Assembly: GCA_019633425.1 (NCBI GenBank)
Contig: WSUB01000049.1
Coordinates: forward strand, 62,001 to 126,000
Length of the DNA stretch: 64,000 nt
Reading direction: 5' to 3'
DNA from: Tulasnella sp. 424
Taxonomy: Eukaryota; Basidiomycota; Agaricomycetes; Cantharellales; Tulasnellaceae
The first letter of the stretch is position 1. Each line of letters begins with the position of its first letter. The notes beneath the pieces were generated by a model that did no database searches, was not told where the DNA came from, and saw only the letters and a list, made by a program, of their open reading frames with translations. The translations under genes were made by a program, and so were the position numbers. Positions 1 through 64,000 of the stretch are shown piece by piece.

Positions 1-886
1 ATTCAGGTCGGTTCTTTTCAGCGTTTGGCTGGCGTCCCTTGTTTGCAGCAACTAAGACCGCTCTCGGGTTGCAGGAACTGCTATAGGTATTATAATCTGT
101 TTCTTAATTCTCCAACTTCCCAAGAACGGTGGCCTTGTGCTCAAATGGTGGGGAAATACCGTGTGGCAAAATAGTGAGCAGGCTCAATCATGCCTCCCAT
201 CTTGCATTGCTGACGAAGTCGCGCGAACCATGGCTAGCCTTGGATGCCAACAGCGTCGCATATCTTCCTACCGATCCAAATATCGGATTCTGATGATTTA
301 TTTCGTTCTGGATCTTTCGTTTAACTTTATTTCGCTCTCACCCTCCTTTGGTTGACCTGTCTGCTGGCTAATTGTAGAACATCACTCTGTTTTCGTACGA
401 CAATTGTATTATCATTCGCCATCAATTTCAATTCGTTCTAACAGTACAGCGTTGGGTCTGCTGTAACAATCCCCGTCGTTGGCACCTGAGGGGCTTTGCA
501 ATCGAATAAAACCGTGAGACTGTTCTCGACCGAACCGTCGCCAGGAACCGTCGCTCCCTCCAGCCTGCCCATACACGAACGAATTGCACGGGCTGTAGCA
601 TCCAGTCCTCTCGAATGCTATCCTTGATACTCGGAAAAATGTCCAGGCTTACCATTTGGCTACAGTTCGCGTGGATTCCACAACTTTCGACGACATTCCA
701 AGTGACGCGTGTGGGTTGCTGACAGACCCGGATTACTCGGGATGACTGTACGCTCTCCACCGCCTTTCCCGATCCTTCCGGCGCTGACGAGTACAGGCGT
801 TCATGCGCCATATATAATGCAAGATCTGGAAGTGGTGAAAGCATCAAATCCATTCAATCCACACACCAAATCCTCTCTAACTAGAC
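1..886. other. 5' flank of the BAG gene, no gene seen
   Basis: I see no supported gene here. Short open frames on both strands have no recognisable domain and no splice logic. The right end is the promoter and leader of the BAG gene. Confidence 0.5.
811..817 (+). promoter_or_regulatory. TATA box of the BAG gene
   Basis: TATATAA lies 70 bp upstream of the ATG at 887. The same spacing is seen for ISU1 and the CBM1 genes in this window, which supports it as a core promoter element. Confidence 0.55.
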
Positions 887-2785
887 ATGTTCTACATTCA
901 ACGCCCAGTTTCCCTGTTCCCTCAGTCCTCATATCGCCCCGACTACTACCAGCAGTCGCCCGAAGAGCGATACTACAGGCAAGTTGCGGAGGAGCACAAC
1001 CGACGTGCAGAGCTCGCACTACGCCTAGCCCAGCAAGAGCGAGAGCGCGTACTCCGCGAGCGGGAACTTCGAGCCATCAGAGCAAGGCAATATCAAGAAC
1101 AGGTGGCTCGTCGTTCGCAGTATGAGCAACTTCTTTGGGACCGCCGACGTTCGCAGCTCTATCACGTCCCGGCCTCTGAACCAGCATTCGACTTGGCGCT
1201 GTCCTTCGCTAATCAGCGTACGCGAGGATACTCTGTCGAGCCAGTTCAAGTTCATCGCCACGGGTTCCCAGAAGCCCGCCGCTCCGTCAACAGACAATCA
1301 ACGTCGTTCCTGGACCATCTTCTTCAAGCCTTGGAGGCTCCAGTTGAACGCCAGACCGAGGGTGCCAAACAAGTACGCCCGATTCCGCGGTCTTGCGGCA
1401 CGCGCCCCTGCGGTGCTAATACCTGTTCTAAGCAGGTTCGCTTTGACACCGAGCAGGCAGCTTCTCGTCTTAACCCACAACCCGCCAAGAAGGACAAAGG
1501 AAAGGCGAGAGCTCCTGTGCAAGAGGAGGCCACAAGCACCCCCAGACAGGACGGTCCGAAACCAGTCGATCACACCCCCGCTTTCTGGGACTTCTTCGGA
1601 GGCTTGCATGCGCTGCAGGAGGAGGACGCTCTTGTACGTCAACTCAACCTCTTCGATGAACGGTCGTTCCCCGGAGTTGCTCAGCAAGGTGTCGCTGGAC
1701 CTTCCGGCGTGAAACATGCGAAGCAAGCCGAGTCTTCCACGACCGCACGCTCAGCATCGGTGCCTGCGCCAGTTCGTGCACCCGCGTCCGCTCCATCGAC
1801 CCCGTCATCAGCGTCCAGCAGCCCCAAGAGCCATGCGGCTTCCTTCACGTCCATCGACGCCATTCAGTCTCGGTTTGATAATCTCAAGTCCACTTTCGTC
1901 TTCCCCGCCACCCCACAGTTCGAGTCGGCCACCTCAACGTCATCTGGAGTCCCACGTCTTTCATACGCATCTTCAAACACCTCTGTCCACGAGTACGAGA
2001 ATGAGTTAACCAAGTTGCTCACGAAGTTGGACGCTGTGGAGAGCGACGGTGCAGAAAGCATTCGAGGTGCCCGGAAGGCGTTGGTTGTGGCAGTCGAGAA
2101 TGAGTTGGAGAAGCTTGACGAGGAGAAGAAAACTGCTTGGAGAAACTCCGTCGTCGAAGAAGAGACTTCCGCGCACACGTCGGAGAGCAACCAAGTTCTC
2201 GAAACGTCCTCAGATCTCCAGGACGAGTCCTCCGAAGAGGAGTCCACGATCGTGCCCGTTTCTGTAGCCACTGGGGAGGAGGTTCGCGGTTACGATTTGA
2301 CCGAGCCTGCTCCGTCGGTTCCCGTCCCAGCTTCATACGCTAGCCAGGAGCCGCAGTCCGTGGAGGTGGCGCAAACGGAAACCAGCCAAGAAAATTCCGT
2401 CGCTCCGTCCGACCAGAGTAACCACGTCGAAACCGCAGATCCCACCCCTGAGAAGGAAGTCGAGACGCGCGAGCCAACCTTGGAGGGCTCGGCAGAACGC
2501 GTCGGAGACGCCGAGCTCGAGGCTTCGGAACAAGTCCAAACTCTACGAGCACAGCCGTCAGTCTCTAGTTCTGAAGCTGAGGCCGAGGATGCGACGGCGG
2601 AACTCGCTGAAAGGCAACAGCATTCGGACATGGACGTAGAACCGTTCGTTGATGTCCAGGAAGCGAGTCCTGTCGTATCAGAAGCTTCTCTCGGGGAGTT
2701 TGATACTGCGGCTTTGGTCGAAGAAACGACCCAGGAGCCGTCAAAGGATCTTCACGCCAGCGATGACGAGTTCGAGATGCTGTAA
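887..2785 (+). CDS. BAG-domain co-chaperone
   Basis: Intronless 632-residue protein. Residues 20-110 are rich in Arg, Glu and Gln and look like a coiled coil (repeated QERERVLRERELRAIRAR-type segments). The middle is low-complexity Ser/Pro/Ala. Around residues 330-415 there is a BAG domain: a helix starting SIDAIQSRFDNL, then HEYENELTKLLTKLDAVES, then RKALVVAVENELEKLDE. BAG domains bind the Hsp70 ATPase domain and stimulate nucleotide exchange. The C-terminal 200 residues are strongly acidic and end in DDEFEML, which fits an Atg8-interacting (LIR/AIM) motif, [FWY]xx[LIV] preceded by acids. The ATG at 887 is the first in frame and lies 70 bp after a TATA box. The family assignment is from motif recognition; the link to autophagy is inference. 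Confidence 0.85.
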   Translation: MFYIQRPVSLFPQSSYRPDYYQQSPEERYYRQVAEEHNRRAELALRLAQQERERVLRERELRAIRARQYQEQVARRSQYEQLLWDRRRSQLYHVPASEPAFDLALSFANQRTRGYSVEPVQVHRHGFPEARRSVNRQSTSFLDHLLQALEAPVERQTEGAKQVRPIPRSCGTRPCGANTCSKQVRFDTEQAASRLNPQPAKKDKGKARAPVQEEATSTPRQDGPKPVDHTPAFWDFFGGLHALQEEDALVRQLNLFDERSFPGVAQQGVAGPSGVKHAKQAESSTTARSASVPAPVRAPASAPSTPSSASSSPKSHAASFTSIDAIQSRFDNLKSTFVFPATPQFESATSTSSGVPRLSYASSNTSVHEYENELTKLLTKLDAVESDGAESIRGARKALVVAVENELEKLDEEKKTAWRNSVVEEETSAHTSESNQVLETSSDLQDESSEEESTIVPVSVATGEEVRGYDLTEPAPSVPVPASYASQEPQSVEVAQTETSQENSVAPSDQSNHVETADPTPEKEVETREPTLEGSAERVGDAELEASEQVQTLRAQPSVSSSEAEAEDATAELAERQQHSDMDVEPFVDVQEASPVVSEASLGEFDTAALVEETTQEPSKDLHASDDEFEML

Positions 2786-3317
2786 TTTTCCTTTGATCAG
2801 ACGTTATTTTTAATTTCTCTTAATTCTTGCATGATGCTCTTGAGTTTAATGTTTAGTATGAATATGTCACATAGCGATCTATATGCAGTAAATTTTTAGC
2901 TTTAGCCCCTGTGCGCGCGATGAGTGGAATTTCATTGACAAATATGGAATAAAAAGAAAAAAGAAAGTACTTACCAATCCTATCGTATATGCTGAGGACG
3001 CGGGTAAAGGAAAAAATTTGTATTTTGCCGAGAGTCGGGTAGTGGAGGTAACCAGCTCGCCAACAGGACGACTGCAACGACGTAGTCCCCTTTAACGAGA
3101 CCTTGTAGAGCAATATACAGTAGATCATGCTCGGAAGGACGTTCATCGATTTCTCGCCATGGTCGGTTGGCGGCGGAATGTGACAATCATGTAAAAGGCC
3201 GTCGAACAAGGGCCCGAATTGCCTCGCACGTGAGGCACGGCACACTTTTGCTTCTGCAACTCAACCTTCCACATCACCAAGTTGCTACCAAACGCTTGTT
3301 TTCTTGGACCACTCTCT
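2786..3317. other. intergenic region between BAG gene and RRP8
   Basis: An AT-rich stretch follows the BAG stop and is a likely 3' UTR and terminator. The last 150 bp form the RRP8 leader. No gene or repeat was recognised. Confidence 0.5.
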
Positions 3318-4822
3318 ATGGCGCCAACTCTTCCATTCCCAACCACCGAACAATACTCCAAGAAGAAAAGGAAACGAACGCTTGATGAGGCTGACCGAAC
3401 AACGGAGACGCAGCAGGCCGGCGGCCCCCCACCTCGACCGAAACCTCAAAAAACTGCCTCTATAAGTACCCTCATGAGTGGAATGGACATTGACTCTCCA
3501 CCGAAGGCGACTAGCGGAGAGAGTAAGACGCTCAAACGAAAGAAATCTCATCGGAGGGATGATAGTCTTGCCAGCATTATGGAAGTCGACACAACTGCAG
3601 AGAAAAAGGCAGTTGAAGAGGAAACCCACGGACGGCAGAAGAGGCTGCGAAAAGAACCATCCGTCGTAGAGCCGCCGATCGTTCCGCTTCTCCCGCCGTC
3701 GAAACCGAAAACGGTGGTTCCGGTGCCCGACGACCATGATACATCTATGAACGCCGAGAAAGCGGAAAAGGCCGAGAAGAAGAAAAAGAAAAAGGGGAAA
3801 GAGGCGGCGATGAATGGGCAGGATGAGGCAGTGGCCGAGTCTTCCAGTGTCCCGTCGACCCTGACACCGCTCCAGGCGCAGATGAAGGAAAAGCTCCAGG
3901 GAAGCCTGTTCCGGTGAGTAAAGAGGCCCTTTCGTTGGTGACCAGTTATCCTCACACTTGCAAGCGGGATCTTAGACAATACAATGAAACAATATACAAA
4001 TCGGATAGCAGGACCTTCCATGAGCTGGTTCAGAAAGATCCCAACGTCTTTACGGAGGTCTGCCATTGTTTGCCGACATGCCTTACTCCTCGTTGACATC
4101 TCGATGTTCTTAGTATCACGTAGGCTTCCGTCGCCAAGTCACCTCATGGCCAACGAACCCCGTTCAACACTACATCTCGGTGCTTTCATCTTACCCTAAA
4201 CGAACTATGGTCGTCGACCTTGGCTGTGGAGACGCCGCTTTGGCCAAAGCATTAGTCCCCAAGGGACTCAGCGTTCTCTCCTTCGATATAATGTCGGATG
4301 GGGAATGGGTTGTCGAAGCCGATATATGCGAAAAGATCCCACTTCCCGGCTCGGAAACCGGTGGTGGGCGGCTAATCGATGTCGTCGTATGTGCTCTGAG
4401 CTTGATGAGCACCAACTGGCCGCAATGCATTCGGGAAACGAGAAGGATTCTGAAAGACAGGTACGGTCTTGCTACAGCAGGAGCATACCATCATGGCTGA
4501 TCATTGGATTGCTAGCGGGGAGCTAAAGATCGCCGAGGTGACAAGTCGCTTTACTAGCGTGAAGGATTTCGTCGCACTTGTCGAGTCTCTCGGATTTCAG
4601 CTAACCAAGCAGGTGAGCCACTATCGTCTGCTCTCGAATCCTGGAAGCTCCTCTGACGCACATTTGGTTTCCCGTGCCAAGGAACAACCGACGACACACT
4701 TCACTCTGTTCGACTTTCAAGTCTCCGCCCCACCGAACCCGCCCATATCTCCGAAGGACTGGAAATCGACGCTCAAGAAAGGTCCGATTATCCTCAAGCC
4801 ATGTGAATACAAGAGGAGGTAG
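3318..4822 (+). CDS. RRP8: 25S rRNA adenine-N1 methyltransferase Rrp8, 5 exons
   Basis: Rrp8 is a nucleolar SAM-dependent methyltransferase that makes m1A in helix 25.1 of the large rRNA and acts in pre-rRNA cleavage. Exons: 3318-3913, 3976-4057, 4114-4460, 4516-4612, 4682-4822. They sum to 1263 nt (420 residues) with every frame matching. The N-terminal 190 residues are basic and low-complexity (KKKKKKGKE), as in other Rrp8 proteins. The family core follows: LQGSLFRQYNETIYKSDS, then FVERY-like residues YHVGFRRQVTSWPTNPV, then SAM motif I VVDLGCGDAALA near residue 258, then VVCALSLMSTNW. It ends with the typical GELKIAEVTSRF and a LKPCEYKRR tail. The start at 3318 gives MAPTLPFPTTEQYSKKKRKR. 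The second intron uses a weak GTCTGC donor. The last intron (69 bp) is divisible by three and has no stop, so its retention would keep the frame. Confidence 0.93.
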
Positions 4823-5296
4823 AGATAACGAAGATGAGCTTCTATCTCGAATCTTATCATGGGGCCGTTGCTCGAGTATCTCGGCAAGTTCAGGACGCGC
4901 GTTTGGACCAGTCGTAGGAGGCCGAGATCGCGTCATCCGGGTTATCTGATAAACGATGCTTAGCCAATGCATCATATACCATTGGTCACGGATTAGCCTT
5001 TTGGTCGTTGCGAGTGGTGAGATTGACCTTCCAGCCGGCCTTGGGCACGTTTTATCATGGCCAGGGAGGTGTGTGGAGGCCGGCAAAGGCGTTCCCAGCG
5101 ACGGCTGCGGTGATGACGGAGATGGGACAAATTTGAGCAAACTCCGTGAATTTCGATTTCGGCTGCCCCCTCCGAGACCTCCTTTCGCCTTAGACTCCAC
5201 TCTCACCGCACCTTATATAACCCCCCGGTCATCTGTTCTCTCCCTTCATTCCACCAACTAACCAGACCTTGCCCTCTACGAAAAAATCAAAAGATC
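4823..5296. other. intergenic region, ISU1 promoter and leader
   Basis: There is no gene. The left part is the RRP8 3' UTR, and the right 150 bp is pyrimidine-rich with a TATA box at 5214, as expected for the ISU1 promoter. Confidence 0.5.
5214..5220 (+). promoter_or_regulatory. TATA box of ISU1
   Basis: TATATAA starts 83 bp upstream of the ISU1 ATG at 5297. It is followed by a C/T-rich tract typical of fungal transcription starts. Confidence 0.55.
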
Positions 5297-6132
5297 ATGC
5301 TCAGCTCAATAACAAAGTCGGGCGTTTTGGCCGCCGCTGCCCGTCCCATGCGGTCGGTACCAGCGACCATTGCACTTGGAGCAAGGCGCGGCTACCATGA
5401 AAAGGTTATTAACCACTATGAGAAGCCACGAAATGTGAGTCTGCCGTTGGTCTTGCGTACCATAGTTTGCTAACGAGTTCGTGTGATTCCCAGGTTGGTT
5501 CGATGCCAAAGACCGACATGGACGTTGGCACCGGGCTGGTTGGCGCACCTGCGTGAGTCCCAGTCAATTATCTGATAACCCGCTCCCCACTCCCCTCACA
5601 CTGAAGCTAATGCTCTCTCCGACTCCCAAACAGTTGCGGCGATGTTATGAAGTTGCAGATTCGAGTGGACGACAAGTATGTTCGGAAATTCCGCCTTCCA
5701 TAGCGACAGAAGCCGGCAGCCGAGAATGAAATGTTGACCCCCTCCTTCTTTTTTTGCCCTCTCATCATAGTGGCATCATCTCAGACGTCAAGTTCAAGAC
5801 TTTTGGCTGTGGCAGCGCCATTGCCAGCTCGTCCTACCTGACTGAACGAGTGAAGGGGCTCAGCCTTGAGGAAGCCGGCCAGATCAAGAACACTGAGATC
5901 GCTAAGGAGTTGTCTTTGCCACCTGTCAAGCTGCATTGCTCGAGTGAGTCCTCCACCGTAACGCTCCACGCCGATGAGTGAGCAGCTGACCCTTCTGTGA
6001 CCGGTAGTGCTCGCGGAAGATGCAATCCGATCTGCTATTCGGGACTATCGGCGCAAGCAGGAGTCCGTGACTGAAGCTGCTTCCGGAACCCTCTTCACCA
6101 ACGACAGTGCCACGCAACCACATGCAGCTTAG
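5297..6132 (+). CDS. ISU1: mitochondrial iron-sulfur cluster scaffold (IscU/Isu1), 5 exons
   Basis: Isu1 is the scaffold on which Nfs1, frataxin and ferredoxin assemble [2Fe-2S] clusters in the mitochondrial matrix before transfer by the Ssq1/Jac1 chaperones. Exons: 5297-5434, 5494-5552, 5634-5675, 5771-5943, 6008-6132. They sum to 537 nt (178 residues). The first 30 residues form an Arg/Ala/Ser-rich presequence without acids. The core is fully conserved: [17 protein letters not shown], then [15 protein letters not shown] with the first cluster cysteine, then [14 protein letters not shown] with the second, then [16 protein letters not shown]. That last stretch holds the Hsp70-binding LPPVK motif and the third cysteine. 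The conserved Asp of the GD pair is also present. There are four introns of 59-95 bp, all GT-AG. No damage was seen. Confidence 0.96.
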
Positions 6133-6579
6133 ACGGCACACTTGGTTCCAATGATTGGGTTTCTTTGAACTTTACTTCCTCCGTCCTAGCCTATTCCCTG
6201 GTCGCGTTTACGGTTTGTTCCGCCATTCTTCTCACGTTTTCCGTCATCTTTATGCTTTCTTTCACCAACCGTGCCGTTGATCTTCCTGTGTCCATACTTG
6301 TCTATCGATCCAGCAGAATTGAATGTTTGCGTGATTCGATACCGCAGCTTGCTTGATCAATCTCACAGTCCCGCAATCGACTAAGCTGGAGTTAGCAAAA
6401 AGCTATCTTTAACCACCCGCCGTTTTCTGGACGCATCTACTCTATATCACAAGTAACGCGGACAGACAAAGCTTGTGCGGGTATCAGTACGATTGGGCCT
6501 CGGCGTGAGTTAGTTTTGTTTGCAAAGATGCCTCGGAACCAACCGTCGGATCCGAGGATTGGACACGATCAACGTTCTT
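6133..6579. other. ISU1 3' flank, no gene seen
   Basis: T-rich sequence follows the ISU1 stop and then runs into the 5' edge of the AA9 relic. A 63-codon hydrophobic frame at 6165-6356 has no support as a gene. Confidence 0.4.
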
Positions 6580-8063
6580 TCAGGCGACGCCGTTACTTTC
6601 GGCTGGTACCACGACAATCCTACGGCTGGAAATGATATCATTGCGAAATCCCACGTGGGACCTTTTCACCTGACCCGCCAACGGAGAATAGCTGAGTGAA
6701 GCTATGTAGGCCGGGACCAAATAGGCCTCCTGCTCAATGAAGAAAGCACCAGCACATTGAAACTTGGGGTCATCTTCCTCAATTTCCGGGTCGATACGGA
6801 AATAACCAGCGGTGCACCACTAATAACTTGATCGACGCTAAAGGCAAGTTGAACGTTGCCATCCCAAATGATCTGGCTCCCGGAAAGTAAGTCCGGTGGT
6901 GTTGTGCTTTCAGAAATAGCACTCATCCTAGCTTGCGGTTTTTTTTTCCTCAGCCACTTCCTCCGTCCTGAGCTTATTGCCACCCATGAGGGAAGCACGA
7001 TGTGGAGCTAGCACAGTCGTCCATGGTACGCGTTCAGATTATTTCTGCTCTCATCCTACGAGTGGTTGACAATGTATTCAAACACGTTGTTCCCCGCCAC
7101 AGCGCACAGCTCTACTTCGAATGTATTCAAATACATGCCGGGGGTGACGGAATGGTCGAACTTCTCGCATGAGTCTCGTTCCCTGGTGCATATGCATTCG
7201 AAGATCCCGGCATCCACTACAACCTCTACGTGACAAGCCCGACGTATTATCTCTCCGGTCCTACCGTCTGGTCAGGCACAGCAGCTGCTCCGTCCGCTCT
7301 AACATTCGGTCCTATTGTTGGAGCGAGCGTCGGACCCGCGAGTTGGAACACGGCTCGACGTATACCAAGACGTTGACTGTGTCGCAGTCTGGGACATCAC
7401 TGCGTTTTTGTATACTCCAAGTTGGTCCACAACGTACGACAACCCTACTTGCGGAGGGTTAGGTACCCCCGATGCACGACCATGACCTCTATTACATCGA
7501 CCCCAAGAACCACGGCCACATCCATGATCACAACCCCCACACGACGACTACTAACACAACTACGAGCGTTCCCGCCACTCGTTCAACGGTGACTACTGCT
7601 CCTATGGCTTATTAGACTCAAGTATGGCGCTTCCCGTTCGCTCATGCTGGGTATTACTAACCACGTCTCTCCATCCCTTCAGAACGGACAATGCGGAGGA
7701 TGAGTTCTCATTTGGGATTTTCAAGACTTTCACGATTACTCCTCCTTAAAGACAAGGATACAATGGTCCTGCGACATGTGCTCCGCCTTACACGTGCAAA
7801 TATTCCAACGATGGGTCAGCCTCTCGAACCTCAAGTGAGTCAACTAACGTCAAATTTCGCATCTACATTGCATACTTCGAATATGACAGAGAGCTGTTTC
7901 AACTCGAAATACTTCAAGGTCGTGACTGCTCCTTGTACGAACAAATTACGTGTTCCATGGATCGGCCCTTGCCCTTCGGGCTCATTTGATAGTCATAAGG
8001 CTCTCTTACCCATAGTAAAGGTGTTGAACATCATACTAAATCTCGGCCCAGTCAGATTTTGAA
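6580..8063 (+). pseudogene. AA9 lytic polysaccharide monooxygenase with C-terminal CBM1, decayed
   Basis: AA9 enzymes are secreted copper oxidases that cleave cellulose. Pieces are in the right order but in different frames. First comes GDAVTFGWYHDNPTAGNDII and SHVGPF (second copper His region, about 6583-6670). Next is NNLIDAKGKLNVAIPNDLAPG (6825-6880), then an intron that splices to HFLRPELIATHEGS. Then comes AQLYFECIQ (the axial Tyr region), a TGA at 7168, VSFPGAYAFEDPGIHYNLY, and SGPTVWSG with an Ala/Gly-rich end. A Thr-rich linker with a frameshift and a TAG lies at about 7480-7615. The CBM1 GQCGG / QGYNGPATCAPPYTC follows at 7690-7800, split by an intron whose GT donor is now AT. A final exon after an intron ending at 7889 supplies the fourth CBM1 cysteine. 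The N-terminal His exon was not found. Several stops and frameshifts make it a pseudogene. The CBM1 part is closely related to the small secreted CBM1 genes downstream. Confidence 0.82.
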
Positions 8064-8289
8064 ATAGTTAGCTATGCCTTGTCCTTCATGGTACGAGCGG
8101 CACAGCCTAGCGAACATGTCACGACAAAGTGGGTCTGGAGGGAGCATGTCTAATAAGGATAAAACCTCGTTCGACCGAACGGCGAAGTGAAAGCTCCAAT
8201 ATTATTGTAAGATGTCAACCTGAACAAATTTAACCTCAAATCCGAATGCTGAACGCATCCAATCCTTGTGATTATCAAATTGCGAGTAG

Positions 8290-8820
8290 ATCAAGTTTGT
8301 GTAGTCATCGATACAACTGAGGTCTGGTGTGGGTTGGTCCGGTTTGCGATGAGGTTTTGGAACCAACTGTCAGAAAGAAAGCCCAAACTTTGCTTGGCTC
8401 CACTGAGTCAACTCATAGCATAAAAAGGCTCAAGCTACTGGTCAGTAGGTCCTTCGTTACACGAGAGATCCAGACAAGTACGTACTTATATCTTCCTCCT
8501 TTGAGCTCCCATTGCCGAGGACCACCGGAGGGGGAGCACCTCTGATACCGCAAATCATAGCCCCAAGTCTGTTTTGCTAGCTGTATCTCTCACCACTGCT
8601 CAGTCACAAATCTAGCGGTCTTTTCATGCTTTTGGTTGGTTGCTGATCTATGACCAACACCGACCCAAGAACACTCGATCCGGGGAGTATCATCAAGCGG
8701 GTTCAATCGATCAAGCGATTTATTTGGAAGCTGGGTTCCTCCAGCAATGTACAATCATGGATCATTCTTCCAACTAGACCAATCTTCTGAATTATATGGG
8801 ACTCTAAGTATTGATCTAGG
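8290..8820. repeat. X-upstream flank module, copy 1
   Basis: Non-coding block repeated at 25620-26160 and 56590-57140. All three share GTGTAG..CAT.GAT and then GGAACCAAC.GTCAGAAAGAAAG in the same order. In each case it lies between a CBM1 tail or eIF4G end and a family X gene, so it is probably part of the X 5' flank. I see no coding potential. Confidence 0.7.
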
Positions 8821-9364
8821 CTTATGCACCTAGGATCGGGGACGAAGTTTACGGACCCGATAAGCATAAGAAACTATTTTTATGCTCCGGCGAGTTTGGT
8901 TACAGACGAATGGAGCTGCTATAGAGCGTTCGTGTCAGGCATAGTCAGTCGAGTCGGAAACGATGCAATTAGGCTTGTTGGTCCAGTTTCAGCCAGAGTA
9001 GCATTGCTGCTATTGACCGTGATATCGATTGACGGATAGCCATGCATTCGAATTCGCTGGGTGATGCGATTTATTTTAACTCGTTGCCGCGACTCGCTGA
9101 TGACGGCGGCGCGGGCAAGTAAAGGACGATTTTGGAAAGCAGCGCCTGTTGTGTTGGTAATGATGAGGTTGGCAAGTGCCATGGTCTTGGCTTTGGTCAT
9201 CAGCTTTGAAGATGACGGAGGTGAGCAAGCTGTGGTGGGATAAGGCGAGCGCGGGAGGTTCGAATACTGGTCTCTCTATTTTCTCCCAACCCCGTCGCAA
9301 CCACGAGCCACCTCAGCCTTACAGACGAGCCCTACTCTTCGTTGCAGCCATCTTCACCTTCACC
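8821..9364. repeat. proximal 5' flank and leader of family X copy A
   Basis: Shared with the flanks of copies B, C, D, E and F. It contains the block GTTGCCGCGACT..TGA.GACG and, about 100 bp before the X start, a tRNA T-arm-like motif (9257-9267, GGTTCGAATAC). It is a leader and promoter region and not a gene in itself. Confidence 0.6.
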
Positions 9365-9660
9365 ATAAAATTTATCGCCGCGATCCCCATCATTCTTGCC
9401 TACGGGCCTGCTATTTTCGACTTGGCTTTGACCGGTCGAGGGGGTAACGATACACTGCTTCCCTTCGTTCCCCGACCCTCTCTGATTTTTCCCCTCTTAC
9501 AGTCAGTCGGCCCACTCAAACGTCCACTACCGACTGGGCCTTGGCCCAGTTCTACACTTTACACACGGGCAAGCCGAGCCTTGCAATTCTCCCAACCGGA
9601 TTGGGGGGTGCAGTGTTAACGGGGTCGGGCCAGGGCCACAACAATCAGGGTGAGCTTCGC
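9365..9660 (+). pseudogene. family X copy A, first two exons only, start codon lost
   Basis: Exon 1 (9365-9443) and exon 2 (9503-9649) match the other X genes in length, phase and sequence: hydrophobic leader, then TDWALAQFYT..GKPSLAI, then HNNQG. The start codon reads ATA instead of ATG. Directly after the exon 2 donor the sequence jumps (about 9658-9661) into the 3' block that normally lies beyond the X stop. All later exons are therefore deleted. A short CGC/TTCG overlap is visible at the junction. It is clearly non-functional as an X gene. Confidence 0.85.
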
Positions 9661-10060
9661 GTTCGTCTGTTGGCTATTCGTAAATGCGAGTAGGACGGAC
9701 GGACGTTCCCTGCCATGTGTAGCGGGGATAACCCCCATGGTATGGTGAGATCAGGCCGGTTGGATGTTCTTTTCTTCGTGAGCTCGGTGAGTTTGGTTGT
9801 TTGCTTTTTTGTCAGGGATGGCTTCCGTTCGGACTTTTGCTTTTGGGCTGGGAGGTGAACGTTGGATAGGGCCTGCTGGCTGGGATTGGTGCTTTGTTTA
9901 ATTGGGTCGGTGATCCTTGGTTGGAGAAGTCGATGTGCCTTTCGTCTGGTGTGCTATAGTATAGTTTTTGTGCTGTACAAATTTCCTCCTTCTATTATCT
10001 TTATTTCTCCCGCTTTGGGTTGGAATCTTTGTCCGTGGATGCACTGTAACTATTTGTAGA
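9661..10060. repeat. family X 3' block, copy A (truncated)
   Basis: Contains the most conserved core of the array, TGTAGCGGGGATAACCCCCA at 9718. The same core occurs at 22652, 29373, 43412, 52432 and 60640, always downstream of an X gene. It is followed by a T/G-rich tract. No coding role is shown. Confidence 0.75.
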
Positions 10061-10590
10061 ATGCGGTTAATGCTAGTGACGATTTGGTGTTTGCCACCAG
10101 ACACCTGACCCCCGACTGCAATCTCAAAGTCGTTACCCTCGATTATCCAGTAGTCTAAAACTGGAGATATCCTCTACGACATCCGTTGGACTCCTTCATG
10201 TAAAATTTCGCTTTCTTCCTCACAACCGCCAGCTCCTTACTGGCGTTCTTTTTGGATCACGTTTTAAATACGTCAGATCCCTTAATAAGCACCTTGGAAT
10301 CCACCCGACTGGTTAATTTTATCTTTCCTTCGTCGATGTGGTCATAACAATCAATATTTTCTTCTGGCTCCTCCTCTCCCCCCAAAAAACAAAACACTCC
10401 TCCGCGGTATGGATGCTCTCCTTTCTTGGAGAAGGCCCCATAAAAAATCTTTCTTATCAGGCGAGACTGCTTTATCGACGCCGTCCGATCGGGTGGGGCT
10501 CGAAACTAGGCGTCTCCGAGGAAAATCAATTAGGCCATGCCCCATGTTGGTGTGCTCAGTAGTCCACGCCTTGTGAACAAAAAATTTCGT
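10061..10590. other. no gene seen
   Basis: Unique sequence at the junction between the array and the 10-17 kb non-repeated region. Nothing was recognised, and the open frames here lack support. Confidence 0.4.
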
Positions 10591-10880
10591 TCGGCAATTA
10601 ATAACTAAATGACCTTGTGGAGGCGATCTTTGGGTGGATCTTCCATGTCGTAAAATTGCAACCAAGGACTCTTCTGCGATCCCCGCCGCGGTGACCGGGG
10701 AAATAATCGACATGGACCCAATATTCAGAGGTCAGTGCCCCACCTAGTACGCCAGATTCTGTCAACAACCCCATACGTTGCTTGGGCCCTGCCAATCACG
10801 TACGGAGATCGACATTGGGGGGACCCAAAAGGCTACATCCACTTCTTCAGGCCAGCGGATGACTTTTTATCGCTCTCTAA
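10590..10880 (-). pseudogene. fragment of a WW-like/transmembrane protein gene
   Basis: Paralogous to the gene at 11697-13350 on the same strand. It contains WPEEVDV at the end of one exon, an intron with the same GTACGTGATT donor, then TSEYWVHVDYFPGH. After a one-base frame change comes GIAEESLVAILRHG, which matches AEEELIATLRYG in the intact copy. No further exons were found downstream. The frameshift and the missing 3' half make it a relic. Confidence 0.7.
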
Positions 10881-11696
10881 TATATACTCGGTATCATTCT
10901 ACGTATTGAACATCTATACAATCCTTAATATATCTTGCAGACCCCATATGCACTTCGCCTCGCATGGAACCGGTCGAACTGCATTCCGGTGGTGAAAGGC
11001 TCTTTCCCTCTATGATCCGCTATATATTCTAACTCGCTTCGAAACTAGCTTCCAGGGGCCGGGCTCATCGTCTCCTTGTTCCAAAGAAGCAAAAGTGAGA
11101 ATGGATCACGAGAAGAAATATCAAACCGGTTCCCCGAACGCTACATGGCCCACACCACATGCACGGGGGAAAAACTGGTGCAATGCTGAGTATTATTCAA
11201 CTGGTAAACTTGGCAAAGTTTTTCGAATAAAACGATTAATAGCCACGAGCGGCAACAACCTGCTTGGAGGTTGGCAGCTCAGAATAGCAAGGCTCTTCAT
11301 GACGAGGAAAGCGGCGTCAAAACGAATGATGACGAAAGGGTCCGGCGTTCATCCAGCAGCCCAATCTCGAGACCATTGATGAAAGCACGTTTCAAATAAT
11401 AACTGAGCTCCAGACGCATCCTTGGAGACGGTCCTGAAACGCGCTCAAGCTTGGTCTGGGACTCCTTCTCCGTTAACCCCGATCAGCTTGTGAGGAGGTC
11501 GGTCCTATAACCTTCCATATTCCACTTTGCACATTGAACAATTAGGTGGCAGGTATGTGCGACACGGAGTTTGATTGTACAAAAAGTGATTCTGGGCACC
11601 AATTAGAATATCAGAAAACTACTACATGGAGCATAGAAGATGGAGATCATATATAGGACATAAACATTCCTTGTCAGCCTAGCCTGGGAGCTGCGT
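10881..11696. other. no gene seen
   Basis: Unique sequence. The right end is the 3' flank of the minus-strand gene ending at 11697. Nothing else was recognised. Confidence 0.4.
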
Positions 11697-13350
11697 TCAC
11701 CCTGAACCTCTGTGAACGAGCACCAGACCGAGCTGCAGGGATACAACAGCGTACATAGTCAGTGCTCGCGGGAGGGCGAACGTGATTGACAGGGGCCGGA
11801 GGCCGTGCTTGAAGTCCTCAACCCTGCTGATCCAAGCGCTCTGAAAAGAAGTGCAGACCCGGTTTAAATCTCGTATATTCCCTCTCGACCAACTGACTCA
11901 CAATCCCTGGAGCTGTTGAGAGCCTGTCTTCAGCGTGCGTCTGCAGGAGGTACAAAGAAGCAAGCATTGCAGCTGCCGCCAGCCACGCAGCCACGAACAC
12001 AGCCGTGCATGTCTTGCTAGAAGCGATAAGGACTATGGAAGCCCTGTGATCCGGGAGGAGTTGATGAGTTTCTCTCAATCACTTGATATGTAACAGAAAG
12101 CGGTGACTTACATCCAAATTGCCAAGGGCTGAAGCAAGTTCCTTTATTAGTCCAGTTGTTTGGTTTCGATCACCGAGGAGGGAATCCATGACTTACGAAG
12201 TAGGTCATCTGCATCCACTCTCTCCTCATGTCGCCTAAAAACGTCTCCCAATGACGTTGGTACATGACACGTCCGTTCCATAGCTCGGTCATCCTTCGGA
12301 ACAAGTGCCGAGAATAGCCTAATGCTACAGCCTCTCCGAGGGCGAGGGGAAGGCTCCAAGTAACCTGTTGGCTGAGGGAGCCTTCAAGCCCTTGGAAACG
12401 GTCTAACCGGGCGTTTTGAGTACCATATCCGTGGATGTGTCTGGCACGAGCTGCGTATTAAAGTTTGCGTCGTAAGATATGGATTCGGTCGGCGTGAAGA
12501 GAAAGTTTCGTACAGATTGCTGCCCAGAGACGTGCTGATGGCAGTAGTCAGCGACTTTTTGTGTTGAACAAGTTCCACGGTCATCACGCACCAATACAAC
12601 TCGTTCTCGCAGCCAGAGTATTTTTGGAGGAGATTGCTGGTTGAATTCTGTCAGTCTTAAGTGCGTAAAGCAGACTAGGTGCATTGGGGCGCACATTGGA
12701 AGCCTTCGAGAATGATCAGGAACTGGCGGCATTCCTCAGCACTCCAAGGGAATGTGGATCCAGGGGCCGTCATGTCATCTGAAAGGACAATATTCAAGTT
12801 CATTTTTGGCCTTGCTTGCGGGATCGTCGGAGAATATGAATACGCACCGATACAGCCGTATCGTAACGTTGCAATCAGTTCTTCTTCGGCTTGGCCATCC
12901 ACATCGCGTTGACCGGGATAATAGTCAATGTGGACCCAATATTCAGAAGCCATAGCCCCACCTAATATACCGGAATCCGTTAGTAACTAGGCTGCTTGGA
13001 ATCGGCCCAATCACGTACGAAGATCGACGTTGGATTCGAAAGGTCCAAGTCCCAAACGGCGTACATCCACTTCTTCAGGCCAATATATTACTCTTTCGTC
13101 GTGATTGACGAGGTAATATCCCACTTCCAAAGGACTAGCCTGCTGAGAGCTGAGCCAAAGCTCCGACGATGCGGGTAGCCTTGTCGTCCTTCCAAGCAGT
13201 CGGACAACCTGCTTATAAGCTCCATCGAGTGTCCGGCTCCAGGGAGGGTGTCCTGGATCCGAGGCGGTGATAACTCGCCTGGATTGGTCAACATAGTAGA
13301 TATCTCCCTCCGGGTGGACAAACTCCCTGAATCCGTTAAGCTGTGTTTGT
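11697..13350 (-). CDS. WW-like domain protein with C-terminal membrane segments (agaricomycete family), 5' end not found
   Basis: Reconstructed on the minus strand. Exons: 13350-13019, 12961-12695, 12450-12197, 12128-12112, 12043-11902, 11840-11697. All junctions are GT-AG and the frame is open through about 385 residues to a TGA. The N-terminus holds a WW-like stretch, FREFVHPEGDIYYVDQSRR, then GYYLVNHDERVIYWPEEVDV. Next is EYWVHIDYYPGQ, then STFPWSAEECRQFLIIL, then ARLDRFQGLEGSLS. The C-terminal third is hydrophobic (TAVFVAAWLAAAAMLASLYLL, then an amphipathic final helix). I recognise this layout as an uncharacterised family common in agaricomycetes; its function is unknown. The 245-bp intron between 12695 and 12450 is long for this genome and is the weakest join. 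The exon with the start codon, upstream of 13350, was not found. Confidence 0.68.
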
Positions 13351-14184
13351 CTATATTAAACCGTGTTGCAATAAGATACTGTCAATTAGGTTGCAGGATT
13401 GTGCAAATCACGAACTTTTGGTCTGATCGTTCAGTTCCAAGGAATGCTTTGGATGAAATAGAAAGCGATAGCGGTCGCGAGCTGGCGTCCGGACATTCAT
13501 TATTCAACAAGGATTACAGATTTTTCTGTAATAAGGCACTTACCTGGTGATGTTGCGGTCGTAACGAGGATTCAATGATGGGAGTACAGGAACCAGTTTG
13601 AGTTGTCCAACTGAGGGCGTGCGAAACGACAAGCGAAATCGTATGAGTCAGCGCCTTCAATGTGATAGAAGGATCTCGTTTTACCCTGTGGAACAGTACC
13701 AGTAGCTTCCATGACTGTAAAAGCAGGGACAAGGGAATATGGTGACGTAGTGAGAAGAATAAAGTTTCACCGCACAGCGGACAGGTCAAGGATTGGGATG
13801 TGGCGCAGCATGGGGTTCGATCACTTTGCCGCTCTTTTAAGGAAGACAAAGGCGGTGCACTGCCTCGCCGACGCGCGACGCGAGCCGTATTTCCTCTCGG
13901 CGTTAGAGTTGAGGAGCTGTTTCGAAAATTCTTCTCGAGGCCAAATGTTTCAGAGGTCGGGAGGGAGATCTAGACCGCGTAGTCTCAGGGATCAGAGGGT
14001 CCTTAAATCAATTTCTATGTAGAATCCGAAAGCATCCGAGCTCTGGATGTGTCGCTATGCTTTCACCCGTTTGACAGCGCTGTGGAACGTAGGGTAGTTT
14101 GTCGACAGGATTGGCACCCCAATTCTTCTTATCAGTAGTCCTCACTATACTCTCGTTGCTGATATGGAGGGTAACTCTCTTGAA
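13351..14184. other. no gene seen, possible 5' exon of the minus-strand gene
   Basis: The first exon of the minus-strand gene should lie here, but no convincing start was found. Two open frames on opposite strands (13514-13849 minus, 13711-14022 plus) overlap and show no domain. Confidence 0.35.
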
Positions 14185-14463
14185 ACTCCTTCGGAGAAAC
14201 CCCTAGAAATCCTTCCGATCGGGCGTGCCGGCTTTGTCAGCGACTTCCAACGGGGGACGCGACATCGGTCACATCACATGTTGCCCTCGCCAAGGGTGTC
14301 AGTCAGATCCTCATCTCCGCTGACGGCGGGGATAGCGGGGTCGTGTCGCATGAGGTGAGGTCCCTGGCGACAATGGTGCATATTCTGTGATGCGCCTGTC
14401 GGAAGTCGCTGACAAAGGTAGCACGCCCGATTGGAAGGAGTTTCTTCGAAGGAGGTTTCTCGA
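14185..14463. repeat. inverted repeat, about 60-bp arms and 145-bp spacer
   Basis: The left arm (about 14195-14251) contains ATCGGGCGTGCCGG and TTTGTCAGCGACTTCC. The right arm (about 14399-14460) is its near-perfect reverse complement, with TTGGAAGGAGTTTC at its outer end. No target-site duplication or terminal motif tying it to a known transposon was seen. Confidence 0.65.
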
Positions 14464-14929
14464 TAGGATTCAAAGAAATGACCCCTGTCCGCGCGTAAGA
14501 TTTTCTCGTTATGGATGAGCCTAGCCCATTGGCATAGCAAAACTCTCATCGACCTCATTCCCGAAACCTACACTTTACTCCAAAGTAGGCTGGATCGAGT
14601 CCTTGACAATAGGAGTCGTGAGCACTAACCTCTCGTGTCCGGCACAGGAACGAGCAGATTGACGACGGACACGACCAGCGTCGCATCGTGACGCAAATAA
14701 AACGTCCGATGTCGGTCTATTTAGAGTGTATGAGGCGGGTGGAGGCTTTCATAAGCGGACGTGGGACATGGTGCCTGGTATCAGGAACGGTGCGCCATTT
14801 TGACCGACAGAACCTCCCGTCGACGACTGAGTCGGGGAATTTCGGCGTAGAGTCTATCTAATATGGGTACAGCCACGCCTTCGCGCGGGGATCCCAGAAC
14901 CAGTTCAGCATGACTTGCGGAAACAAGCT

Positions 14930-16020
14930 TGATACTGTACTATGTCCCAACCACATCCGGTCCGGTCAGTTTTTGAGGTGTCCCCCGGTCCCGTCACTTG
15001 CAAGCTTTCATCTCAGGGCCTTCAACTCCGCAGGGTCTTATCCCCCAACCTGGTTGATGTTGTTAATGTCTCAGCTGGAAAGCTGCTGGATGTCCTTCGG
15101 AACTCGCCATACCTGGAAAGTTTGGAGCTCGGACGAAGTCCGGTCGCATGTTCCTCACACACACCATCGACATTCACCTCCCTCATCTTACAACGCTCCA
15201 TCTCATGCCAATCCCTGTCACCGACCTATCCCTATCAACAATAAATGCACCTAATTGCTCCGAACTCGTCATCAACTCGGATTTCGCTGCTCCTGGACCC
15301 TGACGTCGTGAAGGGCTGTCACTTAACTGCAAGCAGCATCGACCACTTCACCCCTGTCCTGCGGGCTCTCTTGAACCGTGGTTGAAACAAAGATATCAGT
15401 ATAAATAACTTCAACGCTGAAAGCAAGCAATTCCTTTTGCGATTTCACAACAGTGACGATCTTACCTCCCGTGCGATTCTTCGGGTGGACTTCAGACTAA
15501 ATTCAGCTCTGCAGATTGCAGAGACGGTGCGCTGGATGGGCGATTACCTTTGACAAGACCTGCCGAAGATCTCCATTCGCCTCCGCATATGAGTTCGAGG
15601 ACGTTCACATAATGAACCTCCTCGATTACTACACGACCATTACCCATCTCGGCTTCGAGCACCCTCCTTACCTGACCCCGCGATGTCCGACTATATGCTT
15701 GTTCACATGGCTCAACCTACTCAGTGGCACTGGCCTCTCCCAAATCTGGGAGTTTTGGTCTACGACGAAGCGGGCCGCGCAAATCTCGAGATGAAGCGAA
15801 GCTGGACATGCTCCGACGCCGATACATATCGAGCTCCGAGGGGACAGACAATGAACAGATCCGTCCTCGGCCCATCAAACAAGTGCGGGCAGGATGGGAT
15901 CATTGGGAACGCAATTATATACTCCAGGAAGTCCGGAGGATCTTGCCAGAGGTTGAGACTTCTCTGCTCAGGGATTGCAATGATTTTTGGGGAGGCCGCA
16001 CCAGCTCAAATTATATCTAG
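14930..16020 (+). pseudogene. F-box/leucine-rich-repeat protein gene, broken
   Basis: Fragments in three frames follow the layout of agaricomycete F-box/LRR proteins. The order is KLLDVLRNSPYLESLELG, then IDIHLPHLTTLHLMPIPVT and INAPNCSELVI, then a stop. Next is a shift to SIDHFTPVLRALLNRG with a TGA, then NAESKQFLLRFHNS and RLNSALQIAETVRWMGDYL followed by TGA. After another shift come EFEDVHIMNLLDYYTTITHLG and LPNLGVLVYDE. The end reads LRRRYISSSEGTDNEQIRPRP. Such proteins act as substrate adaptors of SCF ubiquitin ligases. The N-terminal F-box itself was not found. At least three stops and three frame changes rule out an intact product. Confidence 0.72.
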
Positions 16021-17163
16021 TTGCTAATATACTCTGTAACAAGTCGCCCTGATTCAGAATCTATTACGCGTGTCTTCCTTCTATGGACCTTTCTAGAATG
16101 GCAGATGTCAACACGTCTCGCTCTGTAATATTATTCCTTTCCCTAACGAAGGAGGTAGCAATGAGTCACGACGTTGGCCAGGAAAGGTTGGCACAGGCGA
16201 TGACGCCGATGCTGATACCAGATTCATTATGCGCGAGCAGACTGCCGAAGGATGTCAAAGGGTCGAGGCCCCGAGCACCTTGGTTACAACCAGCAACTAC
16301 CGGAAAAAAGAGGAAAACAAGTTGGTAAAAGTAAGTGGGAGGGGAGCATTGCACCTCATATTGAAAATAAAAGCATCCAAGTCTCAAATCTGTGAGAAGT
16401 CGACAGTCACTGGGGATGGTCATCTCTGGTGAGAGGATGACATGTCGGTTGAACCAGAAAACAGGCCTCCAAACATCTTCCAGCTATATCGTACTGCACA
16501 CCCCCCTCCGGCAAATCCTACTCGACCTCCGCAGACAGGCTATGGAGACCCAAGCCACAGCAAGTTCGAAGACACAGTAGGGCGGTATCAAGTTTAAGAG
16601 TGACCTGCCGGGACGAAAATTTCGCGGAATGACGATTTTAGGACGTGTAGATCGTTCGGAGATTACGTGCATGCAAATTTCAGATTATAATAGAGTAAGG
16701 AAGAGTCGAGTAGAAAGGAAAGCATGGAGTGCATCTGTAGGGGGAGTTGGTCCTCCCGCATGGACCGGTGACGGCGGACGGGAATCACAGCTGCTGCAGC
16801 GGAAGTTTTGACCGCAACTCGTGTTATGGCGGCATTGGGTGACCTCGCTCCACTTGCGCGCGGCCGAAGGAGAGAGAGTTAATGGTGATGTTAAGGGGGA
16901 AACCGTCGGGTTAGTGGTGGTGCCGGTTCGAGGGGAACGCGAACTGGAGAAGCGGAAGCGGAAGCGGACATAGGGTGATGAAGCCGATGGGCGCTTCGCG
17001 ACACTTTTATTCCTGCTGGTAAGACCCATCACCCTGACATAACGGGTTCTGGGAACACCTGTATACGCAACGCTTGAACTCTCAAGCGAGAGCAAACATG
17101 GATCAACAAAAGTTGTGCCAATAAGTGCCGTTTTATTCTGGTCTGGCTCATGATTATGTCTGA
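16021..17163. other. mostly unique, no supported gene
   Basis: A 51-codon Pro-rich frame at 16442-16597 (RPPNIFQLYRTAHPPPAN) looks faintly coding but has no homologue known to me. The right end (17060-17160) matches 23215-23310 and 23540-23570 (CGCAACGCTTGAA, GAGCAAACATGGATCAACAA). It is therefore already part of the duplicated array. Confidence 0.4.
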
Positions 17164-17590
17164 GTGAGCAAGCCCTGCCCAGTAGCTACTCAACAGCGTC
17201 TCTCATCTAGGAACGGCTGGGCCGACGGTTCTCCATCTCAGCTGCAACAAACGCCCACCGCCTGTCCCTCTCGATCCACACCAGTCAGCCACTCCCGCAA
17301 GTCTAGGGTTATATCACCAGCAGCCTCCGTCAAAGATGGCGTGACACTCCCAAGGGGCATCGCCCCCTCTTCCTCCTCTCATAGACCTTGTGAGTGCCAG
17401 AGTCCATGCGTTTCATGCATTTCGTATCTGACTGACCGTTCCACATCCGACAAAAATCCCCCTTCCCCGTCCTCTCCGTTCCCCGTCTCTCTTTGACATC
17501 TGCAGCTAGCATCAACTTTGGGACTATCTATACAGACGGTTGTTCAGTACCTTCAGTGGCAGCAAGGACTGCCACAGCAAGCAGCGCCGC
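17164..17590 (+). pseudogene. eIF4G-like 5' fragment (17 kb)
   Basis: The first two exon beginnings of the eIF4G paralogues are recognisable. One is the block starting GTGAGCAAGCCCTGCCCAGT, equivalent to the ATG-initiated MSKPSSVATQ of the 53.5-kb copy but with GTG. The other, after TCTGCAG at 17505, is a counterpart of INFGTIDVNG with substitutions. Similarity stops near 17590, where a CBM1 upstream region begins. No MIF4G or eIF4E-binding part follows. Confidence 0.7.
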
Positions 17591-18065
17591 CTGCTGTAAA
17601 CGCGCATCCGTCCCTATCGTTTGCATCACCAGCTGCTTCCTTCCCAAGCCCAACGAACCCCAAACGGCAAAAGGCAATGGCGTCCCATGAAAACGCCGTG
17701 GTTACCTCCCCAAACCCCCCGTCGACCTTCTTCTCTCTCTCATCTTTCCTTGGGACGACAACAGCGAGGACCTTCGGAAGGCACGATTGGCTACATTCCC
17801 GGTTCAAGAAGGTCTGAACGTCCCGAAGATCTCACCGAGGTTTCTCGAAAGCAAAGGCACAGCAATGCTTCCGAGATCGAAAAGACGCAACAGAAGAATG
17901 TGTTAAGCGTGACGGATGGAGGTTAGAACTGCCGACCTCCCCCTCCAATGCGGGCGCCGGGCTTGTCTAGTTAGGCGGCAGATCTATCTAATTCGCCGAA
18001 AGTTAAGATACCAAATCTCTATTGAGTTGCTATATGGGCGCGGCTTCGTGTAGTCCTATTACATC

Positions 18066-18109
18066 CCCTTCCCTGCAGTATTCTGGGAAGGGAATGCAAC
18101 AGTATAAAA
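18066..18109 (+). promoter_or_regulatory. inverted repeat and TATA box of CBM1 gene a
   Basis: CCCTTCCC (18066-18073) and GGGAAGGG (18085-18092) form a perfect 8-bp inverted repeat with an 11-bp spacer. A TATAAAA follows at 18103, 71 bp before the ATG. The same arrangement occurs before CBM1 copies b and c, so it may be a binding site for a dimeric regulator. Confidence 0.6.
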
Positions 18110-18173
18110 GGCCGGGTACAACGCTTTGGGAAACCCACAATTTCCCCTTACTGAACCTCATCTGCTACAAGTC

Positions 18174-18735
18174 ATGGTACAGATGAAGTCACTGGCCATT
18201 GCGGTTGTCGGTCTCTTGGCTGTTTCAGTTGATGCCACGCCGATCACGACTACATCGGACCCAAGTACTGCCACTACTACAACAATCACTACCTCCAGCA
18301 CGACGACGACCGCTACCACAACCATTCCCACCACCCGTACCCCGACGATTACTGGTCCTATAGAGCACCAAACTCATGTATGACGCTCCACGTTTGTTCT
18401 TTCGGGTATCACTAACCACATCTCTCCATCCCTTTAGTATGGACAATGCGGAGGGTGAGCTCTCCAGATTTGAGATTCTCAGGACTTCCACAATTACTGA
18501 TCCTTCTTATAGAGAAGGATGGATTGGTCTGACCACATGTTACCCGCCTTACACGTGCACGTATTTCAATAGTGGGTCGGCTTCTCGAGCTCTTAATGTT
18601 TCAAGTGGTCAGGAAACTAAAGTCTACCTTGGTAATATTCAGCTTGGTACTCGGAATGCCTATAGGTGGAGAGAGGGACTCCGACTGCTTTTCATATTGC
18701 GCTGTCTCGCACTCGGTCCAAATGAAACTCGTTGA
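18174..18735 (+). CDS. small secreted Thr-rich protein with CBM1 motif, copy a
   Basis: Exons 18174-18377, 18438-18454 (17 nt) and 18513-18735 give 147 residues. Residues 1-21 are a clear signal peptide (MKSLAIAVVGLLAVSV core). Residues 22-68 are a Thr/Ser/Pro-rich linker, a likely O-glycosylation zone. The fungal cellulose-binding motif YGQCGG / EGWIGLTTCYPPYTCTYFN follows, split by the tiny exon. A CBM1 needs four cysteines in two disulfides; only three are seen here (QCGG, TTC, YTC). The fourth probably lay on a further exon, as in the AA9 relic. The 70 residues after the motif have no recognised domain and may be read-through of an unspliced intron. ATG 18174 was chosen over upstream ATG 18126 because it starts the signal peptide and lies 71 bp after the TATA box. 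Confidence 0.7.
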
Positions 18736-19212
18736 TTTTATCGCCTGCCGTAAACGCGCATCCATCCCTATCGTTTGCATCACCAGCTGCTTCCTTCCCC
18801 AGCCCAACGAACCCCAAACGGCAAAAGGCAATGGCGTCCCATGAAAACGCCGTGGTTACCTCCCCAACTCCCCGTCAACCCTCTTCTCTCTCCCATTTTT
18901 CCTGGGACGACAACAGCGAGGACCTTCGGAAGGGACGATTGGCTGCATTCCCGGTTCAAGAAGGTCTGAATGCCCCGAACATCTCACCGAGGTTTCACGA
19001 AAGCAAAGGCGCAGCAATGCTTCCGAGATCGAAAAGACGCAACAGAAGAATGTGTTGTGCGCGATGGATGGAGGTTAGAACTGCCGACCTCCCCCTCTAA
19101 TGCGGGCGCCGGGCTTGTCTAGTTGGGCAGCAGATTATCCAATTCGCCGAAAGTTAAGATACCAAATCTCTATTGAGTTGCTGGGCGCGGCTTCGTGTAG
19201 TCCTATTACATC

Positions 19213-19255
19213 CCCTTCCCTGCAGTATGCTGGGAAGGGATGCAACAGTATAAAA
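19213..19255 (+). promoter_or_regulatory. inverted repeat and TATA box of CBM1 copy b
   Basis: CCCTTCCC (19213-19220) and GGGAAGGG (19232-19239), then TATAAAA at 19249, 71 bp before the ATG at 19320. This is the same geometry as copy a. Confidence 0.55.
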
Positions 19256-19319
19256 GGCCGGGTACAGCGCTTTGGGAAACCCACAATTTCCCCGTACTGA
19301 ACCTCATCTACTACAAGTC

Positions 19320-19755
19320 ATGGTACAGATGAAGTCACTGGCCATTGCGGTTGTCGGTCTCTTGGCTGCTTCAGTTGGTGCCACGCCGATCACGACTACA
19401 TCGGACCCAAGTACTACCACCACCACAACAATCACGACCTCCAGCACGACGACGACCACTACCACAAGCATTCCCACCCGTCCCCCGACGACTATTGGTC
19501 CTATAGAGCACCAAACTTAGGTATGACGCTCCACGTTCGTTCTTTCGGGTATCACTAACCACATCTCTCCGTACCTTTAGTATGGACAATGCGGAGGGTG
19601 AGCTCTCCGGATTTGAGATTTTCAGGACTTCCACAATTACTGATCCTTCTTATAGGGAAGGATGGATTGGTCCGACGACATGTTACCCGCCTTACACGTG
19701 CACGTATCACAGTGGTGGGTCGGCCTCTCGAGCTCTCAATGTTTCAGGAAACTAA
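19320..19755 (+). pseudogene. CBM1 secreted protein copy b, nonsense before the CBM1 exon
   Basis: Promoter, signal peptide and Thr-rich linker match copy a. The last codon of exon 1, before the GTATGACG donor, is TAG (CAT in copy a, CTG in copy c). Translation therefore stops at 19518-19520 before the binding module. The CBM1 exons are still present (YGQCGG, then EGWIGPTTCYPPYTCTYHSG), and an in-frame TAA follows soon after because of a deletion in ..NVS.GN. A truncated Thr-rich secreted peptide of 66 residues could still be made. Confidence 0.75.
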
Positions 19756-19904
19756 AGTCTGCCTTGATAATATTCAGTTTGGTACTCGCAATGCCTATAG
19801 GTGGAGAGAGGGACTTTGACTGCTTTTCATATTGCGCTGTCTCGCACTCAGTTCCAAAATGAAACCCGTTGATTTTATCGAAAAATCTGCTGAGCAATCA
19901 ATAT

Positions 19905-20090
19905 ATGTGAACCATTATCGATTGTTTACTAAATTTCAGCGGGGCTTTCATACTCACGTGGCATACTTGAATACGACAGAGAGCAGTTCGATTCCAATAT
20001 TTCAAGGTGGTTACTGCCGCTGCTACCACAAGTCGTAGCCCCGGGCCCGTTTTCCTTCACCGCCCCTCAGTCTCGGGTCTACCGAACCTT
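19905..20090. repeat. CBM1 3' tail after copy b
   Basis: Contains AAATTTCAGCGGGGCTTTCAT and GAATACGACAGAGAGCAGTTCG. It is homologous to 7845-8060, 24960-25140, 38890-39155 and 44150-44450. In the AA9 relic this is the last CBM1 exon. Here the cysteine codon TGT is changed to AGT. Confidence 0.65.
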
Positions 20091-20444
20091 TTATTGCTTC
20101 TGTTGACCTTCCATCAAGGATTTGAGGGAGAATCATGCATTGGGATTTGCTGGACGATCCGTTTTATTTTAATCGTTGCCGCGACTCACTGATGACGCCG
20201 GCGCGGGCAAGTAAAGGGCAATGTCGGAAAGTAGCGCCTGTTTTGTTGGTAATGATGAGGTTGGCAATGCGTCATGGTCTTGGCTTTGGGCATCAGCTTT
20301 GAAGATGACGGAGGTGAGCAAGCTGTGACGGGATAAGGCGAGCGCGAGAGGTTCGAATCCTGGTCTCTCTATTTCCCCCCGACCTCGTCGCAATCGCTAG
20401 CCAGCCCACCAACACTATTCGTTGCCATTCTCGTTACCTTTATC
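20091..20444. repeat. 5' flank and leader of family X copy B
   Basis: Same blocks as before the other X copies, including the T-arm-like GGTTCGAATCC at 20350-20360. The distal flank module found before copies A, C and F is absent here. Confidence 0.6.
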
Positions 20445-22062
20445 ATGAGATTTATCGCCATCCTCGTTCTTGTTCTTGCCTACGGGCCAGCCATTTTTGA
20501 CCTCGCCGTCACCGGTCGAGCGGGTATGGATACGCTGCCTCCCTTCGTTCCCCGACCCTCTCTGATTTTCCCCTCTTACAGTCAATCGACCCACTCAAAC
20601 GTCCACTACCAACTGGGCCTTGGCCCAGTTCTACACGTTACACACGGGCAAGCCGAGCCTTGCAATTCTCCCAACCGGATTGGGGGGTGCAGTGTTAACG
20701 GGGTCGGACCATGGCCACAACAATCAGGGTAAACTTCGCTTCGTTTCCTTTTCCGGTGCAGCTTCCTCGATCGTCGTTTCTCGCTCTCTCCCGGCCATCA
20801 CCGCTGACTTTCTGCGTGCTCTCGATCGAAAGATTTCAATGTTGACTCGACCATTTCAATCTGGACTATATATCTCCTCACCACCCGCCGGGCTCTCGCC
20901 AACATCGGCACCTTCGGCAGCAACTTCAACCGTCGTCGACTTGATCGGCAATGGCGCTACATCCGTGGCTGGTGGCAATCCAACTCCGGAAGGGTTATCG
21001 ACGAGGGCCTCGTTGTCTACATCTACTCTCTTGTGTTGCTTACGGGGATGTTGACCATCTGGAGGAAACGAGCTACCGAAGACCTTGGTAGATTCATTGG
21101 TCGACAACTTCTGCCAGTGGGTGTCCCGGCCACGTGTACTGGATATGTCACCGTCTCTGAGGAGCTTCACTCAGGACAAGAGGTAAATTATTTTGCTTGG
21201 CTCTCCTGGCACCCGAGCTCACTGAATACCTTGTCGGATTGTTTCTCCAGCAGGTTCCAGGAGCACCGACCGCGTCTAGCGAGATTATCAGCGTCTCGAA
21301 TGCGCATAACTCGGGCCCAAAGGTATAATACTCTCTTGACCTTTTGTGCGAAATGGCTGACTCATTGTTTCTCATTAGGGCCCAAACTCTCGACGGATCA
21401 TAGTCATTACCCTTTTGGTTTTTCTGGGCGGGTTTGTGATCATCCACTACGAGGCGGTCAATGACCGTGTCTTCTGGACCGTCACCATCATTCTCAGCCC
21501 CGGACCAAGCGGTTCCTCGGCCGTTTCCCGACGTGTGGACAAAATCTATCGGGTAGTCCCTAGGCGCACCGTCACCCTCCCTACTCGTGGCTTGATCGAG
21601 GCTGGCCCCTCAGTCGTTCGTCGGGGAGGGGAACCACTACCCTCACACGAACAGGTCGCCCAACCAAACGTCTCCCCGAGGCGACGGCCAGGATCTACCT
21701 CTTCTTCATTCACCACCATCCACTCTCTAGAAGGGGTCCTCGTCATGGCTTCTTCATTCATCGGCGAGGGCCTTCACTGGTCTATCCAATTCTACCCCTT
21801 CCAACACTACCACATCTCCGATCGTACCGACAACGACCACGACAAAGAGGAGTTGTATGAGGAGGAGGTAGACGCGCAGGTCAATGAGGAGATAGACGCG
21901 CAGGTCAATGAGGAGGAGGTAGACGGGCAAGTCAATGCGGAGGAAGTAGAAGTATCCCGCAAGAGGAAGAGGCCTCATCGTGGAGGCAAGAAATCTCGTA
22001 CGAGGAAACAGAAACACGAGATGAACAAAGAGGAAGAGGCTGACCCCAACAGAGAAGATTGA
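20445..22062 (+). CDS. family X orphan membrane protein, copy B
   Basis: Inferred exons 20445-20523, 20582-20728, 20845-21182, 21251-21322 and 21379-22062 give 439 residues with all phases consistent. Residues 1-23 form a hydrophobic leader. The middle holds RRALANIG and QWRYIRGWWQSNSGRVID, then a hydrophobic segment YSLVLLTGMLTIW. Exon 5 opens with a second strong membrane segment (VITLLVFLGGFVIIHY) followed by NDRVFWTVTIIL and IYRVVPRRTVTLPTRGLIEAG. The C-terminus has acidic 9-residue repeats (EEEVDGQVN type) and a basic end, SRKRKRPHRGGKKSRTRK. No family was recognised. Anomaly: the acceptor of intron 2 reads TG instead of AG (20843-20844), so splicing may be impaired. Copy B lacks the 50-residue module present in C, D and F. 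Confidence 0.6.
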
Positions 22063-23090
22063 GACGTTGGTGAGTATTTCATCGCTCGTTCTTTTGTTGG
22101 CCCCAAGCACTGGCATCTAACCAGTCAATCGCTCAGCGTCGGTCAAAGACCCCTACGCCACTTTCGACCCAAGATACCCTCTCCCCAACCAACACCATTT
22201 CCAAACCCGTCTCGTCCTTCCAGCTCGACCCACCCGATCCAAGGTAGAATCCAACGAAGCCGAACCGAACAACGGAGCAACGCCATCCTCACTCCTCACA
22301 GGAAAACCATTAACTCGGCTCTCCGGGTGATGGGAACATCCAGTCGTATGTTATTTTTTTCCTTTCGCCTGATCGAAGCCCCTAGTACAGCGTTCCAGAG
22401 CGTAACACGTAGCGGCGAGCGTGGACGGTGAAGAGTCCGAGGGACGGAGGAAAGAAATCCTCCTCACCCCTCAAAGGCTCCATCGATCCGCACTTGCGAT
22501 CGGTTACGGCGCATTCTGAAGTCGCTGGCTGTGGATAAGGCGTTTCGGACGTCCTTTCCTACTTTGGGGAAGGCTATCGAACGACCTTGGCGCGCGTTGG
22601 TTTGTTGGCTATTCGTAAATGCGAGTAGGACGGACGGACGTCCCCTGCCATGTGTAGCGGGGATAACCCCCATGGTATGGTGAGATCAGGCGGGTTGGAT
22701 GTTCTTTTCTTGTGAGCTAGGTGAGCTGGCCGTTTACTTTTTTGTCTGGGACGACTTTCGTTTGGACTGTTGCTTTTGGGTTGGGAGGTGAACAGTGGGT
22801 AGGGCCTGTCTGGCTGGGATTGTGCTCTGTTTGAATTGGGTCGGTGATCCTTGGTCGTAGAAGTCGATGCATCTTTTGTTTGGTATGCTGTAGTGTAGTT
22901 TTCGTGTAGTTTTCCGTGCTGTACAAGTTTCCTCTGTGTATTATATTTGTTTCTCTCGCATTGGGTTGGGATCATTTGCGGACCGCGGTTAGTTCAAGAG
23001 ATGATTGGGTGTTTACCAAAAGCCATCTAACCCCCGACAGTGTCAATATCGTTACCCTCTACAAACAAGTAGTCTAAGGCTGTAGATATC
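22063..23090. repeat. family X 3' block, copy B
   Basis: Begins with GACGTTGGTGAGTATTTC, a splice-donor-like site just after the stop. It then holds the open stretch QRSRTEQRSNAILTPHRK and LRVMGTSSR with possible donor and acceptor sites, and then the core at 22652. It may include extra 3' exons of X in copies where the stop is CAA (C and D). Confidence 0.7.
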
Positions 23091-23539
23091 CTCCACGACT
23101 TCCGGACTCCTTCGTGTTTGCTCGTAAGCGCGCGTCATCCACAAGTGCCCGAGACTGCTGTACAATATCCAGTCCCCCTTCTGGAGATACTTCAGTTTTG
23201 ATGGAGAGTCTAACACCTGTATAGCTTTAAATACGCAACGCTTGAATGTCATCGGAGGCTTCACTCTGAACCTCGAATGGGAGCAAACATGGATCAACAA
23301 AGGTTGTGCACAGGAGGTCGGTAATGTCCGGAATCCGAATAGGCGGAGGAATGACCGCCCGCGTCCAGGACATGTTTGAATTCGGAGGATGTACGTAATT
23401 GTCTCAGCAGAAATCAGGTTTAGCAGGGAATGATCGCATCGTTTTCGGCTTTGGAAGCATCCCGAATAGGTCTACGGTCTCTCACACATCGTCGCCGTAT
23501 TTCGGACCACCGGAACATTGCCGCTCCCCCCTTGTGTGT
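23091..23539. other. array sequence without a gene
   Basis: Part matches 17040-17110. No coding feature was seen. Confidence 0.4.
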
Positions 23540-23835
23540 AAGTTCTGGTCTGGCTCATGATTATGTCTGACTCTTCGGTAAGCGTCTTCTATCTAGGAAC
23601 GCCAGGGCCAACGGTCTTCCATCTTAGCCAAACGTTAACCGCTGACCGTTCCACATCTGACAGAAATTCCCCTTCCCCGGTCCTCTCCACTCCCTCCACG
23701 TCTCTCTTTGACATCTGCAGCTGGCACATCAACTTCTGGACTATCGATGCAGACGGCTGCTGAGTACCTTCAGCGGCAGCAACGACTCCCACAGCAAGCA
23801 GGGCTGCCTGTCTCAAACGCGCATCCGTCCCAATT
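23540..23835 (+). pseudogene. eIF4G-like 5' fragment (23.6 kb)
   Basis: A short relic: TCTGGTCTGGCTCATGATTA, a remnant of the first exon, then TTTGACATCTGCAG followed by a decayed ..NFWTIDADGC (compare INFGTIDVNG). It merges at about 23815 into the CBM1 copy c upstream region, exactly as the 17-kb fragment does. Confidence 0.6.
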
Positions 23836-24278
23836 GTTTTAGTCATCAACTTTCTCCTCCCCGAGTCCAACGAACCCTAAACGGCAAGAGGCGATGACGT
23901 CCCATAAAAACGCCGTAGTTACCTCCCCAAACTCCCCGTCAACCCTCTTCTCCCTCTCATTTTTCCTGCGACGAGAATAACGAGGACCTTCGGAAGGCAC
24001 AATTGGCTGCATTCCCAGTCCGAGAAGGTTTGAATGTCCCGAATGTCTCGCCGAAGTTTCTCGAAAGCAAAAGCGCAGCAATGCTTCCGAGATCAAAAGA
24101 CACAACAGGAGAATGTGTTGAGTGCGATAGGTGGAGGTTAGAACTGCCGATCTCTCCCCCTCTCCTCCCCCAAATGCGGGTGCCGGGCTCGTCTCATCCG
24201 GCGGCAGATTATCCGATTCATTTGAGGAAACCCCTATCGAGTCGCTAATGGACGAGGCGTCGTCTGGTCCTTCTACAT

Positions 24279-24322
24279 CCCCTTCCTGCAGTGTGCTGGG
24301 AAGGGGATGCGACAGTATAAAA
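24279..24322 (+). promoter_or_regulatory. inverted repeat and TATA box of CBM1 gene c
   Basis: CCCCTTCC (24279-24286) and GGAAGGGG (24299-24306), then TATAAAA at 24316, 72 bp before the ATG. The arms are shifted by one base from copies a and b but still pair perfectly. This suggests the symmetry is maintained. Confidence 0.6.
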
Positions 24323-24387
24323 GACCAGGTACAGCGCTTTGGGAAAGCCACAAATTTCCCAGTACTAAGCCTCATCTACTACAAGTC

Positions 24388-24940
24388 ATGGTACAGATGA
24401 AGTCACTTGCCATTGCGGTTGTCGGTCTCTTGGCTGCTTCAGTTGATGCCACGCCGATTGACACGACTACTACCGACACCACAACGATCACGACCCCCAG
24501 CACGACTACCACCAGTACAGCGACGACTACTGCTCCTATAGTGTATCAAACTCTGGTATGACGCTCCATCTTCGTTCTTTTGGGTATCACTAACCACATC
24601 TCTCCATACCTTTAGTATGGACAATGCGCAGGGTGAGCTCTCCAGATTTGAGATTTTCAGGACTTCCACAATTACTGATCCTTCTTATAGAGATGGATAC
24701 ACTGGTCCGTCGACATGTGTCCCACCTCTCACGTGCATTTATTACAATTGTGAGTCGGCCTCTCGAACTCTTAATGTTTCAAGTGGTCAGGAAACTAAAG
24801 TCTGCCTTGGTACTATTCAGTTTGGTTCTCGCAATGCCTGCCCGCGTCGGACTGAGGGACTCCGGCTGCTTTTTCATATTGCGCTGTCTCGCACTCGGTT
24901 CCACAATAAAGCTCGTTGGTTTCATCGAAAAGTCTGCTGA
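24388..24940 (+). CDS. small secreted Thr-rich protein with CBM1 motif, copy c
   Basis: Exons 24388-24555, 24616-24632 and 24691-24940 give 144 residues. Signal peptide, then a Thr-rich linker shorter than in copy a. The CBM1 YGQCAG / DGYTGPSTCVPPLTCIYYN follows, with GG changed to AG after the first cysteine and a new Cys in YNCES. Intron positions and the 17-nt middle exon are identical to copy a. The proposed last CBM1 exon downstream (near 25020) has TGT changed to GGT, so the canonical fourth cysteine is lost. Residues after the motif have no recognised domain. It may bind cellulose or chitin at the cell wall, but the altered cysteines make that uncertain. Confidence 0.68.
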
Positions 24941-24959
24941 ACGATATCTTTGAACCGAT

Positions 24960-25260
24960 ATCAATTGGCTACTAAATTTCAGCGGGCCTTTCATATCCAC
25001 ATGCCATACTTTGAATACGACAGAGAGCGGTTTCGGTTCCTATATTTCAAGGTCGTTACTGCTCCTGGTCCCAACGAACTACCTCCTCCGTAGACCGGCG
25101 TTTGCCCTTGAGGTTCACACTTTACCATAAGACTTATTCGCACATGTTACAGTAAAGGTGTTGAAGATGTCTCATCCTTTGGATTCGTCCATGGAGGTAC
25201 CTAGATTAGCCTGACTAGAGTGACCCCGCTCCCTTGACGACTGCAATCCGAAATCATGGT
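24960..25260. repeat. CBM1 3' tail after copy c
   Basis: Homologous to 7845-8060. AATTTCAG, then TTTGAATACGACAGAGAGCGG and ATATTTCAAGGTCGTTACTGC. It continues into a non-coding stretch also seen at 39080-39240 and 49515-49640. Confidence 0.65.
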
Positions 25261-26479
25261 AGCTTTCCCGTATAATGGCGCCGAAACTTCAGCTTCGTGT
25301 AGCCTTTATGCTTCTCCGAAGTCAAAATATTGACTCAGGTCTGAGCTGGGAGGACGACATCCCGCTTTTGGCGCACCGGTGGGTTAGACCTTCTCCGTCT
25401 CAGCACGAGCTGCACAATCTAACAAACATGTTAAGGCGGAGTGGAACTGTCGGGAGCAGTTCTGATAAGCGTGAAAAGCTCGTTGAACCCGAGTGTGCAG
25501 GAGTAAGCTTTAAAATTATTGTGGTCGAGCCTCCCAGGATGGGAGCTTGAGATGTCAACCCAAACAGATCAACCGGAACGCAATCAAGTCCTAGCTCTCT
25601 GAGCGAAGCTTTATTATAAGTAAAATTCGATTAGATAGAGCTCGTGTAGTCATTGATCTAATTGAGGCCTGGCGTGGGTTGGTCCCGTCTGCGATGGGGT
25701 TTTGGAACCAACCGTCAGAAAGAAAGCCCGAACTCTATTAGGCTCCACCAAGTCAGCTCATAGAAGAGCTCGAGCTACTAGCATGTAAATCCTTCGTTAA
25801 ACGAGAGATTCAGACGCGTACGTACCTATATCCTCCTCTTATGAGCTCCCGTTGTCGAGGACAGAGGGGGCATCTCCGATACCACAAGGCACAGCCCCTG
25901 GCCTATTTTTCTGGCTGTATCCTTCACTAATGCTCAGTCACTGGTCTAGCAACCTTTTTATGCTTTTCTGGTTGGTTGTTGACTCATGACCAACACCACT
26001 CCAAGAACACTCGATACGGGTATCATCGTCAAATAAGATCAATTGACCAAGCGATTTATTTGGAAGCTGGGTTCCTCCAGCGCTATACCACCATGGATCA
26101 TTCTTCCAGCTAGACCAATCTTCTGAATCATATGGGGCTCTAACTACTGATCTAGGCTTTGCGGAAGAGTCATGCATTCGGATTCGCTGGGTGATGCGAT
26201 TTATGTTAATTCGTTGCCGCGACTCACTGATGACGCCGGCGCGGGCAAGTAGAGGCCCATCTTGGAAAGTAGCGCTTGTTATATTGGTAATGATGATGTT
26301 TGAAAGCGTCATGTTCTTGGCTTTGGTCATCAGTTTTAAAAATGACGGAGGTGAGCAAGCTGTCGTGGGATAAGTCGAGCGCCAGAAGTTCGAGTCCTGG
26401 TCTCTCTATTCCCCCAACCTCGTCGCAACCACTAGCCACCCTATCGACGCTCTTAGTTGCAACTCTTTTTACCTTCACC
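25261..26479. repeat. X-upstream flank module and leader, before copy C
   Basis: The distal module (25620-26160) is the second copy of the block at 8290-8820. The proximal part carries AGTTCGAGTCC at 26387-26397, a variant of the T-arm-like motif. No gene; a 91-codon frame at 25275-25550 has no support. Confidence 0.65.
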
Positions 26480-28968
26480 ATGAAGCTTCTCTCCGTAATC
26501 GCAATCATTCTCGCCTTCGGGCCTACCGTTTTCGACCTGGCTTTGACTGGTCGAGGGGGTAAGGATATACTGCTTCCCTTCGTTCCCTGAGCTTCTCTGA
26601 TTTCCCCTTCTTACAGTCAGTCGACCCACTCAAACTTGCACTACCGACTGGGCCTTGACCCAGTTCCACACCTTGCACATTGGCAAGCCAAGCCTTGCAA
26701 TTCCGCCAACTGGTTTGGCGGGTGCAGTGTTAACGGGGTCGGGCCACAACAATCAGGGTAAGCTTCGCTTCGTTTCCTTTTTCGGTGCAGCTTCCTCGAT
26801 CGTCGTTTCTCGCTCTCTGCCGGCCATCACCGCTGACTCTCTGCGTGCGCTCGATGAAAAATTTCCAATGCAGACCCGACCGTTTCGATCTGGACCACAG
26901 TCCACGTCACCTCACGCCGTGCACTCGCCAACGTCGACAGCTTCGTCAACAATTTCAACGGTCGTGAGCTTGATCAGCAATGGCGCTACATCCGTAGCTG
27001 GTGGCGGTACAACTCGGGAAGGGTCATCGAAGACGTCCTCATCGTCTACTTCTACTCCCTGCCATTCCTTACAGTCGTGTTGACCATCTGGCGGAAGCGA
27101 GTTCTTCGCCAACGTCGTTCGGAGTCTAAACGCGTGGGTCTGATTCCATCCGCCATCTCGAGCTTGATTCCTGACAATCGTTTATTACATAGGCTGCTAC
27201 TTTGGCTCAACCAAGTCCGATATTGGCCACCTCCGTCGCCATCACGTCTCTCGCGAGGACCGACAGCATCCAGACAACCAAACAGGACATCCCTACCTTC
27301 AGCTGCACCCGGAGGGCCAACAACATCGTCGCCATCGGGGGCGCATCCACTCCATCACTCGACCACATTCTTCGCCATCCCGCGTTTGACTTCCGCTCCA
27401 ACGGTATGGCATTGCCCCGAACCTCGCTGGCCTCAGATATCGATCGTCGGGCAGGGAACCCACTACCCTCGCACGAGCTGGTCGTCCAAGAAGAGGGCTC
27501 CCCGGAGGATGGACGAGCATCTTCCAGGGTCTCTCCGTCCTTCATCGCGATACATTCAGTTGAAGGGGTGCTCCTCATGGGCTGCTCCTTTATCGGCGAG
27601 GCACTCCATTGGTCGATTCGCTTCTTCCCTCGGCAAGGTTACCACATTTCTCAGCGTCCCAGCAACCACGGAACCCTCTCTACTCCATCCAATCTTGCCG
27701 ACAACGCTCTCTTCGAGGCTCTATGGGGGGGAAAATCTGTCCATACCGGTATTCTCGCCCTTGACGTTCCAGGGGGAAGAATCAAGGGGCCGCTCGCTAC
27801 ACGTGAGGTCGACATCACTGCTATTCCTCTTCCCCCTTCCATGCTAGAAGCCCCAACCGCGACCACCATGTTCGACGACTCAAAAGCTCCATGCTATGCC
27901 CTTGTTCCTTTCCAACGTGTTGTCGGCGTTGAGCCTGCAACCCTGGAGATGACGGCCCGGCCTCAGGACAGGAGCACGATCGAACGCGTCCGGATCAGCA
28001 GAAGATTGTATGGCCATTCTCTCAAGGCAGCATTCCTATCCCACCCTCTTTCGAGACCCAGCTCGACGGTTATGAGGATTTCCGCCATAACCGACCTCAC
28101 TCTTCACGGTACTTGTCCATACACGTGGTCCCGTGCTACGTCAAGCTCGGCAACTCCTTTCCACACCGTCTCGCACGTCGAGCCCAAGACCCAGGTGGGA
28201 CTGGCTCAGTCCATGAATCTGAACGACGCGAGCAATATGGATCAATCCGAGGAAGAGGAAATCGAAGACAGCGGTACCGAGGACGCCGCCTCCATCCCTC
28301 TGCCGCCCTCTCGACCCACCTCTCCAGAGGCCGAAGAAGTCAACGCCACAGTCGGAGAGGAGTTCCTTCAAGCCGATCTCATCCCTCTTCCCGAGTCTCG
28401 CCCCGAGTCTCCCGAGGTACACGGCCCTGACCCCTCAACTCGCAGCTTGGACATGTATCAGTACATCGCCGCTTTAACCCATCAATACCTCAGCCTTCGT
28501 GCGACGCTATCCCAACCCATACTTCCGGAAGAGTCTAGAGCAATTCGGGCGGAATTGCGGCCGCGGCTGTCAGGTTTGAGGGAACGAGCTCTGATACGTC
28601 ATGGTCTTGGGTCGCCTGCCCCAGTCGAGGCAGAGCTAGAGGTGCAGCAGGAGGAGGTGGTAGTGGAGGAGGAGGAAGTGCAGGAGGAGGGGCAGGAGGA
28701 ACAGGAGGAACAGGATGAGGAGGAACCGGGGGATGATCTCGAGATTGATCCCTCCGCAGAAAATCAAGACGTTGGTGGGTATTTCATCATTCATACTCTG
28801 TCATCCTCAGGCATCAATACTGATTTTTCTTGCCATCAGGCAACGTTGAGGGCGCGTCCCGGCGCCCTTTTCGACTCAAGACACCGATTGCAGTCATCCG
28901 CCACATTTCAACGAACACCATGTAAGTCCGTCTCGTCCTCCCAGCTCGACTCACCCGATCCAAGGTAG
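26480..28968 (+). CDS. family X orphan membrane protein, copy C
   Basis: Exons 26480-26558, 26617-26757, 26874-27133 and 27193-28968 give 751 residues. The leader is MKLLSVIAIILAFGP. Exon 3 has RRALANVDSF, QQWRYIRSWWRYNSGRVIE and a hydrophobic YSLPFLTVVLTIW, then a basic RKRVLRQRRSESKR. Compared with copy D, about 600 bp is missing in frame between HPAFDFR and SNGMALP. This removes the second membrane segment, so exons 4-6 are fused into one. The rest holds YHISQRPSNHG, a region found only in C and D (ALWGGKSVHTGILALDVPGG to SHPLSRPSSTV), one copy of the module QYIAALTHQYLSLRATL to LRERALIRHG, then Glu-rich repeats. A donor at 28775 and acceptor at 28839 would replace the last residues and open further 3' exons. 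Function unknown. Confidence 0.65.
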
Positions 28969-29795
28969 AACCCAACGAAGCCGAACCGAACAATGGAGCA
29001 ACGCCACCCTCACTCCTCACAGGAAATCCATTAACCCGGCTCTCCGGGTGATGGGAACATCCAGTCGGTATGTTATTGTTGCTTTCACCTGATCGAAGCC
29101 CCCAGTACAGCGTTCCAGAGCGTAACACGTAGCGGTGAGTGCAGACGATGAAGAGTCCGAGGGGCGGAGGAAAGAAATCCTCCTCACCCCTCAAGGGCTC
29201 CATCGATCCGCGCTTGCGATCGGTTACGGCGCATTCTGAAGTCGCTGGCTGTGGATGAGGCGTTCCGAACGTCCTTTCCTATCGAGGAAAGGCTTTCGAA
29301 CGACCTTGGCGCGCGTCAGTTTGTTGGCTATTCGTAAATGCGAGTAGGACAGACGGGCGTCCCCTGCCATGTGTAGCGGGGATAACCCCCATGGTATGGT
29401 GAGATCAGGCCGATTGGGTGTTCTTTTCTTCGTGAGTTCGGTGAGTTTGGTTGTTTGCTTTTTGTCTGGGATGGCTTCCGTTCGGACTTCTGCTTTTGGG
29501 TTGGGAGGTGAACGTTGGATAGGGCCTGTCTGGCTGGGATTGGTGCTTTGTTTGAATTGGGTCGGTAATCCTTGGTTGGAGAAGTCGATGTCCCTTTCGT
29601 TTGGTATACTAGAGTATAATTTTCCGTGCTGTACAAATTTTCTTTTCTATTATATTTATTTCTCTCGTTTTGAGTTGGGTTGGGTGTTTACCGAAATCGT
29701 ACGACGGCGTTTAGCTGCGGCATTTCGGACTTTCACAAGACGTCTGACCCCTGACAATCCCAAAATCGTTACCCTCTATAAACAGTAGGCTAAAG
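28969..29795. repeat. family X 3' block, copy C
   Basis: If the intron 28775-28839 is spliced, the frame continues as NVEGASRRPFRLKTPIAVIR into this block. Core at 29373. It ends with GCGTTTAGCTGCGGCATTTC and ACCCTCTATAAACAG, shared with copy D but not with E and F. Confidence 0.65.
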
Positions 29796-30290
29796 CTCTA
29801 GAAAGCCCTCTTCCGTGGCTACTCGGAAGCGTCTCTCATCAAGGAACGCCTCAGCCAACGGTCCTTTACCTCAGCTACAACAAACGTCCACCACCCCGTA
29901 GCTCTCGATCCACACCAGTCACCCATTCCCCCAATTAGTCGCAGCGTTCTACCACCAGCAGTCTCCGTTAATGACGGCGTGAGCGTTCCAAGGGGCATCG
30001 TTCCCTCTCCCTCCTCTCGTAGACCTTGGTGAGTCCATGCGTTTCGTATCTGACTGATCGTTCCACACCCAACAAAACATTAAAATCCACTCCCCGTCCT
30101 CTCCGTTTTCTCGCGCCTCTCTTTGACATCTGCAGCTATCATCAACTTTGGGACTATCAATGGCCACAGCTGTCTGATAACTTCAGCGGCAGCAACGACT
30201 GCCACAGCAAGCAGCGCCTAACGCTTCATCTCCAACCACTTTAATTGCTTTACCCGCGACCCCATCCGCCGCACCCCCTCAGCAGAAGTA
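29796..30290 (+). pseudogene. eIF4G-like 5' fragment (29.8 kb)
   Basis: Remnants of the first exon (TCGATCCACACCAGTCACCCA, then GTTAATGACGGCGTGAGCGT) and the second exon after TTTGACATCTGCAG. The second reads SCHQLWDY..GHSCL in a shifted frame, against INFGTID in intact copies. It ends near 30290 in GATGGGATAG-like sequence. There is no downstream eIF4G part. Confidence 0.65.
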
Positions 30291-30927
30291 GATGGGATAG
30301 CAGCAGCGGTGAATCGCCCGGTTACCTCAGAATTTCAAAAATCGGACACAAAGCACCCAACCCGACATATTTCCTCCTCTGACAGAATTCCTACACTCCT
30401 CCTACTATTGTATATACTGTACTCAAAGGACGATCGTCTTCACAAGCCCAACTCATGTGACCTCGCGTGACATTACTGTCACACCGAGCTTTGTTGTCAC
30501 CTCGAACCGGCTGGCCCCTGGCCATGGTGAGACTAACGTTGGGCGTTGCAGATCTATCACTAGAATATGATACCTGTCATATATATACTAAGACGATCTA
30601 GAGAACGTATAGCCAGTCCTAGCATTCCTGTGACACTCGCTGAGAGGGCATGGCAGAGTGACATTGTGATTTGAACTGGCCACACGAATTTGCTAGGAAC
30701 CGCATCGACGCGAAGCCAAAGATCGCTCGTTTCTTGGAAATAGAGTATCTCATGACTTAATTATGTATATTAGAGAGAGAATAGCAGAGAGATACGTCTA
30801 TTCGAGCGAGGGAGAGGTTAACAAGGGTTGACCTTTTCAACGTGACAGATAGTCACAGGGCCGCGGGATTCAGAGACAGGCTGAACCGTCGGTCACTCCA
30901 CCACCACTACTCAGTCCGAGCACTCCA
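30291..30927. other. unique spacer before the deaminase gene
   Basis: Not similar to other parts of the array. Presumably the promoter and leader of the gene at 30928. No TATA box at the usual 70-bp distance and no other gene was seen. Confidence 0.4.
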
Positions 30928-33167
30928 ATGGCAGACCTCACTGGCATTCTCCTCTCCCTCCCAACCCCCAGCGAAACCGATTTACTCATCCGCTCTCTGA
31001 CTACCGCCTTGGTCCTCTTCTCTCCCAACTCGGACTCTAAGGATAAGAATAGGTACCATCGAAGTGCCCGATTTGATCAATTCGACCGCATGTCGCTTTT
31101 CTTCGTTTCTGGTGCATCCGGGGATGCTGCGGCCATTACGGCTCTAACCGAAGGCAATTATGTTACGTTTCAAATCGTGCAAGCCCAAGCTTATAACGGT
31201 CAGTTTGCCGTCGTGAAGAATCCGGAGCACAGGTTGGTCAACACAACCATCAACACAACGGAACTCGCACGAACGACGGAACTTGATTATTTTCGATTAG
31301 TCTCGACAGCAACCCAAATGAGGACTCTGAGGCATCGGGTAGACTGTCCCCGGAAGCCCTCAATGAACCAGCTCGGCGTTGCCTCCGAAGGTATGCCACC
31401 TCACAGACGAGATCCGCATGGGTTCTTATCGCAGTGTCCTAGGGGGGCCAAAAGCATCTCTCCCAAGACCCACGGCGCTACCCTCCAGCATCTTCTAAGG
31501 TCTTTATACCAAGCGGAACCAGAGGACAAGGAGAAAGCGACCACGATTCTCCACCGCTATATTTACTCATTCTGCGTTGACAAGATATCTCGACGATTTA
31601 ACTCGAAAATTCCGGGGTTTAAACTCAGTTATGTCTCCCTGCTTTTACCGTCGACAGACAACATCACGTTCGAAGACTATCAAGCACACAGCAAAAAGAC
31701 CGTCATTTTGCCTCAAAGGCTCGTCACCAGGGACGAGTCGATTCTGCACCAAATGCTCACAAAACGATTCCCTGACCAGAGTTTCAAGCTCTCTGATAGC
31801 CGACCGCAGCAATTAACTCTCGACGTTGAGTGTCAATGGACCGTTTGGACGTTCTTCCAGCATTTCCTTAGACAGGCACAAGACTGTCTTAACGATCGGG
31901 CTGCGAAATCGAAACAGGACAAGCTCAAGGAAGAAGAGATACAGACCGCACTACAACGTCTCGATGAGCTAATGGAGGCCCTGGCCGTCATTTATCTCTT
32001 GGCGCACCGTTCACCAAGCTTCTGGATTGTTATGGGGAGAATGGCCCCTCTGCTTGAAGCACGACTAGTAGGTATATTTCTGGCGGATAGATTTGTTCTT
32101 CGAGCTTATTTTGTACGACAGGACCCCGAAACGCATGGCAACCATACTCACAGCGCTGGTTCAACCCCTCACCCAGGGCCAAGTCGAGACTCGGCTGAAC
32201 ATTCTCTCTCCTCCGCAACGGATACACGCCCGGATCATCACCCATCAACCCCCCATTCGATGGCAACGGTCGATGCCGACATCTCGGAGGAGTCAGATGA
32301 TGACGATGCAACAAGCGATGCGGAGACAACACGCCATGTTCCCTCCGCGAGAAGGCCAAAGCAGCCGGAAGAGTTGCATGATGTTATTTCAAAGTACTGG
32401 CCTCACGTTACCATAATGGTCCGTCACTGGATGAAGTCTATCGCTCAGTGGCATCATGGACTCGAAGACCTTAATCGCGGCCCAAAGAAACTCGGGATCT
32501 TGTCCAAGAGTCTGTCTATCGACGTCACAGTAGCGCCCGTATCCCCTCTCCCAACCCAGCAGGCCTCCCTCATCGACACAATCAAATCAACGTTCCCCGA
32601 TTCAGATACAAAGGATATGTTAAGCATTCTCCGAAGCAACGCCACGTTGCTATGTGAGAACGGTGCCAAAGAGGACCTCCTTCGAACACTTGCGAATCGG
32701 GACTTAACCGATGACATGGTGTCGGATACATGGAAATTAGGATTTCGCGGTGGCATTCACTGTGAGGCACAGCTAGCTTACCAAATCTTTCAGAAGAGCC
32801 CGGTGAGTGATGACGACTTGTTTCTATTGACTTTTCTAAGGAATCGTTTCTTCCGATTTAGAACCACAAATGCTTGATTGGTGTCTCAAAGCGCTGCTGT
32901 TTCTGTTGCGTGGTACTGCTCAGAGCCCTTCAGGTGAACGATGGGGACATTGTCGAGCACGGGAAAATTTACAGCTGGAGCCCGCCATACGAAGCTCCTG
33001 AAGAGAAGAAACAGATCGTCCTAGGGGAGCTCAGAGACAAATTTATATCTTATATGCAAGGCTGCGTTCCTCTGACGAATAGGACTCCTGACCCAGGGTC
33101 CAGCAACAACTCAGATGAGAGTCGTCGAAGTAGTTTACTCAAAAAAGTTGCGGCCAAGATGAAGTGA
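30928..33167 (+). CDS. OTT_1508-like deaminase family protein, 2 exons
   Basis: Exons 30928-32802 and 32862-33167 join in frame to 726 residues. The last 150 residues carry the family signature. First comes GGIHCEAQLAYQIF, where His611 and Glu613 of an H-x-E motif are the zinc ligand and proton shuttle. After the intron comes IGVSKRCCFCC (residues 631-641), where paired cysteines supply the other zinc ligands. The first 400 residues are a helical region with no recognised domain, then a Ser/Asp-rich acidic linker (SEESDDDDATSDAE). OTT_1508-like domains belong to the cytidine-deaminase fold, are expanded in agaricomycetes and have been proposed to act on nucleic acids. No substrate is established. 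The gene sits alone between an eIF4G fragment and an eIF4G gene and shares no sequence with the array, so it looks inserted or retained. Start 30928 is the first ATG of the open frame. Confidence 0.75.
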
Positions 33168-33448
33168 AAGTCATGGGTGAGGGTTTATCTCGACAGTATG
33201 TTAGTTGATCTGTTTTGTAGCTACTTGTACCGTCTTCAATCAAAGACGCTTATTGTTTGCGTCGTATCCCATCTGAGAAAACTTGACGCCACCGTTAGCG
33301 GACGACGGATATAGACCTTGACACAGATAATACCTCGAGAAGACTCGTTATGATCGATTGCTCTGGACGAAGAGGTCCGCAACGGAGAGTCTCAACTGAA
33401 AGCCAGAAGTTCCAGCTGAGTTGTAAATGCGACCCTTGATTATGAAGA
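33168..33448. other. intergenic, eIF4G copy 1 upstream
   Basis: Deaminase 3' flank followed by sequence shared with the other eIF4G upstream regions from about 33370 on (GAAGTTCCAGCTGAGTTGTA). No gene. Confidence 0.4.
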
Positions 33449-33481
33449 CGGGGAACCTTTTCCCGTTAAACCCGAGCCCGT
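33449..33481 (+). promoter_or_regulatory. conserved upstream block of eIF4G copy 1
   Basis: CGGGGAACCTTTTCCCGTTA followed by AACCCGAGCCCG. The first part is nearly palindromic (ACGGGgaac..tCCCGT). The block recurs upstream of the other three long eIF4G copies (44689, 53075, 61782) at a similar distance. It may be a regulatory site or part of an old 5' UTR. Confidence 0.5.
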
Positions 33482-33617
33482 TTGAGAACCACTTCGATGC
33501 CACCCCTCGGGCCTCCCCCTCGACACGTGCTGGAAGTCTGGATCTAAAGACAGAACGAAGATGCTACAAATGGAGAACTTTGAAGATTGACCCCGACGAG
33601 TCGATGCTCACTACGAG

Positions 33618-36600
33618 GTGCCAGGTTGGGAACCAAGGAAAGCTCGAGAATCCACCCCATTTCCTCAACAAAAGGCGCAGGTCGTCGTTCAACTGCTTAC
33701 GAGCATCAAGCACGTCCAATCTTTTGATATATCTGCAGAAAGTTCAGAAACTCAACTTATCAGTCAACTGGCGTATGTAATTGTTACTTCGACACTGCCC
33801 TCTTCATCCACCACCACCCCCCTTCCCTCCGCACGCCCCCGACATCCTCCCCTCTTTAAAGCAGTGAGCAAGCCATCTTCAGTAGCTACCCAGAGGTCTT
33901 CCTCAAATATGAGCGCCGGGGCCATGGGTCTGTTATCGTATCTACAGTCAGTCGCAGTTACCGCCTGGGCCGCTCAATCCCCCTTCTCCACCACACCGGT
34001 CACCGATATACCCACCCACTCCCGCGAGCCCAGCGTTCTATCACCAGTAGTCTCCGTCGAAGATGACGTCAGCGTCTCAAGGGACATCGTCCCCTCTTCC
34101 TCCTCTTATAGACTAGGTGAGTGCTCAGCCTCTCTCCGTCCCCATGTTTGATGCATTTCCGGATCTGACCGGCCGCTCCACACCCGACAAAAATACCCCT
34201 CCTCCCCCATACTCTCTGTTCCCCTCGCATCTCTCTTCTTGTTATTTGCAGCTGGTATCACCTCTCAAGCTATCGAGGCGAATGGCTCTTTAGGCCCTTT
34301 AGCAGTGGCAACGACTGCTGCAGCAGCGCCGCCTGTCGTAAACGGTTCAGCGGGAACCCAGTCTCCGTCCAAGGGCGAAGCGTCCAAAGCATTCGGTTCA
34401 TTACCCACCCAAACGCCCGCTACTAACCTTTCGTCGACGGCAGCTTCTTCCACCACCGCGCCATCTCCAACTCCTTCAAATGCTTCAACCGCTGTGACCT
34501 CATCCGCAGCACGGCCCAAGCGAAAACTCGATGCCAACAAATTATTCCAGGCTCCGAGCTCCTTTACACCCCAACCAACCCCGTCCGCCGCCCCCCGTAC
34601 AAATCCTACTGCTCCCCCGCCAACTGCAGCTGTACCTCCATACCATCATAATGAACCTAATAGTAGTGTCATGGCCGCCCATTTGGCCACCAATAGCCCT
34701 GGTCAACGCTTCTCGACCCTCCCTTCCCCAGCCAACCACGGTTCTCCTTACTATCATCCCTCACCCCAAATGGCCGATCAGCAGCCTGTCGGCGTAGGCA
34801 CTCCCTCCCACTTACGGCCCGTCGCCGGACCCCCGACCGGTGGTCAGCGAAGTCCGAGCGTCAGCTCGAGACTGCCGATTAACGTTGCCGTACCACCGCC
34901 ACCGACCGTAACCGTCAACGGCGCGAGTCAAGGACGAGGTCCTCAGTCGGCTGCGGGTCAACCTCCGGGCCCGCTCACTAGAACGGTGCCTCAGGTTGGC
35001 AGTCCCAGGATAGGACATCAGCCACCTGCTATGCAGCAGCAGCAGCAGCAGCAGCAGCCTGGCCCCGTCCCAGCGCCAGGACAGATGCCTGGTCAACCGC
35101 CGTGTCCTCCTCAGCAAATGCAAACGGGACGGCAGCAGCCTCAGTATCGTTGTTGGGTGAGTTTTCTCTCGGCGGATTAGTTCTTGGGCTTTTGGATTTT
35201 CGGCTGACGACTGGCTTTTTGACCCCTTTCGCAACATCTTCATCCGTCCATGAACTTCTTGTCTACGCCGTCTCTCAAGCCCAATGTACCTCAGCTGTCC
35301 CAACAACAGGCCCTCAGTGGACTTGAGCCAGTTCCGGCCTTGCAACAATCGGAGAACCGATGGACTCCAGCAACACGGAGCAAGCTCTCTCTGGATGAGA
35401 ACTCGGCCGAGTTTGTGGAGCGAAAGGTCAAAGCGCTGTTGAACAAGCTAAGGCTTGAAAACTTTGATTCGGTTTCGAACCAGATCATCAGTTGGGCGAA
35501 CAAGTCGGAGCACGAAAAGAACGGCGCGACGTTGATCTTGGTCATCAAGCTCGTCATTGACAAAGCCACCGATGAGGCTCATTGGTCCGAGATGTACGCG
35601 CGGCTGTGCAGGAAGATGATGGAGCAGATCTCTGTCAACGTTCAAGACGATAGCATCCGGAATAACGTTGGTGAACCAGTCGCTGGTGGTCATTTGTTCC
35701 GCAAGTACCTGCTCAACAGATGTCAGGAGGACTTTGAGCGTGGTCGGTCCCAGAAGGTGTCCGCTCAAGCTGCAGCTGCTCTCAAAGTCGCAGACGACAA
35801 GGCCGCCGCAGATACTGCCTCGAAGGCTGGCGGTGGGGACAACGAGCCCGTCTTGTTCTCGGACGAATACTACGCCCTCCTCAAGGCCAAGCGTCAAGGT
35901 CTCGGTCTCGTTCGCTTCATCGGCGAGCTGTTCAAGTTGCAAATGCTTACGGAGCGTACCATGCACCAGTGTATCCAGACGCTCCTGTCCAAGATCGACA
36001 AGCCCGAAGAAGAGGAGATCGAGAGTCTGTGCAAGCTGTTGACGACTGTTGGTCAAGCTCTTGATACGCCCAAGGCAAAAAGCCATATGGATATCTACTT
36101 TGGGAGGATGCAGATGTTAGCGGATAACCCTAACGTCGTGTCGAGGATCCGGTACATGCTTTTGGTGGGTTTGAGGGTTTGACAGTCTGTTTGGGGGCTA
36201 GTGCTGACGACCCCTTTCTGCGTAGGATGTTATCGAGCTCAGGGGACGCAGCTGGAGACCGAGGAATGCAGTTGCAGGTCCCTCTACGATAGCACAGGTT
36301 CACGAGCAGGTATGTATGAAGTGGAAAGGTCGTCTATGGGGTTGTCATTAATGTTTGATTGTGTGCACAGGGTGCACGGGAGAAAGCAGCATCAGCGCAA
36401 CTGGCGTCCAAGATGGTTCCGATGTCTCGAACCGGATCGCAGCGTGGTCCCCGTAATGCACAAGAACAAGGTTCCGATGGATGGAACGTCGCTGGCCCCA
36501 CACCCGTTCGAGCAGTCCCTATCAAGGCTGGCGATCTCAGCAACTTTGGTAAATTCACCGCCAACTCGGGTCCTCCCAAGACCATGGGCCCGTCGAGCGT

Positions 36601-37702
36601 GTTCAAGGAGGGCGGCAGAAGGCGTGATATTCCCGCACCGCAGGCCCCGCCTGACACGACGGCTCGCACGAAGTTTAACCTCCTTCCCCGCACGGTCTCA
36701 TCGGCCAACACAGACGAGCACAGCGCTGAGGACTCGGACAAACCGGAAAGCGACGAGGAGCAGGTGAACGTCAAAACGTATACGGACTGGGAAGCCACAG
36801 TCAAGGTGAAGGAGGACGTCAAGGAGTTCTTCACCGTTCGGGATGTCAGCAAGGGTAAAAGGAGTTTTGCGGAGATGCCTGACGAATACAAGGGCAAGCT
36901 GGTGCACGGCCTTGCGTCCAGGGCCTTGGACTCGAAGGAGGCCGACGTCAAGCTCGTTGCCGAGTTGTTCGAGAAGGTGGCTGGCAAGTCCTGCTCTCCA
37001 TCGGCATTCGAGGAAGGTTTGGCTGGGATTATCGAGTTCTTGGATGATACAGCGACGGATTTGCCTGAAGCGTACACGTTCATGGCTAGGATGCTCCGAG
37101 GATCCAAGTTGCCCCAGGAGACCGTTGAGTCCCTGGCGGACAAGATCTTCGTGGATGGAGAGCCGTTGGTCAAGCCCAGGGACAAGCTGCTCGCGGCGTA
37201 CGCAGCCGTGGAGAAAGAAAAGCTTCAAGCTCTGTCGCTTTCTCGTACCGCCTCTGTTTCGTGTGTCGCCACTCCCGCGTCTGCGCCGCCGAAACTTGCG
37301 TCCACGGACAGCGGGACGTATCTCGACGGTATCAAGACTCCTTCTATGGAGTTAAATCAAGGTCAGACCAAGGGCAGTAAGGACAAGTGAGTGGTTTCTT
37401 TGATTGCGAGTTAAGTGGGGTTCGGGTTCATGTGCTGATACGCTTGGTCCTATAGGTACGACCGCGACTTCCTGCTGCAGTTCATGGCCATTTTCAAGGA
37501 CAAGCCCGACCACCTCAGCAGCCTCGACGCCCTTAGAGTCCTACGTAGTGCTGGAGGCGATGATAACAGCGGCCCTTATGTCAGATCTACCCCTCGTAAT
37601 CCTCAGTATCCGTACATGCAACCTGAGTGGTCTCCTCCCGTGCAGGACCCTCAAATACATCAACATCCTCATCAACAAGGGCCCTCTCAATACTATGGAT
37701 GA
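33618..37702 (+). CDS. eIF4G-like protein 1: MIF4G and MA3, eIF4E-binding exon moved to the C-terminus
   Basis: eIF4G is the scaffold joining cap-bound eIF4E, eIF4A and the 40S-eIF3 complex. Exons 33618-34116, 34252-35156, 35280-36164, 36226-36309, 36371-37386 and 37456-37702 give 1211 residues with matching phases. Order: Ser/Pro/Ala/Gln-rich N-terminus with AAPPVVNGSAG and poly-Gln, MIF4G (about 514-770, from FVERKVKALLNKL to RIRYMLLDVIEL), NFGKFTANSG linker, MA3 (about 937-1073, KEFFTVRDVSKGKRSFAEMP). Last comes YDRDFLLQFMAIFKDKPD, a canonical YxxxxL-hydrophobic eIF4E-binding motif at residue 1131, only 80 residues from the end. In standard eIF4G this motif lies before MIF4G. The ancestral start is GTG at 33864; ATG 33618 or 33909 must serve instead. 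The acceptor used in copy 2 at 46015 (CGCAG) reads CGCAA here, so the join to 35280 uses another AG. Confidence 0.75.
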
Positions 37703-38890
37703 TAGGCACTTTTGTAATTCTTTGGACTCGAATATATGTGTACCCTGCAATAATACCTTCATGACAATTTCACCAAAAAAGGGTCTAAATGAAAATATGA
37801 TAGGCACCCAAAGGGGGCTTCCCTAGTGCCACACTATTCTGAATCATTCCTCCAGCTAAACCAATATTCTGAAGCACATGGGACTCTAAGCTGAAGGACG
37901 CGACAAGCTTTCCAGGTTCTTCTTAAACGGATTGGGAAGCAGTTGATGAGGAATCAAGAGTTCATCTGATCGAAGGATTGTGAATATTTTCGGAGTGGGG
38001 GTTGGAAAAGAGGAACGTTCTTGGCAATTGGATGGTCAGTGCGCTGTTAGAGCGGCGAAATTGGACGGGGACACTGGCAGGCGCTCACAGTAACTGCGGA
38101 AGAGCCGTCAAAAACATCCGATGACCGAGCCATTCTGCACGAGCTATTCTTGCTCGTATGTGGGGAGAACCGTAATTATGCTTAGAGGGGACTAGCCGCG
38201 CGGTAGACGCCAGCTATGACGTCGATCTAGAGTATAATACACATGGCCATCAGAATGAGAACTACTAGCTCGCTCTGGATAGCTCCGTATACAAGCTGGA
38301 AGGGAAGGAGAGTTTAGAATATATTTGTAAGGTTAAGGTACAATAGTTGGTATGTTAAGGCATCCCCCCACGAGTACCAAAGTGGGGGAAGCCGGTCCAC
38401 CGGGCTTGACCTTCATGAGGGTTCCAGGTGCAACCGGGCTGAGCGTGAGGGGGAGTACACCCAAAGCACCCCCCCTCACCGGCTGGTACTCGTATGGGGA
38501 TGGTTGGTGGGTTAAGGAAAAATTGGCGAGAGGACGATAATGTTGAGTGGGGAATGGTTTGGATGATGGGGAAAAGAAGAGGTTTGGGAACGGACTAGTG
38601 AACGAGTTACTCCGCTATGTCCGCGAGCCGACGCATCTGCTCCGCCGCAGATGCTCGCAAGAACATTCGAGACGACACGCGCTCATTATGCGGAACGTTC
38701 TCCGATATGAACACCGTGTGTATAATATTTTACCTTGCGGCATAGGAGAACATACAATTAAAAGGGAAAAGAGCGTCTCTTTGTGTTCGTTGTGGGTGTT
38801 AGTCATCTCCTTTGGATAGGCGGATAGGTGAGCGTGGATTCCGACGATGCCCTAATCAGGGATCGTCCAATTTATGCCTCAATGTTTACT
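37703..38890. other. no gene; partial array flank then unique sequence
   Basis: 37835-37890 matches 57050-57120 (end of the X flank module). 37905-38040 matches 61480-61600, upstream of eIF4G copy 4 (GTGAATATTTTCGGAGTGGG). 38040-38890 is unique, with a GC-rich hairpin-prone stretch near 38360-38500 and nothing recognised as coding. Confidence 0.5.
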
Positions 38891-39240
38891 GAAAGATATC
38901 CGTGGAACAGTTTCAACTTTCTACTAAATTTCAGTGGGTCTGTAGTATCTGCACGGGCATCCTGAATATTACAGAGACCTGTTTCGACTCTAAATACTCC
39001 AAAGTCATGATTGCTACTAGTACGGACGAATTAGGTTTTCCATGGACCGGTCTTCGCCCTTTGGGCTCCCTTGATAGCTATAAGGCTGACTTGCCCATAG
39101 TGAATGTGTGGAACATCATGGAGGTATCTAGGTTACCCCGACTAGAGTAACCTTACCCCCTTGACCGCAATTCAAAAGCATAGTAGTTCTCCCGTCTAAT
39201 CATGCCAGACATTCCGTTTAGTGTAGCTTCTATGGTTCTC
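38891..39240. repeat. orphan CBM1 3' tail
   Basis: AAATTTCAGTGGGTCTGTAG, then GACCTGTTTCGACTCTAAAT, which keeps the fourth-cysteine codon TGT. No CBM1 exons or signal peptide precede it, so the unit has lost its 5' half. Confidence 0.6.
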
Positions 39241-39905
39241 CAAAGCCAAAATATTGAGTCCGGTCTGATCTGGTCAGACAACATGCTGAATCACGACCCA
39301 GTCAGATTCTGGAATAGTTAGCTATGCCTTCTCTTTCCCGACGCGAGCTGCTCAATCCAACGAGCATGTCAGAACGGAGTTGGATTACAGTGAGGAGAGA
39401 ACCAAGTCGGACCGAAAAGCAAAAGAATTTATTTTTATGCCGCGACGAGTTTGGCCACAACCGAATGAAGCTGCTGTAGAGCGTTTCTGTCAGGTATAGT
39501 TAGCCGAGTCGGAAACGATGCTACGGGGCTCGTGGGTCTAGTTTCAGGCAGAGGTAGTATTGCTACTGTCGGTCGTCTATCAAGATTCGAGGGAGAGTCG
39601 TGCGTTTGGATTCTCTGGGTGATGCGATTTATGGTATTCGTTGCCGCGACTCACGGATGACGCCTGCGCGGGCAAGTCAAGGCCCATCTTGGAAAGTAGC
39701 GCCTGTTGTATTAGTAATGATGAGGTTTGAAGGGTCATGGCCTTGGCTTTGGTCATCAGGTTTAAAAATGACGGAGGTGAGCAAGCTGTCGTGGGATAAG
39801 TCGAGCGCCAGAAGTTCGAGTCCTGGTCTCTCTATTCCCCCAACCTCGTCGCAACCACTAGCCACCCTATCGACGCCCTTAGTTGCAACTCTTTTTACCT
39901 TCACC
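39241..39905. repeat. 5' flank and leader of family X copy D
   Basis: Shared with the other copies. The T-arm-like AGTTCGAGTCC lies at 39813-39823. From 39770 on it is almost identical to the copy C leader. Confidence 0.6.
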
Positions 39906-42900
39906 ATGAAGCTTCTCTCTATAATCGCAATCATTCTCGCCTTCGGGCCTACCGTTTTCGACCTGGCTTTGACTGGTCGAGGGGGTAAGGAAATACTGCT
40001 TCCCTTCGTTCCCTGAGCCTCTCTGATTTCCCCTTCTTACAGTCAGTCGACCCACTCAAACTTGCAATACCGACTGGGCCTTAACCCAGTTCCATACCTT
40101 GCACATTGGCAAGCCAAGCCTTGCAATTCCGCCAACTGGTTTGGCGGGTGCAGTGTTGGCGGGGTCGGGCCACAACAATCAGGGTAAGCTTCGCTTCGTT
40201 TCCTTTTTCGGTGCAGCTTCCTCGATCGTCGTTTCTCGCTCTCTCCCGGCCATCACCGCTGACTCTCTGCGTGCTCTCGATGAAAAATTTTCAATGCAGA
40301 CCCGACCGTTTAGATCTGGACCACAGTCCACGTCACCTCACGCCGTGCACTCGCCAACGTCGACAGCTTCGTCAACAACTTCAACCGTTGTGAGCTTGAT
40401 CAGCAATGGCGCTACATCCGTAGCTGGTGGAGATACAACTCGGGAAAGGTCATCGAAGACGTCCTCATCGTCTACTTCTACTCCCTGCCATTCCTTACAG
40501 TCGTGTTGACCATCTGGCGGAAGCGAGTTCTTCGCCAACGTCGTTCGGAGTCTAAACGCGTGGGTCTTATTCCATCCGCCATCTCGAGCTTGATTCCTGA
40601 CAATCGTTTATTACATAGACTACTACTTTGGCTCAACCAAGCCCGGTATTGTCCACCTTCGTCGCCATCACGTCTCTCGCGAGGACCAACAGCATCCAGA
40701 CAACCAAACGGAACGTCCCTACCTCCAGCTGCACCAAGAGGGACAACAGCATCGTCGCCATCGGGGGCGCAGCGACTCCATCACTCGGCCACATTCTTCG
40801 CCACCCCGCGTTCGACTTCCGAGGCTGCCTCCGAGTCGTATTCACGCCCACCGAAACCCCTGCCGAGTTCATTCCTCCGCAGCTTTTGGGCGCGTTGACC
40901 GCGTATACCGGGACCGTCAGCGTCTACAAGGGGCTTCGCATAGGGCGAGAGATGAATTATTTCTCTTCACTCTCCTTGTACCCAGGTTCACTGAATACCC
41001 TGTCGATTTCCTTCTTCAGCAGGCTTCAGGAGCACCGACCGCGCCTACCAGGATTCTCAACGTCTTCAAGGCACTTGGTTCTGGACCCAAGGTAAATGAC
41101 TTTTGTTGACATGTGGTGCTTGATGCTATACTCATGGTTTCTTTCTAGAGCTCAAGATCTCAACGGATTGTCGTTATCACGCTCGTCGTGCTACTGGAAG
41201 GCTTCGTCATCATCCACTATGAGGCGGTCGATGGTATTGCCTTCTGGACTATCACCCTTATTCTCAATCCTGGAACCACCTGTGCCTCGGCAGGCTCCAG
41301 ACATGCGGGCAACATGTATCGCATCGTCCCCAAGCGTACCATAACATTCCCCACTCGTGGTTTGATCGAGGCCGGCTCTCCTCAGTCCGAGATCCCCTCC
41401 ATCTGCTCACCGAACCCTCGAAGGCTATACCGCTCTAACGGTATGGCATTGCCCCTCTCCTCGCTGGCCCCAGAGAACGATCGTCGGGCAGGGAAACCAC
41501 TACCCTCGCACGAGCTGGTCGTCCAAGAAGAGGGCTCCCCGGAGGAGGAACGAGTTTCTGCCAGGGTCTCCCCGTCCTTCATCTCGATACATTCGGTTGA
41601 ATGTGTGCTCCTCATGGGCTGCTCCTTTATCGGCGAGGCACTCCACTGGTCGATTCGCTTCTTCCCTCGGCAAGGTTACCACATTTCTCAGCGTCCCAAC
41701 AACCACGGAACCTTCCCCACTCAGTCCAATCTTGCCGACAACGCTCTCTTCGAGGCTCTATGGCGGGAAAAATTTGTCCATACCGGTATTCTCGTCCTTG
41801 ACGTTCCAGGCGGAAGAATCAAGGGGCCGCTTGCTACACCTGAGGTCGACATCACCGCGATTCCTCTTCCCCCTTCCATGCTAGAAACCCCAATCGCGAC
41901 CACCATGTTCGACGACTCAAAAGCTCCATGCTATGTACTTGTTCCTTTCCAACGGGTTGTAAACTTTGAGCCTGCAGCCCTGGAAGTGATGGCCCGTCCT
42001 CAGGACAAGAGCACGATCGAACGCGTCCGGATCAGCAGAAGATCGTATGGTCATTCTCTCAAGGCAACATTCATATCCCACCCTCTTTCGAGACCCAGCT
42101 CGACGGTCATGAGGATTTCCGCCATAACCGACCTCACTCTTCACGGTACTTGTCCATACGCGTGGTCCCATGCTACGTCAAGCTCGGCAACTCCTTTCCA
42201 CACCGTCTCGCACGTCGAGCCCGAGACCCATGTGGGACTGGCTCAGTCCATGAATCTGAGCGACGCGAGCAATATGGATCGATCCGAGGAAGAGGATATC
42301 AAAGACAGCAACACCGAGGACGCCGCCTTCATCCCTCTGCCGCCCTCTCGACCGACTTCTCCAGAGGCTGAAGAAGTCAACCACACAGTCGGAGAGGAGT
42401 TCCTCCAAGCCGATCTCATCCCTCTTCCCGAGTCTCGCCCCGAGTCTCCCGAAGTACACGGCCCTGACCCCTCAGCTCGCAGCTTGGACGTGTATCAGTA
42501 CATCGCCGCTTTAGCCCATCAATACCTCAGCCTTCGTGCGACGCTATTCTGGCCCATACTTCCGGAAGAGTCTAGAGCAATTCGGGCAGAATTGCGGCCG
42601 CGGCTGTCAGGTTTGAGGGAACGAGCTCTGATACGTCATGGTCTTGGGTCGCCTGCCCCAGTCGAGGCAGAGCTAGAGGTGCAGCAGCAGCAGCAGGAGG
42701 AGGAGGTGATGGTGGAGGAGGAAGTGCAGGAGGAGGGACAGGAGGAACAGGATGAGGAGGAACCGGGGGATGATCTCGAGATTGATCCCGCGGCAGAAAA
42801 TCAAGACGTTGGTGGGTATTTCATCATTCATACTCTGTTATCCTCAGGCGCCAATACTGATTTTTGTTGCCATTCAGGCAACGTTGGGGACGCGTCCCGG

Positions 42901-42912
42901 CGCCCTTTTTGA
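39906..42912 (+). pseudogene. family X copy D, nonsense in exon 3 and lost donor
   Basis: Exons 39906-39984, 40043-40183, 40300-40559 and 40619-40951, a small fifth exon at about 41023-41094, and 41149-42912. Two lesions are seen. One is TAG at 40311-40313 in exon 3, where copies C, E and F have TCG. The other is AT in place of the GT donor at 40952. The final 1764-nt exon is fully open: membrane segment VITLVVLLEGFVIIHYEAV, IYRIVPKRTITFPTRGLIEAG-type core, the C/D-specific region, one QYIAALAHQYLSLRATL module and Glu-rich repeats. It is the best guide to the uninterrupted C/D-type architecture. It may have been recently inactivated, since the rest is intact. Confidence 0.7.
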
Positions 42913-43800
42913 CTCAAGATCCCGATTGCAGTCATCCGCCACATTTCAACGAACACCATGTAAGTCCGTCTCGTCCTTCCAGCTCGACCCACCCGATCCA
43001 AGGTAGAATCCAACGAAGCCGAACCGAACAACGGAGCAACGCCACCCTCACTCCTCACAGGAAACCCATTAACCCGGCTCTCCGGGTGATGGGAACATCC
43101 AGTCGGTATGTTATTTTTTCTTTCGCCTGATCTAAGCCCCCAGTACAGCGTTCCAGAGCGTAACACGTAGCGGCGAGCGCGGATGATGAAGAGTCCGAGG
43201 GACGGAGGAAAGAAATCCTCCTCACCCCTCAAGGACTCCATCGATCCGCACTCGCGATCGGTTACGGCGCATTCTGAAGTCGCTGACTGTGGATGAGGCG
43301 TTCCGGACGTCCTTCCCTACTTTGGGGAAGGCTTTCGAACGACCTTGGCGCGCGTTCGTCTGTTGGCTATTCGTAAATGCGAGTAGGACGGACGGACGTC
43401 CCCTGCCATGTGTAGCGGGGATAACCCCCATGGTATGGTGAGATCAGGCCGGTTGGATGTTCTTTTTTTCGTGAGGTCGGTGAGTTTGGTTGTTTGCTTT
43501 TTTGTATGGGATGGCTTCCGTTCGGACTTTCGCTTTTGGGCTGGGAGGTGAACGTTGGATAGGACTTGTCTGGCTGGAATTGGTGCTTTGTTTGAGTTGG
43601 GTCGATGATCCTTGGTTGGAGAAGGCGATGTGCCTTTCGTTTGGTGTGCTATAGTATAATTTTCCGTACTGTACAAATTTCCTCTTTCTATTATATTTAT
43701 TTCTCTCTTTTTGGGTTGGGTGTTTACCGAAATCGTACGGCGGCGTTTAGCTGCGGCATTTCGGACTTTCACAAGACGTCTGACAATCTCAAAATTGTTC
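42913..43800. repeat. family X 3' block, copy D
   Basis: Over 90 percent like copy C by eye. It holds the open stretch QRSRTEQRSNATLTPHRK and LRVMGTSSR, and the core at 43412. Confidence 0.65.
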
Positions 43801-44140
43801 CCCTGTATTTGCCCCTCCCCGTCCTCTCCTTGCCCTCCGCATCTCACTCTGACATCTGCAGCTGTCATCAACTTTGGGACTATCGATGGAGACAGCTGTC
43901 TGATACCTTCAGCGGCAGCAACGACTGCCATAGCAAGCACTTTAAATGGTTCAACCGCCGCGACCTCATCCGCCGGACCCTCTCAGCAGATGCAGACGGG
44001 ATGGAAGCAGCCTCCGTATGATGGTTGGGTGAGTTTTCTGCCGGATTATTTTTACTTGGATTTCCCTGACGGCTACTTTTCCTTTTCCACAGCAAGCTCA
44101 ACATTCTCATCCGTTCATGATGCACCAATCAAGGATCGTC
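43801..44140 (+). pseudogene. eIF4G-like 5' fragment (43.8 kb)
   Basis: After ACATCTGCAG at 43861 comes an open exon VINFGTIDGDS..PSAAATTAIAS, then STAATSSAGPS, then QQMQTGWKQPPYDGW with a GTGAGT donor. It is a short version of the second exon of the long copies, with the middle deleted. The next exon is replaced by a CBM1 tail at about 44140. Confidence 0.7.
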
Positions 44141-44580
44141 CACCCCATGCGTCAATATTTACTGAGCGATATTCGTGAACCAGTATCAACTTTCTACTAA
44201 ATTTCAGTGGGTCTTTTGGATCTACACCGGACACTCTGAATATGACAGAGACCTGTTTCGACTCTAAACACTTCAAAGTCATGACTGCTCCTAGTTCGGA
44301 CGAATTACGAGTTCCATGAACCGGCCCTTGCCTTTTGGGTTCACTTGATAGTTATAAGGCTTATACTTGGCCATAGTAAAGGTGTTGAACATCAGGGAGG
44401 TATCTAGGTTACCCTGACTACAGTGACCTCGCCCCGTTGACCGCAATCCAAAAGCACAGTAGTTCCCCCGTCTAATCATGCCAGACATTCTATTTCGTGT
44501 AGCCGTTATGGTTCTCCAAAGCCAAATTATTGAGTCCGATCTGATCTGGTCGGACAACATTCAAAATCTCAGCCCAATGG
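44141..44580. repeat. orphan CBM1 3' tail
   Basis: AAATTTCAGTGGGTCTTTTG, then GACCTGTTTCGACTCTAAAC with the TGT codon kept. It is fused to an eIF4G fragment on the left and to the eIF4G copy 2 upstream region on the right. Confidence 0.6.
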
Positions 44581-44688
44581 GAAAACGCCACTGCAAAAAC
44601 GAAGGGGAAAACGAAGGGCTGGCGTTGGTCCAGCAGACTCCGGCTGAGTTGTAAAGGTGTTTGGCAAAAAGCGGACCCTTGATTATAA

Positions 44689-44725
44689 AGACGGGCAACC
44701 TTCTCCCGTTAAACCCGAGCCCGTT
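44689..44725 (+). promoter_or_regulatory. conserved upstream block of eIF4G copy 2
   Basis: GACGGGCAACCTTCTCCCGT followed by TAAACCCGAGCCCGT. This is the same block as at 33449, 53075 and 61782. Confidence 0.45.
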
Positions 44726-45076
44726 TGAGAACCGCCCTCGGACCTCCTTCTCGACACGTGCTGGAGGTCCGGATCTACAAATGGGGAGCTTTGAAGATTG
44801 ATTCCGACGGGTCGATGTTCGCTACGAGGTGCCAGGTAGGGAACCAAGGAAAGCTTGAGAATCAACCCAATTTCCTCAACAAAAGGCGCAGGTCGTCGTT
44901 CAACTGCTTACGAGCATCGAGCACGTCCAATTTTTTGATATATCTGCAGAAAGTTCAAAAACTCAACTTATCAGTCAACTGGCGTACGTAGTTGTTACTT
45001 TGACACTTGCCCTCTTCATCCACCACCACCCCCCCTTCCCTCCGCACGCCCCCGACATCCTCCCCTCTTTAAAGCA

Positions 45077-48000
45077 GTGAGCAAGCCCTCTTCAGTAGCT
45101 ACCCAGAGGTCTTCCTCAAATATAAGCACCGGGGTCATGGGTCTGTTATCGTATCTACAGTCAGTCGTAGTTACCGCCTGGGCCACTCAATCCCCTTTCT
45201 CCACCACACCGGTCACCGATACACCCACCCACTCCCGCGAGCCCAGCGTTCTATTACCAGTAGTCTCTGTTGAAGATGGCGTAAGCGTCTCAAGGGACAT
45301 CATCCCCTCTTCCTCCTCTTCTAGACTATGTGAGTGCTCAGCCTCTCTCCGTCCCCATGCGATTGACGCATTTCCGGATTTGACTGACCGTTCCACAATC
45401 CCCCTCCTCCTCCATCCTCTCTGTTCCCCTCGCGTCTCACTTCTTGTTATTTGCGGCTGGTACCAACTTTCAAGCCATCGATGCGAATGACTCTTTAGGC
45501 CCTTCAGCAGTGGCAACGACTGCTACTGCAGCGCCGCCCGTCGTAAACGGTTCAGCGGGAACCCGGTCTCCGTCCAAGGGCGAAGCGTCCAAAGCATTCG
45601 GTTCATCATCCGCCCAAACACCAACTACTAACCCTTCGTCGACGGCAGCTTCTTCAACCGCTGCGCTATCTCCAACTCCTTCAAATGCTTCAACCGCTGC
45701 GACCTCATCCGCCGTACCGCCCAGGCGAAAACTCGATGCCAATAAACTATTCCAGGCTCCGACCTCCTTTGCACCCCAACAGGTTGGCAGTCCCAGGTTG
45801 GGACATCAGCCACCTGTGATGCAGCATCAGCAGCAACAGCCGCCTGGCCCCGTCCTAGCGCCAGGACAGATGCCTGGTCAACCACCGTATCCTCCTCAGC
45901 AAATGCAGATAGAATGGAAGCAGCCTCAGTATGGTGGTTGGGTGGGTTTTTTCTCTCGGCGATTTAGTTTTTGGGATTTTCGGCTGACGACTGGTTTTTT
46001 TTACCCCTTTCGCAGCAACCTCAATATCCTCAATCTCCGTACATGAACCCCGAGTGGTACTCTCATATGCAGCATCCTCACATGCATCAACATCCGCATC
46101 AACCTCCATACGTGCAACCCCCTGACGCTCCACATCAACCATTCGCTCAATCTCTTCCTCCGGCGCAACAAACTCCTACAACTGCTACCATGTCTCCTGG
46201 CACAGGACCCATGCCTGCTCTCCCCCCGCCATCTTCAAGCACGCCCGTCCCTCACCCCAATGTTCCTCAGATTAATACCAGCGTTCCTCCCTCTACACCT
46301 GCCACACCCCCTTCTGCTCCACCGACGACCTCGTTAACGCCCAGTGCAACAGAATTCGTGACAGGTAGCATGAGCGGGCCTTCTCCAACGACGCCTTCCC
46401 CCGGCTTCCCATTACCTAAAAACTCTATCAGGATCAGCAACCCGAACACCGGCGAAGCTGTTGTGCTCAGACCGCCGGATGTGGGGCATACTAGGAACTT
46501 GTCGAGAGATACCGCCACGGTCCATGAGAGCTCGCCGTTGCGAAAGGTGCAGATTCGAACGGAGAGCCCGCTGGACAAGAAGGCTCCGTCGCTCTCTCGT
46601 ACCGCCTCTGCTTCGAGCGTTGCCACCCCTGCGTCTGCTTCGCCGAAGCCTGGATCCACGTCTTTTCCTCCCAAACCAATCCTTCCTCCGATTGCCACGG
46701 GTGGATATAGGCCGCGCATGCAACGCCCTGTTCCTGGTCCGCTCGACCTCTCCTCGACTCAGCAGCGGGCACCTCTTACGCCCCGCCGGCCGAGCGTTTT
46801 GGCCTCTGCGAGGAAGATCGACGATTTGGACAGGGTGACGTACCCTGTGGGTATCAAGGCTCCTTCCGTGGAATTGAATCAAGGTCAGGCCAAGGGTGGC
46901 AAGTACAAGTGAGTGACATCGTGCTTTTTGGTGAGGGTGGGGTTTGGGTTGCTGATACGCTTGGTCCTTTGTAGGTACGACCGCGACTTCCTCTTGCAAT
47001 TCATGCAGGTTTGCAAGGACAAGCCCGACAACCTCGGCAGCCTTGATGCTCTTGGAATTGAGCGCGGTGCTCCAGGCGATGACAACGGTGGCCCCTTCTT
47101 CGGATCTGGTGGTCGTGCTCAAGGTCGTCGGATGACCTCTATGGGTCCACCTGGACCCAATCGTTCGGCTTCTCTGAACATGGGCCTTGGTCTCAACTTC
47201 CCAGGTGGCAAAAACGCCCCGACGCCGTTCGGCAGCATGGGCAACTTCTCGTCTACGCCGTCGAGGCTGACAAGCGAGGAGCGGTTCGCTCAGTCCAATA
47301 ATGGTAGAGACAGGGCTGTTAGCGGTAGCTCAGCATTCATGCGCAACAACCCGATCAGCAGGAGCTCGAGCGAAGGTGGTGTTGGTGGACCTAATGCCGT
47401 CCCGCCCAGTTCAAGAGAAGCGAATAGGACAAGATCTCAACGTGGAAGAGCGCGGAACGATTCGCTCAAGCCCAATGCATCTCAGCTGTCTCAACAGCAG
47501 CAGCAACAGCAAGAGGCCCTCAGTGGACTTGAGCCGGTTCCGGCCTCGCAACAATCGGAGAACCGATGGAGTCGGATCAGGCTCCATGTGGATGAGAACT
47601 CGCCCGAGTTTGTGGAGCGAAAGGTCAAAGGGCTGTTGAACAAGTTGACGTTGGAGAACTTTGATTCGGTTTCGAACCAGATCATCGGCTGGGCGAACAA
47701 GTCTGAAAACGAAAAGAACGGCGCGACGTTGATCTTGGTCATCAAGCTCGTCTTTGAAAAAGCCACCGATGAGGCTTATTGGTCCGAGATGTACGCGCGG
47801 CTGTGCAGGAAGATGATGGAGCAGATCTCTGGCAGCGTTCAAGACGATAACATCTGGAACAACGCTGGTGAACCGATCGTTGGTGGTCATTTGTTCCGCA
47901 AGTACCTGCTCAACCGGTGTCAGGAGGACTTTGAGCGTGGTTGGTCCCAGAAGGAGTCCGCTCAAGCTGCAGCTGCTCTCAAAGCCGCAGACGACAAGGC

Positions 48001-48500
48001 CGCCGCAGAGGCTGCCTCGAAGGCTAACGGGGACGACAAGGAGCCCGTCTTGTACTCGGACGAATACTACGCCTTCCTCAAGGCCAAGCGCCAATCTCAA
48101 GGTCTCGTCCGCTTCTTCGGCGAGCTGTTCAAGTTGCAAATGCTTACGGAGCGTATTATGCACGAGTGCATCAAGAGGGTCCTGAAGATCGACAATCCCG
48201 AAGAAGAGGAGATCGAGAGCTTGTGCACGCTGTTGACGACGGTTGGACAAACTCTTGATACGCCCAAGGCGAAAGGCCATATGAATATCTACTTTGGGAG
48301 GATGCAGATATTGGTGGATAACCCGAACGTCGCGTTGAGGATCCGGTATATGGTTTTGGTGAGTTTGAGGGTGTGAGAGTTTGTTTGGGGGTTAGGGCTG
48401 ATGATTCCTCTCTGCGTAGGATGTTATCGAGCTCAGGGGACGCAATTGGAGACCGAGGAATGCGGCTGCAGGTCCCTCTACGATTGCACAGTTCGCGAAG
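45077..48500 (+). CDS. eIF4G-like protein 2: eIF4E-binding motif plus MIF4G, truncated before MA3
   Basis: Exon equivalents 45077-45329, 45457-45941, 46016-46908, 46975-48358 and 48420-48500 keep phase. The N-terminus is low-complexity, with QYPQSPYMNPEWYSHMQHP and NSIRISNPNTGEAVVL. The eIF4E-binding YDRDFLLQFMQVCKDKPD opens the fourth exon, and MIF4G (FVERKVKGLLNKL to RIRYMVLDVIEL) fills its second half. This is the classical eIF4G order. After the exon ending 48500 the donor is present, but the sequence leaves eIF4G near 48540, so the linker and MA3 are missing. Lesions: the ancestral start is GTG at 45077 (nearest in-frame ATG 45137), and the first intron acceptor reads GG instead of AG at 45455-45456. 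A product could start within exon 2 or 3. It is either a truncated paralogue or a recent pseudogene. Confidence 0.62.
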
Positions 48501-48900
48501 GTATGTATGAAGTGGAAAGGTCGTCTATGAGGGTGTCATTAATTTACTCTCTATAATCCACATAGGCCCGCTTCTTCAACGACGGCCGTTATTAGGGAAT
48601 CTTGGCCTCTGATTCGCTCTTGTTTGGTTGAGCCACTTGGTGTTCTTCGGTTCCAACTTTCTACTTTTCTGATTGGCTATCGATCCCCCTCGATCCACTC
48701 GGCCTTCGGTCCCGAGCCATCACCACCAATTCCATTTGTCCCCCAGAAGCTAAATACTGTATTTTTATGCTATTATAGCTGGACACCAAGCTGGTTTGAA
48801 TTTTATTCTCACTTCGCGTGATGTCCGACCTTCAAAACTTTCCCGTAACTGCATTTTGGTTGAACCACCTACCCACTCTTCATCGAACATAAAAGCTCTT
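48501..48900. other. junction between eIF4G copy 2 and an X fragment
   Basis: Similarity to the eIF4G intron ends near 48540. The rest up to 48900 is unique and shows no gene. Confidence 0.4.
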
Positions 48901-49400
48901 TTCTTACCACTTTCACTGCCTCAGTACCTCCGTCTTCGCGCGATATTGGTCCGGCCACTTCTTCAGGAAGACGCTAGAGCCTTTCGGGCGGAACTGCGAC
49001 CGCGGCTGCGCAGCTTGAGAAGACGGGCTGAAGACCGTCACAATCTTGCGTCGTTTACCTCGGCTGCGATGGTGCCGGAGGGGTAGGTCAATGAGGAGGA
49101 GGTAGTGGAGCAGGTCTATGAGGAGGAAGTTGACGGGCAGGTTTATGAGGAGGAGGTCGAGGGGCAGCCTGTCAATGAGGAGGAGCCAGAGGGGCAGGTC
49201 AATGGCGAAGAGGTGGACGGACAAGGCAATGCGGAGGAAGTCGAGGTATCCCACAAGAGGAAGAGGCCTCATCGTGGAGGGAAGACATCTCGTACGAGGA
49301 AACATAAGCACCAGACGGACAAAGGGGAAGAGGTTTATCCCGCCGGAGAGGATCAAGACGTTGGTGAGTAAGTGTTTCATCGCTCATTCCTCTGTTTGCC
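48901..49400 (+). pseudogene. family X C-terminal fragment
   Basis: Encodes YLRLRAILVRPLLQEDARAF, then AELRPRLRSLRRRAE, the second half of the 50-residue X module. A TAG follows at 49084, then acidic repeats (EEEVDGQVYEEEVEGQ) and SHKRKRPHRGGKTSRTRKHK. The final GEDQDVG keeps CAA where copies B, E and F have a stop. No upstream X exons are attached. Confidence 0.75.
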
Positions 49401-50327
49401 TCAGGCACTGGTATCTAACTAGTCGATCGTTCAGCGTCGGTCAAGGACCTCTGCGCCACTTTCGACTCAAGACAAAACCCTGTCGCCATCAACCGCCACT
49501 CCCCAAGGCTTACTCGCCTGTAGTAAAGATGTTGAACATGGTGGAGTATCTATGTTACCCCGACTAGAGTAACCTCACCCCCTTGACCACAATCCGAAAG
49601 CATGATAGTTTTCCCGTCTAATCACGCCAGAAATTCCATTTCGTGTAGCTTCTATGGCTCTCCGAAGCCAGAATATGGAGTCCGGTCTGGAAGCCAGATT
49701 CTGAAATAGTTAGCTATGCCTTCTCTTTCCCGGCGCGTGCTGCTCAATCCAACGAGCATGTCAGGACGGAGTTGGATCACGGTGAGGAGAAAACCTAGTT
49801 GGATCAAACGGCGAGGTGAAGTCTACGAATCCCACAGGAAAAAGAATTTATTTTGACGCCGCGACGAGTCTGGTCACAGCCGAATGAAGCTGCTGTAGAG
49901 CGTTTTTGTCGGGTATGTTTTGGCAAGTCGGAAACGATGCTATTGGGCTTGTTGGCCTAGTATTAGCCAGAGTAGCATTGCTGCTATTGACCGTCCATCG
50001 AGGATTTGAGGAGGGTCATGCATTCGGATTCGCTGGGCGACGTGATTTATTTCAATTCGTTGCCGCGACTGACTGATAACGCCGGGGCTGGCAAGTAAAG
50101 GCCAATCTTGAAAAGTAGCGCCTGTTGTGTTGATAAAAATGAGGTTGGCAATGCGTCATGGTCTTGGCTTTGGTCATCGGCTTTAAAAATGACGGAGGTG
50201 AGCAAGCTGTGGCTGGATAAGGCGAGCGCGAGAGGTTCGAATCCTGGTCTCTCTATTTTCCCCAACCTCGTCGCAACCACTTGCCACTTCCTCGACGCAC
50301 TTCGCTGCTATTTTCGTAACCTTTATC
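49401..50327. repeat. CBM1-tail-derived sequence and X leader before copy E
   Basis: 49515-49640 matches the downstream part of the CBM1 tails (39090-39220). 49700-50327 is the X leader with GGTTCGAATCC at 50234-50244. Confidence 0.6.
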
Positions 50328-51844
50328 ATGAGATTTATCACCATCGTCGTTCTTGTTCTTGCCTACGGGCCAGCCATTTTTGATCTCGCCGTAACCGGTC
50401 GAGGGGGTAAGGATACACTGCTTCCCTTCGTTCCCCCACCCTCTCTGATTTTCCCCTCTTACAGTCCATCGACCCACCCAAACATCGACCACGGACTGGG
50501 CCTTGGCCCAGTTTTACACGTCGGAGATAGGCAAGCCGAGCCTTGCCATTCCCCCAACCGGTTTGGCGGGTGCAGCGATCACGTCTGACCACAACAATCA
50601 GGGTAAGTTTCCATTTTCGGTGCAGCTTCCTCGATCGCTCGTTTCTCGCTCTCTCCCGGCCATCACCGCTGACTCTCTGCGTGCTCACGATCGAAAGATT
50701 TCAATGTAGACTCGGCGGTTTCGATCCGGACCACAGTCCACGTCACCTCACGCCGTGCACTCGCCAACGTCGGCAGCTTCGTCAACAGCTTCAACCATCG
50801 TCAACTTGACCGGCAATGGCGGTACATCCGTGGCTGGTGGCAATTCAACTCCGGAAGGGTTATCGACGAAGGCCACACTATCTGCATCGACTTCCTTCCA
50901 TTCCTGGCGGTGATCTTGACCATCTGGAAGAAACGAGCTACCGAAGACCTTGCTAGATTCATCGGTCGACAACTTCTGGGTGCCCCGACCACGTGTACTG
51001 GAGTTGTCACCGTCTTTGAAGAGCTTCGCCGAGCACAAGAGGTAAATTATTATTTCTTGGCTCTCCCGGTCTCCTAGTTCACTGAATACCTTGTCGGATT
51101 GTTTCTCCACCAGGTTCCAGGAGCAGCGCCCGCGTCCAGCGAGATTGTTCGCGTCTCGAAGGCGCACAGCTCGGGCCCAAAAGTAAATTACGCTCTTGAC
51201 CTTTTGTGCGAAATGGCTTACTCATTGATTTTATTTAGGGCCCAAACTCTCGACGGATCATCGTCGATACGCTTTTGGTTTTTCTGGGCGGGTTTGTGGT
51301 CATCCACTACGAGGCGGTCAATGATCGTGCCTTCTGGACCGTCACCATCATCCTCAATCCCAGACCAAGCTCTTCCTCGGCCGTTTCCCGACGTACGGAC
51401 AATATCTACCGGGTAGTCCCTAAGCGCACCGTTGCGCTCCCCACCCGTGGTTTGATCGAGGCTGGGCCCCCAGTCGTTCGTCGGGGAGGGGAACCACTGA
51501 CCTCACACGAGCAAGTCGCCCAACCAAACGTCTCCCCGAGGCGACGGCCAGGATCTGCCTCCTCGTCCTTCACCACCGTCCACTCGGTAGAAGGGGTGCT
51601 AGTCATGGCTTCTTCATTCATCGGCGAGGACCTTCACTGGTCCGTTCAGTTCTATCCCTTCCAACACTACCACATCTCCCATCATACCGACAACGACCGC
51701 TACAAAGAAGAGTTGATTCAAACGGACGTTGACATACCTCTCCCCGACTCTCCCGAGCTCCATGGCCTTGACCGCTCAACTTGCAGCCTGGACCTCTATC
51801 ATTACAACAAAGAGGAAGAAGCTGATCCCTCCAGAGAGCATTAA
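50328..51844 (+). CDS. family X orphan membrane protein, copy E (short form)
   Basis: Exons 50328-50406, 50465-50602, 50710-51041, 51114-51182 and 51239-51844 give 407 residues with all GT-AG junctions and phases intact. Leader MRFITIVVLVLAYGP, then DWALAQFYTSEIGKPSLAIP, then RRALANVGSFVNSF and QWRYIRGWWQFNSGRVID. A hydrophobic FLPFLAVILTIW is followed by KKRATEDLARFIGRQLLGAP. The second membrane segment is VDTLLVFLGGFVVIHYEAV, then the conserved DNIYRVVPKRTVALPTRGL. The C-terminus is short: no 50-residue module and almost no Glu repeats, ending soon after LPDSPELHGLDRST. Intron 3 uses an acceptor three bases downstream of that in B, which drops one Gln. It looks intact. Confidence 0.68.
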
Positions 51845-52880
51845 GTCGTTGGTAAGTATTTCATCGCTCATTCCTCTGTTTGCCTCAAGCACTGGCATCT
51901 AACGAGTCGATCGTTCAGCGTCGGTCAAGGATCCCAGCGCCACTTTCGACCCAAGATACCCTTTCCCCAATCAACACCATTTCCAACCCATCTCGTCCTT
52001 CCAGCTCGACCCAGCCGATCCAAGGTGGAATTCAACGAAGCCGAACCGAACAATAGAGCAACACCATCCTCACTCCTCAGAGGAAAACCATTAACCCGGC
52101 TCTCCGGGTGATGGGAGCATCCAGTCGGTAAGTTGTTTTTTTTCCGCCTGATCGAAGCCCCCAGTACGGCGTTCCAGTGCGTAACACGTAACGGCGAGCG
52201 TGGACGATGAAGAGTCCGAGGGACGGAGGAAAGAAATCCTCCTCACCCCTCAAGGACTCCATCGATCCGCACTCGCGATCGGTTACGGCGCATTCTGAAG
52301 TCGCTGACTGTGGATGAGGCGTTCCGGACGTCCTTCCCTACTTTGGGGAAGGCTTTCGAACGACCTTGGCGCGCGTTCGTCTGTTGGCTATTCGTAAATG
52401 CGAATAGGATGGACGGACGTTCCCTGCCATGTGTAGCGGGGATAACCCCCATGGTATGGTGAGATCAGGCCGGCTTGGATGTTCCTTTCTTCGTGAGGCT
52501 CGGTGAGTTTCGGTCGTTTGCTTTTTTGGTCGGGGACGGTTTCGTTTAGACTGTTGCTCTTGGATTGGGAGGCGAACGGTGGGTAGGGCCTTTCTGGCTG
52601 GGATTGGCACTCGTTTTCAATCGGGTCGGGGATCCTTGAATCGTACACGTCGATGCTCCTTTCATTTGGTGCGCTCTTACTCTGGTTTTGGATTGCATGT
52701 TTCCTCTTTCTTCCACATTGGCTTGAGGTTGCTGTCCGTGTCGTTTGTCTCCCCCATTGTAGCTTATCCGTCTTATCCTGGTCTGGCTCTTGTCTGGTCT
52801 ACGTGTAAATAGAATAAATTATTCTTCTTTCCCAGAGTCTACAGCTGCGCACACATCCTAATTAGAGAATTACGGCAAGA
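51845..52880. repeat. family X 3' block, copy E
   Basis: Core at 52432. It ends with TGTAAATAGAATAAATTATTC (about 52803), which contains AATAAA and could be a polyadenylation signal, then CACACATCCTAATTAGAGA. This ending is shared with copy F only. Confidence 0.65.
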
Positions 52881-53074
52881 CCTAAAATAGACCATCTGTG
52901 GGGCGACAGTACCCCAGATAACCCCTTACAACCAGTAGCAACCAGAATAAGGGAGGAAAACAAGTCAATGGGAACAGTCGAGATGGGAAATCAAGGCTTT
53001 TGGCTGAAATACCTGTCCAGGTCCACAGTCAGAGATCAATAAGGGGAAACGTCGTTTTTGCAACGTTGTACAAA

Positions 53075-53106
53075 AACGGGGAACCTTTCTCCGTTAAACC
53101 CGAGCC
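53075..53106 (+). promoter_or_regulatory. conserved upstream block of eIF4G copy 3
   Basis: AACGGGGAACCTTTCTCCGT followed by TAAACCCGAGCC. AACGG(G)GA and TCTCCGTT pair as an imperfect palindrome. Confidence 0.45.
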
Positions 53107-53487
53107 CGTTTTCTGACTTTCGTTTTACGTCGTTTGTGCGAGCTTGAACCGCCACCCCTCGGCTCCTCCACCTCGACGCGTGCAGGCAGTCAAGACCGGC
53201 TGACGACGTACAGACGGAGAACTTTGAATATTTGACTCTGAGGAGCCGATTTTTGTTACGAGGTACCAGGTGGGGAACAGAACAAACAGTCCACCCCATT
53301 TCTTTAAAAGGCACAGGCCGTCGTTCAACCACTTACGAGCATCGAGCACGTCCAACCTTTCGATAGAAAGTACAAAAGACATTTGCAGTCCAACTTATTC
53401 ATTCAATTAGTTTATGTACGACTTACTTTGACACTCTTGCCCTCTCCACCCTCAATACGCCACTAACACCCTCCCCTCTCTACAGCA

Positions 53488-56061
53488 ATGAGCAAGCCTT
53501 CTTCAGTAGCTACCCAGAAGCCTTCCGCAAATACGAGCGCCTGGGCCAACGATCCTCCATCCCAGCTACAGCAAGCTACCACCAGTCCTTCTCGTTCCCC
53601 CTCATCCACCAAACTGGTCACTAATAAGCCCACCCACTCCCGCAAGTCTAGCATTCTTTCACCAGCAGTCTCTGTCAAGGATGGCGTGAGCGTCCAAGGG
53701 GTATTGTCCCCTCTTCCTTCTCTCATATATCTTGTGAGTGCTCCGAGTTGTCCCTCTGTCTCCATGCAATCGATGTATTTCGGATCCGGCTGACTATTCC
53801 ACGCCCGACCTCGCCCCTTACTCTCCGTCTCCTTTCCGTGTCTCTCTTTGTCTGCTCAGCTGGCATCAACTTTGGGACTATCGATGTAAACGGCTCTTCC
53901 GGCCCTTTTGGCCTTTCGGCAGCGGCATCGACTGCCACAGCAGCGCCGCCTGTCGTAAACGGTTCCGCGGGAACCCCGCCTCCGTTCAAGAATATCCAGG
54001 CCACACCCCCACCGCCCAAAGCATTTGGTTCGTTACCAGCCCAAGCGCCCTCTACTAATCCATCGTCGACGGCAGCTTCTGCGACTGCCGCTCCATCTGC
54101 GACCCCATCAAATTCTTCAACCGCTGCGACCTCATCCGTCGCACCGTCCAAGAGAACATTCGATACGAACAAATTATTCCAGGCTCCTACCTCTTCTGCA
54201 CCACGCAAGGGAAAAGAGGAACGAGAACGCAAGAGGCGCGAAGAGGTCGCCATTTGCAAGAGCGAGCCTGACAACCTCAGCAGCCTCAACTCTCTTGGAA
54301 TCAAGCACGGCGCTTCAGACGATGATAACAACGGGCCTTACTTTGGATCTACCGGTCGTAGCCAAGTTCGTTGGATAGGCACCATGGGCCCACCAGCGGA
54401 GAAACGTCCGGTTTCTACGAACGTGGGACTCGGTCTCAACTTCCCAGGCAGCAAAAGCGGCTCAGCGCCGTTCGTCAGCATGGGCAACTTCTCTTCTACG
54501 GCGTCGAGGATAACAAGCGAAGAGCGGCTTGCTCCGTCTAATAATATAGACAGGGCTGTTAGCGGTGGTTCAAAGTTTATACGCAACATCCCGATGAGCA
54601 TGAGTTCGAGCCAAAGTGGTGTCGGTGGTATTGGTGGATCTAATGCCGTCCGGCTCAGTTCAAGAGAAGCGAATAGGCTAAGATCTCAGCGCGGAAGGGA
54701 GCGGAAGGATTTGCTCAAGCATAATACAACTCGGCCCTCCCAACAGCAGCAACAACAGGCTCTCCCCGGACCGCTCGACCTTTTTTCGACTCAGCAGCGG
54801 GCGCCTCTTGCGCCCGATTTGCCGAGCGCGTTGCCGTTTGCGAGGAAGATCGACGATTTGGACAGCTTGACGTATCCCGAGGGTATCAAGACTCCGTCTG
54901 TGGAGTTGATTCAAGATCAGACCAAGGGCGGAAAATACAAGTGAGTGATTTGTTTGATTGCGGTTTTGGTAAGGTTTGGATTCGTGTGCTGATACGCTTA
55001 GTCTTTATAGTTACGACCGCGATTTCCTCCTGCAATTCATGGCGATTTGCAAGGACAAGCCTGACAACCTCAGCAGCCTTGAAGGCCTTGGAATCGAACG
55101 TGGTGCTGGAGGCCATGACAACCGTGGCCCTTTTTTCGGATCTGGTGGACGTGCTCAGCCTCATCGGATGACCTCTCTGAACATGGGACGAAGAAAGCGG
55201 AAGGATTTGCTCAAGCCCAATACAACCCAGCCCTCCCAACAGCAGCAGCAGCAGGAACAAAAGGCTCTCCCCGGACCGCTTGACCTTTCTTCGACTCAGC
55301 AACGGGCGCCTCTCACGCCCGATTTGCCGAGCCCGTTGGCGTTTTTGAGGAAGGTCGACGATTTGAACAGCTTAACGTATCCCGAGGGTATCAAGACTCC
55401 GTCGGTGGGGTCGAATCAAGATCAGGCCAAGGGTGAAAAGTACAAGTGAGTGATTCCTCTGATTATGCTTATGTTGGGGTTTGGATTCGTGTGCTGATGC
55501 GCTTGGTCCTGTAGGTACGACCGCGACTTCCTGCTGCAGTTCATGGTGATTTGCAAGGACAAGCCCGACAGCCTCAGCAGCCTTGACGCCCTTGGAATCG
55601 AGCGTGGTGCTGGAGGTGATGATGCCAACGGCCCTTCTTTCGGATCTACTGGTCGTAACCAAGGTCGTCGGATGGGCACCATGGGCCCACCGGCGAGGAA
55701 TCGTTCAAAGTTTATACGCAACATCCCGATGAGCATTGGGCCTTCGAGCCAAGGTGACGTTGGTGATGTTGGTGGACCTAACGCTGTCCCGCCCCGTCCA
55801 AGAAAAGCGAACAGGACAAGATCTCAGCGCGGAAGAAAGCGGAAGAATTTGCTCGGGCCCAATACAACCCAGCCCTCCCAACAACAGCAGCAGGAGGAAC
55901 AACAGGCCCTCCCCGGACCGCTTGACCTTTCTTCGACTCAGCAGCGGGCGCCTCTTACGCCCGATTTGCCGAGCGTGCTGGCGTCTGCGGGGAAGATTGA
56001 CGATTTGAACAGCTCAACGTATCCCGAGGGTATCAAGACTCCGTCTGTGGAGTTGAATTAA
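53488..56061 (+). CDS. eIF4G-like protein 3: tandem eIF4E-binding exons, no MIF4G or MA3
   Basis: The 5' exon (53488-53733) keeps the ATG of MSKPSSVATQKPSANTS, but a one-base deletion near 53694 breaks its phase with the next exon. In-frame translation could instead start at ATG 53748. Exons 53860-54940, 55011-55445 and 55515-56061 join cleanly. The first has INFGTIDVNGSSGPF and AAPPVVNGSAG, then KGKEERERKRREEVAICKSE in place of an eIF4E motif, then PDNLSSLNSLGIKHG. The second and third each open with YDRDFLLQFM.ICKDKPD (residues Y, L and L of the YxxxxL-hydrophobic motif intact) and end with LTYPEGIKTPSV and a KYK or N end. There is no MIF4G. A protein with two eIF4E-binding sites and no eIF4A or eIF3 docking would compete with eIF4G, like a 4E-BP; that role is inferred. 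Confidence 0.65.
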
Positions 56062-56340
56062 GATCATACCAAGGGCGGAAAGAACAAGTGAGTGATTTCT
56101 TTGATTATGGTTTTGGTGAGGTTTGGATTCGTGTGCTGATACGCTTGGTCCTGTAGGTACGACTGCGACTTTCGGCTGCAGTCCATGGCGATTTCCAAGG
56201 ACAGGCCCGACAACCTTAGTAGCCTCGACGCCCTTGAAATCGAGCGTGGGTCTCATAACCGTCTCTTCTAGTGATGGAATTATTTCTATTGAAGAGATTC
56301 CAGCGTGGCAGAGACTGCAACATCCCCAATTCTGAAGTAA
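56062..56340 (+). pseudogene. fourth eIF4E-binding exon, decayed
   Basis: The third repeat exon should run to a GTGAGT donor at 56088, but a TAA at 56059 stops it. After an intron ending CTGTAG at 56156, a further copy (56157-56271) reads YDCDFRLQSMAISKDRPDNL. The key Leu is changed to Arg, and it ends in a TAG. It shows that the exon was amplified at least three times here. Confidence 0.75.
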
Positions 56341-56589
56341 CTGGGCACTTTTCAGAGAGATGGGCATCTGTATTTCGTAAGCCCGTTCATTAAGAACGGG
56401 ACCTTGGTCAAGTACATCGTCCTGAACCTAAGCGTCAACCGTATCAAGCTAGGATGTCCGCGACTCGAACTGATGAGCTCCTAGCTTAGGACGATGTGGG
56501 TTTGAACAGATGGCCGAGCAGCCGAGACTGCAGGCGCGATTTGCCGGGATAAAATCAACTACGAATTCCCTGAACGTTCTCATCCCTTA
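56341..56589. other. no gene seen
   Basis: Short unique stretch between the decayed eIF4G end and the X flank module. Confidence 0.4.
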
Positions 56590-57635
56590 TTATAATTGAA
56601 ATTTGAGTAGATCAAGCTTGTGTAGGTATCCATACAATCCTGGCGTGTGTTAGTCTCGTTTGTGACGAGGTTGCGGAACCAACTGTCAGAAAGAAAGTCA
56701 TTGAAACTCTATTTGCCTTCATCGATTTGACTAGGAGGAAGGCTCAAGCTACTAATCAGTAAATATTTTGTTAAAAGAGAGATCCAAAGGTGTAAGTACC
56801 TATATCTTCCTCTCTTGAGCTTCCTTTCTCGAGGACCGCGGGGGTGCATCGCTGATACCACGAAACTCGAGTCATTGCCCCGGGTCTAGGTTCCAAGCCT
56901 TCTCCTTCGTTGCTACTCAATCACTGCTCTAACGACCGCTTTATTTATTCTTTTGGCTGGTTGCTGGTGACCAATACGGTTCCAAGAACACTCGATACTG
57001 GTATTCAAGTTAGCGAATTCAAGCGTTCGAACTGGAAGCTGGGCTTTTCTAGTGCTCCACTATCCTGGATCATTCTTCCAGCTAGACCAATATTCTGAAG
57101 CACATGGAACTCTAAGCTATTGTTATAGACTTTACATGACGTTTTCGAGGTGCTCAATTCACTTGATGCACCCATGATCGGGGACGAGGTCAACGAACCC
57201 CACCAGCAAAATAGTTTATTTTTATGCCCCAGCGAGTTTTGGTCACAGCCGAATGGAGCCGCTGTAAGGCATTTCTGTCAGGTATAGTTAGACGTCCATC
57301 ACGGATTTGAGGGAGAGTCATGCATTCTGATTTGTTGGGTGACACGATTTATGTTAACTCGTTGCCGCGACTGACTGATGACGCCCCGGGGGGGGGGGCA
57401 AGTAAAGGCCAATCTTGGAAAGTAGCGCCTGTTGTGTTGGTAATAATGAGGTTGGAAATGCGTCATGGTCTTGGCTTTGGTCATCAGCTTTGAAAATGAC
57501 GGAGGTGAGCAAGCTGTGGCGGGATAAGGCGAGCGCCAGAGGTTCGAATCCTGGTCTCTCTATTTCCCCCCAACCTCGTCGCAACCACTAGCCACTTCCT
57601 CGACACTCTTCGTTGCAATTCTCGTTACCTTTACC
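56590..57635. repeat. X-upstream flank module and leader, before copy F
   Basis: Third copy of the distal module (to about 57140), then the leader with GGTTCGAATCC at 57541-57551. An 11-base G run at 57385-57399, directly after CCCC, is unusual and not present in other copies. Confidence 0.65.
57516..57565 (+). repeat. tRNA T-arm-like motif in the X leader (best copy)
   Basis: GTGGCGGGATAAGGCGAGCG resembles an A box of Ser/Leu tRNAs, and GGTTCGAATCC is a perfect B box. CCAG and CTGG can close a short stem around it. The spacing is too short and no acceptor stem forms, so it is not a tRNA. It may derive from a tRNA-related SINE. Other copies are at 9257, 20350, 26387, 39813 and 50234. Confidence 0.4.
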
Positions 57636-60055
57636 ATGAGATTTATTACCATCATCGTTCTGGTTCTGGCCTACGGGCCTGTCATTTTTGATCTCGCCGT
57701 AACCGGCCGAGTGGGTAAGGATACACTACTCCCCTCCGTTCCCCGACCCTCTCTGATTTTCCCTTCTTACAGTCAACCGACCGACCCAAACATCGACCAC
57801 GGACTGGGCCTTGGCCCAGTTCTACACCTCGCACAAAACCAAGCCAAGCCTTGCAATTCCCCCAACCGGTTTGGCGGGTGCAGTGATCACGTTAGACCAC
57901 AACAATCAGGGTAAGTTTCCTTTTTCGGTGCAGCTTCCTCGATCGCTCGTTTCTCGCTCTCTCCCGGCCATCACCGCTGACTCTCTGCGTGCTCTCGATC
58001 GAAAGATTTCAATGTAGACTCGGCGGTTTCGATCCGGACCACAGTCCACGTCACCTCACGTCGTGCACTCGCCAACGTCGGCAGCTTCGTCAACAGCTTC
58101 AACCATCCTCGACTTGACCGGCAATGGCGGTACATCCGTGGCTGGTGGCAATTCAACTCCGGAAGGGTTATCGACCTCCTTCCATTCCTGGCCGTGATAT
58201 TGACCATCTGGAAGAAACGAGCTACGGAAGACCTTGCTAGATTCGTTGGTCGACAACTTCTGGGTGCCCCGACCACGTGTACTGGAGTTGTCACCGTCTT
58301 TGAGGAGCTTCGCCCAGGACAAGAGGTAAATTATTATTTTCTGGCTCTCCCGGTCTCCTATTTCACTGAATATCTTGTTGGATTGTCTCTCCAGCTGGTT
58401 TCAGTAGCACCGACCGCGTCTAGCGAGATTGTCAGCGTCGCGGAGGCGCATGGGTCGGGCCTAACGGTAAATTACTCTCTTGACTTTTTGTGCGAAATGG
58501 CTTACTCATTGCTTATGTTTAGGGCCCGAACTCTCGACGGATCATCGTCGTTGCGCTTTTGGTTTTCCTGGGCGGGTTTGTGATCATTCACTATGAGGCG
58601 GTCGATGATCGTGCCGTCTGGACCATCACCATCATCCTCAATCCCGGACCAAGCTCTTCGTCAGCCGTTTCCCGACGTGTGGACAACATCTACCGGGTAG
58701 TCCCTAAGCGCACCGTCACGCTCCCCACCCGTGGTTTAATCGAGGCTGGACCCCGAGTCGTTCGTCAGGGAGGGGACCCACTGACCTCACACGAGCAGGT
58801 CGCCGTACCAAGCGTCTCCCCGAGGCGACGGCCAGGATCTACCTCCTCTTCCTTTACCACTATCCACTCGCTAGAAGGGGTCCTCGTGATGGCTTGTTCC
58901 TCCACCGGCAAGGGCCTTCACTGGTCCATCCAATTTTATCCCTTCCAACACTACCACATCTCCCAGCGGACCGACAACGACCACGACAAAGAGGAGTTGG
59001 TTCAAGCGGACGTTGACATTCCTCTCCCCGAGTTCCATGGCCTTGACCGCTCGACTCGCAGCCTGGACCTCTATCAGTACATCGCTGGGTTGTCACACCA
59101 ATTCCATAGTCTTCGCGCGATGCTGGTCCGCCCCCTACTTCAGGAAGAGGCAAAGGCAATTCGGGCGGAATTGCGGCCGCGGTTGCGCAGCTTGGGGGAA
59201 CGGGCTCGAGAGCGTCGTGGTCAAGAGCAGTCGATTCAAGGTACGGCTTCGGGTATCGAGCCTGAAGCCCAGGTGGTTCTGGCTCCAACAGTGAACTTTG
59301 ACGATGGACATGAAGGTGGTGAAGCAGAGGAGGAGGAAACCGAAGGCAACGATCTCGTGGAACCCGCCTTGGTCCCTCTTCCGCCCTCTCGACCCGCCTC
59401 TCCAGAGGCCGAAGACCTAGCCGAAGATGAGCTCCTCCGAGCCGATTTCTTCCCTCTCGCCAGCTCTCGCCCTAACTTTCCCGAATCCCAAGCCCTTGAC
59501 CACTCAGCCCGCAGATCGGACCTCTCTCAGTACATCGCCGCACTAGCCCGTCAATACCTTGATCTTCGCGCGACGCTGGTCCGGCCCTTACTTCCGGGAG
59601 AAGCTAGAGCAATTCGAGCGGAATTGCGGCCGCGGCTGGGCAGCTTGGCGGAACGGGCTTGCGAGCGTCGGGGTCTTCCGACGTTTACCTTGGTTGCGAC
59701 GGAGCCAGTCAATGCGCAGGAGATAGTGGAGCAGGTCCATGAGGAGGAGGTCGGCGGGCAGGTTCAAGAGGTGGAGGTAGACGAACAGGTCCATGAGGAT
59801 GAGGCAGACGGGCAGCTCCATGAGGAGGAGGCAGACGAGCAGGCCAATGACGAGGAGGTGGACGGACAGCTCCATGAGGAGGAGGCAGACGATCAGGCCG
59901 ATGACGAGGAGGTGGACGGGCGGTTCAATGACCAGGCAGCAGACGTATCCCGCAAGAGCAAGAAGCCTCATTGTGGAGGAAAGAAAACCCGTACGAGGAA
60001 ACATAAGCACCAGACGGACAAAGAGGAAGAGGCTGGTCCCTCCAGAGAACATTAA
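57636..60055 (+). CDS. family X orphan membrane protein, copy F (longest B/E-type form)
   Basis: Exons 57636-57714, 57773-57910, 58018-58325, 58395-58466 and 58523-60055 give 709 residues with all phases matching and no lesion. Residues 1-22 are a hydrophobic leader. TDWALAQFYT and KPSLAIPPTG lie in exon 2; RRALANVGSFVNSF, QWRYIRGWWQF and LLPFLAVILTIW (about 126-140) in exon 3. A membrane segment VVALLVFLGGFVIIHY lies at about 206-222, then DNIYRVVPKRTVTLPTRGL. Next come two copies of a 50-residue module (QYIAGLSHQFHSLRAMLVRP.. and QYIAALARQYLDLRATLVRP.., each ending in a GERARERRG-type segment). Last are acidic 9-mer repeats and a basic tail. It is probably a secretory-pathway or plasma-membrane protein with a large acidic cytoplasmic or extracellular tail. 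Function unknown. Confidence 0.72.
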
Positions 60056-61095
60056 GACGTTGGTGAGTATTTCATCGCTCATTCCTTTCTCAGCCCCAAG
60101 CATTGGCATCTAACTAGTCAACCGCCCAGCATCGGTCAAGGACCCCTATGCCACTTTCGACCCAAGCTCTATATCACATCGCCATTTCCAACCCGTCTTG
60201 TCCTTCCAGCTCAACCCACCCGCTCCAAGGTAGAATCCAACGAAGCCGAACCGAACAACGCAGCAACGCCATCCTCACTCCTCACCAGAAAACCATTAGC
60301 CCGGCTCTCCGGGCGATGGGAACATCCAGTCGGTAAGTTGTTTTTTTTCTTTCGCCTGATCGAAGCCCCCAGGACAGCGTTCCAGAGCGTAACACGTAGC
60401 GGCGAGCGCGGAGGATGAAGAGTCCGAGGGATGGAGGAAAGAAATCCTCCTCACCCCTCAAGGGCTCCATCGATCCGCACTTGCGAGCAGTTACGGCGCT
60501 TTCTGAAGTCGCTGACTGTGGATGAGGCGTTTCGGACGTCTCTTCCTGCCGGGAAAAGGCCTTCGAACGACCTTGGCGCGCGTTCGTCTGTTGGCTATTC
60601 GTAAATGCGAGTAGGACGGACGGACGTCCCCTGCCATGTGTAGCGGGGATAACCCCCATGGTATGGTGAGATCAGGCGGGCTTGGATGTTCTTTTCTTCG
60701 TGAGTTCGGTGAGTTTTGGTTGTTGGCTTTTTTGGTCGGGGATGGCCTTCGCCTGGATTCTCGCATTTGGATTGGGTGGCGAACAGTGGGTGGGGCCTTT
60801 CTGGCTGGGATTGGCACTCGTTTTCAATCGGGTCGGGGTTCCTTGAACCGTATACGTCGAAGCTCCTTTCGCTTGGTGCGCTCTTACTCGGGTTTCCTGT
60901 TCCTTTCTTCCGCATTGAGTTGAGGTTGTTGTCCGTGTCGTTTGTGTCTCTACTTGTAGCGCTTTAGTATTGTCCTAGTCTTGTCTACGTGTAAATAGAA
61001 TAATTCATTCTCCGGTTTTCGTTTCCCAAAGTCCACAGCAGCGCACACATCCTAATTAGAGATTTACGGAAGGACCTAAGTTAGACCATCCAAGA
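60056..61095. repeat. family X 3' block, copy F
   Basis: Starts GACGTTGGTGAGTATTTC after the TAA. Open stretch QRSRTEQRSNAILTPHQK and LRAMGTSSR followed by a GTAAGT donor. Core at 60640. It ends with TGTAAATAGAATAATTCATTC and CACACATCCTAATTAGAG, as in copy E. Confidence 0.65.
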
Positions 61096-61781
61096 ACGTC
61101 CGAAGAGGTTCGCCGCGCCCATCACGTCAAGAGCACACGAGGCGATAGGCGCCTAAATTCCAACTCGAGTCTCGAGGAGAACTTCCTGAAGGGTTAGGCG
61201 GTGAAGGGGAGGTTGGTGCCTGGAGAATGCGCAGGGGAGGGATTAATAGGCTATTCGATTGGTGGGCGAAAAGAAGACTGATATCGGGATGGACATGCCT
61301 TGCGTTGCGCAGCATTGCTTGTAGGATAGATAAAAAGCCCGCATGGAAGGAGTCCTCTGTAGTGGACACACCCACCTTGCGTCCTCACATCACATCTAAG
61401 ACAATCGTAGCGCCCCTTCACATTCTATGATCCATTCCGAGCGGTTAAACACGAGAATGAAAATCGGAAGGGCGAGACAAGCCTTCCGGGTTCTTCTCAA
61501 ACGGATTGGGAGGCAGTTGATGCAGAGTCAAGAATCCACGGATCTGATCGAATGGTTGTGAATATTTTCGGAGTGGGGGTTTGGAAAAGAGGACGTTCTT
61601 GGCTGGTAACACCGCGAAAACTCAGGGGAAAACGAAGGGCGGGTGTAAATCCGGCAACCCAGAGCTCGCAGCCGTTTTGATCAGAGCATCGTTTTTGCAA
61701 AAACGGGCCTTGGGCAACTGGGCTCTCCAAATGGGTTTTACGAAAACGGAACCTTGAAGGCTCTTGAAGGTGTTTTTACCA
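61096..61781. other. eIF4G copy 4 upstream region, no gene
   Basis: 61480-61600 matches 37905-38040. The rest is unique. A minus-strand frame at 61127-61375 has no support. Confidence 0.45.
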
Positions 61782-61816
61782 ACGGGGAACCTTTTCTCCG
61801 TTAAACCCGAGCCCGT
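61782..61816 (+). promoter_or_regulatory. conserved upstream block of eIF4G copy 4
   Basis: AACGGGGAACCTTTTCTCCG followed by TTAAACCCGAGCCCG, as in copies 1-3. An inexact copy (AACGGAACCTTGAAGG) precedes it at 61746. Confidence 0.45.
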
Positions 61817-62200
61817 GCTCTTTTGGGCTTGAGCCGCCCTCACGCCACCATCCTTGTCTAGTCTGGACATACCGATCGACGAAGCCTACATCTTTGGCGG
61901 TCCTACAGAGGGCGAAACTCCGAATACTTGACTCCGACGAGTCGGTTTTTGTTACGAGGGGCCAGGAAGGGGAGCCGGGAAAGCGACCGCTCCATTTCCT
62001 CAAAATTAGGCGCGGGTCGTCGTTCAACGGCTTACGAGCATTGAGCTCGTCCAACCTCTTGATATATCTGCAAGAAATACAAAAAAATCACAGTCCAACT
62101 TATTCATTCAACTAGCGTATGTACGACTTACTTTGACAACTCTTGCCCTCTCCACCCAACCCACCCCACACGCTACTGACACCCATCCCTCTCTACAGCA

Positions 62201-64000
62201 ATGAGCGAGCCCTCTTCAGTAGCTACCCAGAAGCCTTCCTCAAATACGAGTGCCTGGGCCAACGGTCCTCCATCTGTCAGTCCCTCTCCTTCCCCTCCTC
62301 CACCACACCGGTCTCTAACATACCCACCCACCCCCGCAAGTCCAGCGTTCTTGCACCAGCAGCTTCCGTCAAAGATAGCGTGAGCGTCCCGAGGGGCATC
62401 GTCTCCTCTTCCTCCTCTCATAGATCTTGTAAGTCTTGGAGTCGCTCTCTCTGTCCCCCTTGCGATCGATGTATTTCGGATCCGACTGACTGTTCCACAC
62501 CCCACAAAAATCCCCCTCCTCCTCCGTCCTCTCCCTCCCCCCTTCCGTGTCTCTCTTTGTACACGCAGCTGGCATCAACTTTGGGATTATCGATGTAAAC
62601 GGTTCTTCCGGCCCTTCAGCGGCGGCATCGGCTGCCACAGCAGCGCCGCCTGTCGTGAACGGTTCCGCGGGAACCCCGCCTTCGTCCAAGGACGCCCAAG
62701 CCATACCCCCGCCGTCGACTAGCGAATTGATCTCCCGCGCAACCTCTGGAAGCAACATGTTCTCCCTTCTTGGAGCCGGTGGTGCTGAAGCCGTGGAGAT
62801 GTCTCAAACCGGATCGCAGCGTGGTGGCCGTAACGCACAAGAACAAGGTCCCGATGGATGGAACGTCGCTGGCCCCACACCCGTTCGAGCAGTTTCTGCC
62901 AAGGCTGTCGATCTCAGCAACTTTGGCAAGTTCACCGCCAACTCAGGTCCTCTCAAGACCATGGGCCCGTCGAGCAGGTTCAAGAAGGACAGCAGGGGCC
63001 GTGATACTCCCCCGCCGTCGACGACCGGATCCATCTCCCGCGCAACCTCTGGAAGCAACATGTTTTCCCTTGTTGGAGCCGGTGGTGCTGAAGCTGTGGA
63101 TGCCATGCCGAAGAGGACTCCACCTGGAACCACTCGCAAGCCGAGCATTGATCAAGCACCGCAGGCCCCGCCTGACACGCAACGCGGTAGAGCGCGGAAC
63201 GATACGCTCAAGCCCAATGCATCTCGGCTGTCTCAACAGCAGCAGCAACAGCAACAGGCCCTCAGGGGGCTCGAGCCGGTTGCGGCCTTGCAACATTTGG
63301 ATAACCGATGGGATCGGAACAGGATCCGGGTGGATGAGAACTCGCTCGAGTTTGTGGAGCGAAAGGTCAAAGGACTGTTGAAAAGGTTGACGCTGGAGAA
63401 CTTTGATTCGGTCTCGAACCAGATCATCAGCTGGGCGAACAAGTCGGAGAACGAAAAGAACAGCGCGACGATGATCTTGGTCACCAAGCTCGTCTTTGAA
63501 AAAGCCACCGACGAGGCACATCGGTCCGAGATGTACGCGCGGTTGTGCAGGAAGATGATGGAGCGGATCTCTGTCAACGTTCAAGATGATAGCATCCGAA
63601 ACATCGATGGTGAACCGGTCGTTGGTGGTCATTTGTTCCGCAAGTACCTGCTCAACCGATGCCAGGAGGACTTTGAGCGTGGTTGGTCCCAGAAGGAGTC
63701 CGCACAGGCTGCAGCTGCTCTCAAGGCCGCAGACGACAAGGCCGCAGCAGAGGCTGCCTCGAAGGCTAGTGGCGGCGAGGACAACGAGCCCGTGTTGTAC
63801 TCGGACGAATACTACGCCCTCCTCAAAGCCAAGCGTCAAGGTCTCGGTCTCGTCCGCTTCATCGGCGAGCTGTTCAAGTTGCAAATGCTTACGGAGCGTA
63901 TCATGCACGAGTGCATCAAGAAGCTCCTGTCCAAGATCGACAATCCCGAAGAGGAGGAGATCGAGAGTTTGTGCGAGCTGTTGATGACTGTTGGTCAAGC
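62201..64000 (+). CDS. eIF4G-like protein 4 (runs off the window): MIF4G without eIF4E-binding exon
   Basis: The 5' exon from ATG 62201 (MSEPSSVATQKPSSNTSAW) is cut by an internal deletion that shifts frame near 62275; the expected frame resumes to the donor at 62429. From the acceptor at 62568 the frame is open to the window end. It reads INFGIIDVNGSSGP and AAPPVVNGSAG, then a segment normally found between MIF4G and MA3 in copy 1 (GSQRGGRNAQEQG, DGWNVAGPTPVRAV, LSNFGKFTANSG). This is flanked by two copies of ISRATSGSNMFSL.GAGGAEAV. MIF4G follows (FVERKVKGLLKRL onward). No YDRDFLL motif lies before MIF4G. The layout recalls vertebrate DAP5/p97, an eIF4G relative without an eIF4E site; that parallel is inference. 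Whether MA3 or a C-terminal eIF4E exon follows lies outside the window. Confidence 0.7.

Follow-up and report, generated by a model that had tools for sequence, protein, structure and literature searches.

Cap-dependent initiation has eIF4G as its core scaffold, a protein usually depicted with a single order of domains. A window of 64,000 nucleotides from Tulasnella sp. 424, by which we mean the whole stretch of DNA analyzed and in whose coordinates all positions are given, holds several eIF4G-derived genes that differ in domain content and order. How did they arise within one locus, and are their products likely to be made and used by the cell?

These genes, U1 to U4, lie in tandem at 33.7-65.4 kb (Table 1), with the 4E site of U4 falling just beyond the window end. 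The first-pass annotation of this DNA had described four copies and given the domain contents and orders of each, and both are borne out in the sequence: MIF4G-MA3-4E in U1, 4E-MIF4G in U2, 4E-4E without MIF4G in U3, and MIF4G before 4E in U4. Its view of a single tandem locus of such genes also stands, and the frames are largely open. It had, however, treated the four as paralogues of equal standing, and this view is not supported. At the end of the array, 13-19 kb beyond the window, lies an intact collinear eIF4G gene that is absent from that annotation. All introns of this gene are GT-AG, and its product matches yeast eIF4G in the PDB (2vso, E=8e-49), the same chain to which the U1 MIF4G aligns; 2vso is an eIF4A complex. 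Judged from sequence comparison, U1-U4 are derivatives of this parent that originated by rearrangement, with copies of a gene family X interleaved among them. Outside this array, C428 has another eIF4G-like locus, which is more diverged and contains three MIF4G domains.

Table 1. Features of the eIF4G-derived array and its surroundings (window-relative positions).
Feature	Position	Strand	Remarks
5' eIF4G fragment, more diverged (exon 1, intron 1, exon-2 start)	17165..17602	+	72% nt identity to parent
Gene family X copy	20092..22884	+	frame 20808-21461, no Pfam match
Gene family X copy	26150..29779	+	frame 27193-28965, no Pfam match
5' eIF4G fragments, more diverged	29800..30219	+	74-77% nt identity to parent
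U1, E1-E2-MIF4G-E5-MA3-E3tail-4E	33656..37702	+	modelled 1114 aa; annotated FRC04_008614 (P0020)
U1 MIF4G exon	35280..36164	+	Pfam MIF4G E=1.8e-45 (frame 35223-36179)
U1 MA3 exon, in-frame fusion to exon-3 tail	36371..37386	+	Pfam MA3 E=2.6e-5 (frame 36359-37387)
U1 terminal 4E exon	37456..37702	+	YDRDFLLQFM intact, then stop
Gene family X copy	39558..43720	+	frame 41149-42909, no Pfam match
Short eIF4G fragments (around exon-2 start; exon-2 end)	43814..44120	+	
U2, truncated, E1-E2(deleted)-E3 without K/E coil-4E-MIF4G-E5, no MA3	44871..48595	+	modelled 1015 aa; FRC04_008616 (P0005)
Gene family X copy	49977..52670	+	
U3, E1-E2-linker-4E-4E, no MIF4G	53295..56249	+	intact 4E sites in exons from 55011 and 55515
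U3 4E exon, phase 2/phase 2	55011..55445	+	435 nt; flanked by two intron 3 copies
Gene family X copy	57295..60882	+	frame 58523-60052, no Pfam match
U4, E1-E2 part-E6 part-MIF4G-E5-coil-4E	61992..65441	+	P0014; in-window portion 61992..64000
Parent eIF4G	77327-82758		C393:139327-144758; six exons, 1669 aa, FRC04_008622

The modules of eIF4G (eIF_4G1 PF12152, MIF4G PF02854, MA3 PF02847) are unevenly distributed among the copies. The MIF4G HEAT domain is present in U1, U2, U4 and the parent, with 90-93% amino acid identity to the parent in the three copies (90% in U2, Pfam E=7.8e-45), and is absent from U3. MA3 occurs in U1; U2 has neither coil nor MA3, and U4 likewise has no MA3. Every copy has one or more Y-x4-L-phi sites within the conserved eIF_4G1 segment, U3 having two; the site is putatively eIF4E-binding. 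In a genome search the eIF_4G1 profile scored above the cut-off for the parent, U1, U2 and U4 but stayed below it at the two U3 places, and with hmmscan it was below the cut-off in the one frame each of U2 and U3 that was scanned. The order 4E site, MIF4G, MA3 is kept by the parent and, without MA3, by U2; it is not kept by U1, U3 and U4. Therefore U1 and U4 were filed as permuted derivatives, and U3, with its doubled 4E site, as an eIF4G-derived protein rather than as an eIF4G.

Each copy is damaged toward its 5' end, at the start codon or in exon 1. In U1 and U2 the start codon ATG became GTG; the next in-frame ATG of U1 is at 33909, and U2 has also lost its intron-1 acceptor (CAG to CGG). 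The 3' end of U2 differs in the database gene model. U3 and U4 have each lost 1 nt from exon 1. If the conserved exon-1 donor is used, U3 is out of frame, and a candidate donor 4 nt downstream reads through; in U4 the shifted frame runs into a stop, and counted from exon 2 the gene is open for 883 residues. Both deletions are of single bases in C runs and could be base-call errors. The second 4E exon of U3 is predicted at 55515-56061, with a stop at 56059, behind which lies a third, degenerate 4E exon. In U4, fragments of E6 precede MIF4G, and E5, the coil and the 4E site lie beyond the window end. The U1 MIF4G exon has a new acceptor, CTCAAG/CCC, in phase 0, and for U4 an acceptor CAG/TGT is predicted before 64337. 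In U1 and U4 alike the replacement acceptors are in phase, and the fusions are in frame with usable splice sites.

By what mechanism could such genes be formed? The annotation had proposed shuffling of a symmetric 4E exon. The 435-nt exon of U3 with phase-2 introns on both sides is real, and it is symmetric because a tandem duplication spanning intron 3 puts the same intron on either side of it. As a mechanism for the array, shuffling failed: 33 of the 34 distinct blastn segment ends lie within exons and not within introns, where intron-mediated exon shuffling would have its breakpoints, and this candidate was rejected. None of the 34 ends cuts MIF4G or MA3 (P=7e-4 if independent). With ends that are exonic and outside the folded domains, duplication, deletion and fusion fit better. 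Probably an eIF4G segment and gene X were first duplicated head-to-tail, and deletions across low-complexity coding sequence would then have fused the pieces. A deletion in two successive 4E-MIF4G-MA3 units could give the MIF4G-MA3-4E order of U1, and a shorter repeat of E3tail-intron 3-4E-linker could give the 4E-4E array of U3.

A rival explanation is decay, in which a segment with X and part of eIF4G was amplified, and the eIF4G pieces were constrained for a while and are now released as useless pseudogene passengers. We regard this as a serious possibility, somewhat short of an even chance. Gene X was indeed co-amplified with the eIF4G pieces and is multiplied elsewhere in the genome too, further 5' eIF4G fragments litter the locus, and the 5' damage in four of four copies counts in the same direction. 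The frames argue otherwise. Among exonic indels 28/30 are multiples of three, versus 20/65 non-coding ones (Fisher p=6e-9, the count covering 18/20 blastn blocks). Nonsense changes number one, against about 20 expected (P about 3e-8 to 9e-8) in a model with half of the exonic differences neutral, where the stop-making fraction of U3 comes from 5/7 blocks, yet is applied to all 369 U3 differences. By these two counts the frames have not been broken at the neutral rate of pseudogenes, and the in-frame fusions and in-phase acceptors of U1 and U4 point the same way. Divergence from the parent is 0.089-0.166 in exons versus 0.164-0.223 in non-coding sequence; for U3 the two values are 0.166 and 0.223, a ratio near that expected if a copy of a constrained parent had evolved neutrally. 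Repeats A and B of U3, a comparison in which the parent is not involved, give an omega of 0.46 (0.24-0.76), an interval that excludes 1 and speaks against passengers, and the tails of repeats B and C give 0.65 (0.25-2.30). The dN/dS test named in the first-pass annotation gave a divided answer. Pairwise omega to the parent, with exon 1 left out, is non-neutral (U1 0.33, U2 0.27, U3 0.34, U4 0.30), but for MIF4G alone, where pairwise omega had suggested clear purifying selection on the copies, unique substitutions put most of the signal in the parent lineage (omega 0.06), so that this claim was weakened. On the copies' own branches MIF4G omega is relaxed, at 0.56 in U1 (p=0.08), 1.15 in U2 (p=0.69) and 0.62 in U4 (p=0.2); therefore recent constraint on them appears weak or absent, which counts in favor of passengers. 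Unique substitutions at the start of U1 exon 2 comprise 1 silent versus 11 replacement changes. At 167 near-invariant MIF4G columns U1 has 12, U2 8 and U4 6 changes versus the parent, again in favor of decay, and the canonical gene of sp. 417 has 1. MIF4G differences avoid columns conserved in 102 database MIF4Gs (U1 p=0.034, U2 0.0019, U4 0.01). In the MIF4G tree, U1, U2, U4 and the canonical genes of sp. 417 and sp. 427 branch from one unresolved fork, and therefore the tree does not date the array; the tips of the copies are 0.077-0.10 long versus 0.008 for the parent, 0.009 for the sp. 417 gene and 0.055 for the sp. 427 gene.

Plant eIFiso4G and animal eIF4G2 are models for isoforms that initiate on their own mRNA subsets, and the copies might by analogy be working isoforms of this kind. 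U2 with its canonical 4E-MIF4G order and high MIF4G identity would suit such a role, and U1 and U4 retain both modules in altered order; since strong MIF4G constraint is confined to the parent, U3 has no MIF4G, and U2 and U4 have no MA3, we consider it improbable. That the array is an assembly artefact can hardly be credited at all. The region is repetitive, and the two C-run frameshifts may be miscalled bases, but exonic divergence of the copies from the parent is 9-17%, the array sits on a 241 kb contig, two contigs are on record for P0003 and likewise for P0020, and counterparts of U3 (P0123) and U4 are very likely present in a second assembly, of Tulasnella sp. 425. The exonic divergence together with this second assembly led us to reject the artefact.

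The explanation we favor, and to which we give about an even chance, is that four largely in-frame copies arose, likely by tandem duplication followed by deletion and fusion in disordered linkers, and that their products would compete with eIF4G for eIF4E and eIF4A. Because the frames are largely open, the altered scaffolds are likely made by the cell. U3 may bind eIF4E and yet recruit neither eIF4A nor the ribosome, acting as a 4E-BP-like brake made from eIF4G. U1, U2 and U4, in which MIF4G constraint is relaxed, would act as truncated or permuted scaffolds that could tune the canonical factor rather than replace it.

Is the Tulasnella array exceptional among fungi? The literature search found no paper combining Tulasnella and eIF4G and, among the matches listed, no report of a comparable eIF4G array. 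The annotation had presented eIF4G as normally present once or as a pair, in a fixed order; a 4E match lies C-terminal to a MIF4G or MA3 match in 10/212 database relatives, which include U1 and U4 themselves and perhaps some merged gene models, and therefore the fixed order seems to be broken elsewhere in Agaricomycetes. Peniophora P0196 has the order MIF4G-MA3-4E, comparable to U1. In T. calospora P0190, MA3 is fused to the exon-3 tail, and Piloderma P0126 and Athelia P0127 have two 4E motifs and no MIF4G. Pleurotus pulmonarius P0021 reads as a head-to-tail eIF4G pair, unless two gene models have been merged there. Tentatively, and with more doubt than belief, we suggest that mushroom-class fungi repeatedly make eIF4E regulators from eIF4G via local duplication with deletion and fusion in the disordered linkers, giving permuted scaffolds and MIF4G-less two-site proteins. 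If so, such regulators arise from eIF4G in fungi that lie outside the only subphylum said to have p20 and Eap1, and the Tulasnella locus would hold a whole series of them beside their parent. With an intact gene beside four rearranged derivatives that are largely in frame, and with similar architectures known from other Agaricomycetes, whether the order of 4E, MIF4G and MA3 matters becomes directly testable. The locus also lets one ask whether translational brakes arise by stripping a scaffold or by inventing a separate 4E-BP.

According to PMC7139794, p20 and Eap1 are restricted to Saccharomycotina, and around 15% of yeast proteins carry the 4E motif, so that having the motif is not in itself proof of binding to eIF4E. 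By motif content U3, with two intact putative sites and no MIF4G, resembles yeast p20/Caf20 and Eap1 and the animal 4E-BPs, and would share the 4E-BP working principle; it differs from them in being built from eIF4G itself and in having two sites. Like eIF4G2/DAP5/p97, U3 is an eIF4G relative short of one eIF4G module. DAP5 has no 4E site and keeps MIF4G and MA3; U3 is the reverse, keeping 4E without MIF4G. The usual route to circular permutation is to duplicate, fuse and truncate, and MIF4G-MA3-4E is the product expected of a head-to-tail eIF4G pair after deletion. Unlike circular permutation in general, the whole series is found here in one locus, beside the intact parent.

Past the window end, the tandem array of rearranged eIF4G copies (U1-U4) closes with an intact gene, here called the parent, which begins 13 kb beyond the window on a 241-kb contig (C393) of the 46.8-Mb genome. 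All its introns are GT-AG, it has no internal stops, and its order is canonical: N-terminus (exons E1/E2), K/E-rich coil, eIF4E-binding (4E) site YDRDFLLQFM, MIF4G and MA3. Against the yeast eIF4G chain of 2vso, its 4E-MIF4G exon gives a match with E=8e-49. By protein search, the parent matches FRC04_008622, U2 FRC04_008616 and U1 FRC04_008614, all of Tulasnella sp. 424; the database protein of the parent, P0003, begins within the exon 2 region of our model. Contig C428 carries three MIF4G domains with 66-73% nucleotide identity to the parent (blastn); in this second eIF4G-like locus, pairwise omega between the two later copies is 0.82. A genome profile search gave further MIF4G matches at C9, C2, C427 and, weakly, C430. 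Matches to the eIF4E family (PF01652) lie on three contigs, which is ordinary, since PMC11791286 reports a range of 1-5 eIF4E genes for a basidiomycete species.

Features of the eIF4G locus; positions without prefix are relative to the window (C393:62001-126000), segments are in parent (C393) coordinates from blastn of parent against locus
Feature	Position	Details
BAG-domain frame	881-2782	634 aa, E=7e-10
Additional eIF4G 5' fragments	17165, 23642, 29800, 43814	blastn with parent
Direct duplication	17588-20028 and 23642-25073	1.15 kb, 93%; downstream of eIF4G exon-1 fragment; third copy of unit at 81%
X with eIF4G pieces	20092-60882, and beyond window end to ~76400	co-amplified; acidic repeats
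Open frame	30853-32874	674 aa, after an eIF4G 5' fragment
U1	33656-37676	139107-140707, 142648-144032, 144177-144748, 142013-142293, 140710-140787
U2	44871-48544	139111-140049, 140466-141268, 141766-143744
P0005 extension	48420-49570	beyond E5
U3, first segments	53295-56249	139107-140044, 142196-142695
U3, later segments	53295-56249	141918-142329, 142638-142700, 141918-142337, 142514-142707, 141918-142253
U4	61992-65303	139108-139856, 144024-144115, 143813-144201, 142624-143928, 141390-142302
Parent eIF4G	C393:139327-144758	six exons, 1669 aa; own exon model
Second eIF4G-like locus	C428:53922-63240	loci L015, L016; three MIF4G domains

The 5' starts of U1-U4 agree within 4 bases of one parent position, about 220 bases upstream of the ATG, and this common start was recovered by self-comparison of the whole stretch, which is free of the query-end effect. 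Segment ends are blastn ends, precise to a few bases at best. MIF4G and MA3 together occupy 19% of the gene, and none of the 34 distinct ends falls inside either (P=7e-4, presuming independent ends, which tandem repeats are not). The first-pass annotation had proposed insertion through a symmetric 4E exon. Such an exon, of 435 nt with phase-2 introns on either side, is indeed the first of the two 4E exons in the 770-aa U3 model, but insertion by this route disagrees with the segment ends, 33 of 34 being exonic. The introns on both flanks of the U3 exon derive from parent intron 3 by copying, and the exon's symmetry arose because a tandem duplication spanned that intron. We infer that duplication came first and would have been followed by deletion and fusion within low-complexity linkers, a single route that would yield permutation (U1, U4), truncation (U2) and repetition (U3).

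The 5' end is damaged in all four copies and the remainder is open. In U1 and U2 the ancestral ATG is now GTG, and a later in-frame ATG could serve; U2 has also lost the intron-1 acceptor. The U1 model has 1114 aa after splicing, in the order MIF4G-MA3-4E; the sequence at its ancestral exon-3 acceptor is now CGCAA, and a replacement AG lies exactly in phase (CTCAAG|CCC). The U2 model (1015 aa) ends nine residues past the E5 exon. Exon 1 of U3 is short by one base, so its frame requires splicing from a donor 4 nt beyond the conserved site. U4 exon 1 has also lost one base, and therefore the frame from the ATG ends at residue 61; from exon 2 on, 883 residues are open to a stop at 65439, with the first methionine at residue 63 and an in-phase replacement acceptor after E5. 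The database U4 model, P0014, excises part of exon 1. That of U2, P0005, carries on with acidic repeats plus a basic tail resembling the proteins of X, a second gene family; it may represent a fusion of eIF4G with X or a model in which two genes were merged.

How much constraint do the copies retain? In 18 of the 20 blastn blocks of the parent-versus-locus map, 28 of 30 exonic gaps are multiples of three, against 20 of 65 non-coding gaps (Fisher p=6e-9). Divergence in U1-U4 is 0.116, 0.091, 0.166 and 0.089 in exons and 0.207, 0.184, 0.223 and 0.164 in non-coding sequence. With only half of the exonic differences taken as neutral changes that arose on the copies, the expectation is 19-20 stops; read in the parental frame, the copies have one nonsense change, at the end of U3. 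Omega to the parent (in-frame blocks, exon 1 excluded) is 0.33 [0.26-0.42] for U1, 0.27 [0.21-0.36] for U2, 0.34 [0.26-0.48] for U3 and 0.30 [0.22-0.39] for U4; for U3 repeat A against B it is 0.46 [0.24-0.76], and for the tail of B against that of C 0.65 [0.25-2.30].

Omegas from sequence-unique substitutions, however, count against reading the copies as constrained: in MIF4G they are 0.06 for the parent, 0.56 for U1 (p=0.08), 1.15 for U2 (p=0.69) and 0.62 for U4 (p=0.2), and in the 5' part of exon 2 0.35 for the parent (p=0.15), 5.02 for U1, 0.40 for U2 (p=0.064) and 0.35 for U3 (p=0.0036). At 167 near-invariant MIF4G columns (at least 95% conserved among 102 database MIF4Gs), departures from the parent number 12 in U1, 8 in U2 and 6 in U4, against 1 in the canonical gene of sp. 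417 and 9 in that of sp. 427, eight of these beyond its record's end. The differences of the copies nevertheless prefer sites outside these columns (p=0.034, 0.0019 and 0.01 for U1, U2 and U4). A fair reading is that constraint is relaxed and the frame kept open, the copies being neither clear pseudogenes nor strongly conserved genes.

Copies of X are interspersed among U1-U4, two lie between U4 and the parent, and X is also found on at least five other contigs (C4, C167, C224, C37, C301); four scanned X frames had no Pfam match. The 1.15-kb duplication apparently joins an eIF4G 5' piece to unrelated sequence. A Pfam scan of the 674-aa frame gave no match; its end, with HCEAQLA, may point to a fungal deaminase-like family.

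U3 and U4 are very likely present in a second assembly as well: P0123 (FRC05_011698, Tulasnella sp. 425) agrees at every residue with positions 380-769 of the U3 model, and the contigs recorded for it and for P0014, the U4 protein, have the same length, 156881. We sorted 212 relatives, drawn from the best 120 of 2485 and the best 120 of 142 matches (overlapping), with three home-made profiles, keeping matches of at least 40% profile length. The order 4E-MIF4G-MA3 occurs in 128 and 4E-MIF4G in 25; by profile sorting alone, 11 records are 4E-4E-MIF4G. A 4E match lies C-terminal to a MIF4G or MA3 match in ten of the 212, two being U1 and U4; among the rest are P0130 (Pholiota), P0196 (Peniophora), P0172 (Daedalea) and P0190 (T. 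calospora). P0196 reads MIF4G-MA3-4E and P0172 MA3-4E. In P0190 MA3 is joined to the exon-3 tail near the U1 junction, and the record stops where the 4E exon would begin, so that no 4E motif is visible in it. For P0021, P0013, P0069 and P0012, the gene model may have merged neighbouring genes.

Seven of the 212 have at least two 4E matches and no MIF4G match at the 40% cut-off. Among these, P0129, P0194 and P0208 have a MIF4G start at the record end, and the second 4E match of P0134 spans 36 of 88 positions only; two intact 4E motifs without MIF4G are found in P0123 (U3), P0126 (Piloderma croceum) and P0127 (Athelia). Among the matches listed, 13 species have at least two family members on contigs of equal size, which suggests linkage within each: sp. 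424, sp. 425 (if P0014 belongs there), T. calospora, Cylindrobasidium, Pleurotus pulmonarius, Pholiota conissans, Sanghuangporus baumii, Athelia psychrophila, Daedalea, Armillaria fumosa, Amanita muscaria, Scleroderma citrinum and Somion occarium. A protein kinase domain adjoins eIF4G modules in P0006 and P0128 (both Tulasnella sp. 417) and in P0165 (Marasmius crinis-equi), which could be real fusions or merged models. P0004, P0009, P0019 and P0207 (one from Tulasnella sp. 408, the others from Sanghuangporus) have a tandem MIF4G pair after a single 4E site.

Gene duplication with domain rearrangement is already known. We found no description of a graded series of this kind in eIF4G next to the intact gene, together with its comparable cases in other genomes. 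A full-text literature search found no paper containing both the words Tulasnella and eIF4G, and none of the full-text matches listed, judged by title and abstract start, concerned a duplication of eIF4G or a reordering of its domains in Tulasnella or other Agaricomycetes; most subscription papers lie outside this scope. As to function, U1, U2 and U4 would serve as altered scaffolds under weak constraint, while U3, judged from its sequence, would sequester eIF4E and act as a brake. This role is our hypothesis rather than a transfer from a known protein, because the eIF4E interactors p20 and Eap1, according to PMC7139794, belong to Saccharomycotina only and neither is a plain inhibitor.
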